Positions 1 to 48,302 of a DNA stretch of 48,302 bases are shown here, piece by piece. The stretch is from Oscillospiraceae bacterium. Lineage in GTDB: Bacteria; Bacillota; Clostridia; Oscillospirales; Oscillospiraceae. The notes beneath the pieces are model-generated. The model was given only the letters and a program-made list of their open reading frames with translations, was not told where the DNA came from and did no database searches. A program made the position numbers and the translations under genes. Each line of letters begins with the position of its first letter. Positions within the stretch are counted from its first letter, which is position 1. The stretch covers positions 1-48,302 of the forward strand of contig JAIKVS010000181.1 in NCBI GenBank assembly GCA_024685535.1, read 5' to 3'.

Positions 1-114
1 TGCGAAATTGTTTCCGACTTCTCTGACATTCTCAAGCCAGCCGACGATCTTCACTTTCTCGCCCGCATCCTTCAGGCGAAGCTCATTGCATGTATGGGTA
101 CGTGACTGAAACAT
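1..114 (-). CDS. aspS: Aspartyl-tRNA synthetase, N-terminal fragment
   Basis: Only the first 38 codons are in the window; the gene runs off the left edge. Reading leftwards from an ATG at 114, the peptide starts MFQSRTHTCNELRLKDAG and continues into VKIVGWLENVREVG. This is the N-terminal OB-fold (anticodon-binding) entry of bacterial AspRS, which charges tRNA-Asp. A GAGG ribosome binding site precedes the ATG by 7 nt. It follows hisS by 18 nt on the same strand; hisS-aspS is a common Bacillota gene pair. The identification rests on a short stretch, but that stretch is characteristic. Confidence 0.85.
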   Translation of the reverse strand, partial: MFQSRTHTCNELRLKDAGEKVKIVGWLENVREVGNNFA

Positions 115-132
115 TTCTGCGCCTCTTTTCGT

Positions 133-1491
133 TTATTTTTCCTTTATAACAGTGCTCTTCCAGAGTTCAGTGACCGCAGCAGCAATATGTCGGGCAGCAG
201 CTTCCGGTGAAAGCTTGACCTGCTCTCCGCTCTTCATATTCTTAACGGAAAGCACCCCGTCACTCACCTCGTCCTCTCCTACTATGACCGCGAACGGGAC
301 CGAAAGCCTGTCAGCATAGCTCATCTTAGATTTGAACTTTTTCTGCTCGGTATATAGCTGCGTTCTTATCCCGGCATTTCTGAGCACTGAGGCCGATGAG
401 ATGGCAAAAGAAAGATCGTCAGTCATCGGAAGCACCAGCGCATCACAGGGAGCCGTGATCATCTCATCTGAAATCAAACCCTGCTCAGAGAGAACATAGA
501 ACAGCCTTGTAAGTCCTATTGATATGCCTACTCCAGGAAGCATCTTATCCGTATAGTATCCTGCGAGATCATCATATCTTCCTCCGGAACATATGGAGCC
601 GATCTCCGGATAATCCGTCATAGTTGTCTCATAGACTGTTCCTGTATAGTAATCAAGGCCTCTGGCTATTGTAAGGTCGATCCTGAAATTATCCTCGGGA
701 ACTCCGAAATCCCTGAGATATCTCGTAACGGCGATCAACTCGTTCAGTCCACAGTCGAATCCGGGATCCATGCCTCTGTATCTTTCGAGAGCAGAAATGA
801 CCTCTTCGTTCGTGCCGCAGATCGCCATGAAGTCAAGGACATTTTCTGCCTTGCAGGGGAGCATCTTCACCTCATCGATCAGAAGCTGCTTTACATTCTC
901 TGCCCCAATCTTGTCTAACTTGTCGACCGTACGCATGATCTCAGATGATCTTTCACTCATGCCGTTCATCGCATAAAAGCCGTTGAGGATCTTTCTGTTG
1001 TTCACGCGAATAACAAACCTCGAAAGTCCGAGCCTGGTGAAAGCATTATAGATTATAGCCGGAATCTCGGCTTCGTTCGTGATATCCAGCTTACCGTCGC
1101 CAATAACGTCTATATCAGCCTGGTAGAATTCTCTGAACCGGCCTCTCTGGGCACGCTCTCCCCTATATACCTTGCCGATCTGATAGCGGCGGAACGGGAA
1201 ACTGAGCTGAGCATAGTTCGCAGCCACATATTTAGCAAGAGGGACCGTAAGATCAAAACGCAGGGCAAGGTCGCTGTCTCCCTTGGTGAAGCGATATACC
1301 TGCTTTTCAGTCTCTCCTCCGCCCTTGGCAAGAAGCACCTGAGCAGATTCAATGACCGGAGTATCCAGAGGCGTGAATCCGTAGGATGCATAGGTCTCTC
1401 TCAAAACAGAGAGCATACGCTCCATTTTTATCTGCTGCGGCGGCAGCAGTTCCATAAACCCCGAGAGCGTCCTCGGTGAAACTTTCTGCAT
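133..1491 (-). CDS. hisS: Histidyl-tRNA synthetase
   Basis: Class II aminoacyl-tRNA synthetase that attaches histidine to tRNA-His in the cytoplasm. Of 452 residues, the N-terminal catalytic core shows the motif 2 region (RYQIGKVYRGERAQRGRFRE, about residues 101-120) and the HisRS-specific signature RGLDYYTGTVYE near residue 280. The C-terminal part (about 345-440) is the anticodon-binding domain. It is slightly longer than the usual 420-430 residues. The ATG at 1491 is preceded by GAGAGGG, so this start is well supported. It lies 14 nt downstream of the methylglyoxal-synthase-like gene and 18 nt upstream of aspS, probably as part of the long minus-strand operon that begins near 8066. Confidence 0.97.
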   Translation of the reverse strand: MQKVSPRTLSGFMELLPPQQIKMERMLSVLRETYASYGFTPLDTPVIESAQVLLAKGGGETEKQVYRFTKGDSDLALRFDLTVPLAKYVAANYAQLSFPFRRYQIGKVYRGERAQRGRFREFYQADIDVIGDGKLDITNEAEIPAIIYNAFTRLGLSRFVIRVNNRKILNGFYAMNGMSERSSEIMRTVDKLDKIGAENVKQLLIDEVKMLPCKAENVLDFMAICGTNEEVISALERYRGMDPGFDCGLNELIAVTRYLRDFGVPEDNFRIDLTIARGLDYYTGTVYETTMTDYPEIGSICSGGRYDDLAGYYTDKMLPGVGISIGLTRLFYVLSEQGLISDEMITAPCDALVLPMTDDLSFAISSASVLRNAGIRTQLYTEQKKFKSKMSYADRLSVPFAVIVGEDEVSDGVLSVKNMKSGEQVKLSPEAAARHIAAAVTELWKSTVIKEK

Positions 1492-1505
1492 ATTCAGTCC
1501 CTCTC

Positions 1506-1910
1506 TCAGCGCCTCTGAGGATTGACGATATTACGCCAGTCGAGATCGCCGCGTCTGAGTCCCTGAACGAGTACTTCGGCAGTGGCGGCATTTGTGGCAA
1601 AGGGGATGAGATATTGATCGCAAAGTCGCTCTATTCTGGAGATATCATCAAATCCGCCGGGATTCGATGAATCGCAGAAAAAGATGACCAGATCTATCTC
1701 ATTATATGAAATACGGGAGGCGATCTGCTGCGCCCCGCCCTGATCAGAATGCAGATACAAGGTAACCGGGAGACCGGTGGCCTCTGTGACAAGTTTACCT
1801 GTAACATGGGTTGCACAAAGAGAATGATCGGCGAGGATGCCGCAGTATGCTATGCAAAACTGCACCATCAATTCCTTTTTCCCGTCGTGCGCCATAAGAG
1901 CTATATTCAT
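1506..1910 (-). CDS. Methylglyoxal synthase-like protein, probably catalytically altered
   Basis: The 134-residue protein aligns without gaps to my recollection of Bacillus subtilis MgsA for roughly the first 85 residues. That enzyme converts dihydroxyacetone phosphate to methylglyoxal. Kept residues: the MAHD motif (His8, Asp9) and Asp80. Lost residues: the catalytic Asp of GGDQQ is Ala60 (GGAQQ), the phosphate-binding TGTTG is THVTG, the SGP turn is changed, and the His of the PHEPD motif is Phe87. Fold and ancestry are therefore clear but the classical reaction is doubtful; it may be regulatory or act on another ligand. I chose the ATG at 1910 because GGAGG (1916-1920) lies 5 nt upstream; a GTG at 1916 overlaps that site. 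Its place between the PBP2 gene and hisS suggests co-transcription with cell-wall elongation genes. Confidence 0.8.
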   Translation of the reverse strand: MNIALMAHDGKKELMVQFCIAYCGILADHSLCATHVTGKLVTEATGLPVTLYLHSDQGGAQQIASRISYNEIDLVIFFCDSSNPGGFDDISRIERLCDQYLIPFATNAATAEVLVQGLRRGDLDWRNIVNPQRR

Positions 1911-1948
1911 AAGCACCTCCGAATTATCAAGACCGGCCGGTCCTTTTA

Positions 1949-4051
1949 TTATTTGAGCAGTGACATCTCGGATTCCGAGACATCATTGTAACTGCTGATC
2001 ATAAGATAAGCATCAACTATCTGCCTCGCCATAAAGGCGCAGTTGCTTCCCGCTTCTCCTCTCTCGACCACCATCGCGATAGCGATCTGGGGATCGTCGT
2101 AAGGAACATAGCATATGAAGATGGCATCGTTTATGATGTTTTCGCCCTTCTGGGCAGTCCCCGTCTTGGCTGCGCATTTCTTTGCGCAGTCATAGAAGTT
2201 TATCGCAACTGCCTCATTGTTCACAAGGTCGTTTGCAACGAGCTTCATGCCTTCATGCACTGCGAACCAGTTATAGTCAGCAGATTGTATCTCGGCCATA
2301 ACCTTAGGCTCTCTTTCATAGAGACTCTCGCCGTAGTCAAAGGTACGTACAGACTTGAGTATCGATGCCGAGTGGCGAGTGCCGCTGTTTGCGACCGTCG
2401 CACAGTATTCAGCAAGCTGAATGGGTGAAAAGATAGAGTCCGACTGGCCGATGCCCGCCTGCAACGTATCACCTATACGCCACTCCTGACCAGCATAGTC
2501 CATGTGGTTTGCTTCATTAGACATGTTTCCAAGTGTTTCCACAAGCTCTATTCCGGTAGAAGAACCGAGTCCAAACTTATGGGCATATTCTCCGAGTTTC
2601 GTAACACCCAGATCATTCACTATAGAGTAGAAGAAATAGTTGCATGAATGCAGAAGAGCGTGGGTAACATCAAGCTCCGGATGCGTATATCCCAGGGACC
2701 AGATCCAGCATTCAGGTGCATAACCCGCTGCAGCGTACCTTGTGAAAACACCCTGGCATTTTATCTTCTTTTCAGTATTGATGATTCCCTCAGTAAGGCA
2801 GGCCATTGCCGTGCACGGCTTAAATGCCGACCCCGGGGCATATGCGCCAAGGAGCGCTCTGTTGAACAGAGGGTTATTGTCCGCTTTTAGCAGTTCCCCG
2901 TAGTTTTCAATAACATTCGATGGATCATATGTCGGCCAGCTGGCAATAGCAAGAGGTTCTCCGGTCTTTACATCCACGACGCAGGCAGCAGCTCCTGTTA
3001 TTTCCCAGTAGCCGTCGTTGAAGGTCCACATCCCGAAAGCCGTCTGCTCGGCCTTCTTCTGTTCCCTTGTTCTGATTAGAGCCTGGACACCGTTATTGAG
3101 TATTCGTTCAACCTGCTCCTGCAGCGTGATGTCGATGGTAAGGTAGATATGGTTGCCGGGTTCAGGCTCCTGCGTATAAACAGTGGCAAGAACCGTCCCC
3201 TGCGGGTTCTTTGTCTCCATGACCTCACCGTCTTTGCCGTGCAAATAACTCTCAAATGCATATTCTATGCCGTCCTTCCCGACGAATGCATTGTTTGCAT
3301 ATTCGAGAAGAGAGTATTTCTCATACTCAGCCTGAGTCATGAGCCCGACATATCCGAGAAGATGCGCAGCATACTCGGTTTTCACATCGCGAACATAGGC
3401 TCTTGTGACATTTATGCCAACAAGCTTGCTTTCCATAATAGATGTTATGAGCTGCATGCTCGCATCCTGGACGAAGATATAGTTATCGGTGTTTATGGCG
3501 TATCTTACGTTGATGCCGTAGCGCACACCCGCTATGATCCTCATCTCTTCAGACGAGTAGCTGTTGTCTATCTTATACCTGCCCCTCATGTAGCTGAGCA
3601 GTTCGACGGCACTTGTACTTCTGTCAAGCTTCTTGTCATCGAAATAAGCGTTGAGCATAGTCCTCTGAAGATCCGTCATCTCTGTATATTCAAACGGCGG
3701 ACCGGCAGTTATTGGCAGGTCGTCTGTATATGTGTCTCCATAGCGGCTTACAAGCTCGACCAGCTCAAGTATAGTGGCGTTCGGATCTTCGCTGTCGAAA
3801 AGCTTCGTAGTATCGATCTCAAGGTTGTAACATTCCTTATTGGTCGCAAGAACACGTCCGTATCTGTCAAGTATGTTTCCGCGGGCAGCAGTCACCGACT
3901 TTTTGTCCGTAGTAATCTCATTGCTTCTGTTATAGTAGGCTTCACCCTCGATGATCTGCAGCTGATAGAGGAATACAAGGTATACTATCACAAGTATTAC
4001 AATCAGAACTATCATCGCGGCAAGTCTTGCCGAGTTAACAAGTCTGTTCAT
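1949..4051 (-). CDS. mrdA: Penicillin-binding protein 2 (elongasome transpeptidase)
   Basis: Class B PBP that cross-links peptidoglycan during lateral wall growth with MreCD, MreB and RodA. The 700 residues show one N-terminal membrane segment (about 9-30), a pedestal/dimerisation region beginning TAARGNILDRYGR (about 54-66), and a transpeptidase domain. That domain has SAFK (catalytic Ser408, Lys411), SCN (469-471) and KTG (629-631). All three active-site motifs are intact. It follows mreD by 16 nt, and AAAGG sits just before the ATG. The mreC-mreD-pbp2 order identifies it as the elongation PBP rather than the division PBP FtsI. Confidence 0.95.
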   Translation of the reverse strand: MNRLVNSARLAAMIVLIVILVIVYLVFLYQLQIIEGEAYYNRSNEITTDKKSVTAARGNILDRYGRVLATNKECYNLEIDTTKLFDSEDPNATILELVELVSRYGDTYTDDLPITAGPPFEYTEMTDLQRTMLNAYFDDKKLDRSTSAVELLSYMRGRYKIDNSYSSEEMRIIAGVRYGINVRYAINTDNYIFVQDASMQLITSIMESKLVGINVTRAYVRDVKTEYAAHLLGYVGLMTQAEYEKYSLLEYANNAFVGKDGIEYAFESYLHGKDGEVMETKNPQGTVLATVYTQEPEPGNHIYLTIDITLQEQVERILNNGVQALIRTREQKKAEQTAFGMWTFNDGYWEITGAAACVVDVKTGEPLAIASWPTYDPSNVIENYGELLKADNNPLFNRALLGAYAPGSAFKPCTAMACLTEGIINTEKKIKCQGVFTRYAAAGYAPECWIWSLGYTHPELDVTHALLHSCNYFFYSIVNDLGVTKLGEYAHKFGLGSSTGIELVETLGNMSNEANHMDYAGQEWRIGDTLQAGIGQSDSIFSPIQLAEYCATVANSGTRHSASILKSVRTFDYGESLYEREPKVMAEIQSADYNWFAVHEGMKLVANDLVNNEAVAINFYDCAKKCAAKTGTAQKGENIINDAIFICYVPYDDPQIAIAMVVERGEAGSNCAFMARQIVDAYLMISSYNDVSESEMSLLK

Positions 4052-4067
4052 CTGTCGCCTTTCAAAA

Positions 4068-4562
4068 TCACTTAATCCACTTCGCAGGTCCGAAATATGT
4101 CACCACAGCGGGCGGAACCGACCAGAACACCTGTAACAGCACCGTGGTCAGCATAGAAGCTGAAAACGCATCTTCCACTCCGGTCCTCACCATCTGAACT
4201 ACCGCAGTTATCGTAAGCGCCGCTATCGAAGTGAATATAAACGCAAAAAATCTCCTGTTGATAAAGAACCTGCAGACGAAGCCGGTTGCAAACGAAAGTA
4301 CCGGGAACAAGACCGTAAACAGCACAACGTTCTCAACAAAGGCCATATCTGCAAACACGCCGAGTATCAAAGCAAAAACAGCAGCCGGTACGGGGTCCTC
4401 GAACATCCCCACCGCCACGACAGCAGCCGGAAGAAACATGCAGCATACTCCCAGCGGCCTTATCTGCGAGAGGAACATTGTCTGGAAAACCAGCACCAGC
4501 AGCATGTACAGGGCATAACCGAAAACTTTTCTTATATTAAGCTTTGCAAGAAGCTCTTTCAC
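4068..4562 (-). CDS. mreD: Rod shape-determining protein MreD
   Basis: A 164-residue integral membrane protein of the elongasome, with about five hydrophobic segments (for example residues 12-30, 40-55, 60-75, 78-97 and 103-122). Sequence conservation in MreD is low, so the call rests on hydropathy, length and position between mreC and the PBP2 gene. Translation starts at a GTG (4562), 6 nt after the mreC stop. The GTGGAG within the end of mreC is a plausible ribosome binding site, giving coupled expression. Confidence 0.88.
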   Translation of the reverse strand: MKELLAKLNIRKVFGYALYMLLVLVFQTMFLSQIRPLGVCCMFLPAAVVAVGMFEDPVPAAVFALILGVFADMAFVENVVLFTVLFPVLSFATGFVCRFFINRRFFAFIFTSIAALTITAVVQMVRTGVEDAFSASMLTTVLLQVFWSVPPAVVTYFGPAKWIK

Positions 4563-4568
4563 CCTATG

Positions 4569-5411
4569 TTACTCCACCAACTCGAAATCTTTAATTATGA
4601 ATACCTGCACAAGTGAATCGAAATCACATGTGGGTTCTATTATTCCGTATTCTATCTGACCGCCTGCTTCCGTTTGAACAGCGGAGATCGTCCCGATAAC
4701 CAGTCCCTGCGGGAAAGCTCCACCCTGGCCTGATGTGAGGACATCATCCCCCGCAAATATCTGGGCACCGTCGGCAAGATATGTAAGCTTTGCCAGTTTT
4801 TTCTTCATTAGAGAAAACTCACCTACCACCATGCCGGAGGTCCCGGTCTCACCGATGAATGCACCGACGCTCATATCGACATCTATCAGAGTGCTCACGG
4901 TCGCCCAGTTCTCACCGAGCTCAGTTATCTGACCGACAACGACGCCGTATTCCGTTATGACAGGGTCTCCCAATTCTATGCCGCTGGACCTGCCTTTACT
5001 TATCGTGAAGGATGAGGACCAGTTGGAAGCAGACCAGAGAACGACCTTGCTCGACTCCAGAACGAAGCTCGAGTTCTTGTCTCTCAGGTTAAGCAGTTCT
5101 CTAAGCCTTACATTCTCCTCCGAGGCTTCTATGCCGTCTCGTGCTGATTGCTGGGCATCGGCTAGCTGGGCTCTCAGAGACTCGTTTTCCGCCATCAGAG
5201 AATCATATTTATAAAGATAGCCATAGATCGTATCAAACCAATTCACGGTGGAGCTGATGACCTTTTGAAGAGGCGATGCAATAACGCCGGTGGCATTCTG
5301 CAGAAAGCTCACATTTCCGCCGCGGGTTATCGAACTCACCGCTATTATAACGATCACCGCAAATATTATGATTGCGATACGTATACCGTTTTTCTTTAGG
5401 TATTCTTTCAC
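4569..5411 (-). CDS. mreC: Rod shape-determining protein MreC
   Basis: Bitopic membrane protein that scaffolds the lateral-wall synthesis machinery. It has 280 residues: a short cytoplasmic start, a membrane helix (about 10-28), a coiled-coil segment (about 68-110, ending in RLRELLNLRD), then the beta-rich MreC core. The core includes the typical phrases DPVITEYGVVVGQI and AQIFAGDDVLTSGQGGAFPQG. It begins at a GTG that overlaps the maf stop by 4 nt (GTGA), so it is probably translationally coupled to maf. This maf-mreC-mreD-pbp2 order is common in Bacillota. Confidence 0.95.
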   Translation of the reverse strand: MKEYLKKNGIRIAIIIFAVIVIIAVSSITRGGNVSFLQNATGVIASPLQKVISSTVNWFDTIYGYLYKYDSLMAENESLRAQLADAQQSARDGIEASEENVRLRELLNLRDKNSSFVLESSKVVLWSASNWSSSFTISKGRSSGIELGDPVITEYGVVVGQITELGENWATVSTLIDVDMSVGAFIGETGTSGMVVGEFSLMKKKLAKLTYLADGAQIFAGDDVLTSGQGGAFPQGLVIGTISAVQTEAGGQIEYGIIEPTCDFDSLVQVFIIKDFELVE

Positions 5412-5980
5412 AGAAGCTTAACTCCCTGTTTTTTCAGCATTTTACCTAGTCTGCAGACCGGAAGGCCCATAACATTGAAGAAATCCCCTTCTATACGTTC
5501 GATGAAGAGAGCTCCGATCCCCTGCACTCCGTATGCGCCAGCCTTGTCCATCGGCTCACCTGTGGATATATAGCCTTTTATCTCCTCATCTGTCAGTTTA
5601 CGAAAAAAGACCTTGCTCACCTCGTGCTCCGAGTTCACGCTTTCTCCTTTTATAACTGTAATCCCGGTATATACCTCGTGGCAGTTTCCGGACAGTTCCC
5701 GGAGCATATTAACGGCTTCCACTTCGTCTGAAGGCTTGCCGAGCAGCCTGTCTCCGAACCAGACGATGGTATCGGCGGCTATTATAACATCAGATTGTGA
5801 ACATTTCTTTGCGACCTCAAGAGCTTTTGCCCTGGAGAGGGATTCCACCGTTTCAGCAGGTCCTGCATCAGGAGGGACTATTTCCTCACCCTTTGCTGGC
5901 ATGACCTTCAGGTCCTTTGTTCCCAGCATCTCCAGAATGGCTTTTCTTCTCGGTGATGCCGATGCAAGAATAATTGCCAA
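5408..5980 (-). CDS. maf: Maf family nucleoside triphosphate pyrophosphatase
   Basis: Maf proteins hydrolyse non-canonical or modified nucleoside triphosphates and are linked to septum control. The 190-residue protein begins with the family signature ILASASPRRKAIL and carries the conserved AADTIVWFGDRLLGKP and GAYGVQGIGALFIE stretches. I place the start at TTG 5980. It lies one base after the U32 peptidase stop, has AGGGGAG 9 nt upstream, and gives the normal family length. An ATG at 6043 would create a 62-nt overlap and a non-homologous leader. It is coupled to mreC downstream. Confidence 0.9.
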   Translation of the reverse strand: MAIILASASPRRKAILEMLGTKDLKVMPAKGEEIVPPDAGPAETVESLSRAKALEVAKKCSQSDVIIAADTIVWFGDRLLGKPSDEVEAVNMLRELSGNCHEVYTGITVIKGESVNSEHEVSKVFFRKLTDEEIKGYISTGEPMDKAGAYGVQGIGALFIERIEGDFFNVMGLPVCRLGKMLKKQGVKLL

Positions 5981-5981
5981 A

Positions 5982-8066
5982 TCAGTCAACTCCCCTGTAG
6001 TAAAGTCCACGTGTAAGGACATTAGGCGTATAGTCTGAAACACCGAGATAACATTTGGCTACCTCAGCGCATTCAAGCGGGCTCTCCGTCGTAAACATGA
6101 GTCTCATCCCCCACAATCCCGCTGAGAGAATGTCCTCTCTCTTATCAGCGAGATAGAGCTTATGGGCGTTGTAGATCACATTCCTGCATCCGAATTCCTT
6201 CACGACCGGAAAGACCGATCCCATCCTGTCCGTGAGCTGACCCGGTACCTGGCAGCTGCATCTGCCGGCGCTTTCGCGCATAATACACTGATCGGACACC
6301 ATCAGCGGCAGTCTGCCGTAAACTATAAGCTCTGTGTCAAGCGGCTTCTTAAGATCCTTTATCTGTGCAAGCCGCAGTTCGAATGATGCAGTGGCAGACA
6401 AGAATCCTGCCTCCTTCAGCACCTCGAGCGATGCTGAATTGAAAGCGTTCAGTCCGAAATCACCCCTCAGCTTCATTCCGGCCTTCTTAGCAAGATAAAC
6501 ATGACCAAGATTGCCCACGAGCGCCTCGCTCACTCCCATACTGCAGAGTGAAATAAGCGTCTCCTCCACCTCTGTAGCCTGATCATCTGTAATCACTCTA
6601 GGCAGCACCGCCACAGGGACTGTGCCTTTCTCTATAAAAGGCTCAGCAGCATCGAAGTTCCCGACCAGTTCCTGAGCCGGTACATAAAGATAGTCCGCTT
6701 TAAGTTCTACAAGTTCGGGCGCCATCTGCTCTGCCGTTCTCACCTGGAAGATGGTTACCGGGTCGCCGGAGACGGGTATATTCTCAGGGGAAAGCGGCAG
6801 TTCCAGGCTTCTTCTTTCCGGAGGGAGCGCTCTTTTATCAGACAGATCGTTCAGAAGCTTTCTTCTGAGCTCGTTAATATCCGAAACCGGCACATACAGT
6901 CCGGGATCAGCCTTAGCCTGGTCTTCCACGCACAGGTACGGTGTTCCTCCGGTCTTGTACATCTGTTCGATCAGAAAATCCTTGCTTATCCCGGCGTTTT
7001 TTGCTCTTTCCGGCACATGGCCAGAAGCGACGGCTCTGTTGCCGTCGTTATCAAAGGCAATAGCCTTCAGTTCCTGACCTTTCTCAGCGATTGTATAGAA
7101 ATGGACCGGAACCCTTCTCAATTCGCCGCTGCCGTATTTTTTCCTCGCGGCAGCGAACAACCTTTCACTGTCTCTGTCCGACTCCATGCGGACGCCGAAC
7201 ATGTCTTCCCTGTCGCCGTTGAAATAGCCCTGGGTAAAGCCGCTCCTTGAGAAGGCTCTTTCAAGAGTCTCCATCTCATCTGCGGATGGCTGTCTTCTTT
7301 CCTTTATGGCCTTTGAATATATGCCTGTGACGATCCCGGTATATTCCGGTCTCTTCATGCGGCCTTCAATCTTGACACATGCAACTCCTGCGTCCTCAAG
7401 TTCCTTCAACCTGTCCACAAGGCAGCTGTCCTTGAGCGAGAGCGGATAATCATCCATTCTGCCGCCCAGAGTATACTGCAGTCTGCAGGGCTGGGCGCAC
7501 ATGCCTCTGTTGCCGCTGCGCCTGCCGATAAGTGCGGACATATAGCACTGGCCGGAATGACAGAAGCAGAGAGCTCCGTGTACAAACACCTCAGTCTCTA
7601 TCGTGGCGTGCTGTGCAATAAAGCGGATCTGCTCAAGGGAAAGCTCTCTGGCAAGAACTGCACGAGTGATGCCCATCTGGGCTGCCGCTTCAACACCTGC
7701 AAGGTTGTGTATGCTCATCTGCGTACTGGCATGGACCGGCAGATCCGGAAGCGCATGCCTGATTGCGGCGGCAAGTCCCAGATCCTGCACCAGCACCGCG
7801 TCGGCACCGGCTTCGCTCACAGTTCTTGCTGCATCCACCGCCTGAGCGAATTCTCTGTCGTTAACGAGGGTATTAAGTGTTACATATACTCTGCACCCGC
7901 GGATCCTGCAGTATCTTACTGCTTTGAGGAACTCCTCCCGGGAGAAGTTCTGCGCGCCTCTTCTGGCGTTAAAGTCGCTCAGGCCGAGATACACGGCATC
8001 AGCGCCGTTCTGCACGGCGGCGATTACCGCCTCGGGGGATCCGGCAGGCGATAAAAGTTCAAGCAT
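5982..8066 (-). CDS. U32 family peptidase
   Basis: A 694-residue member of peptidase family U32 with the long C-terminal extension (DUF3656 type). The N-terminal TIM-barrel-like part begins LELLSPAGSPEAVIAAVQNG and contains VFVHGALCFCHSGQCYMS and RRSGNRGMCAQPCR (about residues 165-200), with the family's conserved cysteines. Relatives include collagenase-like PrtC and the RlhA/TrhP RNA-hydroxylation factors. An RNA-modification role is therefore as likely as proteolysis, and the sequence does not decide between them. The ATG at 8066 has GGAG 6 nt upstream; an earlier ATG at 8078 lies upstream of that site. It is the first gene of the minus-strand housekeeping operon. Confidence 0.88.
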   Translation of the reverse strand: MLELLSPAGSPEAVIAAVQNGADAVYLGLSDFNARRGAQNFSREEFLKAVRYCRIRGCRVYVTLNTLVNDREFAQAVDAARTVSEAGADAVLVQDLGLAAAIRHALPDLPVHASTQMSIHNLAGVEAAAQMGITRAVLARELSLEQIRFIAQHATIETEVFVHGALCFCHSGQCYMSALIGRRSGNRGMCAQPCRLQYTLGGRMDDYPLSLKDSCLVDRLKELEDAGVACVKIEGRMKRPEYTGIVTGIYSKAIKERRQPSADEMETLERAFSRSGFTQGYFNGDREDMFGVRMESDRDSERLFAAARKKYGSGELRRVPVHFYTIAEKGQELKAIAFDNDGNRAVASGHVPERAKNAGISKDFLIEQMYKTGGTPYLCVEDQAKADPGLYVPVSDINELRRKLLNDLSDKRALPPERRSLELPLSPENIPVSGDPVTIFQVRTAEQMAPELVELKADYLYVPAQELVGNFDAAEPFIEKGTVPVAVLPRVITDDQATEVEETLISLCSMGVSEALVGNLGHVYLAKKAGMKLRGDFGLNAFNSASLEVLKEAGFLSATASFELRLAQIKDLKKPLDTELIVYGRLPLMVSDQCIMRESAGRCSCQVPGQLTDRMGSVFPVVKEFGCRNVIYNAHKLYLADKREDILSAGLWGMRLMFTTESPLECAEVAKCYLGVSDYTPNVLTRGLYYRGVD

Positions 8067-8122
8067 TGCGTACTCCATTCATCTTATATCGCGAAGGTCA
8101 TAACGACGCACAATTACAGGAT

Positions 8123-8152
8123 ATTATATCACATATAACTATATTGCTACAA
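8123..8152 (-). promoter_or_regulatory. Promoter of the U32-maf-mre-hisS operon
   Basis: On the minus strand, TTGTAG (8147-8152) and TATAAT (8123-8128) are separated by 18 nt, with an extended TGA before the -10. The site lies about 57 nt upstream of the first ATG. Its -35 overlaps by 3 bp the -35 of the divergent dnaD promoter. Confidence 0.65.
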
Positions 8153-8172
8153 GATAAATTTGATGTTATAAT
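8144..8172 (+). promoter_or_regulatory. Promoter of the dnaD/helicase-loader operon
   Basis: TTGCTA (8144-8149), a 17-nt spacer and a perfect TATAAT (8167-8172). The predicted transcript start near 8179 excludes ATGs further upstream as the dnaD start and supports ATG 8213. Confidence 0.7.
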
Positions 8173-8212
8173 GTTTGGGCAGAAAAGTAGCTCCCGGAGG
8201 TCTCAAAAAGGC

Positions 8213-9154
8213 ATGGCATCAGTGACAGGCAGCAAATCAATACCGCCAGAAGACGCGCGCAGACTGATTTCCGCGCACGACGGCAACGTCGCCCTGCTGT
8301 ATATATGGCAGAGCCTGAACGGGCATTTCGACGATGAGGCCGCAGCAAGAGATCTCTGCATGACTGCAGGTGAAATAGCCGCAGCCCGGGAAAAACTCGA
8401 AAGGCTGTTTTCCCCGTCTTACAAGGGAGCTGACCAGCTTTCAGAAACTCCGGCATCTCCGGAAAAGAAAGCCCCGCCTTCAGATAACAAGCCGCCTCAA
8501 TACGGCTTGAGCGATGTCAGGGTGGTCCTTGAATCTGCAAACGATTTCAAGGGCGTAGTAGAAGAGGCAACGAGGATCCTCGGCAGAACGCTTTCTACTC
8601 CCGATATTTCAACACTTCTGGCTATATACGATCACCTTGGCATCCCTGCCGAGGTGATGATGGAACTGATAAATTACTGCCATGAGATCTCATTTGAACG
8701 ATTCGGACCTTCAAAGCGTGTATCCGTCAGCACCATATACAGAGAAGCATGCAGATGGGCAGACGAAGGGATCTTGACATTCGAGATCGCAGAAGATTAT
8801 ATTGCCGCGCAGAAGGAGATCAGCAGCAGGCTTTCCCGAATCGCAACAGTACTCAATCTTGATGCCCGGCGCATTACCGACACTCCGCTCAAGTATATAC
8901 GTTCATGGATAACTATGGGTTTTGATGATGAAACCATAGCCGAAGCATATGACAGAACATTTACCAACACCGGAAGCCTGAGCTGGAAGTATATGGATGC
9001 CATACTGAACAAATGGCACAATGCGGGAATCCACAGCTTAAAGCAGATCAGAGATAAGGAGCGCAAAGGCCCAAAAGCTCATACTACCAAAAGCAGCAGT
9101 GTGGACAGAGATGCAGTGGCGGCGATCCTGAACGATTCTAAGAATAAGGACTGA
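8213..9154 (+). CDS. DnaD domain-containing replication initiation protein
   Basis: A primosome protein of the Gram-positive DnaD/DnaB type, acting in loading the replicative helicase at origins or stalled forks. It has 313 residues: an N-terminal winged-helix-like region (about 10-75, DARRLISAHDGNVALLYIWQ), a charged linker, then two DnaD-like helical domains (about 105-180 and 190-265). The second contains the YIRSWITMGFDDETIAEAYD stretch related to the DnaD YxxxI motif. The ATG at 8213 lies downstream of a good promoter and has GGAGG upstream at a rather long 12-nt spacing. The next gene, a DnaC-like ATPase, starts 6 nt after the stop, so the two probably act together as initiator and loader. 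Confidence 0.9.
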   Translation: MASVTGSKSIPPEDARRLISAHDGNVALLYIWQSLNGHFDDEAAARDLCMTAGEIAAAREKLERLFSPSYKGADQLSETPASPEKKAPPSDNKPPQYGLSDVRVVLESANDFKGVVEEATRILGRTLSTPDISTLLAIYDHLGIPAEVMMELINYCHEISFERFGPSKRVSVSTIYREACRWADEGILTFEIAEDYIAAQKEISSRLSRIATVLNLDARRITDTPLKYIRSWITMGFDDETIAEAYDRTFTNTGSLSWKYMDAILNKWHNAGIHSLKQIRDKERKGPKAHTTKSSSVDRDAVAAILNDSKNKD

Positions 9155-9160
9155 TAATAA

Positions 9161-10159
9161 ATGCCGTACGACGGAAAGATACTTGCCAGAGCCCGGGCTG
9201 AGCTTGCCCGAACAAGGCAGGAAAACGAAGAGGAACAAGGCAGGCGCTACAGGCTTGCAAGTTCAAAGATAGAACAGCTTGGTATCCTTGATTCGAAGCT
9301 CCGCGCTCAAATGACGGAACTTGTGCGTGTCACCATCTCAAAAAGGCCGGACTTGAAGCAGAGGATAAAGGAAATAGAGACAGAAAACCTTGAGCTGCAG
9401 GCACAGAGGGCGGAGATGCTCGTTGAAGCCGGATTTCCGATCGACTATCTAGACGATATTTACAGCTGCGAAAAATGCCATGATACCGGGGTTTTTGAGG
9501 GCAGGCAGTGCAGCTGTCTCAGCAGGATATACAACCGTATCCTCACGGAGGAGCTGAGCCCGCTCATGAGAAGCGGAAACGAGAGTTTTGATAACTTTGA
9601 CCTTACTTTCTATCCTGCTGAATATGATTTTTCTCTTTCAGCATCTCCCAGAGAGGTTATGCGGCTGGTCTGCGAACGCTGCAGGAGATTTGCAGAAGCC
9701 TTCCCCGATGACGGCACCAATCTCCTGATGCAGGGCGGAACAGGTCTCGGAAAGACGTATCTTTCCGCCTGCATTGCCAAAGTCGTATCCGGCAAAGGGT
9801 ACAGCGTTTGCTATGACAGCGCAGCAGCCGCTTTTGAGGCCTTTGAGAAGCAGAAATTCTCCAGAGATCCTGATGAAGCGGAGCGAGCAGCGGCAAGAGT
9901 CAGCCGCATGCTGGACTGCGACCTCATGATACTGGACGATCTAGGCACAGAAATGGTCACTTCACTTACGGCAAGCGCACTTTATACCCTTATAAACTCA
10001 AGGATCATTAACAGAAAGCCCATCATCATCAGCACCAACTGCTCTAATGAGGAACTCACGAGGAAATACAATCCCCAGATCTGTTCAAGGATATCCGGTG
10101 AGTTCAAAACACTGCCTTTCTGCGGGAGCGACATACGCATCCTTAAGAAAACGCGCTGA
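9161..10159 (+). CDS. DnaC/DnaI-like helicase loader ATPase
   Basis: AAA+ ATPase that loads the replicative helicase onto single-stranded DNA. Of 332 residues, the N-terminal half is helical and charged. A zinc-binding cluster follows at Cys103, Cys106, Cys117 and Cys119 (CEKCHDTG...CSC). The ATPase core has the Walker A motif GGTGLGKTY (192-200) and Walker B LMILDDLG. The zinc cluster upstream of the AAA+ domain resembles Bacillus DnaI. It is co-transcribed with the DnaD gene (6-nt gap). IstB-type transposon ATPases share this core, but no transposase is nearby. Confidence 0.9.
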   Translation: MPYDGKILARARAELARTRQENEEEQGRRYRLASSKIEQLGILDSKLRAQMTELVRVTISKRPDLKQRIKEIETENLELQAQRAEMLVEAGFPIDYLDDIYSCEKCHDTGVFEGRQCSCLSRIYNRILTEELSPLMRSGNESFDNFDLTFYPAEYDFSLSASPREVMRLVCERCRRFAEAFPDDGTNLLMQGGTGLGKTYLSACIAKVVSGKGYSVCYDSAAAAFEAFEKQKFSRDPDEAERAAARVSRMLDCDLMILDDLGTEMVTSLTASALYTLINSRIINRKPIIISTNCSNEELTRKYNPQICSRISGEFKTLPFCGSDIRILKKTR

Positions 10160-10172
10160 ACGGAGGAACAAT

Positions 10173-11198
10173 ATGCAGCATGAGATAGTCTCTTCTGCTC
10201 CCCTGCTCGACAGCAGCGGCAACATTGCCGAACCGGGTTTCGCCAGAAGTCTTCTGCCGATATACTCAAAGTCGGCAGTAAAAGCCTCTCCTTTCAGGCT
10301 GAAGGAATGGGATTACTATCTTGTTAACAACGGAGACTTCGCGCTTGCACTGACGATAGACGATAACGGCTATATGGGTCTTGATTCCATTTCCCTTCTT
10401 GATTTCAGACGCGGGCTGAACATCACAAAAAGCCCCATGTGCTTCATGCCGCTTGGGAAAGTCGGTCTGCCGGAAACTTCCATTAAAGGAGACACAAGGC
10501 ATTCAGGCAAAGGATATGAAATAGTTTTCGAAAACCCCGGCACCGGTATCCGCCGCCTAAAGGCGCATATGGACAGGTTCGGTCCGAAGGGCTCCATTGA
10601 CGCGGATGTTACGCTGACAGACGAGCCCGAGGAGAGCATGGTCATATGCACTCCTTTCGAAAAGAAAGCCCACTTTTATTTCAATCAGAAGATAAATTGC
10701 CTGCGCGCATCCGGAACGGTAAAATACGGAGCAGAAGAATACATCTTCTCCCCGGACACAAGTTTCGCCGTACTCGACTGGGGACGCGGAGTATGGACAT
10801 ACCACAACACATGGTACTGGGGTTCCGCATCATACCACATCGACGGAGTTCCTTTCGGCTGGAACATAGGCTACGGGTTCGGCAACACCTCTGCCGCCTC
10901 AGAAAACATGCTCTTCTACAATGGTAAGGCGCATAAGCTGTCACAAGTCAGATTCAACATTCCCGGCGGTGAGAAGGATTTCCTTTCTCCCTGGACATTC
11001 AGTTCCGACGACGGCCGTTTTGAGATGGGCTTCGTGCCCGTTATGGACAGGGCTTCATGCACTGACCTGAAGCTGATAAAGTCCGACCAGCATCAGGTTT
11101 TCGGACGCTTTTCAGGAAAGGCAGTTCTGGATGACGGTACAGTGCTGGAAATCCGCGATTTCCCGGGATTTGCCGAAAAAGTTGAGAACAAGTGGTAA
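10173..11198 (+). CDS. DUF2804 domain-containing protein
   Basis: A 341-residue soluble protein of the DUF2804 family, whose biochemical role is unknown to me. Recognisable features are the N-terminal SPFRLKEWDYYLVNNGDFAL segment, a beta-rich body, and the DWGRGVWTYHNTWYWGSASY motif around residue 200, rich in Trp and Tyr. The fold suggests a lipocalin or glycan-binding-like barrel, but that is inference. The ATG at 10173 is preceded by GGAGG (10162-10166). It lies 13 nt after the helicase loader, so it may be read from the same promoter, although no functional link is evident. Confidence 0.8.
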   Translation: MQHEIVSSAPLLDSSGNIAEPGFARSLLPIYSKSAVKASPFRLKEWDYYLVNNGDFALALTIDDNGYMGLDSISLLDFRRGLNITKSPMCFMPLGKVGLPETSIKGDTRHSGKGYEIVFENPGTGIRRLKAHMDRFGPKGSIDADVTLTDEPEESMVICTPFEKKAHFYFNQKINCLRASGTVKYGAEEYIFSPDTSFAVLDWGRGVWTYHNTWYWGSASYHIDGVPFGWNIGYGFGNTSAASENMLFYNGKAHKLSQVRFNIPGGEKDFLSPWTFSSDDGRFEMGFVPVMDRASCTDLKLIKSDQHQVFGRFSGKAVLDDGTVLEIRDFPGFAEKVENKW

Positions 11199-11205
11199 TT
11201 AATCC

Positions 11206-11234
11206 TTGTAAGCAAGTGCTCAGTATTGTATAAT
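11206..11234 (+). promoter_or_regulatory. Promoter of the E2-like acyltransferase gene
   Basis: TTGTAA (11206-11211), a 17-nt spacer and TATAAT (11229-11234), about 44 nt upstream of the chosen ATG. Confidence 0.7.
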
Positions 11235-11277
11235 AACTCAACAAAATTTAAAATTTTTGAATCATCCGGAGGCTTAT

Positions 11278-12153
11278 ATGGCTTCACCAAGACGTGCAGG
11301 TGACCGAAAAGACGGAAGACTAATCCGTTCGCTGCCTGCTTTTTCCAAATTCATTCCATTCATTATGCCCGAACGGAACGACGCTCTTATCAACTATGAG
11401 GAAACTTTCGATATTTCCGCAGTTGAAAGATGCCTCCGCAGACTCAGAGTGGAAGGCTATAAGGGTATAGGCATGCTGCACTTCTTCATCGCAGCGTATA
11501 TCCGTGGCGTATCTCTTCTTCCGGGAATCAACCGGTTCATCGCAGGGCGCAGAATATATGCGCATAACGATATAGAAGTCGTTATGGCTGTTAAGCGAGC
11601 TATTTCAATAGACGCCACAGAGACCACCATCAAAGTCCATTTTGAACCGACCGACACCATTTTTGATGTATACCACAAGCTCAATGAAAAGATTGAGGAG
11701 ATAAAGGCTGATACCGGCAACAACAACACGGAGGAAATTGCCGAGGTACTCTGTAAAGCTCCCCGCTTCCTGCTCCGCTTTGCTATATGGGTACTCAAGG
11801 TCCTAGATTATTTCGGCTGGCTTCCTGTCACACTCACTGAGGCAAGCCCATTCCACGGTTCCATGATCATTACCGACATGGGATCCCTCAGGATCGGTCC
11901 TGTGTTCCACCATATATACAATTTCGGTACTTTGCCTGTATTCCTTGCATTCGGCGCCAAACGAACGGCATACGAACTGAACAGGCATGGCGAGGCCGAA
12001 AAGAAAAAGTACATCGACTTCAAAGCAGTGCTCGATGAAAGGATAGTGGACGGCCACTATTATGCGCAGTTCCTGCAGGCTTACAGATACCTGTTTGCGC
12101 ATCCCGAAGTCGTTGAGAATCCGCCCTCACGAGTAAACGAGGACATTATGTAA
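11278..12153 (+). CDS. E2-like / chloramphenicol acetyltransferase-fold acyltransferase homologue
   Basis: The 291-residue protein matches the catalytic-domain fold of 2-oxoacid dehydrogenase E2 and CAT enzymes but has no lipoyl or peripheral-subunit-binding domain. The N-terminal region has IMPERNDALINYEE. The C-terminal motif reads DERIVDG where classical E2 enzymes have DHRxxDG, so the catalytic His is Glu. From memory, stand-alone clostridial relatives also carry DER here, so this looks like a family trait rather than a local mutation. The substrate is unknown and no E1 or E3 genes are near. The ATG at 11278 has GGAGG (11268-11272). The gene ends in a strong hairpin terminator. Confidence 0.75.
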   Translation: MASPRRAGDRKDGRLIRSLPAFSKFIPFIMPERNDALINYEETFDISAVERCLRRLRVEGYKGIGMLHFFIAAYIRGVSLLPGINRFIAGRRIYAHNDIEVVMAVKRAISIDATETTIKVHFEPTDTIFDVYHKLNEKIEEIKADTGNNNTEEIAEVLCKAPRFLLRFAIWVLKVLDYFGWLPVTLTEASPFHGSMIITDMGSLRIGPVFHHIYNFGTLPVFLAFGAKRTAYELNRHGEAEKKKYIDFKAVLDERIVDGHYYAQFLQAYRYLFAHPEVVENPPSRVNEDIM

Positions 12154-12160
12154 AAAGACA

Positions 12161-12198
12161 AAAAGATCCGGTCCCAAAAGACCGGATCTTTTTTTATC
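12161..12198. terminator. Bidirectional intrinsic terminator
   Basis: Perfect inverted repeat: left arm 12161-12173, loop 12174-12179, right arm 12180-12192. The left arm starts with an A-run and the right arm runs into seven or more T. It separates the plus-strand acyltransferase gene from the convergent murC. Confidence 0.93.
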
Positions 12199-12206
12199 CG
12201 AAACGT

Positions 12207-13574
12207 TTATTTTACCAGATCCTCACCGATCCTGTATACGTCCCCCGCTCCGACGGTAAGCACCAGATCTCCCGGTCTGGCAATGCTCCTGAGCGCATTT
12301 TCAAGTTCTGAGAACGTGGGGTAAAAACAGGCCCCATCTATCTTCTCAGCAAGGTCTGCCGATGAAATTCCGATGGTATTTGTTTCTCTGGCCGCATATA
12401 TTTCGGCAAGGATCGTAACATCCGCTCTGGACAGCTGCTCCACGAAACTGTCAAACAGGGCTGCGGTCCTTGAATAGGTATGTGGCTGGAAAACAAGAAC
12501 AGTCCTGTTATAGTTGAGTTTCTCCACTGCGTCGAGGAGCGCTTTCAGTTCGCCTGGATGGTGCGCATAGTCATCATAAACATCCGCACCATTATACTTT
12601 CCCTTAAACTCAAAGCGTCTGCCTGCGCCGTTGAATCCGGCGAGCCCGTATTTCACGGCACTCGGCCTCACTCCGAGGCAGATGGATGCCGCCGTGGCGG
12701 CAAGCGCATTTTTTACATTGTGCTCACCCGGAACATGGAGCGTAACATCTGTGAAAGGCATGCCGTTATAGATAATGTCGAATTCCGTGACCGAGCCGTG
12801 GTATCTTATGTTTTCAGCATGTACGTCTGCCTCTTCACTGAGGCCGAACGTCATTACCTTCTTTGCCGTCCCGGCAATTGCATCCATGGTGTTTTTATCA
12901 TCATAATTAGCCACGACATATCCGAACTCCGGAACTTTGTCTGCAAATGTCCTGAAGGAATGCTTAATATCGTCTATGTCCTTGAAGAAGTCCAAATGGT
13001 CAGCTTCTATGTTCAGTATCACAGCAATCGTGGGATAGAACGAGAGGAAGGAATTATAATACTCACAGGCCTCCATAACTATCGTACTGCCTCTGCCTAC
13101 ACGGTGACCGGCGTTGAGAAGAGGAAGCGTGCCGCCGATCATAACGGTGGGATCCTTTTCCGCTGCCATCAGGATATGGGTACACATGGACGTTGTGGTC
13201 GTTTTGCCGTGGGTCCCGGAGATGCACAGAGCATTGGCATATCCTCTCGAGATCGCGCCCCAGGCCTGGGTCCGCTCGAAAACCGGTATACCTCTTCTTC
13301 TGGCTTCCGCAACTTCCGGGTTCTCATCATGAACCGCCGCTGTGCGTACCACGAAATCCACATCATATGCTATGTTTTCCGCATGATGTCCCTTGAAGAC
13401 GGTTATACCGGCATTTTTCAAAGCCATGACGTTTGGCCCTTCGCTTATGTCGGATCCCGTTACTACTATTCCCATGCCTTTCAGCACCTCCGCAAGAGAG
13501 GACATGGAAACACCGCCGATGCCTATAAGATATCCCTTTCTCCCGGGTGACATATAATTTTCAAAATCAGCCAT
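12207..13574 (-). CDS. murC: UDP-N-acetylmuramate--L-alanine ligase
   Basis: Cytoplasmic Mur ligase that adds L-Ala to UDP-MurNAc, the first amino acid of the peptidoglycan stem. It has 455 residues with the N-terminal UDP-binding Rossmann domain (GYLIGIGGVSMSSLAEVL), the ATP P-loop GTHGKTTTTS near residue 115, and the C-terminal domain with VYDDYAHHPGELKALLDA. The ATG at 13574 has GGAGGG immediately upstream; the extra upstream codons to 13592 are not needed. It is monocistronic between a shared terminator and its own promoter. Confidence 0.97.
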   Translation of the reverse strand: MADFENYMSPGRKGYLIGIGGVSMSSLAEVLKGMGIVVTGSDISEGPNVMALKNAGITVFKGHHAENIAYDVDFVVRTAAVHDENPEVAEARRRGIPVFERTQAWGAISRGYANALCISGTHGKTTTTSMCTHILMAAEKDPTVMIGGTLPLLNAGHRVGRGSTIVMEACEYYNSFLSFYPTIAVILNIEADHLDFFKDIDDIKHSFRTFADKVPEFGYVVANYDDKNTMDAIAGTAKKVMTFGLSEEADVHAENIRYHGSVTEFDIIYNGMPFTDVTLHVPGEHNVKNALAATAASICLGVRPSAVKYGLAGFNGAGRRFEFKGKYNGADVYDDYAHHPGELKALLDAVEKLNYNRTVLVFQPHTYSRTAALFDSFVEQLSRADVTILAEIYAARETNTIGISSADLAEKIDGACFYPTFSELENALRSIARPGDLVLTVGAGDVYRIGEDLVK

Positions 13575-13665
13575 ATTCCCTCCGAAAAGCAATAAAAGAT
13601 GGTTGATGGAAAAAACAATAGATGTTAGAATATCTGAAAAAACAGAAAGCCTTTCAACGGCAAAT

Positions 13666-13694
13666 ATTATAGTATCGATTCACCGCCATTGCAA
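13666..13694 (-). promoter_or_regulatory. murC promoter
   Basis: On the minus strand, TTGCAA (13689-13694), a 17-nt spacer and TATAAT (13666-13671), about 90 nt upstream of murC. Confidence 0.7.
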
Positions 13695-13747
13695 GAAGAA
13701 TCCCTTTGCAGGAATTCTTTCGGGGGCGGTTTTCAGAGGTGTTCAGT

Positions 13748-14335
13748 ATGGATATGGACAGTATACGCTCAGCATGCCTAAACTGCGAACTGTGCGGACT
13801 TGCCTCCGGCAGGACCAGACTCGTTTTCGGTGACGGTAACGAAAACGCAGAGGTGATGCTCATAGGCGAGGGTCCCGGTGAGCAGGAAGACCTTCAGGGT
13901 ATCCCCTTCGTAGGGCCTGCCGGGAAATTGCTGGACACCATGCTGGAACTGATAGATCTCGACCGCAGCAAGGTATATATTGCCAACATGGTTAAATGCA
14001 GGCCTCCCCATAACCGCGATCCGAAGGACGAGGAAATAGCATGCTGCAGACCCTGGCTTGAACGCCAGATAAAAGTCGTTTCACCCAAGATCATAATATG
14101 CCTGGGCCGCATAGCCGCATGCTCGCTTATAGACAGCAAGTTCAAGATCACAAGAGAGCACGGGCAGTGGTTCGATAAAGGCGGCATTGAATGCACTGCG
14201 ATATACCATCCGTCGGCACTTCTGCGGGATCCGGGCAAGAGGCCGGAGACCTTTGAAGATCTGCGCGGCATAAGACAAAAGATAAGAGACATCTGTGTGA
14301 GGACATATGATTCAATTCCATCCGGTAACACTTAA
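13748..14335 (+). CDS. Uracil-DNA glycosylase, family 4 (4Fe-4S)
   Basis: Removes uracil from DNA, starting base-excision repair. The 195-residue protein has the family 4 iron-sulfur ligand pattern Cys13-x2-Cys16, Cys84 and Cys100. It also has the active-site motif GEGPGEQEDLQG (40-51), the FVGPAGKLLD stretch, KCRPPHNRDP, and the C-terminal HPSALLRDP loop. The ATG at 13748 is preceded by AGAGG. Its 3' end overlaps the next gene by 29 nt, indicating tight coupling. Confidence 0.92.
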   Translation: MDMDSIRSACLNCELCGLASGRTRLVFGDGNENAEVMLIGEGPGEQEDLQGIPFVGPAGKLLDTMLELIDLDRSKVYIANMVKCRPPHNRDPKDEEIACCRPWLERQIKVVSPKIIICLGRIAACSLIDSKFKITREHGQWFDKGGIECTAIYHPSALLRDPGKRPETFEDLRGIRQKIRDICVRTYDSIPSGNT

Positions 14336-15209
14336 CTGCAAAGCACTCATGGACCCGGTGATCTTCGCCGAAAACAGCAGGAGCGCCGATTTCAATTTCG
14401 GCAATATATATATCTGGGACAAGCGGTACAGACAGCTCGTCTCAAACATCGGTGACAGGATAGCCGTCAAGCTCCGCTACGAAGGAAAACCCACTTTCGT
14501 TTTTCCCATAGGCACCGGACCGCTGCGTCCGGCTATCGAGGCACTGCGCGAATACGCCTGCTTTAAAAAATACCCTTTCACCCTCAGAGGGATCACAGAG
14601 GAAAACCTGGCACTTCTGGAAAGCGAATATCCCGACTGTTTCGAGTATTCTGAGGATACTACCTGTTTCGATTACATATACAGCATCGAAAAGCTCGCAA
14701 CCTATGCCGGAAAAGCAATGCATGGAAAGAAAAACCACTGCAACAGGTTTGAGGCAGAGCATGAGTGGGAGTTCGTTCCGATAACGCGCGAGATCATACC
14801 CAATTGTCTCGATATGCTGCTGGTCTGGGACGAGGATAATTCCGAACGTCTCGACAAAAGCATCAGCTTTGAGCATGATGCGATAATCCGTGCCTTTGCA
14901 GCATATGAGGAACTGGGACTTCTCGGCGGCGTGCTCATCGCTGATGGTGAGATAGCCGGTTTCTCGATCGGTGAACCCGCGTGCTCCGACACATTCGACG
15001 TTCACTTTGAAAAGGCAGTATATTCCATGAACGGAGCCTATCCAATGGTGTGCCGTGAAATGTCAAGACTCGTGATGCAGAGATACCCTGATATCAGATT
15101 CATAAACCGCGAGGATGACATGGGTTTCGAGTCACTGAAGCAGTCAAAGCTTTCATATAAACCGGAGTATCTGCTGAAGAAATACACTGCGAGGTGGATC
15201 GATGGCTGA
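14307..15209 (+). CDS. DUF2156 / phosphatidylglycerol lysyltransferase C-terminal-like protein
   Basis: A 300-residue soluble protein resembling the C-terminal GNAT-like catalytic domain of MprF-type aminoacyl-phosphatidylglycerol synthases (DUF2156), without the membrane flippase part. Seen motifs include HGKKNHCNRFEAEHEWEF (about 139-156), GGVLIADGEIAGFSIGE, and the terminal NREDDMGFESLKQSKLSYKP. Stand-alone copies are common in Clostridia; their acceptor is not settled. It overlaps the glycosylase gene by 29 nt and the downstream acetyltransferase by 8 nt, so the three form one operon. Confidence 0.82.
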   Translation: MIQFHPVTLNCKALMDPVIFAENSRSADFNFGNIYIWDKRYRQLVSNIGDRIAVKLRYEGKPTFVFPIGTGPLRPAIEALREYACFKKYPFTLRGITEENLALLESEYPDCFEYSEDTTCFDYIYSIEKLATYAGKAMHGKKNHCNRFEAEHEWEFVPITREIIPNCLDMLLVWDEDNSERLDKSISFEHDAIIRAFAAYEELGLLGGVLIADGEIAGFSIGEPACSDTFDVHFEKAVYSMNGAYPMVCREMSRLVMQRYPDIRFINREDDMGFESLKQSKLSYKPEYLLKKYTARWIDG

Positions 15210-16020
15210 AGTGTTATACCGCCAGTACCGTCATGCGGACATTCCCGCACTGATATCACTCTGGGAGAGTATTTTCGGTGACGGTCCGGAGGTGGTTTCC
15301 GGCTTTTTCAAGGTATTGCCGGAAATCGGCAGCTGTTTTGTTGCCGAGCAGGACAGCAGGATAGCAGGCATGGCCAGTGTGATCACCGATCTTACGCTGA
15401 AAGGCGGCTGTTCCAGCACAAAATGCGCTTATATCTATGCAGTTGCCGTTGAATACAGTTTCAGAGGCGCAGGCATAGGCGGTACTCTCAGCCGCATGGC
15501 AGCCGATTTCGGCAGGAAAAACGGCGCCAGAATCATATCCACTCTTCCTGCAAACGAAGGTCTGTATTCCATGTATGAAAAGACCGCAGGACTTGAAAGG
15601 ACGCTCAGACGTGAAAAAACCGTATTCTCCGGTCATGCCTGTGCAGCAGAATCTCAAATGGTCTCCGTCTCTCCCGTGGAGTACAACAGGAAAAGAGAAG
15701 AGATCCTTTCAAAGGCCGCACACCTATCTGTCTCAGATAAGTGCATAGAGTTCCTCAAGACACTCTGTAACGCTTATGGCGGAGATTTATACGCCGGAGA
15801 AAATTTCTGCGCCGCAATGTATATTTCAGATGACTCTGTGTTTTTTCCTGAACTTCTTTGTCCGGACAGTGAAACGTCATCATTTCTCGCGCTCGGTGCA
15901 TCCATGAAAAATAAAGTCACTTCATACTGCTATCGCCCTTCTGATGAAGGCGAAAGATATATAGCCTATGCAGGAGATTTGGTTTACCATAATCCTGTCT
16001 GGAACATCACCTTCGAATAA
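15202..16020 (+). CDS. GNAT family N-acetyltransferase
   Basis: A 272-residue protein. The first 150 residues form a GNAT domain, with the acetyl-CoA-binding segment IYAVAVEYSFRGAGIGGTLS (about 76-95, matching the R/QxxGxG/A consensus) preceded by VAEQDSRIAGMASV. The C-terminal 120 residues are less conserved and may be a second, degenerate acyl-carrier-like half. The substrate cannot be deduced. It overlaps the DUF2156 gene by 8 nt. No terminator directly follows; hairpins appear 160-240 nt downstream. Confidence 0.82.
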   Translation: MAEVLYRQYRHADIPALISLWESIFGDGPEVVSGFFKVLPEIGSCFVAEQDSRIAGMASVITDLTLKGGCSSTKCAYIYAVAVEYSFRGAGIGGTLSRMAADFGRKNGARIISTLPANEGLYSMYEKTAGLERTLRREKTVFSGHACAAESQMVSVSPVEYNRKREEILSKAAHLSVSDKCIEFLKTLCNAYGGDLYAGENFCAAMYISDDSVFFPELLCPDSETSSFLALGASMKNKVTSYCYRPSDEGERYIAYAGDLVYHNPVWNITFE

Positions 16021-16087
16021 ATGCTTTCCTATTTCAGCCAATGGTTACAAGCGATAATTTTTCATTTAACATTTATGTAACATTTAG

Positions 16088-16107
16088 GATGTTGTTTACG
16101 TAACATC
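16088..16107. promoter_or_regulatory. Dyad in the 16021-16260 intergenic region
   Basis: GATGTT (16088-16093) and AACATC (16102-16107) form an inverted repeat, and TGTAACAT-like words recur just upstream (16075-16085). On the plus strand a weak promoter match, TTGTTT-17-TAGACT, starts within the dyad near 16091. No coding sequence was found in this 240-bp gap. Confidence 0.3.
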
Positions 16108-16179
16108 TTCATTGTAGACTAATGTCAACAGTGAGTGATTGTTTTTCATCTTTTTCATTTTGTCCTCAATATATAGCGG

Positions 16180-16205
16180 GAAGGAACGGAGCCATTCGTT
16201 CCTTC
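16180..16205 (+). terminator. Stem-loop, possible weak terminator
   Basis: GAAGGAACG (16180-16188) pairs with CGTTCCTTC (16197-16205) across an 8-nt loop. The following TTGCTTTAT is only moderately T-rich. Confidence 0.45.
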
Positions 16206-16224
16206 TTGCTTTATCTGAGAAACT

Positions 16225-16268
16225 AACATCAGCCGCAGCGGGTAAACACGGCTGATGTTTTTATTTTG
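16225..16268 (+). terminator. Intrinsic terminator on the plus strand
   Basis: AACATCAGCCG (16225-16235) pairs with CGGCTGATGTT (16249-16259), followed on the plus strand by a T-rich tail running into the end of the convergent DUF362 gene. It probably ends transcripts from the glycosylase/DUF2156/GNAT operon or from an RNA encoded in the gap. Confidence 0.7.
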
Positions 16269-17430
16269 CAGCTATCCTTGCGGCAAGTGACCTCTTTACC
16301 TTCATGGCACCTGTGGGGCAGAATTCCTGGCAACAGAAGCACCTGACGCATTTTTTCCTGTCTATCCTCGCCTTGCCCTTCACTATTTTTACAGCATTTG
16401 CCGGGCATCCCTTAACACAGTGGCCACATGCAATACAGCTGTCGTCAGGAACAGGCTTTGAGCGCATGAGGATATAAAGCCCTTTCTTCAGGATCTTTTT
16501 CACTATCTTATCGCCATCGGCAGGACTGAACCAGCCTGCAGTTGCTCCGGAGCGCACAAAGTCTCTTATTCCGTATTTTGCCGCTTCTTCATCATAATCC
16601 GACGCGCCGTCAGCTGACAGAAGGCCTCTTCTCTTTGCGGCGGTCAGATATGGTATCTCATCCTCCGGGATATTCAGGAGAGCAGCGCAAAGCCTGTCAA
16701 GCTCATAAGGGCTTCTGCCCGCCAGGAGCAGTCCCATATGGCGCGGAGTTCCCTGGGTGGGTCCGTTCCCCTCCATAATCTCAACAGCATCGCACAGGCA
16801 AAGCACCGGTTTTACATACTCGTTAAGATCTATCAGAAGATCTGCGAAATCCGCCGGATCCCGATGCATGAAATGATATTCGCTCTTCATGGTACCCGGT
16901 ATCACACCGTAAAGGTTTTTTACAGCCGCCGTCATGCCCATGAGTCCGTGGGACTTGAGCTTTGAAAAACATATTACCGCATCACAGTCTGAAAGCCATG
17001 AGCAGTATTCAAACTTCTTAACGCTCTTCCCTTCACGGAAAGAAACTTCATGGTGGCTGAAATCGTCATTCAGCCTTCCTCCGGCCTCTTCGCAGAGTTT
17101 CACCCCGGTAGCGGCGTATACCAGCTTCAGCATGGCAGGGGTAAATGGCTCGCCCGGGCTGTCGCCCAGCACCACCTCAGCACCTCTTTCCTTCAGCAGC
17201 TTTGTGAGCTCCGCAGCCATGACTGGGTGCGTCGTTGCTGCATGTTCCGGCTTTCTTGCCGAGCAGAGGTTCAGCTTCACACCTATCTTCATCCCGGGTT
17301 TTACCCAGTCAAGACCCCCTGTCATATCTATCGCCTCCGTCAGAGATTTTCTGACGGAGGCGCTTTCATACGCAGGGCATTCAGCTATTACAGGACAGGT
17401 AGTTTTATCAAGCATATCTCCGGTGTTCAC
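16261..17430 (-). CDS. DUF362 domain protein with C-terminal 2x[4Fe-4S] ferredoxin
   Basis: A 389-residue protein. Residues about 35-300 are the DUF362 domain, seen in iron-sulfur/MauM-like proteins of anaerobes, with GVKLNLCSARKPEH, GDSPGEPFTPAML and KLKSHGLMGMTAAVKNLYG. The last 60 residues carry two ferredoxin-type clusters (CIACGHCVKGCP and CVRCFCCQEFCP). No precise reaction is known. The start is a GTG overlapping the stop of the flavodiiron gene by 4 nt (GTGA); an ATG at 17415 has GGAG only 2 nt upstream. Translational coupling to the flavodiiron protein suggests an electron-transfer role in oxygen or NO detoxification, which is inference. Confidence 0.82.
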   Translation of the reverse strand: MNTGDMLDKTTCPVIAECPAYESASVRKSLTEAIDMTGGLDWVKPGMKIGVKLNLCSARKPEHAATTHPVMAAELTKLLKERGAEVVLGDSPGEPFTPAMLKLVYAATGVKLCEEAGGRLNDDFSHHEVSFREGKSVKKFEYCSWLSDCDAVICFSKLKSHGLMGMTAAVKNLYGVIPGTMKSEYHFMHRDPADFADLLIDLNEYVKPVLCLCDAVEIMEGNGPTQGTPRHMGLLLAGRSPYELDRLCAALLNIPEDEIPYLTAAKRRGLLSADGASDYDEEAAKYGIRDFVRSGATAGWFSPADGDKIVKKILKKGLYILMRSKPVPDDSCIACGHCVKGCPANAVKIVKGKARIDRKKCVRCFCCQEFCPTGAMKVKRSLAARIAAK

Positions 17431-19433
17431 TGTTCAGCAGGCTCGAACGACTCCGGACCATGGTGGCAGAGCGGGCAGGTGTAATCTGCCGGGAGCTCTC
17501 CATCGCAGGGCTCAAAGTGGCCGCAGACGGTGCAGACATATCCCTTGACCTTCTTCTGAACCGCGGGAACGATGTGCTCGAACTCCTCAGGCCCATGCTT
17601 GCAGAGCGGGCAGGTGAAGTCCTCAGGCAATTCGCTTCCCTCGTGGAAGTATCCGCATACTCTGCAGAGATATCCTTCCCTCTGTTCGGGAGCCGGGTTC
17701 TTCTTGGGCTTGATGTGGGCATGGTAGTATGCATAGGTGCAGGACTTTCCATTTGAGAGCACCTTCGCCTCAACGACGTTTGCAATATACAGAGTCTGTG
17801 TGTCCAGATCACGTACGTCTATTACTTCGCAGGAGAGCACAGCGTTGGTAAACTGCGGAATATATCTGATGCCGTTGAGAGTCCTGTCGTCATAGGACAC
17901 ACCAGCAAACTTATCAACATCACGGCCGGACTGGAAGCCGAACTGCTCGAAGAGCGCATACGGTGCATCCTCCGTGAGGATGGAGATATTGAACTTTCCG
18001 GCTTTGGCGACCATATCGCAGGTGTGGTTCTTCTTGATGCAGGAGATGGTGATCTTACGCGGATCGCTGGCGGCGACCTGACCTGCAGTATTTATGATGC
18101 AGCCGTAATCTTTTCCGTCCACTCTGGTGGTGAGCACTTCAACGCCATACGTCATGTTTTTGAACACGCCGTCATCCACCGGAAGCTTCTCTCCCGCTGC
18201 AGGTGCTGACGCAGTGACTGCGGCAACAGGTGCGGGGCAGATGTCCGCTGCGATCAGGTCGGCGACTGCTTCAAGCTCGCCGAGCTGGTCTTCCTTGAGT
18301 GCGGATTTCAGACTGATCTTGTCTCCGATGAACTCAATCCCCTTCTGCTTTGCAAAAGCCTCTTTCATCAGATTTCCACTCGCAGCTGCCCAGGAACCGT
18401 TCTCCATGATGGCAATCTTCCGGTTCTGCAGATTATGGTTCACGAGATCGTGGATGAGGTTCTCCATCGTGACAAATATGCCGGCGTTATACGTGGTGGC
18501 TGCAAGCACCAGGTGGCTGCAGCGGAATGCGTTTGCCAGAATGTAGCTTGCGGGGGTTACGGAAGTATCGAACATGCGAACCTTTACGCCGCGCTCGACG
18601 AGCTTGCCGGCAAGTATGTTGGCAGCATTTTCTGTATGACCGTACACAGATGCGTATGCCAGACAAACACTCTTTTCCTCCGGTGTATAAGAGCTCCACT
18701 GGAGATATTTCTCAAGGAAATCACCAAAGTGCGAGCGCCACACCGGTCCGTGCAGCGGACATACATAGTTAAGCTCAAGCCCCGCCGCCTTTTTGAGGAC
18801 GTTCTGCACCTGAGTTCCGTATTTGCCTACAATGTTCGTATAGTAGCGGCGCGCCTCGTCCAGGTTCTCGCCGAAGAAATCGCCCTCATCGGCAAACAGT
18901 CTTCCGTTAAGAGCGCCGAACGTTCCGAAGGCATCAGCTGAGAAGAGGAGTTTGTCCGTGAGATCGTATGTAAGCATGACTTCAGGCCAATGTACCATGG
19001 GAGCCATCACGAAGGTAAAACTGTGCTTTCCGGAAGAGAAAGTGTCTCCCTCTTTTGCGATATAGAGGCGGTCAGTAAAATCGACATCAAAATACTGCTT
19101 CAGCATCGTCTCGATCTTGCTGTTGCAAATAATGACAGTTTCAGGATAGCGGATAAGGAGTGCCTCGATGGTATAGGCGTGATCCGGTTCCATATGGGAA
19201 ACAACAAGATAATTGAGTTTTCTGCCCTGCAGAGCGAATTTTACGTTTTCAAAAAAGGTCTGGTATACCGCCTTGTCAACGGTATCGAACAGTACAGTGA
19301 ACTCATCCTGCAGCAGGTAGGAGTTATATGACACTCCATCGGGTACACCGTAGACACCTTCAAAGCAGGCAAGTCTGCGGTCGTCAACGCCGACCCATGT
19401 CAAATCATCGGTTACTTTTCTTGTAAAATGCAT
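17427..19433 (-). CDS. Multidomain flavodiiron protein (diiron-flavodoxin-flavin reductase-double rubredoxin)
   Basis: Reduces O2 to water or NO to N2O in anaerobes. The 668 residues hold a metallo-beta-lactamase-fold diiron domain with all ligands visible: His80, Glu82, Asp84 and His85 in HMEPDH, then His148, Asp167 and His228. A flavodoxin domain follows (about 256-400, ASVYGHTENAANIL), then a flavin-reductase-like FMN domain (about 430-580). Two rubredoxin-like modules end the protein (Cys590/593/608/611 and Cys634/637/653/656). The fused modules suggest that electrons pass within one chain. The ATG at 19433 has GGAGG 5 nt upstream; an ATG at 19445 overlaps that site. It is coupled to the DUF362 gene. 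Confidence 0.93.
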   Translation of the reverse strand: MHFTRKVTDDLTWVGVDDRRLACFEGVYGVPDGVSYNSYLLQDEFTVLFDTVDKAVYQTFFENVKFALQGRKLNYLVVSHMEPDHAYTIEALLIRYPETVIICNSKIETMLKQYFDVDFTDRLYIAKEGDTFSSGKHSFTFVMAPMVHWPEVMLTYDLTDKLLFSADAFGTFGALNGRLFADEGDFFGENLDEARRYYTNIVGKYGTQVQNVLKKAAGLELNYVCPLHGPVWRSHFGDFLEKYLQWSSYTPEEKSVCLAYASVYGHTENAANILAGKLVERGVKVRMFDTSVTPASYILANAFRCSHLVLAATTYNAGIFVTMENLIHDLVNHNLQNRKIAIMENGSWAAASGNLMKEAFAKQKGIEFIGDKISLKSALKEDQLGELEAVADLIAADICPAPVAAVTASAPAAGEKLPVDDGVFKNMTYGVEVLTTRVDGKDYGCIINTAGQVAASDPRKITISCIKKNHTCDMVAKAGKFNISILTEDAPYALFEQFGFQSGRDVDKFAGVSYDDRTLNGIRYIPQFTNAVLSCEVIDVRDLDTQTLYIANVVEAKVLSNGKSCTYAYYHAHIKPKKNPAPEQREGYLCRVCGYFHEGSELPEDFTCPLCKHGPEEFEHIVPAVQKKVKGYVCTVCGHFEPCDGELPADYTCPLCHHGPESFEPAEQ

Positions 19434-19484
19434 ATTGACCTCCATTCAGTATTATCAGCAGCAAACACGCCGCATTGTTTTTCG

Positions 19485-19518
19485 ATTATATTTTACATTA
19501 CCGCCGCATGAATGTAAA
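19485..19518 (-). promoter_or_regulatory. Flavodiiron operon promoter with overlapping operator-like dyad
   Basis: On the minus strand a perfect TATAAT lies at 19485-19490, 52 nt upstream of the ATG, with no good -35. Directly upstream, TTTACATT (19492-19499) and AATGTAAA (19511-19518) form an 8-bp inverted repeat with an 11-bp spacer. This dyad covers the spacer and -35 position, as expected for a repressor or activator site. Confidence 0.55.
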
Positions 19519-19525
19519 TGAACAT

Positions 19526-19562
19526 TTTTTACCGGGGTCTCCATTCGGAAGCCCGGTAAAAA
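19526..19562. repeat. Inverted repeat upstream of the flavodiiron gene
   Basis: TTTTTACCGGG (19526-19536) and CCCGGTAAAAA (19552-19562) around a 15-nt loop. T-runs lie on the 5' side on both strands, the reverse of an intrinsic terminator. The following stretch 19563-19655 is extremely AT-rich and has no recognisable gene. Confidence 0.6.
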
Positions 19563-19655
19563 GTTAACATAATTTGATGCACGTAATATTATTAACTTAA
19601 TTTTATTTTCATAATATAATAAACATAATTTAAATTACATATTATCATTTACATA

Positions 19656-20795
19656 TTAATCCGCTATATACCACAGGCCTTCAGTGCTGTACCTGTCCGG
19701 CAACTTCATCCAGTTGTCTTTAGAGGCCTCTATATACCAGCATCCTTCCCGCAGATCATATTCCATCCAGCCATAGTCCCCGAAATCCGATGATATTCCC
19801 TCATACCAGTACTGCCATACAGCGGGTTCCATATCAGTATTGTACCAGATCCAGCAGTCAGATTCTGATTCATAGTAGCTGTCGTCATAATCGGACCAGA
19901 GCATGAGTTTATCGCCTTCAGCTCCCTCCTGAGCTATGGAATACGCTCCTTCCCCTGTTTTCACGAGTGATACTGCTTCTCCAAAAAGCGATATGTTGCT
20001 GTTATCACTGTAGTTTATAACATAGCCCTGTTCAGGGGGCTCGTATGACTCAGTCTGTCCGGCGTCCTTCTCACCGATAAAGCCAATCAGCATCAGGACA
20101 AAGAGGATGGCCGCAATGATGGCTCCGGTGTGCCTTTTCTTCTTTGGAGCGGCCTGATCAACATTCCTGCTTGGGCTATATGAAGTATATGTATTACCTG
20201 TACCCGCGTACTCATCCAGCTGTGTCTTCAGTTCCATCGGTCCGCCGCAGTGCGGGCACTGGAGGCTGTGGGTCCTTGCAGTTTCGGCGTCTAAAGTCAG
20301 TACATTATCCTGATCGCAGTACGGGCAGTGGCAGATGACATTCTCATATTTACCGTTCTTCTCAAAGGAAACGTTTTCGTAGCGCTGACCGTTTTCGTCA
20401 TAATAACCCTTATCGTAGCGGGAGCCTGTGGCCGTATCTGTCCATGCAAAGGGATAATAGACATAGTCGTGCCTGCGGCCGTAGGTCCACGATGCTCCTC
20501 TTCCGCCCAGAGGTCTGAAACCTGTGGGCTGATTCACCCTGGGGCGCCTCGGGGCCGGCGACGGTGCGGGACTTGGCGCGCGCTGATAGGACGACGCTCC
20601 AGCGGCAGGTCTGCTGCTCCAGCTCGAAGAGGAATGGGAACTCGGTGACCGCGAATATGAGGAGCGGCTCGATGATGAACTGTATGAACGGCTGGAGGAA
20701 GAATGCGAACTGTATGAACGGCTCGATGATGAGTGTGACGAATGCGATGAATGTGAAGAAGAATGCGAGCTTGAGCTGTGATGGCTTGGCGGCAT
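19656..20795 (-). CDS. Ser/His-rich zinc-ribbon membrane protein of unknown function
   Basis: A 379-residue protein I do not recognise. Residues 1-65 are almost only Ser, His, Arg and Tyr, in short repeats such as HSSS and RSYSS. A Pro/Ala linker and a Gly/Tyr-rich segment follow. A zinc ribbon (CPYCDQDN...CPHCGG, about 157-179) precedes a single membrane segment (GAIIAAILFVLMLIGFIG, about 227-244). A Trp/Tyr-rich C-terminal domain (about 260-379) follows. There is no signal peptide; topology is probably N-terminus in, C-terminal domain out. GAGG lies 8 nt before the ATG, and its own promoter is clear. Confidence 0.75.
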   Translation of the reverse strand: MPPSHHSSSSHSSSHSSHSSHSSSSRSYSSHSSSSRSYSSSSSRSSYSRSPSSHSSSSWSSRPAAGASSYQRAPSPAPSPAPRRPRVNQPTGFRPLGGRGASWTYGRRHDYVYYPFAWTDTATGSRYDKGYYDENGQRYENVSFEKNGKYENVICHCPYCDQDNVLTLDAETARTHSLQCPHCGGPMELKTQLDEYAGTGNTYTSYSPSRNVDQAAPKKKRHTGAIIAAILFVLMLIGFIGEKDAGQTESYEPPEQGYVINYSDNSNISLFGEAVSLVKTGEGAYSIAQEGAEGDKLMLWSDYDDSYYESESDCWIWYNTDMEPAVWQYWYEGISSDFGDYGWMEYDLREGCWYIEASKDNWMKLPDRYSTEGLWYIAD

Positions 20796-20833
20796 GTTTC
20801 ATCCCTCATTTCTTCCTGATTTAATCTAAACAT

Positions 20834-20862
20834 ATTATATCCCCTTTCTTCTTTGCCCGCAA
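20834..20862 (-). promoter_or_regulatory. Promoter of the Ser/His-rich protein gene
   Basis: TTGCGG (20857-20862), a 17-nt spacer and TATAAT (20834-20839) on the minus strand, about 40 nt upstream of the ATG. Confidence 0.7.
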
Positions 20863-20896
20863 GGTAACACAAAGCCATCTTAACTCCCGTATTTTA

Positions 20897-20925
20897 TTGA
20901 AATGACTGAATTAAGGGGTTATAAT
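20897..20925 (+). promoter_or_regulatory. Promoter of the 20968-23446 operon
   Basis: TTGAAA (20897-20902), a 17-nt spacer and TATAAT (20920-20925), 42 nt upstream of the first ATG. Confidence 0.75.
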
Positions 20926-20967
20926 TGTTCCAAACCTACGTTTTGTATCTGTATTCGGGAGTATACT

Positions 20968-21282
20968 ATGAAAAAGGTCCGTATAACAGTTAAGAAAACA
21001 GCAAGCTATGAAGATCTGATCGCGCAGTATGAAAACCCGATAGAGCACGCCTGCTCCATGACTCTGGGACAGGTTTTCACTGCAAATGGCTGGGTGCGAC
21101 CGGACGGTTTCTGCGAAAGCGCGTGGGAGAGCATCTCTCCCTTTGTAATGGCGCTCGCACACGGCGGTGGAAACTTATATGACGGCTGGATGAAAGACCC
21201 GCGGTCGGCTATGATCTCCTGCAATGACGGATTCAGACCTGTGAGCTTTCTTCTGGAGGCTCTGGAAGAAAATGCGGACTGA
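20968..21282 (+). CDS. TIGR04076 family protein
   Basis: A 104-residue protein matching my recollection of family TIGR04076. It starts MKKVRITVKKTASYEDL and carries the conserved FCESAWESISPFVMALAHGG and CNDGFRPVSFLLE segments. The function is unknown; the family is common in anaerobes and has two or three conserved cysteines (here Cys46, Cys65 and Cys97 region). I chose ATG 20968 (GGGAG 8 nt upstream) over an earlier ATG inside the promoter. First gene of a plus-strand operon. Confidence 0.8.
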   Translation: MKKVRITVKKTASYEDLIAQYENPIEHACSMTLGQVFTANGWVRPDGFCESAWESISPFVMALAHGGGNLYDGWMKDPRSAMISCNDGFRPVSFLLEALEENAD

Positions 21283-21306
21283 TATCTAACGGGAGCGAGT
21301 ATCGAA

Positions 21307-21978
21307 ATGGATAAGAATCTGTTTATTCAGGCCTTGTCAAAGTTTTTTTCCGGTCTGCTGCTTATGGGCATCCTTCTTTTTCTGCCTGCCGGAACTTTTC
21401 ACTATCCTCAGGCCTGGTTACTCATATGCATACTGTTTGTCCCGATGTTCATGGCAGGATCAGTCATGATGGCTGTGAATCCCGAGCTGCTGAAGAAGCG
21501 GCTGAATGCAAAGGAGGAGCAGGCTGATCAGAAAACCGTCATACTGCTGAGCGCTCTGATGTTCCTTGTTTCATTCGTGCTGGCAGGGCTAAGTTTCAGA
21601 TTCGGATGGCTCATGCTTCCAAAATGGGTATCGTACGCCGGTGCGGCGCTGTTCCTTACCGGATATGTGCTATTTGCCGAAGTGCTGAGAGAAAACACAT
21701 ATCTGTCCAGGACAATAGAGGTACAAGAGGGGCAAACAGTAATAGACACCGGCCTCTACGGCATCGTTCGCCATCCCATGTATATGTGCACACTCCTTAT
21801 GTTCCTCTCCATGCCTCTGGTCCTCGGGTCGCTGCCGGCGTTCCTTGTGATGCCGGTATATATCCCTATTATTTCAAAGCGGATAAGAAACGAAGAGCAC
21901 GTGCTTGAGGAAGGGCTCGTCGGCTACCGGGAATATAAGCAGCGTGTACGCTGGAAGGTCCTGCCACATATCTGGTGA
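21307..21978 (+). CDS. Isoprenylcysteine carboxyl methyltransferase-like membrane protein
   Basis: A 223-residue protein with about five membrane segments and the ICMT/phospholipid-methyltransferase signature. That signature is VIDTGLYGIVRHPMYMC (about 143-159) followed by RIRNEEHVLEEGLVGYREYK near the C-terminus. Bacterial members are SAM-dependent methyltransferases of mostly unknown substrate; bacteria lack prenylated CaaX proteins, so the eukaryotic reaction does not apply. It lies 24 nt after the TIGR04076 gene, preceded by a GGGAG-type site. Confidence 0.82.
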   Translation: MDKNLFIQALSKFFSGLLLMGILLFLPAGTFHYPQAWLLICILFVPMFMAGSVMMAVNPELLKKRLNAKEEQADQKTVILLSALMFLVSFVLAGLSFRFGWLMLPKWVSYAGAALFLTGYVLFAEVLRENTYLSRTIEVQEGQTVIDTGLYGIVRHPMYMCTLLMFLSMPLVLGSLPAFLVMPVYIPIISKRIRNEEHVLEEGLVGYREYKQRVRWKVLPHIW

Positions 21979-22017
21979 AAAACATAACTGATTGAATACA
22001 TTAAGAGGAGGAGCAAG

Positions 22018-22530
22018 ATGGAATTCTGTGAAGTAATAAAACAGCGCTATTCATGCAAGAAGTATTCCGGCCGGCAGGTGGAGGATGAAAATCTCACTGC
22101 CATCCTTGAGGCAGGCCGCCTTGCACCTACGGCAAAGAATCTGCAGGAGCAGCATATATATGTTGTTCGCGATCCTGCGGCACTTGCAAAGATCGATACC
22201 GTCACTCCCTGCCGTTACGGCGCACCTACTGTGCTGGCCGTAGCCTTTGACAGTGAAAGCGTATTCACTTACCCCGGCGGCAGCCTCGATTCCGGCATGG
22301 AAGACGCCACAATAGTCGCCACTCATATGATACTCGCCGCCGCAAATGCGGGAGTAGACAGCTGCTGGGTCAATTTCTTCGATCCCGCCGAGCTCAAAGA
22401 GGCTCTCGGTCTGCCGCAGCAGGAGGAACTGCTTATGATCATGGATCTGGGCTATGCAGCGGAAGGAGCTGGTCCCCTGCCGAATCACTTCAGCAGAAAG
22501 GCACTTGATCAAACCGTCACCTATATCTGA
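22018..22530 (+). CDS. Nitroreductase family protein
   Basis: A short (170 residues) FMN-dependent nitroreductase-fold protein. The N-terminus EFCEVIKQRYSCKKYSGRQV contains the RxSxRxF-like flavin phosphate-binding pattern in variant form. LEAGRLAPTAKNLQEQH and SCWVNFFDPAELKEALGLPQ follow. Such proteins use NAD(P)H to reduce nitro, quinone or enone groups; the physiological substrate is unknown. AAGAGGAGG lies before the ATG. Confidence 0.88.
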   Translation: MEFCEVIKQRYSCKKYSGRQVEDENLTAILEAGRLAPTAKNLQEQHIYVVRDPAALAKIDTVTPCRYGAPTVLAVAFDSESVFTYPGGSLDSGMEDATIVATHMILAAANAGVDSCWVNFFDPAELKEALGLPQQEELLMIMDLGYAAEGAGPLPNHFSRKALDQTVTYI

Positions 22531-22552
22531 GGCTAGTGCAGGAAAGCATATC

Positions 22553-22954
22553 ATGACAAGGAAGGAACTAATCTCATATATCAACGATCGCTATTCAACA
22601 GAACCGGAGCACCCCTGGATGGACGACAATGTCATTTTCAGGCACCGTGACAACAGGAAGTGGTTCGCTATCTCGATGCAGGTGCAGTATCACAGGCTCG
22701 GCATCAAAAAGGATGGTCTGGCTGATGTTGCAAACATAAAATGCGGGCCGCTGCTCATGGGAGCTTACCGCGGCAAACCCGGGATACTCCCGGGCTATCA
22801 TATGAACAAGGACAACTGGCTCACTATCTTACTTGACGGAAGCGCAGATGATGATCTCATAAAAGAACTGCTTCAGATAAGTTATGACATGACCGGCATG
22901 AAAACGAAAGCGAAGCGGTACAGGAATGATGAAACATCCGGTCCGGCATTTTGA
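22553..22954 (+). CDS. MmcQ/YjbR family (DUF419) protein
   Basis: A 133-residue protein of the MmcQ/YjbR fold, a small DNA-binding-like CyaY-type fold of unknown role. It contains RKELISYINDRYSTEPEHPW, NRKWFAISMQV and GILPGYHMNKDNWLTILLDG, typical of the family. The ATG at 22553 with AGGAAAG upstream is preferred over a longer reading that would overlap the nitroreductase gene by 77 nt. Confidence 0.85.
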   Translation: MTRKELISYINDRYSTEPEHPWMDDNVIFRHRDNRKWFAISMQVQYHRLGIKKDGLADVANIKCGPLLMGAYRGKPGILPGYHMNKDNWLTILLDGSADDDLIKELLQISYDMTGMKTKAKRYRNDETSGPAF

Positions 22955-22966
22955 AAGGAGATCCAT

Positions 22967-23446
22967 ATGGAGAGAGAAATACTGCTTCTCGGGGATCCGG
23001 GGCTTTATGAAGTGTGCCAAGAGGTAAAACGAGAGGAACTTGACGGTCTCAGACCTGTTTTCACCGACATGTTCGACTGCATAAAAGCCATTCGCCGCGA
23101 TTACGGCTTCGGCCGCGCAATTGCTGCACCTCAGATCGGTGTGAGCAGGAGACTCATCTGCATGCTCACAGACAGACCATATGTCATAATCAATCCCTCG
23201 CTCGTATTTGTCGGAGATGAGATGATGGAACTGATGGATGACTGCATGTCCTTCCCTAAACTGCTTGTAAAAGTCCGCAGATACCGTCACTGCATCCTCC
23301 GCTACACGGACGAGAACTGGAATAAACAGGAGAAGCGGATGGATGACGACATGTCGGAGCTTATTCAGCATGAATATGACCATCTTGACGGCATACTGGC
23401 CACCATGAGGGCAATAGACAGCAAGTCATTCGTGATGAAAAAGTAA
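22967..23446 (+). CDS. Peptide deformylase-like protein
   Basis: A 159-residue protein with the three deformylase motifs. Motif 1 reads GRAIAAPQIGV (consensus GxGxAAPQ). Motif 2 reads DDCMS in place of EGCLS, with the metal-ligand Cys kept. Motif 3, QHEYDHLDG, is intact with both His ligands and the catalytic Glu. Metal binding is therefore probably preserved. It is shorter at the C-terminus than housekeeping Def and sits in an operon of small enzymes rather than beside fmt, so it may be a secondary deformylase with altered substrate preference. AAAGGAG precedes the ATG. Confidence 0.85.
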   Translation: MEREILLLGDPGLYEVCQEVKREELDGLRPVFTDMFDCIKAIRRDYGFGRAIAAPQIGVSRRLICMLTDRPYVIINPSLVFVGDEMMELMDDCMSFPKLLVKVRRYRHCILRYTDENWNKQEKRMDDDMSELIQHEYDHLDGILATMRAIDSKSFVMKK

Positions 23447-23450
23447 GCGC

Positions 23451-23490
23451 AAAAGAAAAGACAGCCTGCACAAAATATGTGCAGGCTGTC
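23451..23490. terminator. Bidirectional terminator between convergent operons
   Basis: Perfect 13-bp stem (23460-23472 with 23478-23490) around a 5-nt loop. On the minus strand it is followed by a TTTTCTTTT tail, so it chiefly ends the minus-strand CoA-ligase operon; on the plus strand the tail is weaker. Confidence 0.88.
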
Positions 23491-23509
23491 CTTGATTCAG
23501 ACCATTATT

Positions 23510-24733
23510 TCATACAGCGTTCAATGCCCGCTTGCCGCGGTAGAGCGCACAGTCTCCGGGAGAAGCATCCCGGACTATGAGCCCGACTTCAAACGGCTCC
23601 GCATAGGATGAGAGCTGTTCTCTCAGTCTTTGAACATCTATATTGCCTCTTGTCAGCACCAACACATTCAAGCATTCATTACACAGCTCATAGCGGCAGT
23701 CGACCACGCAGGATTCTGCAAAAACGATACTGTCGAGCACAGCAGCGCTCAGTCCTTCCGGCCTGCGTTCTATCCTATCCAGCCGAAGTGTAGCGCTACC
23801 ACAGGGACAAGGTTCCGGCAATATACGGGTGAAATCCCCTGTGCGGTACCTGATGAGAGGCATGGCTTCCATCCCGACAGTGGTTATTACAAGCTCGCCA
23901 AATTCGCCTGCAGGCAGAGGGTTGCCGCGTTCATCAATTATCTCTGCTATAATGTGGTTTTCTCTCAGATGCATTCCTTCATGAGCCTGGCAGCATATCG
24001 CGCCGGCCATACCCATCTCTCTTGAGCCGTAATGGGGAAAAAGCCTGCTGCCGAGCAAATCCTCGCAGGCGGTTATAACGCTCTGAGGGCATGCGTCACC
24101 ACTGACAAGCGCACGACGCAAGCTGCCTCTGCCGCAGTATCGCAGCAGTCCCAGGAGCTGTGCGGGCATGCCCACGAATGTGTCCGGTTTTTCGCGCTCA
24201 ATCAGTTCCGCATATTCACCGTAGCACAGGAAAGGTCCAGTCTTCAGAGGTCGTGCCCCAAGGCGGTTTATTGCCTCGCTGATAAGCTCTCCCAATCCGA
24301 AGGGGCCGGAAAACGGAAAGCATATCAAAGTTGAACTGCCGGGAAATATGAGTTCCCCCAAACCCGCCATATAAAGCTGTATAGTATTCTCGATATCGTC
24401 TTCTGTATAGAAAACGCGCTTTGCAGTCCCGGTAGTGCCTGAGGTAGCATCTGAAAGTACTCGCTGTATCTGTGACTGGGAACAAAGCATCAGTGCACCT
24501 GCATTACCAGCAAGATCCTCTTCTGTTGTAAAAGGGAGAAAAGATATCTCCTCCAGAGATCTCAGCCTCTCCGGCAGATTCCTATAGAATCCTCCGCGTT
24601 CATTCTCGCGTGCCAAAAGGCGATTCAGCTTTTTAAGCTGGATCGCCTTGATCGTTTCTCTGCCGATCCCTGCGATAAGTCCCTCCTGCCTGGCCATCAG
24701 ATCATCCAGACGGGAAACGGGAACGGCATTCAC
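23510..24733 (-). CDS. AMP-dependent CoA ligase (phenylacetate-CoA ligase-like, DVU_1553-type)
   Basis: ANL-superfamily enzyme expected to activate a carboxylic acid to acyl-CoA using ATP. The 407 residues show the P-loop SDATSGTTGTAKRV (about 97-110), YGSREMGMAG (A5) and YRTGDFTR (A7). A small Cys cluster, PCPCGSATLRLDRIE, precedes the C-terminal domain. I place the start at GTG 24733, overlapping the previous stop by 4 nt with GGAAAGGGG upstream. It is the last gene of the aldehyde oxidoreductase operon, so the acid made by that enzyme is an attractive substrate, but this is inference. The DVU_1553 family name is from memory. Confidence 0.82.
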   Translation of the reverse strand: MNAVPVSRLDDLMARQEGLIAGIGRETIKAIQLKKLNRLLARENERGGFYRNLPERLRSLEEISFLPFTTEEDLAGNAGALMLCSQSQIQRVLSDATSGTTGTAKRVFYTEDDIENTIQLYMAGLGELIFPGSSTLICFPFSGPFGLGELISEAINRLGARPLKTGPFLCYGEYAELIEREKPDTFVGMPAQLLGLLRYCGRGSLRRALVSGDACPQSVITACEDLLGSRLFPHYGSREMGMAGAICCQAHEGMHLRENHIIAEIIDERGNPLPAGEFGELVITTVGMEAMPLIRYRTGDFTRILPEPCPCGSATLRLDRIERRPEGLSAAVLDSIVFAESCVVDCRYELCNECLNVLVLTRGNIDVQRLREQLSSYAEPFEVGLIVRDASPGDCALYRGKRALNAV

Positions 24734-25155
24734 AGCAGTCCCCTTTCCTGGAGAATCTCCATACATTTTTCAAATGTGGCTGCGATCACCTGCGGGCAGT
24801 ATTCCACTCGCTTGGCAGGATTGCCCTTTGTTATGTCCCTGCATTCAATGCCGCCGTAGTCTGCGGTCATTTCCTCCTCGAACCATTTGGTGAATTCACC
24901 CAACGCCGGCTTATGCTGCGGATCATCATAGCCTGTATCCTCACCCTTTCCGGTAAAGTATGAGATAAGGCAGGCTCCACCGGTCATGCATCCGCAGCAG
25001 TTTTGTGAAAAGCCCACACCGCCGTTCAGTCCTCCCATAGCCTTAACGAAACCGGGATTCTCTTCCCCAATCGCATCCAGCATGAGTATTGCCAATATCT
25101 GGCCGCAGAAATAGCCGTAACGGCTAAGTTCCATTATCCTGTCAAAAAGGTCCAT
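24730..25155 (-). CDS. C-GCAxxG-C-C family protein
   Basis: A 141-residue protein of the C_GCAxxG_C_C family, small redox or metal-binding proteins found in anaerobes. Conserved cysteines are visible at Cys17, in NCCGCMTGGAC (53-62), in IECRD (about 105) and in VEYCPQ (about 120). I recall this subtype being named after DVU_1555. Its function is unknown; the Cys arrangement suggests an iron-sulfur cluster or disulfide chemistry. It lies 4 nt after the methyltransferase gene and overlaps the CoA ligase by 4 nt. Confidence 0.85.
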   Translation of the reverse strand: MDLFDRIMELSRYGYFCGQILAILMLDAIGEENPGFVKAMGGLNGGVGFSQNCCGCMTGGACLISYFTGKGEDTGYDDPQHKPALGEFTKWFEEEMTADYGGIECRDITKGNPAKRVEYCPQVIAATFEKCMEILQERGLL

Positions 25156-25159
25156 CTCA

Positions 25160-25672
25160 TCAGTCCTTTCTTCCTATCAAAACAAAATAACGGCTTTTCC
25201 CTTTCGGGATATCGCAGCACGGAGATTCATCCCTCCAGAGAGCTTCAAGATAATATTCCAGCCACAGTTCTGTCATATCCTCAGAACAGACGATATCAAA
25301 TCCGGCATCCCGCAGCATTTTTTCAGGTTCGGAAAAGAACACGTCTGAAAGCAACAGCTTTCCTCCTCTACGAAGCAAACGGCACGCTTCCCGCAGCGCT
25401 CCGGGCTGGTCGAATGACGCGAAAAAAGAGCACTGACTCAAAACCGCGTCGAAGCATCGATCCGGGAATGATGTTCTGAGCATATCTCCCTGTTCGACAT
25501 CCGGTGAACGCGGCTCAAGATCTATTCCGCTTGCAGCGATCCCCATCGATCTCATGAGTAAAACCGCTTCTCCGTCTCCGGCACCCATATCAAGCACCGC
25601 ATCTCCTTCGCGCAGTCCCGCAAGCTCAAGCAAGTGCAGAGTATGCTCTTTACCTCCGGGATGGCTTCTCAT
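25160..25672 (-). CDS. SAM-dependent methyltransferase (DVU_1556-type)
   Basis: A 170-residue class I methyltransferase. The SAM-binding motif I is AVLDMGAGDGEAVLL (about 25-39), followed by the acidic end of strand 2 (GIDLEPRS) and CFDAVLSQCSFFASFD, then GGKLLLSDVF. The target is unknown. Three Cys, including CC in DESPCCDIPKG, may relate to its partners. It overlaps the upstream small redox protein by 4 nt (ATGA) and is 4 nt from the C-GCAxxG-C-C gene, so it belongs to the same transcript. Confidence 0.85.
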   Translation of the reverse strand: MRSHPGGKEHTLHLLELAGLREGDAVLDMGAGDGEAVLLMRSMGIAASGIDLEPRSPDVEQGDMLRTSFPDRCFDAVLSQCSFFASFDQPGALREACRLLRRGGKLLLSDVFFSEPEKMLRDAGFDIVCSEDMTELWLEYYLEALWRDESPCCDIPKGKSRYFVLIGRKD

Positions 25673-25890
25673 TTATCCTCCAGTGCCCTCTCCACGGACG
25701 CCACCTTGCCCAGCGCCAGTTCCTCAGGCACATATACGAATCCGCACGCGGGACATACGGGAAGTTCCACCGGAAAGCCGTTATCCAGATACATGAACTT
25801 GGCTTTTCCCTTTATTAGAGGGACATTACATTTAAAGCATCTGAGTTTCCCCTGCGGGTCGATCGTATAGTAATTCTTCTCAATAGCCAT
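25669..25890 (-). CDS. Small CxxC-CxxC redox/zinc protein (DVU_1557-type)
   Basis: A 73-residue protein with two CxxC pairs, RCFKCNVPL and PVCPACGFVYVPEELA, forming a rubredoxin- or zinc-ribbon-like site. It probably acts as an electron carrier or metal-bound adaptor for the neighbouring redox proteins. The start is ATG 25890, three bases after the stop of the dicluster gene, with GGGAGGG upstream. Its stop overlaps the methyltransferase start by 4 nt. Confidence 0.82.
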   Translation of the reverse strand: MAIEKNYYTIDPQGKLRCFKCNVPLIKGKAKFMYLDNGFPVELPVCPACGFVYVPEELALGKVASVERALEDK

Positions 25891-25892
25891 AA

Positions 25893-28181
25893 TCAGCCCT
25901 CCCGTTTCACTACTTTCATCCGATGGCTCCATGCGCGGTGAATTACATAACCACCGTCCGCCATGCTGAACTTCACCCAGAAGGTTGCGTTTCCAACACG
26001 GCGGCGGGCAACCAGCAGTCCGTCTTCATCCTCTATGGCCTCTCCGCATGTGCGGAATTCATCCATCACGGAGATCACATCCTCGACGAGGATCATTCGG
26101 TCATCCATCATGGTCCTGGCTTCATCGGTGAAAACGAGCGGATAATCCAGTTTGTTCTCCATAGGCTCCTCCAGCCATATCTCCTGAAGCAATTCGTTTT
26201 TCAGGCTCAGTCTGTTTTTCCGTTTTTCACTAATATCCGGCGGACTGCCGGCGTCGGTTCCATAGCACAGTTCCAGAATATGCCTCGATTCCCTGCCCTG
26301 ACGGGCAAAGCGGTCTCTGCAGGCCATGCAGTAAGAGATATAAGGTGCATCGCTGCGCTCGAGACATTTTTCCGTCATTTCAGACGCCACTTCCCTGTTG
26401 GCATAGGCGGTGAGCCCGCCGTAACCACAGCAGGGCGAGCGGTCGCCCGAATAGAGCGTATCCACGAGTTCACAGCCGAGTTTTCGGGCAAGCGTTCGTA
26501 TTGCCTGCTGTGTTTTCTCATTTCCGCGTGCTCCGCATGCATCGTGCAGCGCAGCCGGCCGCTCAAGTGCATGCGCGCCTTCCGGCAGCCCCAGCTCCAG
26601 CAGGATATCCCATATTCCGCGCACTTCATGTTCACCAAAGGAACTAAGCTCACGCGCACAGCTGGGACATGCAGCGATTATAACGGGATCGCCAAGGCGG
26701 GCAAGCTCATTATCCAGCAGCTCATGCATCTGCTCCGCCATCTGCGTTCTTCCGGCCCAGCCTGCAATGGAGCCGCAGCATCCCAGTATAAGTGCCACAC
26801 CGCCTTCCATCCTGCTGCAAAGGTCGCTGTACGCGGCCTTCACAGTTTCGGGAGCTATGGCAGCTGCCTGACAGCCCGGGAAGAACACATATCTGCACTG
26901 TTCATACCCCGGCTGTGGCCTTGACAGGAAGGCCTCTCCATTTGAAAAGAGCATATCCATAAGTGCAAATTCATGTGGTGCAAGCGGCATCTTATCCGTT
27001 GATACCATATTACGTCGAGCCATAAGACAGACCCTCGCCATATCGAACCCATTTGGACACACCGCAGTGCACTGCCCGCACAGCGAGCATGCGTTCATGG
27101 GTTTGTTCAGCTGATGGTCACCCATGATTATCTGGGTATTGTTATATATCTCCCTGGCAAGAAGGCCAGGATGCTTTTTATAATGCTTCAGATAAGCGCA
27201 GCTTTTAAGACATTCCTCACAGTGACATGAGATACACCTTCCGGCTTCCTCTGCTGCCTGTTCCCTGCTGTATCCGGCCTCAGGACAGGGAACGCGTTTA
27301 AGGACTTCCGCCTCGCTCAGATCGGTATAGAGTCTGCTGTCAACAGGGCCTTCCTGCCCGCGGGTATTGCGGGGATCCAATCCCTGAGCCAGTCTGTCCA
27401 CAGTGAGCGCAGCTTTTTTTGCGCCGAAAGCAGAATCCAGAACCCCGTTGGTCTTTCCGCTAACCAGTTCCTGCGCTTCGCAGAACATCAGTCCAACATC
27501 GGTTTTTGCGCAGGGAAACAGTTCATACCTTACATCATCCGACGCACACAGAACGTCAAACGATGCTTTTTTATCTTCATAGAACGCCGCATCGATGCAG
27601 CAGTTGAATTCAAATTGAATGTCCTTCCCCCGCAGACGTTTCAGTTCTGCCGCGAAAGCTTCATCATCAAGGAAAGGCGCGCATTCGCGCAGATAACTCT
27701 CATGGGAATCCTGAGTACAGAAAACGGTTACAGGATATGCTTTTTTCTCAAGTTCTCCTGCCAGCATCAGTGCAAACAGGCCTGAACCGAGCACGGCAGT
27801 ACTTTTGCGCTTCTTACTGCGGAATACGCCGCCGAGCCTGCTCTGCTCTCCGAAGCGTGCAACAGCACGCTCGACCTCACTGATCAGCACTCCTTCGCCT
27901 ACCTCATTCAACCTGCACTTTGTCTCGCAGGGGGCTTCGCAGCCTGCTGAAAGTATCAGAGGGAAAGGCGCAATCTTTTCATAAAGCTGGAGGGCTTTTT
28001 TGAAGTTACCGGAGGCCGCGGCCTCGAGAAATCCCCGCACATCAAGCTTGAGCGGGCAAGCAGCGCAGCAGAAGGGCGGCTCCTCGTATACACAGCGAGC
28101 CACCATGCTCTCCATTTCCTCTTTTGATATCTTGTTAACCTTATATACGTGTGTGGAGCCTCGCTCCTGTATCTGACTCAT
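25893..28181 (-). CDS. Dicluster / CCG-domain redox protein with shortened flavin domain
   Basis: A 762-residue protein. It carries an N-terminal GltD-type dicluster domain (Cys30 to Cys89, CCAACP and CEAPCETKC). A Rossmann-like stretch follows (127-240, VLGSGLFALMLAGEL), then a Cys-rich linker (297-329), a 4Fe-4S motif (CSLCGQCTAVCP, 365-376) and two CCG domains (431-510 and 546-640). Those domains have FFPGCQ, CCG 468-470, CPSC, DACG, CCGYGG and CMAC, as in HdrD/GlcF. A novel tail ends the protein (685-760). The flavin/NAD(P) region is only about 115 residues, far shorter than in GltD. It probably passes electrons to or from the aldehyde oxidoreductase, which is inference. GGAGGG precedes the ATG. 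Confidence 0.85.
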   Translation of the reverse strand: MSQIQERGSTHVYKVNKISKEEMESMVARCVYEEPPFCCAACPLKLDVRGFLEAAASGNFKKALQLYEKIAPFPLILSAGCEAPCETKCRLNEVGEGVLISEVERAVARFGEQSRLGGVFRSKKRKSTAVLGSGLFALMLAGELEKKAYPVTVFCTQDSHESYLRECAPFLDDEAFAAELKRLRGKDIQFEFNCCIDAAFYEDKKASFDVLCASDDVRYELFPCAKTDVGLMFCEAQELVSGKTNGVLDSAFGAKKAALTVDRLAQGLDPRNTRGQEGPVDSRLYTDLSEAEVLKRVPCPEAGYSREQAAEEAGRCISCHCEECLKSCAYLKHYKKHPGLLAREIYNNTQIIMGDHQLNKPMNACSLCGQCTAVCPNGFDMARVCLMARRNMVSTDKMPLAPHEFALMDMLFSNGEAFLSRPQPGYEQCRYVFFPGCQAAAIAPETVKAAYSDLCSRMEGGVALILGCCGSIAGWAGRTQMAEQMHELLDNELARLGDPVIIAACPSCARELSSFGEHEVRGIWDILLELGLPEGAHALERPAALHDACGARGNEKTQQAIRTLARKLGCELVDTLYSGDRSPCCGYGGLTAYANREVASEMTEKCLERSDAPYISYCMACRDRFARQGRESRHILELCYGTDAGSPPDISEKRKNRLSLKNELLQEIWLEEPMENKLDYPLVFTDEARTMMDDRMILVEDVISVMDEFRTCGEAIEDEDGLLVARRRVGNATFWVKFSMADGGYVIHRAWSHRMKVVKREG

Positions 28182-28214
28182 AACTGTCCCTCCGGGTCAA
28201 TACGGAATGGAAAC

Positions 28215-28242
28215 GGGGATGCGGGATAATTCCCACATCCCC
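28215..28242 (-). terminator. Intergenic stem-loop, possible attenuator
   Basis: GGGGATG (28215-28221) and GGGA (28223-28226) pair with TCCC (28231-28234) and CATCCCC (28236-28242), with one internal mismatch. On the minus strand it follows the aldehyde oxidoreductase stop by about 38 nt but lacks a clear T-run. It may lower read-through or protect the upstream mRNA. Confidence 0.55.
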
Positions 28243-28279
28243 ATTATAACACGGGTATAAAATGCTCTACAAGAAGTTA

Positions 28280-31039
28280 TCAGTTCTCCAGTGCCTTCAG
28301 AGCGGCAAGCACTTTGTCCGGGCGTGCCGGTATGCGAGTGATGCGCGCTCCGGTGGCATTATAGATGGCGTTCAGGATGGCGGGGTGAGGAGCATCCAGC
28401 GGTGCCTCGCCGCAGCCGGCAGCTCCATAGGGGCCGTTCGGGCGGTAGGTCTCGACATAATGCAACTCGATGTCATCGGGAGCGTCATTCGGGTAAGGTA
28501 TACCACACTTGAGCAGGCTGGTCTCCTTCGACAAATCGTCAAAGTCCTCGCTCAGCGCAAGACCGATGCCCTGTACGAGTCCGCCATAGAAGTTGCCGTC
28601 GACAAGGAGTTTGTTCATGATTGTGCCGACATCAGCAACGCAGGTGAACTTCTCGACCTTGACCTTACCGGTCTGGGTATCGACGCATACTTCGGGGAGG
28701 AAGATGGTGTACATATAGGTGGCGAAGGGTTCGCCCTGGGCGGTGTCCTGATCCACAGGATGATCCGCGCAGTAGGTGGTTACCCAGTTGCCCTCGACCT
28801 TCAGCTTCTTGCCGTCGGCTACCATCTCGTCATAGGTGCGGTAAGTGCCGTCGTCCTTCTTCATCTCAGCGAGGAGTGCTTCTGCTGCGAGACGGCAGGC
28901 ATTACCGGACATGACCTGAGAACGTGAGCCGCCTGCAGGGCCAGAGTTCGGAGTGTACTTGGTGTCATTCATGACGAGGCGGATCTGCTCAGGCTTGATG
29001 CCTGCCTGACGCAGAGTCTCATGAGCGGAGACGAGCGCACCCATATCAGCACCCTGGCCGTGATCCTCCCAGGAAACATATATGGTAACCGTTCCGTCCT
29101 TGTTCAGCTCAGCAAACGCGGAAGACGCGTCGACGCCGTCGAGTCCGCAGCCGTATACGCCGAGGGATACACCTATGCCGTATTTATAACGTCCGTCAGA
29201 TGCGGCGTTCTTCTCGGCAACTCTCTTCTTTCCTGCTTCATAGAGCGGGCGGGCCTTGTCGAAGAGGGCTTCTTCGCAATACACATCAGGAGCATAGCCT
29301 GTCGGGATAGTGGTGTTTTCTGATGCCTTGTAGCAGTTCATGGCGCGCATCTCGAAAGGATCGATGCCCATCTTGGCCGCCAGGCAGTCGATGGCAATAT
29401 CAGAGCCCATGAAGGACTGAGGTGAGCCGTATGCGCGGAAAGCAGAGCCCCATGCATGGTTTGTGAACACGGTCTGGCTCTTGTTGCGGATGGAGGGAAT
29501 CCCATAGCCGGCGCCGGTGAACTGGCTCAGACGCATGGTGAGCAGGTCGCCAAACTCGGAGTATGGGCCGTGGTCGACATAGTTATCGCCCCAGAGAGCG
29601 AGGAGCTTGCCATCCTTATCCGCAGCGAGCTTGATGTGCATAAATGCAGGTGAACGCTTGCCGGTGTAGGTGATGTTCTGGAACTGGTTGAAGTTCAAGG
29701 ATACGGGCTTGCCTATGATCTTGGCGGCAGCCCCGATAAGAGCCTCGTTCGTCGGTGAGAACTTGTAGCCGAAGGTACCGCCGGCATGGTTCTGAACGAT
29801 GCGGAGCTTCTCCATCGGTACACCGATACCTGCAGCGATCATCGGCATATGCAGATGGATACCGATGGACTTGGAGTGCACGGTTACCATGCCGTCCTCA
29901 TCGATATAGCCATAGCCGTTGTCCGGCTCGATATGCAGGTGGGGCTGACGTGAGCAGTAGCTCTCGATCTCGACCTGCTGTGAATCGGGTATGCTGTTCC
30001 AGTCGAAGTCAGGTCCCTTAATGCAGTTTGTCTCGTAGAAGACGTTCGGGGTACCAGGGTGGATCTCAATGGCATCGGGTGCCATTGCATCGAGCGCACT
30101 CATGTATGCCGGGAGCTCTTCGATATCTACCTTGACCGCATCGGCAGCGGCGCGGGCGTGCTCTTCTGTGTCTGCAGCAACGATGGCAATAGCATCGCCA
30201 AACTGGAAGATCTTGTCGGAGCAGAGCACCGGACGCTCAAATCCGTCGGTTTTGTTGTGCTTAGGAAGCATGACCAGGCCATTGATCTGGTTGGTGCCGC
30301 CGGCAGCGAGGATATCCTTGTAAGTAATGACCTTCACGACGCCGGGCATCTTTTCTGCTTCGGAGGTATCGATGCTCTTGATGTTGGCATGGGAGACCTT
30401 GGCCTGGGTGAGGGCAAGGCGCAGGCAACCGGGCATCTTCAGTGCGTCGTCGGCACCGAAGTCCCATGTGCCGGTAACTTTCTGTGCAGCGGAGGGACGG
30501 ATGTACTTCGTGCCCTTGATGCTGTCGCCGGTGGGTTTGAATACGAGGTCTTCCTTGCTCATCTCACCGCGGAGAACCGCTGCTGCGTCCATGACTGCAT
30601 CGACGAGGGGCTTGTAGCCGGTGCAGCGGCAGAGGTTACGCTGCTTGTTGAACCAGTCGCGAACTTCTTCTCTTGTGGGACTGGGATTATTCTCGAGAAG
30701 AACCTTTGCGCTGATTATGAAGCCCGGAGTGCAGAAACCGCACTGTGCGCATCCGTGGGCCATCCATGCAACCTGCAGGGGATGCATGTCGCTAAGGGTG
30801 CCGACACCTTCGATGGTGGTGATCTCGGCGCCATCGGGGACCTTGCTCATCTTTACAATGCAGGACTTGGTGACCTTGCCGTTCATGATGACGTTGCAGG
30901 CTCCGCAGTGGCCTTCGCCGCAGCCGATCTTACAGCCGGTCAGCAGCAGATGCTCACGCAGGACCTTTGCAAGAGTCTCGTCCTGTTCCAGGACCAGGTT
31001 CCGTGTGACGCCGTTGATGACAAGTGTTTTTCTTATCAT
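28280..31039 (-). CDS. mop: Molybdenum-dependent aldehyde oxidoreductase (Mop type)
   Basis: Xanthine oxidase-family enzyme that oxidises aldehydes to carboxylic acids with a molybdopterin-dinucleotide cofactor and two [2Fe-2S] clusters, without FAD. The 919 residues resemble Desulfovibrio gigas Mop (907) throughout. Plant-ferredoxin-type cluster ligands are Cys40, 45, 48 and 60; second-cluster ligands are Cys100, 103, 137 and 139, the same numbers as in D. gigas. The molybdopterin domains fill residues 165-910, with FGYKFSPTNEA, WGSAFRAYGSPQS and the catalytic Glu878 in AGCGEAPL. AGGAGG precedes the ATG. It is transcribed with the 84-residue protein upstream from a strong promoter and probably reads through a stem-loop into the dicluster gene. 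Confidence 0.95.
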   Translation of the reverse strand: MIRKTLVINGVTRNLVLEQDETLAKVLREHLLLTGCKIGCGEGHCGACNVIMNGKVTKSCIVKMSKVPDGAEITTIEGVGTLSDMHPLQVAWMAHGCAQCGFCTPGFIISAKVLLENNPSPTREEVRDWFNKQRNLCRCTGYKPLVDAVMDAAAVLRGEMSKEDLVFKPTGDSIKGTKYIRPSAAQKVTGTWDFGADDALKMPGCLRLALTQAKVSHANIKSIDTSEAEKMPGVVKVITYKDILAAGGTNQINGLVMLPKHNKTDGFERPVLCSDKIFQFGDAIAIVAADTEEHARAAADAVKVDIEELPAYMSALDAMAPDAIEIHPGTPNVFYETNCIKGPDFDWNSIPDSQQVEIESYCSRQPHLHIEPDNGYGYIDEDGMVTVHSKSIGIHLHMPMIAAGIGVPMEKLRIVQNHAGGTFGYKFSPTNEALIGAAAKIIGKPVSLNFNQFQNITYTGKRSPAFMHIKLAADKDGKLLALWGDNYVDHGPYSEFGDLLTMRLSQFTGAGYGIPSIRNKSQTVFTNHAWGSAFRAYGSPQSFMGSDIAIDCLAAKMGIDPFEMRAMNCYKASENTTIPTGYAPDVYCEEALFDKARPLYEAGKKRVAEKNAASDGRYKYGIGVSLGVYGCGLDGVDASSAFAELNKDGTVTIYVSWEDHGQGADMGALVSAHETLRQAGIKPEQIRLVMNDTKYTPNSGPAGGSRSQVMSGNACRLAAEALLAEMKKDDGTYRTYDEMVADGKKLKVEGNWVTTYCADHPVDQDTAQGEPFATYMYTIFLPEVCVDTQTGKVKVEKFTCVADVGTIMNKLLVDGNFYGGLVQGIGLALSEDFDDLSKETSLLKCGIPYPNDAPDDIELHYVETYRPNGPYGAAGCGEAPLDAPHPAILNAIYNATGARITRIPARPDKVLAALKALEN

Positions 31040-31104
31040 ACGTTTTCCTCCTGATAAATATAATTATTTTTATTATTCCCTGTTCAAGGGTCGTGCTCAG
31101 CAGT

Positions 31105-31359
31105 TCAGTGGCTGTGGCCGCCGCAGCGGTCGTGGTCGGGGCCTTTCCCGGAAACATCCTTCACGCGTTCTATTCCGCGAGGAGTATAGAAGACCAGCTG
31201 AGAAAGACTGCCGTCCAGATTCTCTCCGCTCAAGCGGAGAAAGTTTGCATTCTCGAAGTAGTCGATGGGAAGATCACGCCGGAAGACCTCACCTGTATTC
31301 TCATCACGGACTTCAATCGTTACCTCGTGCGCGATTATTTCAAAAAGCTCCTCGCCCAT
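31105..31359 (-). CDS. Small protein with His/Cys-rich C-terminal tail, unknown
   Basis: An 84-residue protein I do not recognise. The body is acidic, with VTIEVRDENTGEVFRRDLPI suggesting a small beta structure. The end reads DHDRCGGHSH, a probable metal-binding tail (four His/Cys in the last nine residues). I use ATG 31359, eight bases after AGGGGG; a GTG at 31368 overlaps that site. It is the first gene of the aldehyde oxidoreductase operon, 65 nt upstream of mop, suggesting a dedicated chaperone or subunit role. Confidence 0.7.
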   Translation of the reverse strand: MGEELFEIIAHEVTIEVRDENTGEVFRRDLPIDYFENANFLRLSGENLDGSLSQLVFYTPRGIERVKDVSGKGPDHDRCGGHSH

Positions 31360-31399
31360 CGGTACCACCCCCTATATCTATACGTTATCATGCATTTAT

Positions 31400-31429
31400 A
31401 TTATACTCTTCAAAAAACTAAAGTACCAA
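31400..31429 (-). promoter_or_regulatory. Promoter of the aldehyde oxidoreductase operon
   Basis: On the minus strand, TTGGTA (31424-31429), an 18-nt spacer and TATAAT (31400-31405), 41 nt upstream of the small-protein ATG and just after the terminator of the previous gene. Confidence 0.65.
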
Positions 31430-31436
31430 GTTACAA

Positions 31437-31473
31437 CAAAAAGCAATTCGCAGAAGTTGCGAATTGCTTTTTG
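31437..31473. terminator. Strong bidirectional intrinsic terminator
   Basis: Perfect 16-bp stem (31437-31452 with 31458-31473) with a 5-nt loop; A5 opens the left arm and T5 closes the right arm. It ends the minus-strand methyltransferase gene at 31522. Confidence 0.92.
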
Positions 31474-31521
31474 TATATACTGTACAAGCTGATACAATAT
31501 CATACAGACATTATTAACAAA

Positions 31522-32478
31522 TTAAAAAGCTATTACCAATGTTCCGTTCACATCGCAAAGGGGCACGGCCAAAACTTTTCCGTGTTCCGCCTCCCAACGT
31601 TCCAATGCTTTTCTAACTCCAGGCAGCTTCGGGTCGTTATAGTCATGGAGTAGCAGGTATCCTCCTTTGTTGATCCGCGGCATGAAGAAGTCCAACCCCT
31701 CCAGTGTGCTCGTCTCAAGATCGGCATCCAGTGAGACAAGCGCAAATCGCTCCGCATCCAGTCCCACCGCTGTTTCCGGAAAGAGTCCGGGACGTATCAC
31801 AGCCTTTTCAGGGTGCGGCAGTGCAGCAAGCACAGTCTCCACGGTGGTATTGCGGTGAGCCTCTCTGAATCCCGCTCCACAGTCCCTGCTCTCCTCCGGA
31901 TCGAAGCCCGCAAATGTATCGAAAAGATAAATCGTTCTGTCAGGCAGGAGCTCATTTATCCAGCGGGCAAAGGCTCCCCTGTTCACTCCCAGTTCAGCAG
32001 TTGCTCCCGCAACATTTTCAAGTCTCATGCTGATGGCTTCAAGAGTCTTCAGGCGGACATAGTCGTTATCCGAACCAGGTCCCGAAATACGCTCCCTTTC
32101 CGTCCACAGCGGTACACGTATGAGTTTTTCGGAACAGCGAACTCCTTCAGTGAAATGCTCACCAAGCAGTTTTCCCGCCATGTCGTAGCTTTGATTCCGA
32201 TCAACTGTCTTCATATGGTTTTTCAGATAAAAAAGCTTTCCGGCGCCTATGCCAAGTTTTGCACATTCTCTTTCCACATGCTCCGCATCGCGGCTTGCCA
32301 CAATAAGGATGTCGAAATCGCTTCCGGCAAGCTGATCCAGTGAGATGACAGGCCTGCCTAAAAATGTTCCTCCGCCCTCACGTTCAACAAAGGCCTTGAC
32401 TTTCTCCGCAGGCAGCGCCGAGTCGATAAGGCCGCCTGCACCGCATCCCGTGCCATAGACATATATCTTCATATTCAT
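31522..32478 (-). CDS. TylF/MycF-type SAM-dependent methyltransferase
   Basis: A 318-residue protein. The N-terminal 95 residues look like a nucleotide-binding Rossmann domain (KIYVYGTGCGAGGLIDSALP). The C-terminal part matches the TylF/MycF O-methyltransferase family: NVAGATAELGVNRGAFARWI (SAM site), TIYLFDTFAGFDPEE, LVSLDADLETSTLEGLDFFM and GGYLLLHDYND (metal-binding Asp). The natural acceptor, usually a sugar hydroxyl, is unknown, and no glycan genes lie nearby. The start is ATG 32478 after AGAGAGG; ATG 32472 is an alternative. It stands alone between a terminator and the divergent cofactor operon. Confidence 0.8.
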   Translation of the reverse strand: MNMKIYVYGTGCGAGGLIDSALPAEKVKAFVEREGGGTFLGRPVISLDQLAGSDFDILIVASRDAEHVERECAKLGIGAGKLFYLKNHMKTVDRNQSYDMAGKLLGEHFTEGVRCSEKLIRVPLWTERERISGPGSDNDYVRLKTLEAISMRLENVAGATAELGVNRGAFARWINELLPDRTIYLFDTFAGFDPEESRDCGAGFREAHRNTTVETVLAALPHPEKAVIRPGLFPETAVGLDAERFALVSLDADLETSTLEGLDFFMPRINKGGYLLLHDYNDPKLPGVRKALERWEAEHGKVLAVPLCDVNGTLVIAF

Positions 32479-32545
32479 ACCGCCTCTCTGCAACTATAAT
32501 AACATGAAGCACCACCGGATGCACGAAAAAAGCAGCCGCATGCGA

Positions 32546-32574
32546 TTTACAAACAAAAAACAATCGTTTATACT
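32546..32574 (+). promoter_or_regulatory. Promoter of the NTP transferase-HD-XdhC operon
   Basis: TTTACA (32546-32551), a 17-nt spacer and TATACT (32569-32574), 5/6 matches in both boxes, 40 nt upstream of the ATG. Confidence 0.75.
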
Positions 32575-32614
32575 GATAAAAAATGATAACGGTCCGAAGC
32601 GAGGAGAATGGATC

Positions 32615-33538
32615 ATGATCAATGCCGCCCTGATTGTAGCAGCAGGCATGTCTTCCCGTATGGGAGACTTCAAGCCCATGCTAAACATTGGCTCGATATC
32701 CATCGCCCAGCGTGTTGTAGCGACCTTCCAGCAGGCAGGTGTGGATAAGATAGTAATGATAACAGGCTATAACGCCACCATGCTTGAACGGCATCTGAGC
32801 GGAAACGGCATAGTGTTCCTTCGGAACGAGGAATACCGCAGCACTCAGATGTTCGACTCAGTATGCATCGGACTGCACTATCTGCGTGACAAATGCGACC
32901 GCGTGCTTTTCACACCTGTGGATATTCCGCTCTTTACGGCGGCAACAGTGCGCAGACTGCTTGAAACAGATGCCGCACTCGCCTGTCCCGCAGTGGACGG
33001 GGAGACAGGTCATCCTACGATGATCTCCGTCTCTCTCTTCGACAGCATTCTTTCCGACAGCGGAGATAAAGGACTTCGCGGTGCGCTCGAACGCTGCGGA
33101 GCTGAGATGCTGAAGGTCCCTGTAGAGGACAGGGGCATCCTGCATGATGCTGATACCCCGGATGACTACCGTGCTCTGCTCAGATACCACAATGAGCAGC
33201 TCGTGCGACCCGTTCTGAGCGTATCACTTGCAAGAGAGAAAGTGTTTTTCGACGGTCGTGCCGCCATGCTCCTGCAGCTCATCGATGAGACCCAATCCGT
33301 ACGCAGTGCCTGCCAGCGGATGCAGATGTCATATTCAAGCGGTTGGAACGTCATCCGTACACTGGAAAGCCAGTTGAACCGCACTCTTATCAGACGCAGT
33401 CAGGGAGGGGCCGGCGGAGGCAAGAGCAGCCTGACTGATGACGGGAAGCAGCTGCTGGAGCACTATGAGGCTTTTTCCGAAGCGCTCCGTGAACAGGCCG
33501 TATCGCTATTTGATGATTACTTTGAGGGCATATTCTAA
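32615..33538 (+). CDS. MobA/MocA-like nucleotidyltransferase fused to ModE-like HTH (DVU_1551-type)
   Basis: A 307-residue two-domain protein. Residues 1-190 are a molybdopterin nucleotidyltransferase (ALIVAAGMSSRMGDFKPML, FTPVDIPLFTAATVRRLL, CPAVDGETGHPTMIS) that would add CMP or GMP to Moco for hydroxylase enzymes. Residues about 205-300 are a LysR/ModE-type winged helix with the ModE-like sequence GGAGGGKSSLTDDGKQLLEHY. One chain may thus tailor the cofactor and sense it or regulate the locus, which is inference. The ATG at 32615 has GAGGAG 8 nt upstream. The stop overlaps the next start (TAATG). Confidence 0.87.
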   Translation: MINAALIVAAGMSSRMGDFKPMLNIGSISIAQRVVATFQQAGVDKIVMITGYNATMLERHLSGNGIVFLRNEEYRSTQMFDSVCIGLHYLRDKCDRVLFTPVDIPLFTAATVRRLLETDAALACPAVDGETGHPTMISVSLFDSILSDSGDKGLRGALERCGAEMLKVPVEDRGILHDADTPDDYRALLRYHNEQLVRPVLSVSLAREKVFFDGRAAMLLQLIDETQSVRSACQRMQMSYSSGWNVIRTLESQLNRTLIRRSQGGAGGGKSSLTDDGKQLLEHYEAFSEALREQAVSLFDDYFEGIF

Positions 33539-34584
33539 TGCGCAGGATCTACTTTATACGTCACGCAAGGCCGGACATACCCTTTGGGGAAAGATGGTGT
33601 GTCGGCAGCAGAACGGACTTCCCGCTCGGGACATACGGACTGATACAAGCCTCGCTTCTAAGTTTTGAACCTGAACTGAAGAATCTTGATACCGTTTTCT
33701 GCAGCAGTCTCAGCCGCGCCCGCGAAACGGCCTTATCCATCTCACCTTCCCCAGTAATGATACCCGGCCTCGAAGAGCAGGATATGGGCGAATGGGACGG
33801 TCTTTCCTTCGCGGAGATAATGAAGGGCTGGCCGGAACTCTATGCCGCAAGAGAAAATGATCCTTATACTCTGCCGGAAGGTGCCGAAACCTATAAGCAT
33901 ATGGCTGAAAGGTTCAGAGGGGCAGTTTTCCGCTGCATCGCTGAAAGCGAGGGGGACATTGCCATTGTAGCCCACAAGAGCAGCATATCCACCATTACTG
34001 GCAGCCGTGAGGCACTCGGATGGGCAAGTGTGTCCACTGCCGAGTTTGATCATGACATGCTGAAAGTAACCGATATCGGAATTCAGCCTCATCCCGCTTT
34101 AAATGACGAGGTATGTGACAGGATGATGAGCGCCGCCGGTGCAGATGAGGCTCTGAGAGCACATTGCACGGCAGTGGCAGATCTTGCCTGTGAGATCTGC
34201 AGAATGCTTGAGGCAAAAGGGCTGCAGCCTGACATGTCGCTCGTAAGAAGCTCTGCACTTCTACATGACATCGCCCGTGCCCAGAGGGACCATGACGCTG
34301 TCGGAGCTAAATGGCTGCTTGAGCTTGGATATCCCGATGTTTCTGAAATAATACGTCAGCACCACGACCCTGACAGCACCCAGCTGAATGAGGCGGCGAT
34401 TGTCTTCATAGCAGATAAGTGCATCCGCGGTGAAAGCCGCGTCACCATAGAGGAGCGTTTTGCGGGCAGTGCAGACCGCTGCCGGACCCGGGAGGCAAAA
34501 GCGGCTCATGCCGCCCGTCTGGAAACGACGCTTCGGATCAAGACGGAGATAAACAGGATCTCCGGAGATACTGTTATAGAATAG
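33538..34584 (+). CDS. Histidine phosphatase-HD domain fusion protein
   Basis: A 348-residue protein. Residues 1-185 are a phosphoglycerate-mutase-like histidine phosphatase with the RHAR motif (catalytic His9), SSLSRARETA, and the second His in IVAHKSS. Residues about 200-340 are an HD metal-phosphohydrolase domain (LLHDIARAQRDHD, IIRQHHD, IADKCIRGE). Both domains look intact. The substrate is unknown; a nucleotide or pterin phosphate made during cofactor tailoring is possible because the gene is coupled to the nucleotidyltransferase by a 1-nt overlap and precedes xdhC by 11 nt. Confidence 0.85.
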   Translation: MRRIYFIRHARPDIPFGERWCVGSRTDFPLGTYGLIQASLLSFEPELKNLDTVFCSSLSRARETALSISPSPVMIPGLEEQDMGEWDGLSFAEIMKGWPELYAARENDPYTLPEGAETYKHMAERFRGAVFRCIAESEGDIAIVAHKSSISTITGSREALGWASVSTAEFDHDMLKVTDIGIQPHPALNDEVCDRMMSAAGADEALRAHCTAVADLACEICRMLEAKGLQPDMSLVRSSALLHDIARAQRDHDAVGAKWLLELGYPDVSEIIRQHHDPDSTQLNEAAIVFIADKCIRGESRVTIEERFAGSADRCRTREAKAAHAARLETTLRIKTEINRISGDTVIE

Positions 34585-34595
34585 AGGGTACAGAT

Positions 34596-35627
34596 ATGCC
34601 AAATATATACGCAGAAATACTTTGCCGGCTGGCTGAAAATCAAGCCGTGTCACTTGAGACTGTGATAAGGAATGAATCCGGCAATATCAAAAACGGCCTC
34701 ATACGCCGGCTCACCGGAGTAACTCCTGTGACAGACGTTAAAGGCCGCAGCTTTGCGCGCGTGACTGCTGAAGAAATCGAAGAAGGACTCTGCATCCGCG
34801 AGCCCGTGCTGCCTCAGGAGAGGCTCATAGTCCTCGGTGCAGGCCACATAGCCCTGCCGGTTTGCTCATTCGGAGCTGCCTGCGGCTTCTCAGTATGCGT
34901 TGTGGACGACAGGCCTGACTTTGCAAACCGCAGCCGCTTTCCTGATGCAGCCGAGGTGATATGCGACAGCTTTGAAAACGGAATTACGAAGCTTGAAGTC
35001 ACGCCCTTTGACTATATTGTGGTGATCACAAGAGGCCACCGGCATGATGCCGACTGCCTGCGCGTCCTTCTACCGGGTACAATGCCCGCCTACCTTGGTA
35101 TGATAGGGTCAAGAAGACGCACGACGGGGCTGCTTCAGATGCTCAGAGATGAGGGCTTCGATCCTGACCGCATTTCAAAAATATGCACACCAATCGGGCT
35201 AAACATAGGCGCCGTGACTCCAGGAGAGATCGCCATATCCATCCTCTCAGAGGTCATCGCCTACAGGCGGCTGCCCGAACACGGTGATCCCGACAGATAC
35301 TGCAACGACTCCGACGTGGAACTTTCCACACTGCAATACCTGGCTGAAAACCACGACCCCAAAGCCATTGTGACAGTTATCGAGACCAAAGGCTCCACTC
35401 CGCGAGGCACAGGTGCAAAGATGGCCGTAAGCCCGCTTGGCAAAGTGACGGGCAGCATAGGCGGCGGATGCAGCGAAGCGGCTGTCATACAGGACGCAAT
35501 ACGCATCATCGGTACAGGCTGTTATAAAACAATGGATATTGACCTCACAGGCGAGGTCGCCGAGTCGGACGGCATGGTATGCGGCGGCACTATGAAGGTG
35601 CTTGTTGAAGATGCCTGTGAAGAATAA
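34596..35627 (+). CDS. XdhC/CoxI family molybdenum hydroxylase maturation factor
   Basis: XdhC proteins bind Moco, promote its sulfuration and deliver it to xanthine-oxidase-family enzymes. The 343 residues are arranged unusually. Residues 1-60 resemble a worn XdhC_CoxI domain, 75-225 are the Rossmann domain (LIVLGAGHIALPVCSFGAAC, DYIVVITRGHRHD, YLGMIGSRRR), and the complete XdhC_CoxI domain lies at the C-terminus (AIVTVIETKGSTPRGTGAKM, GSIGGGCSEAAVI, about 265-300). It ends the plus-strand cofactor operon and presumably serves the aldehyde oxidoreductase on the other strand. Confidence 0.9.
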   Translation: MPNIYAEILCRLAENQAVSLETVIRNESGNIKNGLIRRLTGVTPVTDVKGRSFARVTAEEIEEGLCIREPVLPQERLIVLGAGHIALPVCSFGAACGFSVCVVDDRPDFANRSRFPDAAEVICDSFENGITKLEVTPFDYIVVITRGHRHDADCLRVLLPGTMPAYLGMIGSRRRTTGLLQMLRDEGFDPDRISKICTPIGLNIGAVTPGEIAISILSEVIAYRRLPEHGDPDRYCNDSDVELSTLQYLAENHDPKAIVTVIETKGSTPRGTGAKMAVSPLGKVTGSIGGGCSEAAVIQDAIRIIGTGCYKTMDIDLTGEVAESDGMVCGGTMKVLVEDACEE

Positions 35628-35640
35628 GATCAAGACAGCA

Positions 35641-35678
35641 CTAAAAAACAGAGCGGATCTCTCCGCTCTGTTTTTTAG
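35641..35678. terminator. Strong bidirectional terminator between xdhC and molbindin operons
   Basis: Perfect 17-bp stem (35641-35657 with 35662-35678) closed by a 4-nt loop, with A6 in the left arm and T6 in the right arm. Confidence 0.95.
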
Positions 35679-35689
35679 TTATCCGCAGA

Positions 35690-35905
35690 TCAGCAGTGAT
35701 CCACTCCTACCATAACGGAGGTCGCTTTTACCACCGCATATGCTTCTTTACCTACCTCGAGGCCAAGCTCTTTGATCGCCGCCATGGAGATCGTTGCGCT
35801 CATAACATTTCCGCCGCCGATATCAATCTTAACAATACCATTCACGGCGCCTTCATCGATACCCACAACTGTTCCCCTGAACTGATTTCTTGCACTGAGT
35901 TTCAT
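35690..35905 (-). CDS. Molbindin (molybdenum-pterin-binding Mop/TOBE protein)
   Basis: A 71-residue single TOBE-domain protein starting MKLSARNQFRGTVVGIDEG, typical of molybdate-binding molbindins that store or buffer molybdate in the cytoplasm. NGIVKIDIGGGNVMSATIS and VGKEAYAVVKATSVMVGVD are characteristic. AAAGGA precedes the ATG. It is the last gene of the modABC-molbindin operon, 14 nt after modC. Confidence 0.92.
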   Translation of the reverse strand: MKLSARNQFRGTVVGIDEGAVNGIVKIDIGGGNVMSATISMAAIKELGLEVGKEAYAVVKATSVMVGVDHC

Positions 35906-35919
35906 ATTATTCTATCCTT

Positions 35920-36963
35920 TCAATCATATAGTAATAAAATGTTTGCCGGAGCTATCCCGAGTTCCCCGGGAAACTGAGCCGGCTTTTTGTCCTTGGTCAG
36001 CCGCCACCATACAGGCGGGCTGTCCGGTTTTTGTCCTTCATAACGGAACTGGATTATTGTCTCGAATGGTTCCTCCATCTCCTCAGCAAAATGCACGGCA
36101 AAACGGTTATACTGTGTATTCGGGCTGAAGTAGTGAGCCCTCAGGCCAACAGCGCAGAGACCTTCCTCAACACGCTGCTTCGTCTCAAGTTCAATACCCC
36201 ATTCCGGTACTTCCACAGTATGCTCATCTATACGCCGTGCCTTTGCGATGTTCTTACATCCGGTGATAACTGCAGCCTGAACGCTGCCCGGATCGGCAAA
36301 CAGAGCCTTGGTGGATTTCAGCGCAAGAATACGGCCTTTATCCATAACAGCTATATCCCGGCTCATATTGTATGCCTCGTTCCTGTCGTGTGTCACCATG
36401 AGCACCTCACGGCCAAACCGTTCCAGCAGATCGCGCAGCTCCACCTTGAGAGAATCGCGCAAATGTCCATCGAGGGCAGAGAAGGGTTCGTCCAGCAGAA
36501 GAAGCCGAGGTTCGCTCACGAGAATGCGCGCCAGCGCCACTCTCTGCTGCTGCCCGCCGGAAAGCTGGGCAGGTTTTCTCTCCTCCAGACCTTCAAGCTG
36601 AAGCATACTGATCATATCACACAGGCGCTGCTGCCTTGATGTTCTGTTCCGTTCACGCCTGAGACCGCAGAGTATATTCTGCCGCACGGTCATATTCGGA
36701 AAAAGCGCATAGTTCTGGAAAAGATATCCTACGCGGCGCTGCTGCGGAGGCAGATTTATTCCGTTTTCAGAATCGAAAAGCACTCTCCCATCAAGTTCAA
36801 TTATCCCTTCATCAGGCTTTTCTATGCCTGCTATGCACTTGAGAGTCATGCTCTTTCCGCAGCCTGAGGCTCCGAGCAGGGATGTTACCCCGTTTTCAGC
36901 ATTAAAGTCCACATCCAAAGTAAAGCTGCCGAGCTGTTTACGAATGTCGACATGCAGGCTCAT
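35920..36963 (-). CDS. modC: Molybdate ABC transporter ATP-binding protein
   Basis: A 347-residue ATPase that powers molybdate uptake. Visible are Walker A GASGCGKSM (about 31-39), the Q-loop QNYALFPNMTV, signature LSGGQQQRVALARIL, Walker B LLLLDEPFSALD and the H-loop VTHDRNEAY. The C-terminal 110 residues form a divergent TOBE-like region. The start overlaps the modB stop by 4 nt. Next to modB, modA and a molbindin, molybdate or tungstate is the expected substrate. Confidence 0.92.
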   Translation of the reverse strand: MSLHVDIRKQLGSFTLDVDFNAENGVTSLLGASGCGKSMTLKCIAGIEKPDEGIIELDGRVLFDSENGINLPPQQRRVGYLFQNYALFPNMTVRQNILCGLRRERNRTSRQQRLCDMISMLQLEGLEERKPAQLSGGQQQRVALARILVSEPRLLLLDEPFSALDGHLRDSLKVELRDLLERFGREVLMVTHDRNEAYNMSRDIAVMDKGRILALKSTKALFADPGSVQAAVITGCKNIAKARRIDEHTVEVPEWGIELETKQRVEEGLCAVGLRAHYFSPNTQYNRFAVHFAEEMEEPFETIIQFRYEGQKPDSPPVWWRLTKDKKPAQFPGELGIAPANILLLYD

Positions 36964-37634
36964 GACTTCACCGCCTTTTTCTGCCGCGCTTCCAGCATAT
37001 TCACGCTCAGCAGCACCACCGTGCTGATGGCAAGATTCACCATTACCCAGAGAAATGCGCCTTTTTCATCGTTGGTGCGCCACAGCTGATAAACCGTAGT
37101 GGATATCGTTGCGGTCTTTCCGGGCGTATAACCGATGAGCATGCTCGTGGCGCCGTATTCTCCCAGCGCACGGGCAAAGGCGAGAACGGTCCCGGCAAGT
37201 ATTCCCTGTCTGCAGGCAGGCATGCGGATCCGCCAGAATATGTAGGTGTTGCTGAGGCCAAGCGTCTGCCCAGAATAGGCAAGCGTCTTGTCAAAGCTTT
37301 CGAAGGCGCCGCGGGCTGTGCGGTACATCAGCGGAAAAGCCACTACCGCCGCCGCCAGCACCCCTCCGTACCAGGTCATAACAAACTTCACGCCAACTTT
37401 TGCGAGCAATATGCCCAGCGGCCGCCTCACTCCGAAAACGAGAAGCAGAAAATAGCCGCAGACAGTCGGCGGCAGCACCATCGGAAGCGTGAGGAACACA
37501 TCAAGAACACCTTTTATCACGCGCGGCAGTCTTGCCGCATAATAAGCGAAAAAGATGCCTGTGAAAAAAACAAGCACGCAGCTTATGGCAGCAATACGCA
37601 GAGAGTTTACAAGCGGAAACCAGTCAAAACTCAT
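36960..37634 (-). CDS. modB: Molybdate ABC transporter permease
   Basis: A 224-residue inner-membrane permease with about five helices and the binding-protein-dependent transport motif ALGEYGATSMLIGYTPGKT (about 155-175) that docks ModC. The N-terminus MSFDWFPLVNSLRIA is typical of ModB. I start at ATG 37634 (GGAG 8 nt upstream) rather than TTG 37640. Confidence 0.93.
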   Translation of the reverse strand: MSFDWFPLVNSLRIAAISCVLVFFTGIFFAYYAARLPRVIKGVLDVFLTLPMVLPPTVCGYFLLLVFGVRRPLGILLAKVGVKFVMTWYGGVLAAAVVAFPLMYRTARGAFESFDKTLAYSGQTLGLSNTYIFWRIRMPACRQGILAGTVLAFARALGEYGATSMLIGYTPGKTATISTTVYQLWRTNDEKGAFLWVMVNLAISTVVLLSVNMLEARQKKAVKS

Positions 37635-37701
37635 AATCAATACTCCGAATTACGGCGGGCGGCGTTGATAAAGCGCCGCCCGTTATGGTCAGTTTTTCAA
37701 A

Positions 37702-38601
37702 TCAGGATGCCGGTGAAAAGCCGACGCTCTCAAACACCGCAGTGGCCTCCGGTCCCTGCAGATAATCCAGAAACGCCTGTGCAGCCTCCGGGTTTTTGCT
37801 CACATTCAGGACTGCAGCCGGATAGATGACCTGTCCGCACATATCCTTTGTTGCAGTGTCGACGATGGTAAGTCCTGCAGAAAAAGCGTCTGTCGCATAG
37901 ACAACTCCGCAGTCAACGCTGGCATGTTCCACCTGAGTGGTAACATCCTTGACATTGCTGCCATAGGTGATGATCTTCTTTGCAACAAGATCATCCTCGC
38001 TCAGCTCATAGTAAGCAAGGATCTTCTGCGTATACTGTCCCACAGGTACATCGCTGTTGCCCATGGCGAAGAGTATGTCTCCTGCCTTTAAATGCTCCAC
38101 CAGACTGTCAAAGGACTCAATGCCCTTCGGGTTGCCTTCCGGAACGACCAGCGCAACCTTGTTCTCCAGCAGGTTCACACGGCTTCCCTGCAGCACATAG
38201 TCGAGTCCGTCAGGATTCTTTTCACTGTCGCAGGATGCATCGAGCGCGTTCATCTGCTTGGGAGCCGCGGATATGAACAGATCGCAGTCCGCATTCTCCT
38301 GAATCTGGGTTTTAAGAGTGCCGGATGAATCGAAGTTATAGGTGATGATCACACCGGGATTTGCCGCCTCATAAAGGGCTTTGATCTCTGTCAGCGTTTC
38401 GGTCATGGATGCCGCTGCAAATACAATGATCTCAACTTCCTTTACAGGTGCGGGCTCTTCAGCTGGAGCAGGTGCTTCGGCGGGCTGTTCCGCCGGTTTT
38501 TCCGCCTCTGGCTGTGATGCGGCGGGAGCGGCCGTCCGGCCGCAGGCTGCAAGCGCAAACAGCATCACGAGCGCAAGCAGCAGTGCGAGGTTCTTTTTCA
38601 T
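37702..38601 (-). CDS. modA: Molybdate-binding lipoprotein
   Basis: A 299-residue substrate-binding protein. It has a signal peptide with lipobox LAAC (Cys about 20), a Pro/Ala/Glu-rich tether (about 22-58), then the ModA fold starting EIIVFAAASMTETLTEI with the oxyanion-binding Ser. LFISAAPKQMNAL, LVVPEGNPKG and DCGVVYATDA follow. It captures molybdate or tungstate outside the membrane. The ATG at 38601 has GGAG upstream. First gene of modABC-molbindin. Confidence 0.94.
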   Translation of the reverse strand: MKKNLALLLALVMLFALAACGRTAAPAASQPEAEKPAEQPAEAPAPAEEPAPVKEVEIIVFAAASMTETLTEIKALYEAANPGVIITYNFDSSGTLKTQIQENADCDLFISAAPKQMNALDASCDSEKNPDGLDYVLQGSRVNLLENKVALVVPEGNPKGIESFDSLVEHLKAGDILFAMGNSDVPVGQYTQKILAYYELSEDDLVAKKIITYGSNVKDVTTQVEHASVDCGVVYATDAFSAGLTIVDTATKDMCGQVIYPAAVLNVSKNPEAAQAFLDYLQGPEATAVFESVGFSPAS

Positions 38602-38639
38602 TCTTTCTGTCTCCTTTCCCATATTTCAGGGAAGATATT

Positions 38640-38663
38640 TATATAAACACGGCTTTACGTGTT
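38640..38663 (-). promoter_or_regulatory. Possible modA promoter -10 with adjacent dyad
   Basis: AACACG (38646-38651) and CGTGTT (38658-38663) form an inverted repeat next to an AT-rich TATATAA (38640-38646, minus strand) in the 102-bp gap before modA. No clear -35 and no Moco-riboswitch-sized structure is seen. It could be a molybdate-responsive operator. Confidence 0.35.
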
Positions 38664-38703
38664 CATACACAGATGAAGAATATTTAATTGCAGGCCGCTG
38701 TTG

Positions 38704-39732
38704 TCAGGTACCTTTTCCGAAACCGCAGTTTGGGAAGTGGCAGACTTTGCAGTTAAGGCAAAGGCCGCCATGACCAAGTGCGGCAAGATGCTCCTTAGTT
38801 ATGGGAGTATCAGTGACGAGATACGGCAGCAACAGATCGAATATCGTACGCTTAGCGTACATCACACAGCCCGGAAGTCCACACACAGGCCTTCCGTCCG
38901 GCATATATGAAACGAGGAACATAGCCCCCGGTAGCACCGGTGAGCCGTAGGAAACAATGTCAGCTCCGGAGTTCTTTATTGCAAGCGGCGTCTTGTCATC
39001 GGGATCAACGCTCATACCGCCACTGCACAACACCATCTCGCAGCCTTTGTCAAGCATGTCGAGTATGGCAGTGGTGATCTTCTCATGGTCATCGTTGAGG
39101 GTTACATGCTCCGTAATGACGCAGCCACCGAATTCACGGAGCTTCTGCTCGATTACCGGTGTGAATGTATCCTGAATGCGACCGTAGAAGACCTCGTTAC
39201 CGGTGGTCACCACGCCGACTTTTTTGCTTTTTAACGGCACAAGCCTGAGAAGCGGTTCGCTGCCTGCCACATCTTTTGCCCGCTCCATCTTTTCTTTTTC
39301 AATAATCAGAGGGATAACGCGTGTGCCGCAAAGTTTTTCGCCCTCTTTAACGACGAAGCCTGACGCCCTGGTGGCGATCATCATCTCAGGGAGAGAATTC
39401 ACTGCGCGAAGCCGGTCTATATCGATCAGGAGCAGTCCGTCAGTATCGGCTATAAGCTCTATCTTTCCCTCTTTGGGCTCGGTAGCATGCATATGCTCAT
39501 TTATACATATATCACGCAGGATCTCCGCCGCCTCGTCCTCATGGAGCATGTTTTCATTGTTTTCCCAGATATATATGTTGTCCTTCCCGACGCTCAGCAG
39601 CACAGGCACATCCTCCAGCCGGATAATGTGCCCCTTCCGGAAGACCGGTCCTTTTTTCTCATCCCTTATTATCTGGGTGATATCATGGCAGAGCACATGT
39701 CCGACGGCATCCTCAGTCTTCATAAGCTTCAT
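38704..39732 (-). CDS. MoeA-like molybdopterin-binding protein with Cys-rich tail
   Basis: A 342-residue protein. The first 150 residues are unusual. The MoCF-type molybdopterin-binding domain occupies about 155-310 (GVVTTGNEVFYGRIQD, LCSGGMSVDPDDKTP, GLPGCVMYAKRTIFDLLLP). The last 20 residues contain CLNCKVCHFPNCGFG, four cysteines suited to zinc or an iron-sulfur cluster. It lacks the full MoeA domain set, so it may carry or hand on cofactor rather than insert molybdate. The ATG at 39732 fits the MKLMKTEDAVGHVL start seen in the family. Its promoter is very strong. modA follows after 102 bp. Confidence 0.83.
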   Translation of the reverse strand: MKLMKTEDAVGHVLCHDITQIIRDEKKGPVFRKGHIIRLEDVPVLLSVGKDNIYIWENNENMLHEDEAAEILRDICINEHMHATEPKEGKIELIADTDGLLLIDIDRLRAVNSLPEMMIATRASGFVVKEGEKLCGTRVIPLIIEKEKMERAKDVAGSEPLLRLVPLKSKKVGVVTTGNEVFYGRIQDTFTPVIEQKLREFGGCVITEHVTLNDDHEKITTAILDMLDKGCEMVLCSGGMSVDPDDKTPLAIKNSGADIVSYGSPVLPGAMFLVSYMPDGRPVCGLPGCVMYAKRTIFDLLLPYLVTDTPITKEHLAALGHGGLCLNCKVCHFPNCGFGKGT

Positions 39733-39797
39733 GGCGGCATTTCCTTTCCGCTTCATTCTTTTTCGAATATTTTTTAAAAGCAATTCGCTATTTGCAT

Positions 39798-39839
39798 ATT
39801 ATAAAAGCAAAGCGCGCGAAAGTCAATTCCGCGCGCGCT
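39798..39839 (-). promoter_or_regulatory. Strong promoter inside an inverted repeat
   Basis: On the minus strand, TTGACT (39821-39826), a 17-nt spacer and TATAAT (39798-39803). The 8-bp arms CGCGCGCT/AGCGCGCG (39811-39818 and 39832-39839) flank the -35 box. The same hairpin plus T-rich tail could also terminate the upstream radical SAM transcript. Confidence 0.75.
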
Positions 39840-39879
39840 AAAAGTAATAAAGAATGCTGAAAACGCTTAAAAAGTGAAC

Positions 39880-41163
39880 TTATTCCATAACTGTGAGGTA
39901 TTTTGCGCAGAAAGGTTTTATCCTCCCTCTGTCGTAGACATGCAGGCTGCAGCGGTGCAGCCGCTCTAAATTCAGGTTCATCGCATCCTGAAATGCCATT
40001 GCTGAAAGGGTCAGGCTCTCATGGCGCAGGCGATACAGAAACGTATCGAAATCCATCCCATCCGAAAAAAGCGCTTCAGGTACCGGTTCCTCCGGTGCGC
40101 GGCGCCAGTGCCTCGCCACATATTCACGGTTATCGCGCTCACAACCACGCACAGGTGAAGAATATGTGACAGAACTCAAGGGTCTGAGACCACCATCCGG
40201 TCTTAAAAGGAAGTTTGCGTGGAAACCGCAGAGCGGATGGTCGCATCGCGAAGGCATGAAGCTTGTGACGGGTATACCAGACTGTTCGCTTATATCCGCC
40301 ATCAAATCATCCAGAGTATAACGTTCACTGTCCGCCGGTATTCCGGGATAGCGTCCGAAATAGGATACAGGCTGGAAGTGTATTCCCCTTACCGCAGGCG
40401 AGAATGCGCAGGCAAGACTAATGATGTTTCCCAGATCACCGTCGTTCACGCCTTTAACCACCGTGGGCACCAGCGTCACTCCCAGACGCAGTTCTCCGCA
40501 TATTCTTATGGCTTCCTTCTTTATCTCAAGCAACGGAACTCCACGGAGCGACTCAAATATATCGTCCCTGGTCCCGTCAAACTGCAGAAACACTATATCG
40601 AGTCCCGCATCCGCCATCCTTTTCGCATACTGAGGCTCTCTGGCGATGCGGATGCCATTTGTATTAAGCTGCACATAGCTGCAGCCTGCTTCTTTTGCAA
40701 AACGCACGAGTTCATCAAGATCGTCCCGCATGGTGGGCTCTCCGCCCGAAAGCTGCAGCAGCGGATCTCCGCACTGTCTGACGATGTCCCGTATTGAAGC
40801 TTTCAAATCTTCAAGAGAAGGTTCATCTGTCCGCTCCCCTCCTCGGGCGAAGCAGTAGCGGCAGTGAAGATCACATCGTGAGGTAACTTCCAGCAACACG
40901 CAGCAGCTGCCTATCTCATGCTCGCTGCAGAGACCGCAGTTTCCCGGACAACTCAGCCCCTTATCATCCGGCAATTGCGGATTACCAAGGAGCCATGTTT
41001 CAAACCCGACCTTCCCGTGCCAGACCGGTACCTCATAAATCCCGTGTTCAGCACAGCTCTTTTCCAGGAGGATACATCCGTCCTTCTCCTGCACCAGCAA
41101 GGCTGATATGTTTTTCAGGCAAACCGGACAGACTGACCGGGTTTTTCGGATGATATCACCCAT
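39880..41163 (-). CDS. Radical SAM protein (TrsS-like)
   Basis: A 427-residue radical SAM enzyme. The cluster motif is Cys97-x3-Cys101-x2-Cys104 (CDLHCRYC), with GGEPTMRDD and NTNG following in the TIM barrel. The N-terminus adds cysteine pairs (CPVC 12-15, Cys37, CPGNCGLC 72-79 and CC 87-88) that may bind zinc or an auxiliary cluster. I recall related proteins named TrsS, some with selenocysteine; here all ligand positions are Cys. The product is unknown. It starts one base after the GTPase gene stop, so the two are coupled, and it lies next to the MoeA-like gene. Confidence 0.85.
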   Translation of the reverse strand: MGDIIRKTRSVCPVCLKNISALLVQEKDGCILLEKSCAEHGIYEVPVWHGKVGFETWLLGNPQLPDDKGLSCPGNCGLCSEHEIGSCCVLLEVTSRCDLHCRYCFARGGERTDEPSLEDLKASIRDIVRQCGDPLLQLSGGEPTMRDDLDELVRFAKEAGCSYVQLNTNGIRIAREPQYAKRMADAGLDIVFLQFDGTRDDIFESLRGVPLLEIKKEAIRICGELRLGVTLVPTVVKGVNDGDLGNIISLACAFSPAVRGIHFQPVSYFGRYPGIPADSERYTLDDLMADISEQSGIPVTSFMPSRCDHPLCGFHANFLLRPDGGLRPLSSVTYSSPVRGCERDNREYVARHWRRAPEEPVPEALFSDGMDFDTFLYRLRHESLTLSAMAFQDAMNLNLERLHRCSLHVYDRGRIKPFCAKYLTVME

Positions 41164-41164
41164 C

Positions 41165-42226
41165 TTATTCTCCCAGACCGAAGCGGTCTTTCCTGAAAAC
41201 TGTAATCTCCAGCTGATACTTTTCTGAAACGCTCTTCACAGCTTCCCATACCATGGCGTCAAAAGTTTCATCATGGCAGACTGCACTGGCATTCAGAATC
41301 ACAGCCAGATCCGTGCAAGGCTTCTCAAAGGGGTGCGCAAGTTCAACCGGACGGTCTGTTCCGATAATATCAGCTTTGCCGAAATCCCCCTCCTGACTCC
41401 ATGCCAGAAGCTTGAAATGGGGAAGTTCATGGCCGGAGCTCCGCAACGCACAGCTTATCTTCCATGCAAGATCAGTGAGATACGTGCTGCCGTTGAAATC
41501 ATTGCAGCATACCAGTGCACGGTACTGGAGAAAATATTCGCTGAGACTGCCCATCGCATTCTGAAGATCATCCGCTTCATAGTCAATGTCAGGACGACGG
41601 AGCGATGCCTTACCGTTTTTCAGTGCAAGGCAAAGAGTATCGAGGTTTTCTCCGGTAAGAGCACTGATGGTCAGAACCTTGGCTTCCGGGTACTGAAGTC
41701 TGAGCCATGAAGATTCCTCCTCGCGCTCATCATCATCGATCAGGTCGATCTTATTCAGGACTATAAGCTCCGCCTCTCTAAGCTGCGCATCCAGGATAAA
41801 TCCCATCTCTCCGGCCTCACCCCGGCGAAGGTTCATGACGTTATGCGGCTCCGTCAGCACAGTAAAGGGAGCGAGTTCGAACTGTCCGGGATGATCCTCC
41901 GTCAAACCATGATATACATGTTCCAATGCACCTACTCCGAAGCCAGGAATATCTGAAATAACCAGTTCACAGCCCTCATCATAGAAGGCATTCAAATTCT
42001 GCGCAAGCACATCATGGCAGAAGCAGATGCACTCCCCGGTGATCTGCCGGGAATTGCAGCCGCTAAGCTCTGCAAGCCTGTGATCCGCCAGCATCACGCC
42101 TTCTCCGAGATCATTGGAGATCATGGCCGCCCTGCCGAATCTTTCGGAATAAAACTTCGTCAAAGCCATCATTGCTGTTGTTTTCCCTGAACCGAGAAAC
42201 CCGCTGAAGACCGCAAATTTTTTCAT
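41165..42226 (-). CDS. G3E family (CobW/HypB/UreG-like) GTPase
   Basis: A 353-residue P-loop GTPase of the metallochaperone group. It has Walker A GFLGSGKTT (9-17), the metal-binding segment GECICFC (Cys66, 68 and 70; the usual CxCC is CxCxC here), Walker B-like ISDIPGFG, and NKIDL (G4). Such proteins deliver metal or drive maturation of metalloenzymes. I place the start at ATG 42226, after AGAGGAAAG. First gene of a two-gene operon with the radical SAM protein, suggesting joint assembly of a metallocofactor. Confidence 0.85.
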   Translation of the reverse strand: MKKFAVFSGFLGSGKTTAMMALTKFYSERFGRAAMISNDLGEGVMLADHRLAELSGCNSRQITGECICFCHDVLAQNLNAFYDEGCELVISDIPGFGVGALEHVYHGLTEDHPGQFELAPFTVLTEPHNVMNLRRGEAGEMGFILDAQLREAELIVLNKIDLIDDDEREEESSWLRLQYPEAKVLTISALTGENLDTLCLALKNGKASLRRPDIDYEADDLQNAMGSLSEYFLQYRALVCCNDFNGSTYLTDLAWKISCALRSSGHELPHFKLLAWSQEGDFGKADIIGTDRPVELAHPFEKPCTDLAVILNASAVCHDETFDAMVWEAVKSVSEKYQLEITVFRKDRFGLGE

Positions 42227-42265
42227 TCTCTTTCCTCTTTGAGCAGTGTTTAACAGATACAGCTT

Positions 42266-42295
42266 ATTATATTTAATCCTCACTCTCTCCGTCAA
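42266..42295 (-). promoter_or_regulatory. Promoter of the GTPase-radical SAM operon
   Basis: TTGACG (42290-42295), an 18-nt spacer and TATAAT (42266-42271) on the minus strand, 39 nt upstream of the ATG. Confidence 0.7.
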
Positions 42296-42392
42296 TACCC
42301 AGTCCGGCAATTGTTCTATATATCTAACCAGTGTTTGAATTTACGGGAAAAGCGCCGACAAAAGTTTATCCTTTTATATTCCTTCCGGGGGC

Positions 42393-42421
42393 TTGCGAAT
42401 GCATATGACATGTGGTAGTAT
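42393..42421 (+). promoter_or_regulatory. Orphan plus-strand promoter
   Basis: TTGCGA (42393-42398), a 17-nt spacer and TAGTAT (42416-42421). No plus-strand protein gene follows; a terminator lies 50 nt downstream. Confidence 0.5.
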
Positions 42422-42427
42422 CCATAC

Positions 42428-42510
42428 AGATAAGATTTAAAGTCTTTCAAATCACCTCAATCCCCCCTCTTAAAGATCCTGCGAACCGGTCATTCGCTGG
42501 GTCTTTTTTT
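42428..42510 (+). ncRNA. Candidate small RNA with C-rich loop
   Basis: The 392-bp gap between the GTPase and iorB genes (42227-42618) holds no supported CDS. A plus-strand promoter and a strong terminator frame a transcript of about 83 nt. Its middle (about 42450-42470) contains CACCTC and TCCCCCCTC, single-stranded in the simple fold and complementary to ribosome binding sites. This resembles the C-rich seeds of Gram-positive regulatory RNAs such as RsaE/RoxS. Inferred from signals only. Confidence 0.45.
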
Positions 42511-42516
42511 TATTTT
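42472..42516 (+). terminator. Intrinsic terminator of the candidate small RNA
   Basis: A 14-bp stem with one mismatch (42472-42485 with 42493-42506) and a 7-nt loop; the right arm continues into an eight-T run (42503-42510 apart from one base) and TATTTT. Confidence 0.82.
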
Positions 42517-42532
42517 CAAGTACATATGGGAA

Positions 42533-42555
42533 GGCTCCGGCATCAAACCGGAGCC
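42533..42555 (-). terminator. Stem-loop after iorB
   Basis: GGCTCCGG (42533-42540) pairs with CCGGAGCC (42548-42555) across a 7-nt loop, 64 nt beyond the iorB stop on the minus strand. It lacks a T-run on that strand, so it is at best a weak terminator. Confidence 0.5.
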
Positions 42556-42618
42556 CATGCATAACTATGTAAAATTTTGTATATTTATTCAGCTAATAAA
42601 CGATAACAGCAATCACAC

Positions 42619-43194
42619 TCACTCGCTTATAGCATTCCTTCCCGCCCAGTAGGCGCGCTGATTCAGATCGACGAACTTTTCGGGAACGGTCTCCCGTATG
42701 ATCTTTTCCCAGTCTATATCATCCATACCGAGTACAGCCGTCATGGCTCCGAAGAGAACCACGTTCATACATTTAGGATTGCCGAGAGAAGCCGCAATTC
42801 CCGCTGCATCGAACACATGGCATTTAAATGCCGACTGCATGGCTTCAACACAGCCTTCAGGATATTCGGCAAGGCCGGCAGACGTTGTTGCGCTCTGGAG
42901 AGCATAATCGTTTATCACGGCAATACCGTCCGGCTTGAGAAAGTCAGCATATCGAACAGCTTCCATCTTCTCAAATGCAACCATTATGTCCGCTGCTCCT
43001 TTCCCTATCACAGGAGAATACACCTTGTCCCCGAAATGCACCTGCGTGGAAACACTGCCACCTCTCTGGCTCATGCCGTGGACCTCAGACATCTTCACAT
43101 CGTATCCCTTGCTAATAAGTCCGTTCACGAGGATCTTCGCCGTGAGAATGGCTCCCTGACCGCCAACGCCTACAAGGATAACGCTCTTTTTCAT
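42619..43194 (-). CDS. iorB: Indolepyruvate:ferredoxin oxidoreductase subunit beta
   Basis: A 191-residue gamma-type subunit of 2-oxoacid:ferredoxin oxidoreductases. It contains VGVGGQGAILTAKIL (N-terminal glycine-rich motif) and SEVHGMSQRGGSVSTQVHFG, characteristic of IorB. With IorA it oxidatively decarboxylates aryl pyruvates from Trp, Phe and Tyr to arylacetyl-CoA, reducing ferredoxin. It starts 3 nt after the iorA stop. Confidence 0.95.
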   Translation of the reverse strand: MKKSVILVGVGGQGAILTAKILVNGLISKGYDVKMSEVHGMSQRGGSVSTQVHFGDKVYSPVIGKGAADIMVAFEKMEAVRYADFLKPDGIAVINDYALQSATTSAGLAEYPEGCVEAMQSAFKCHVFDAAGIAASLGNPKCMNVVLFGAMTAVLGMDDIDWEKIIRETVPEKFVDLNQRAYWAGRNAISE

Positions 43195-43197
43195 GGC

Positions 43198-44946
43198 TCA
43201 GACCTCCTCTCTGCTAATGGCGCCCTTCGGGCACACCTGAGCACATACCGTGCAACCGACACACTGGGTGGGATCGATCACAGACTTCCCGTTCACTATG
43301 CTGACAGCCGGGCACCCGACCCTGAGGCACATCCTGCAGCCTATGCATTTTTCAGGATCGACGCGGCACAGGCCTTTATCGTGCTTTATCCGCTTGATCA
43401 TAAGGCAAGGCCTTCTGGTAATTATTGCTGCAGGCACTTCGGATGCTATCGCGTCCTCCACAGCTTTCTCCGTTGCAGCAAGATCCTGAGGGTCAACTAT
43501 GAGCACTTTCTTATATCCGAACGCTCTCAGCACATCCTCTATCCTGACCGCTTCCGCCACCTCTCCCTGCAGAGTAAATCCTGTACCGGGATTGTCCTGG
43601 TGGCCTGTCATGCCTGTAATATGGTTATCCATGATTACAGGAACAACATCCGCCCTGTTGTATATTATCTCCACGGCTCCGGTCATGCCGCTGTGGAAAA
43701 ATGTGGAATCGCCCACCACACCGAATATTTTTTTCGGATGTCCGCTCACCTCAAAGGCCTTGGACATGCCGGCTCCGGCTGAAAGCCCCGCGCCCATACA
43801 TATGCATGTGTGAGTGGCGCTGAGAGGCGCATTACCGCCGAGAGTATAGCAGCCTATATCGCCGGTCACTATAACGTCCTTATGCTTTGCAATTGTATAG
43901 AAGAATCCGCGGTGGGGGCAACCGGGGCAAAGCGTTGGCGGACGGGACACCGCCTTGACCGGCAGTTCCTTCACCTCCGGCTCAGTGCCGTAGATCATCT
44001 GTCTGAGGCGCTGGGGATTGAGCTCATACATGTTGCTCACCAGCTCCTTGCCGGTACAGTCAATCCCCGCAGCCTTTATCTGCTGCTCCATGAAGCCCTC
44101 GAGTTCTTCGATCACATATAGTTTCTTCACCTTTGAGGCAAATTCCCTTATCAGTTTCATAGGCAGAGGGTTAGTGAGCCCGAGCTTCAGGAAGCTCGTA
44201 CCCTCTGGGAACACCTCTTTTGCGTACTGATAAGCAATGGACGCGGTAATAACGCCTATCTCACCATCGCCGTATTCGACCTTGTTGAGAGGGCTGGTGC
44301 AGCCGTATTCCTCAAGTTCCGCCAGCATCTGCTCCACTTTCACGCGTTTTTTATATGCGCGGCCGGGCGAGCAGTCGTTCTTGAAAACGTCCTTCACATA
44401 TTCCTTTGCAGGGACCTCCGTGCGATCGCCAAATTCCACCAGGCTCTTTGAATGGGAAATGCGAGTTGTGGAACGGAACAGCACCGGCATATCGAAACGT
44501 TCGGATATCTCAAAGGCCTCGCGCATGAAATCCTTGCACTCCTGTGAATCGGAGGGCTCCACGAGAGCAATTTTGGCAAACTTCGCATATTGGCGGTTGT
44601 CCTGCTCATTCTGGGAGGAATGCATGCTGGGGTCATCCGATGTGACTATAACAAATCCTCCGAGCACACCGTTATAGGATGCCGTGAACATAGGATCTGC
44701 CGCAACGTTAAGACCAACATGCTTCATCGCCGTCAAGCTCCTGACACCTGCGACCGCCGCACCGTAGGCCATCTCAGTGGCCACTTTCTCGTTCGGGGCC
44801 CATTCACAGTAAAGCGCGTCCTTATACTGCGGGAGATTTTCGAATATCTCCGTGCTTGGAGTCCCCGGATAGGCAGAGCATACCTTTACGCCAGCTTCAT
44901 ATGCTCCCCGGGCGATGGCCTCGTTGCCCGAAAGAAGATATCTCAA
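43198..44946 (-). CDS. iorA: Indolepyruvate:ferredoxin oxidoreductase subunit alpha
   Basis: A 582-residue subunit with a pyrimidine domain (LLSGNEAIARGAYEAG, AYPGTPSTEI), the TPP-binding domain (LCPGCPHRGFFY, GDIGCYTLG, GVVGDSTFFHSG) and a C-terminal 2x[4Fe-4S] ferredoxin domain (CIGCRMCLRVGCP, CVGCTVCAQVCP). I place the start at TTG 44946: AAAGGAAG lies about 10 nt upstream, and the resulting MRYLLSGNEAIARG matches the usual IorA N-terminus. An ATG at 44970 has no ribosome binding site. Ferments aromatic amino acids with IorB. Confidence 0.95.
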   Translation of the reverse strand: MRYLLSGNEAIARGAYEAGVKVCSAYPGTPSTEIFENLPQYKDALYCEWAPNEKVATEMAYGAAVAGVRSLTAMKHVGLNVAADPMFTASYNGVLGGFVIVTSDDPSMHSSQNEQDNRQYAKFAKIALVEPSDSQECKDFMREAFEISERFDMPVLFRSTTRISHSKSLVEFGDRTEVPAKEYVKDVFKNDCSPGRAYKKRVKVEQMLAELEEYGCTSPLNKVEYGDGEIGVITASIAYQYAKEVFPEGTSFLKLGLTNPLPMKLIREFASKVKKLYVIEELEGFMEQQIKAAGIDCTGKELVSNMYELNPQRLRQMIYGTEPEVKELPVKAVSRPPTLCPGCPHRGFFYTIAKHKDVIVTGDIGCYTLGGNAPLSATHTCICMGAGLSAGAGMSKAFEVSGHPKKIFGVVGDSTFFHSGMTGAVEIIYNRADVVPVIMDNHITGMTGHQDNPGTGFTLQGEVAEAVRIEDVLRAFGYKKVLIVDPQDLAATEKAVEDAIASEVPAAIITRRPCLMIKRIKHDKGLCRVDPEKCIGCRMCLRVGCPAVSIVNGKSVIDPTQCVGCTVCAQVCPKGAISREEV

Positions 44947-44994
44947 GACAAAAACACTTCCTTTGACCATGTATTGTGTATTAAACCAAATAAC

Positions 44995-45015
44995 AGTATA
45001 GCACTTCCGCCGGAA
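44995..45015 (-). promoter_or_regulatory. iorAB promoter with palindromic element
   Basis: On the minus strand, TATACT (44995-45000) with an extended TGC (45001-45003). Immediately upstream, TTCCG-C-CGGAA (45005-45015) is a perfect palindrome lying over the spacer, a candidate operator. Confidence 0.5.
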
Positions 45016-45109
45016 AAAGAAAGTCCGTTTTTGTTCAATTTACACATTTGCCTATGTCACAGATATTTATTTGTGATATATTTTCACCAACTTTGCTGTC
45101 TGAAACAAG

Positions 45110-45140
45110 AAAAACGGGCAGCTGCCGAAGCAACCGCCCG
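45110..45140 (-). terminator. Intrinsic terminator with UUCG tetraloop
   Basis: On the minus strand, an 11-bp stem (45115-45140, with G-U pairs) closed by cUUCGg, then five T (45110-45114). It ends the XRE/membrane protein operon. Confidence 0.87.
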
Positions 45141-45157
45141 CATCGTTTTCAGTTATA

Positions 45158-45565
45158 TCAGTACTTTCTGCTAAGTATCAGATAAGACACCCAGTAAACC
45201 ACAAGAACAAGGCACACCGAATAAGCAAGCAGCAACTGTATGGTACGCTCGCCCATGACGCCTGCGATAACTGAACCTGTTCCCTCTATAAGCACCATCA
45301 TAAATCCCGTCCAGGACCAGCTTTTCATACGGATATAGCTGATCCTTTCATCGCCCGTCTCCGTGTCGATTTTTCTGCGATACTCCTCATCCTTCCTGTA
45401 TTTCAGGTTTCTTACAGTATGCAGTGTACCAACGGCTATGAGCGCAGCACCCATTCCCGCGTAGACGGGTTCACCGAGCACCTCCGTAACTGAAAGCACC
45501 AGCAGCACTGCGCCCGCAATCATCCAGAATATGCTCAAGGCAAGCCTTTTATTGTTATAATACAT
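45158..45565 (-). CDS. Small four-helix membrane protein of unknown function
   Basis: A 135-residue protein with four hydrophobic segments (about 8-28, 33-48, 85-105 and 110-130) around a charged cytoplasmic loop (YRKDEEYRRKIDTETGDERI). I do not recognise a named family. ATG 45565 is preferred because GAGGAGG lies 7 nt upstream; ATG 45571 is almost on top of that site. It is translationally coupled to the XRE regulator just upstream, an arrangement common for paired regulator/membrane genes in Bacillota, possibly envelope-stress related. Confidence 0.75.
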   Translation of the reverse strand: MYYNNKRLALSIFWMIAGAVLLVLSVTEVLGEPVYAGMGAALIAVGTLHTVRNLKYRKDEEYRRKIDTETGDERISYIRMKSWSWTGFMMVLIEGTGSVIAGVMGERTIQLLLAYSVCLVLVVYWVSYLILSRKY

Positions 45566-45567
45566 GT

Positions 45568-45765
45568 TCATTCCTCCTCGAATATGAATACTTCCTCAAT
45601 AGTTCTCCCGAACATCTTCGCTACCTTGTAGGCAAGGCCGATGGACGGATTATACCGGCCGTTCTCCAAGGAACTGATAGTCTGCCTCGAGACACCAAGA
45701 GCCTTCGCAAGTTCTTCCTGTCTTATGCACTTTTCATTTCGTAATTCTTCTATACGGTTTTTCAA
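45568..45765 (-). CDS. XRE family (Cro/CI-type) transcriptional regulator
   Basis: A 65-residue single-domain DNA-binding protein, similar to YozG-type regulators: a helix-turn-helix QEELAKALGVSRQTISSLEN (about 16-35) followed by GLAYKVAKMFGRTIEEVFIF. The start is TTG 45765 with AAGGTG 5 nt upstream. It is expressed from a near-consensus promoter flanked by two copies of a 20-bp palindrome, strongly suggesting autoregulation. Confidence 0.9.
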   Translation of the reverse strand: MKNRIEELRNEKCIRQEELAKALGVSRQTISSLENGRYNPSIGLAYKVAKMFGRTIEEVFIFEEE

Positions 45766-45786
45766 CTCGTCACCTTCCGCCGCTTA

Positions 45787-45806
45787 ATGTAAAGCTTGCT
45801 TTACAT
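45787..45806. promoter_or_regulatory. Operator O1 (perfect palindrome)
   Basis: ATGTAAAGC and GCTTTACAT, 9-bp arms with a 2-bp centre, located just downstream of the -10 of the XRE promoter, where a bound repressor would block transcription. Confidence 0.75.
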
Positions 45807-45810
45807 CTTT

Positions 45811-45839
45811 ATAATAGCACTCGCTGCTTTTTATGTCAA
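45811..45839 (-). promoter_or_regulatory. Near-consensus promoter of the XRE operon
   Basis: On the minus strand a perfect TTGACA (45834-45839), a 17-nt spacer and TATTAT (45811-45816) with an extended TGC upstream. Confidence 0.88.
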
Positions 45840-45852
45840 GCACGCTTTACAT
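45833..45852. promoter_or_regulatory. Operator O2 (palindrome with one mismatch)
   Basis: The same 20-bp palindrome as O1, with one mismatch between its arms and a changed centre. It contains the -35 box of the XRE promoter; its centre is 46 bp from that of O1. Confidence 0.7.
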
Positions 45853-45913
45853 CATTCATTTTAAATCTCTGAATCTCCTCAGTTCGACACACTGCCGAGC
45901 CTGAAGAGACAAG

Positions 45914-45942
45914 TTGAAAACAATATTCTTTCGTGGTATTAT
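45914..45942 (+). promoter_or_regulatory. plsY promoter
   Basis: TTGAAA (45914-45919), a 17-nt spacer and TATTAT (45937-45942), 37 nt upstream of the plsY ATG. Confidence 0.7.
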
Positions 45943-45979
45943 TTGTTCCGTCATACTGAAAGGACGGTGAGACTGGAAA

Positions 45980-46657
45980 ATGCAGACAGCACTGTATATC
46001 CTGCTTTGCATCCTCATAGGTTATTCTCTCGGCAACTTCAGTCCATCCTACCTGCTCGGGCGAAGAAAAGGCTACGACATAAGAGAGGAAGGCTCCGGCA
46101 ACGCCGGCGCCACAAACGCCTTTCTTCTTCTCGGGAAGAACGCGTTCTTTCTCACCGCCATTCTGGACATTCTGAAGTCTTTTGCCGCATATAAGATATG
46201 CCAGCTTATCTTCCCCACGCTGTCCGTTGCAGGTCCCATCGCCGGTTCATCCTGTATTCTCGGCCATATATGGCCGGTACTAATGCATTTCCGCGGTGGA
46301 AAGGGGATGGCAAGCCTCGGAGGAGTGATCCTGGCCTGGGACTGGAAGTGGTTTCTCATCCTGCTGGCTACAGCCATTCTGATCGCTTTCGGAACAAGGT
46401 ATGTCTGCCTCGTAGCGCCGATAATGTCTCTATTATTCCCGGTGATCCATTATTTTCTCACCCGAAACCTCATCGCCTCGCTCATCCTTCTCATCCCTGC
46501 TGTGCCGATATTCGCAAAGCACTGGGAGAATTTTAAAAGGATCCGGACCGGAGAGGAGATGCGAACGAGCTTCATATGGAACAAAGAGGGTGAGCTCAAA
46601 AGGATCGGTAAATGGAACGAAAAAACTGAGTCGCAGCTTGAAAGACGCAGCAAATAA
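45980..46657 (+). CDS. plsY: Acyl-phosphate glycerol-3-phosphate acyltransferase
   Basis: Integral membrane enzyme that transfers an acyl group from acyl-phosphate to glycerol-3-phosphate, the first step of phospholipid synthesis in most bacteria. The 225 residues hold about five to six membrane segments and the three PlsY motifs: EEGSGNAGATN (about 36-46), GHIWPVLMHFRGGKGMAS (about 94-111), and a C-terminal PxxxKHWENFKRI segment. The hydrophilic C-terminal 30 residues are longer than usual. A monocistronic unit between its promoter and a hairpin terminator. Confidence 0.95.
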   Translation: MQTALYILLCILIGYSLGNFSPSYLLGRRKGYDIREEGSGNAGATNAFLLLGKNAFFLTAILDILKSFAAYKICQLIFPTLSVAGPIAGSSCILGHIWPVLMHFRGGKGMASLGGVILAWDWKWFLILLATAILIAFGTRYVCLVAPIMSLLFPVIHYFLTRNLIASLILLIPAVPIFAKHWENFKRIRTGEEMRTSFIWNKEGELKRIGKWNEKTESQLERRSK

Positions 46658-46669
46658 CTTCAAAGGCAT

Positions 46670-46706
46670 AAAAAAAGCACCCCTTCAAGGGGTGCTTTCC
46701 TGTTTT
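46670..46706. terminator. Bidirectional terminator between plsY and proA
   Basis: Stem AAAGCACCCC (46674-46683) with GGGGTGCTTT (46689-46698) and a 5-nt loop; A-rich on the left, and CCTGTTTTTT on the right. Confidence 0.9.
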
Positions 46707-46707
46707 T

Positions 46708-47964
46708 TCAGCGAATCTGTCCGTCTCCGCGGATAACATATTTATAGCTGTTCAACTCTTCAAGACCCATAGGTCCGCGGGCATGCAGCTTCTGAGTAGA
46801 GATGCCCATCTCGCAGCCCAGGCCGAATTCGCCTCCGTCCGTGAAACGGGTGGAGCAGTTGACGTACACTGCGGCAGAATCGACGAGTGCAGTGAACTTT
46901 TTTGCATTCTCATCATTCTGCGTGAGTATGGCATCACTGTGTCCTGTTGAATGCTCTGCTATATGAGCAATGGCTTCATCGGTGCTGTCCACGATGCCGA
47001 CAGCGAGAATATAGTCGAGAAATTCCTTATCGAAGTCATTCTCTCCGGCAGGTACTCCCGGGATGATCTTCGCTGCGCGATCATCCAGCCTGAGCTCCAC
47101 AGGTACAAGTCCGCGGGCAGCTCTGTCATCAGTGAGGCATCGGCAGAGCTTCGGCAGGAAATCCGCAGCGATGTCCCTGTGCACAAGCAGGACTTCCTCC
47201 GCGTTACATACGGATGGGCGGCTGGTCTTTGCATTCTCAATTATACGCAGGGCCTTATCCTGATCAGCTGAAGCATCTACGAATATATGACATATGCCGG
47301 TCCCTGTCTGGATACAGGGCACCTTGGCATTCTCAGTGCAGCGGCGGATGAGTCCGGCGCCGCCGCGCGGGATAAGCATATCAATGAGCCCTACTGCGCG
47401 CATAAGTTCATCTGCGCTTGCGTGATCGGTATCCTCTATGAAGCCGACAAGCGCACCCGGCAGGCCTGCGTCCTCAAGCCCATGGCGGATGGCCTTTACT
47501 ATTGCTTCATTAGAGCGGAAGGCTTCCTTTCCTCCGCGAAGCACAACCGCGTTGCCGGATTTGAGCGCAAGTACAGCGGCATCGGAAGTAACGTTCGGGC
47601 GGCTCTCATAAATTATGGCTATTACTCCCAGAGGAACCGAGGTCTTCTCTATTACCAGCCCGTTCGGTCTTTCCACGCGGCGCAGCACCTTTCCCTCGGG
47701 GTCCGGCAGTTCCGCCACCTCGCGAACTCCCTGTGCCATCCCGGCGATGCGCTCAGGCGTGAGGGTAAGTCGATCGATCATGACGTCGCCGTATTTTTCC
47801 GCGGCGGCCTCAACATCTGCGCGGTTAGCGGCAAGTATTTCCTCCTGCTCCGCGATAAGGCGGCAGGCTATCGCCTCCAGAGCCGCATTCTTTCTCTCTT
47901 TTGACGCTGTGAGTGCAGGTAGCGCTGCTCTGGTCTCCACCAGGATATCATGCGTTTTCCTCAT
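46708..47964 (-). CDS. proA: Gamma-glutamyl phosphate reductase
   Basis: NADPH-dependent reductase that makes glutamate-5-semialdehyde for proline synthesis. The 418 residues show typical aldehyde-dehydrogenase-superfamily features: [20 protein letters not shown] (about 112-131), [15 protein letters not shown], and the catalytic Cys in [14 protein letters not shown] (about 255). The C-terminus [19 protein letters not shown] is diagnostic. It begins 2 nt after the proB stop. Confidence 0.97.
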
Positions 47965-47966
47965 CG

Positions 47967-48302
47967 TTACTGCTCCTTTCCTATAAATCTGGTTCCGGCC
48001 TGTTTTCCTTCAAGCACGTCATATATCTGCAGCGGTTTTGCACCGTTGAGGATCAGCATATCGGTACCGGCTTCCATGCATATCTCGGCAGCTACTAGCT
48101 TTGTGGTCATGCCGCCCGTTGCCAGCGCAGTGCCGCCTCCGCCGGCGCTGTCGCGCATCTCCGGGGTGATCTCCCGTACCTCAGGGATGAGTTTTGCGTC
48201 CGGATCCCTGCGCGGGTCTGAAGTATACAGCCCGTCTATATCCGAAAGTATTATGAGCAGGTCCGCCTTTATACTTACGGCCACAAGCGCTCCCAGCGTA
48301 TC
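47967..48302 (-). CDS. proB: Glutamate 5-kinase, C-terminal part
   Basis: The gene enters from the right edge, so its start is missing; 111 residues are visible. They read [20 protein letters not shown] then [20 protein letters not shown] and [20 protein letters not shown], the amino-acid-kinase core of ProB. It ends RFIGKEQ without a PUA domain, so this is the short form of about 260 residues. It phosphorylates glutamate for ProA, encoded 2 nt downstream. Confidence 0.95.

Follow-up and report, generated by a model that had tools for sequence, protein, structure and literature searches.

Mop-type molybdenum aldehyde oxidoreductases (AORs) are represented by the solved structures 1sij and 1vlb from Desulfovibrio gigas, and by 1dgj, which is presumably the D. 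desulfuricans enzyme. Work on these AORs has dealt with the enzymes in isolation and has proposed flavodoxin as the acceptor (PMC3877041), and helper genes are not discussed in the excerpts available. In Clostridium ljungdahlii, the genes CLJU_RS11830 to RS11815 encode an AOR, a FAD/CCG fusion, a four-Cys protein and a C_GCAxxG_C_C protein, a four-gene set for which a membrane-bound electron carrier was suggested; the excerpted account mentions neither a radical SAM enzyme, a methyltransferase or a ligase, nor co-occurrence or copy number (PMC5640608). The NCBIfam models NF045645, NF045646 and NF045663-NF045669 cover a DVU_1551-1559/TrsS set, and no pathway is stated in their names. The initial annotation of the locus studied here had pointed to a related DVU_1551-1559 set in Desulfovibrio, and NCBIfam already names this gene set, including TrsS, without a function.

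Gene content of the island

The locus is an island at 23510-42226 of a 48,302-nucleotide stretch from an Oscillospiraceae bacterium, which was analysed as a whole and is called here the window. Nearly all the partners that the initial annotation had listed around one Mop-type AOR were recovered with curated models and Pfam, the exception being molbindin, for which no match was obtained in the 20 ORFs scanned (E 0.01) nor in orf87 (E 0.1). The genes that it had left out encode a CobC-like phosphatase-HD protein, a TylF-like methyltransferase and an 87-aa protein.

Set A comprises three genes on the minus strand. The AOR (28280-31039) scores 1511 bits with NF045668 (cut-off 1100) and only 411 bits, against a cut-off of 830, as a selenium-dependent xanthine dehydrogenase (TIGR03311). 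It probably oxidises aldehydes; its cofactor is presumably MCD, by analogy with a solved relative. The Fe-S/CCG electron-transfer protein of the DVU_1558 type (25893-28181; NF045663, 784 bits against 530) consists of a Fer4_20 domain, a flavoprotein-like part, a 4Fe-4S dicluster, a CCG pair and a C-terminal domain; the CCG domain is matched in two stretches, with the CCG motif pattern from 429, 437 and 549. The rubredoxin-like CxxC protein of the DVU_1557 type (25669-25932, start probably at 25890) reaches 91 bits with NF045645 (cut-off 60).

Set B continues on the same strand with a class I SAM methyltransferase of the DVU_1556 type (25160-25672), a short form that stays under the NF045667 cut-off (112 bits against 155) and over that of Pfam PF08241; it occupies the usual operon position and has a Cys81 kept in 85/85 aligned proteins, the window one included. 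It is followed by a C-GCAxxG-C-C protein of the DVU_1555 type with a predicted iron-centre fold (24730-25155; NF045669, 150 bits against 103), and by a PaaK-like AMP-forming ligase of the DVU_1553 type (23510-24766; NF045666, 327 bits against 300), in which S109, G110, T111, G113, K116, Y246, G247, E250, D311 and K412 are conserved across 90% or more of the 77 proteins compared. The order AOR, CCG, CxxC, methyltransferase, C-GCAxxG, ligase is more than a chance neighbourhood.

The remaining member of set B, the radical SAM protein TrsS (39880-41163, minus strand), passes the NF045646 cut-off marginally (491.2 bits against 490). There is no in-frame TGA for selenocysteine in the window gene, a feature of some members only and not strictly defining, and the TGA flagged in the TrsS of another genome (G137) sits at the end of the protein. 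The residues of the rubredoxin site, the N-terminal cluster and the SAM cluster of GDGT-MAS are kept in 69/69 AOR-linked TrsS, and the one aligned with its labile Met439 in 67/69. Three further residues, C222, C405 and C419, are putatively assigned to the C-terminal cluster: each aligns with a Cys in GDGT-MAS, and 68-69 of the 69 proteins retain it. C312 lies outside the alignment. A G3E-type GTPase with a PF02492 domain over cut-off (41165-42226, minus strand) is the partner of this clade of TrsS. Its longer ORF reaches 42310, but an internal ATG at 42226, where the initial annotation had ended the island, is the better start, being the point at which 7/12 GTPases begin.

The maturation genes nearby are on the plus strand. 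The molybdopterin nucleotidyltransferase (32504-33538, start probably 32615), with its Pfam domain (PF12804) over cut-off, matches the N-terminal half of the DVU_1551 model NF045665 with 202 bits, and the next protein, in which a CobC-like histidine phosphatase is joined to an HD domain (33538-34584; PF00300, PF01966), matches the C-terminal half with 126 bits, both under the cut-off of 315. The single protein with NTP transferase and HD domains described by this model is thus split here over two ORFs, and the fusion pattern of NTP, HD and HisP domains varies between loci. The nucleotidyltransferase is fused to a ModE-type HTH (63 bits with TIGR00637, under its cut-off of 98.5; Pfam HTH_1 over cut-off), a fusion found in 56 ORFs, the window included. 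The XdhC-type factor (34596-35627) has Pfam domains PF13478 and PF02625 over cut-off, and 270 bits with NF045664, under 350.

On the minus strand, a MoeA-like molybdopterin-binding protein (38704-39783; PF00994 over cut-off) carries a CxxCxxCxxxxCxFG tail present in 26/26 proteins of the loci, window included. The molybdate ABC transporter (35920-38622) is formed by ModA (37702-38622; TIGR01256, 126 bits against 62.5), ModB (36960-37640; TIGR02141, 197 against 183) and a ModC named by position (35920-36963), with 219 bits in TIGR02142, under the cut-off of 285, and higher scores in other ABC-ATPase models. Upstream of the AOR there is the 87-aa protein (31105-31368, minus strand), with no Pfam or NCBIfam match, found near 61/93 AOR copies and with 15 invariant columns in 11 sequences, and a TylF-like methyltransferase (31522-32493, minus strand; PF05711), a frequent neighbour to which 39 ORFs of the loci were assigned, window included.

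Co-occurrence, synteny and copy number

Searches over curated cut-offs were carried out for AOR, TrsS, CCG, CxxC, C-GCAxxG and ligase in a draw of 216 genomes of the class, and for AOR and TrsS in a draw of 179 genomes of the phylum. In the class, AOR and TrsS occur in the same 11/216 genomes (Fisher p 1e-18, only indicative as the genomes are related). CCG, CxxC and ligase are found in the same 11 plus G088, where the AOR is cut by the contig end; the distribution of C-GCAxxG is the same, less one of the 11. Some match to the AOR model was detected in 44 class genomes. Leaving G088 aside, 32 of them have sub-threshold matches only, and in none of these 32 does a CCG protein pass its cut-off. 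In the phylum, AOR and TrsS are present in 14 genomes each, 13 of them shared. There may be some circularity in these cut-off counts, as the NCBIfam models were perhaps curated on this very neighbourhood.

These profiles bear out the link to the oxidoreductase that the initial annotation had suspected for most of the extra genes, with exceptions. One genome (G698, 96% complete, 310 contigs) has four AORs and neither TrsS nor ligase over cut-off, and no TrsS was found at E 1e-70 in G088 and G611, whose AORs are cut by contig ends, in such a way that TrsS may be dispensable. Counting cut AOR genes, TrsS is present in 24 of 27 different AOR genomes; in G210 the TrsS over cut-off belongs to a non-AOR cluster, and a second one, cut at the contig end, adjoins a ligase. 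The G3E GTPase is not general to the gene set: it appears in 12 loci, window included, adjoining TrsS in 11 and a contig end in the twelfth.

The synteny sample was drawn with the best 80 of the 143 loci encoding a relative kept, and so leans to close relatives. Of the 93 AOR copies in the loci collected, 70 with at least 9 kb downstream were counted and 23 left out. Downstream on the same strand, the CxxC protein was found in 70/70 and the CCG protein in 67/70, the remaining three being detected by tblastn, followed by the methyltransferase and the ligase (64/70 each), C-GCAxxG (62/70) and TrsS (45/70). The link within set A is not strict, since in G159 (locus L102, among the 23) the AOR lies around 25 kb from its own CCG and CxxC genes, which are placed with set B.

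The two sets also behave differently in copy number. In 5/5 class genomes with more than one AOR over cut-off, there are as many CCG and as many CxxC genes as AORs. Two of these genomes, G079 (three AORs) and G172 (two), have a single copy each of TrsS, C-GCAxxG and ligase. Their extra AOR copies (L083, L084, L086) are followed only by CCG and CxxC genes; in G096, G137 and G117, a separate set B, full or partial, accompanies the second AOR. As TrsS, the C-GCAxxG protein and the ligase can be single, they are probably shared between AOR copies. In G155 and G172 the TrsS and AOR genes are found on different contigs, and in the window they belong to different operons; set B likely acts in trans. 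The split fits AOR maturation equally well, as neither XdhC nor the transferase was found near the three extra copies.

Trees of the AOR, ligase and CCG protein were built with FastTree and mid-point rooted. In a TrsS tree of 61 rows picked from a larger set, the window protein falls in a 20-row clade (support 100/100), where 6/8 members outside its subclade partner another AOR clade, suggesting that TrsS would not read the AOR sequence and seems to have been exchanged between AOR clades.

A possible role for set B

We tentatively favour, at clearly less than an even chance, a system in three parts in which set B synthesises a small, shared organic factor, perhaps an electron carrier for the CCG protein. 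Set A would be the AOR with two dedicated electron-transfer partners, the rubredoxin-like and Fe-S/CCG proteins, and the nucleotidyltransferase, the HD and histidine phosphatase domains, XdhC, the MoeA-like protein and the transporter would serve to make and insert ordinary MCD. The gene content, co-occurrence, copy-number split and TrsS metal-site residues were obtained by computation, and from there we infer the reactions of set B, the identity of its product and the use of this product by the CCG protein. Acting in trans, TrsS would remove a hydrogen from an unactivated sp3 carbon, and this carbon would be coupled by way of a carbon-sulfur intermediate formed at the C-terminal [4Fe-4S] cluster of TrsS, in the manner of the tetraether lipid synthase. 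Carboxylate activation would fall to the ligase and modification of the small molecule to the methyltransferase, with the C-GCAxxG protein as a source or relay of electrons. The product, perhaps lipophilic, may be an electron carrier redox-cycled at the CCG pair that accepts the AOR electrons; CCG pairs have been suggested as carrier oxidoreductases for the C. ljungdahlii protein of like kind, according to the excerpted text (PMC5640608).

To explain the extra enzymes, the initial annotation had proposed either a modified cofactor or a small redox molecule. The latter fits better, its product being conjectural; the former, in which set B would give a changed pterin or dinucleotide, is weakened and we regard it as rather unlikely. 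In its favour, set B, XdhC and the transferase are all missing beside the three extra AOR copies; TrsS is distantly similar to MoaA, and two of its relatives under cut-off (L126, L127) adjoin DMSO-reductase-family molybdopterin enzymes, which would be in keeping with pterin chemistry. However, the D. gigas AOR, which belongs to one of the two closest solved groups when compared through the AOR alone, set B content aside, contains MCD, and its pterin rings are well resolved at 1.28 Å, as excerpted (PMC10223205), and a structure paper calls the pterin-methylase annotation of a TrsS homologue incorrect in its excerpted text (PMC9433317). TrsS-ligase pairs also occur in two stretches (L092, L101) where no molybdenum gene was found. 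The ordinary MCD of the solved relative, the TrsS metal-site residues and these pairs thus disfavour a modified pterin. Set B could instead be a protein maturase, which would modify the AOR, CCG or CxxC protein post-translationally or help to load a metal or sulfur ligand. Its likely action in trans and tight co-occurrence, and the G3E GTPase adjoining one TrsS clade, are compatible with such a task, but this is unlikely: TrsS was seemingly swapped between AOR clades, the window protein shows no SPASM domain by Pfam and has the lipid synthase as its next-best NCBIfam model, there is no obvious place for an AMP-forming ligase, and an equatorial sulfido ligand was not observed in any of the D. 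gigas AOR structures in the excerpts of PMC3877041.

A catabolic set B, with the ligase and others processing the acid formed by the AOR, e.g., to acyl-CoA, together with the indolepyruvate oxidoreductase IorAB encoded beside the island at 42619-44970 of the window, would agree with the PaaK-like nature of the ligase. We find it very unlikely, as it gives no role to TrsS, the methyltransferase or the C-GCAxxG protein, no ligase accompanies the three extra AOR copies, and IorAB was matched in no other locus, although most loci extend no further than 10 kb from the AOR, short of the distance between AOR and IorAB in the window. That the genes merely travel together by horizontal transfer, with no joint function, is highly improbable. 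Similar AORs with the set do appear in Oscillospiraceae, Blautia, Erysipelotrichaceae and Proteobacteria, but the genes retained in spite of their separation (TrsS in G155 and G172, the AOR in G159) are not explained by linkage alone.

If set B makes an organic factor, biochemistry on the isolated AOR misses it, and Tes-type radical chemistry would be linked to the energy metabolism of gut bacteria; the copy-number split points to set B as deletion targets in multi-AOR strains. A bolder version, which we consider unlikely, sees in the product of set B a hitherto undescribed class of lipophilic redox carrier. It would be built by radical sp3 carbon coupling of the Tes type, activation of a carboxylate and methylation, and would serve specifically the CCG protein of Mop-type AORs; with paralogous enzymes, it would also be put to use in a 2-hydroxyacyl-CoA-dehydratase-like system and perhaps with some enzymes of the DMSO reductase family. 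In gut bacteria that live by fermentation, such a carrier would take the functional place of quinone or methanophenazine.

Comparison with known systems

The window AOR matches the solved AORs 1sij/1vlb and 1dgj over its full length (1129 and 1155 bits). The C-GCAxxG protein has 10% identity to the split-Soret cytochrome c (1h21), and no CXXCH haem motif. TrsS resembles GDGT-MAS/Tes (MJ0619, 7tol) in its aligned and conserved metal-site residues, including the labile Met, but as a tetraether lipid synthase (NF045702) it scores 289 bits against a cut-off of 450, and Tyr459, conserved in archaeal homologues, is replaced by Val409 (V in 33 and E in 32 of the 69); no lipid gene was recognised in the window locus. 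With the DVU_1551-1559/TrsS set the window shares the same families, and its gene order from AOR to ligase follows the falling DVU numbers of the model names, whereas its transferase carries a ModE-type HTH, its HD domain is joined to a phosphatase, and its TrsS belongs to another clade and lies in another operon, paired with a G3E GTPase.

Organization of the island and its surroundings

The island (positions 23510-42226) lies on contig C246 of a metagenome-assembled genome of 1.98 Mb and 81% completeness, and consists of three gene groups with internal gaps below 170 bases, which we infer to be operons. The first group (minus strand) encodes a TylF-like methyltransferase, the 87-amino-acid protein orf87, the Mop-type aldehyde oxidoreductase (AOR), an Fe-S/CCG protein, a rubredoxin-like CxxC protein, a methyltransferase, a C-GCAxxG protein and an AMP-forming ligase; the second (plus strand) a molybdopterin nucleotidyltransferase-ModE fusion, a phosphatase-HD fusion and XdhC; and the third (minus strand) a G3E GTPase, the radical SAM protein TrsS, a MoeA-like protein, ModA, ModB and ModC. 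AOR is the sole PF01315 match in this genome, and its relatives in uncultured Clostridia, many with ruminant-gut record titles, are up to 97% identical over the best segment.

Orf87 (31105-31368) matched no Pfam or NCBIfam family, has an invariant Cys in its tail and was found near 61 of 93 AOR copies, and also in the genomes G210 (locus L099) and G584 (L124). Outside the island, the genes for indolepyruvate ferredoxin oxidoreductase (IorB and IorA, 42619-44970) adjoin the GTPase, an aldehyde dehydrogenase family protein is encoded at 46708-47964 (PF00171, 62 bits), and a DUF362/ferredoxin protein (16261-17430) adjoins a large protein with flavodiiron-type, flavin reductase and rubredoxin domains (17427-19445).

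Co-occurrence and copy number of the partners

The dependence of the partners on AOR, for which the initial annotation proposed a test, was studied in 216 class-level genomes, searched with six NCBIfam models, and in 179 phylum-level genomes, searched with the AOR and TrsS models; the two draws overlap in G000 and in five or more further genomes. AOR and TrsS exceeded the curated model thresholds (cut-offs) in the same 11 class genomes, and the CCG protein, the CxxC protein and the ligase in these 11 plus G088, whose AOR (793 bits) is truncated by a contig end and in which no TrsS was found at E 1e-70. The C-GCAxxG protein was over cut-off in G088 and ten of the AOR genomes (not G210). At E 0.001 the AOR model matched 44 of the 216 genomes, two only marginally, and none of the 32 outside the 11 and G088 had a CCG protein over cut-off. 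Ligase-like proteins are common, with 133 of the 216 genomes matching at E 1e-50 versus 12 over cut-off.

In the phylum draw, AOR and TrsS were each detected in 14 genomes, 13 of them common. The genomes that disagree are G698, with four AORs and neither TrsS nor ligase over cut-off, and G613, with TrsS, an AOR truncated at a contig end and no ligase over cut-off. In G611, where AOR is truncated in the same way, TrsS and ligase are both missing over cut-off. The four copies of G698 (L113-L116) sit on short contigs. Taking both draws together, TrsS was over cut-off in 24 of 27 different AOR genomes (truncated genes included), an agreement that may be partly built in, as the models may stem from curation on neighbourhoods of the DVU_1551-1559 type. 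The island proposed in the initial annotation is real, and the majority of the partners are linked to this AOR; TrsS, not found over cut-off in G698, G088 and G611, may be dispensable.

Several loci showed other arrangements. The AOR frame of L095 (G155) is broken by one in-frame TAG. In G629, L122 carries a sub-cut-off AOR close to genes for a ligase, a C-GCAxxG fragment, a methyltransferase and a phosphatase; it also encodes a fusion of an NTPase_1 domain with a UbiE-like methyltransferase (10714-11904). On Cetobacterium somerae plasmid p2 (L134), the genes beside a CCG-protein relative carry the annotations class I methyltransferase, C-GCAxxG protein and rhodanese-like protein, in a stretch with no annotated AOR.

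More than one AOR over cut-off was found in five class genomes, three copies in G079 and two each in G096, G117, G137 and G172, and in all five the counts of CCG and CxxC proteins equal that of AOR. In G079 and G172, TrsS, the C-GCAxxG protein and the ligase are each single over cut-off, and the extra AORs (L083, L084 and L086) are followed only by CCG and CxxC genes; a local search found neither XdhC nor the transferase near them. These three are the only ones, among 70 copies followed by 9 kb or more of sequence, where TrsS, methyltransferase, C-GCAxxG protein and ligase are all absent downstream, and the second AOR of G096, G137 and G117 has its own set of these four, complete or partial. 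Because of this copy-number split, we read the CCG and CxxC proteins as electron-transfer partners of each enzyme and the other four as a set acting in trans. G159 departs from such strict pairing, as its CCG and CxxC genes stand beside the trans-acting set, about 25 kb from the sole AOR. The split fits both maturation and carrier synthesis and does not by itself separate them; the trans-acting set may make a small molecule.

Probable exchange of TrsS and its contexts away from AOR

TrsS seems to be trans-acting and exchangeable. In the window it belongs to another operon than AOR, and in G155 and G172 the two are on different contigs. In a tree of 61 rows, the window TrsS falls within a 20-row clade (support 100/100), in a subclade of 12 rows, in ten of which the G3E GTPase adjoins TrsS. 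The window AOR, ligase and CCG protein group with those of close relatives, in the first AOR clade. Six of the eight members of the TrsS clade outside this subclade partner the second AOR clade, so it is probable that a foreign TrsS took the place of the operon copy, and that TrsS does not recognize the AOR polypeptide.

In L092 (G096) and L101 (G210), TrsS over cut-off stands in tandem with a second TrsS-like protein, in which the N-cluster ligands are absent, and is clustered with a ligase over cut-off, away from the AOR that each genome holds elsewhere. L092 also encodes a C-GCAxxG protein, a methyltransferase matching the DVU_1556 model below cut-off, the CCG-protein C-terminal domain on its own and a dihydrolipoyl dehydrogenase. 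In L101 a DUF5714 protein occurs together with a 2-hydroxyglutaryl-CoA dehydratase D-component protein. Searches of both loci with AOR, XdhC, transferase, MoeA-like and Mod profiles gave no match; Pfam scans covered part of the ORFs. The TrsS that puts G210 over cut-off is the one in L101; a second TrsS, truncated by a contig end, adjoins another ligase over cut-off.

The gene set is not new, being already named in NCBIfam and, in the portions of PMC5640608 available, partly described in C. ljungdahlii. The literature searched, as far as accessible, held no earlier description of the copy-number split, the exchange of TrsS, its metal-site match described below or the non-AOR contexts.

The proposed cofactor modification and likeness of TrsS to a lipid synthase

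The initial annotation suggested a modified cofactor or a small redox molecule. Among solved enzymes, 1dgj and the 1sij/1vlb group come nearest to the window AOR. The second of these is D. gigas AOR, whose cofactor MCD has pterin rings well defined at 1.28 Å (PMC10223205, available portions) and whose structures showed no equatorial sulfido ligand (PMC3877041, available portions). A stable change of the pterin would be unlikely if D. gigas has the trans-acting set; D. vulgaris has the gene set, going by the NCBIfam model names. Against a non-pterin reading, sub-cut-off TrsS relatives, with Glu at the labile-Met position, adjoin DMSO-reductase-family molybdopterin enzymes in L126 (G584) and L127 (G652), the latter also with a MoeA-like protein and a match to the central part of the CCG protein nearby. 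More distant TrsS-like proteins adjoin genes for LGT domains (L109, L112, L128) or an ICMT-type protein (L105), in line with lipid chemistry, and are possibly bacterial lipid-coupling enzymes.

The best solved relative of TrsS is the tetraether lipid synthase GDGT-MAS (7tol, 225 bits), which according to the available portions of PMC9433317 joins two saturated lipid ends by way of a bond between substrate and sulfur on the enzyme's C-terminal cluster, and whose earlier pterin-methylase annotation its authors consider incorrect. Residues were mapped through the printed alignment, with chain numbers taken as those of the paper plus 20. The ligands align as C12, C15, C37 and H40 (rubredoxin), C72, C76, C79 and H82 (N-cluster) and C97, C101 and C104 (SAM cluster); C222, C405 and C419 are assigned as putative C-cluster residues, and M389 aligns with the labile Met439 of GDGT-MAS. 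The mapped metal-site residues are kept in 68 or 69 of 69 AOR-linked TrsS proteins, and the Met in 67. Tyr459, non-essential in GDGT-MAS, is not kept, and TrsS, which does not reach the Tes cut-off, is not classed as Tes. Judging from this alignment, TrsS would carry out the same kind of coupling as GDGT-MAS.
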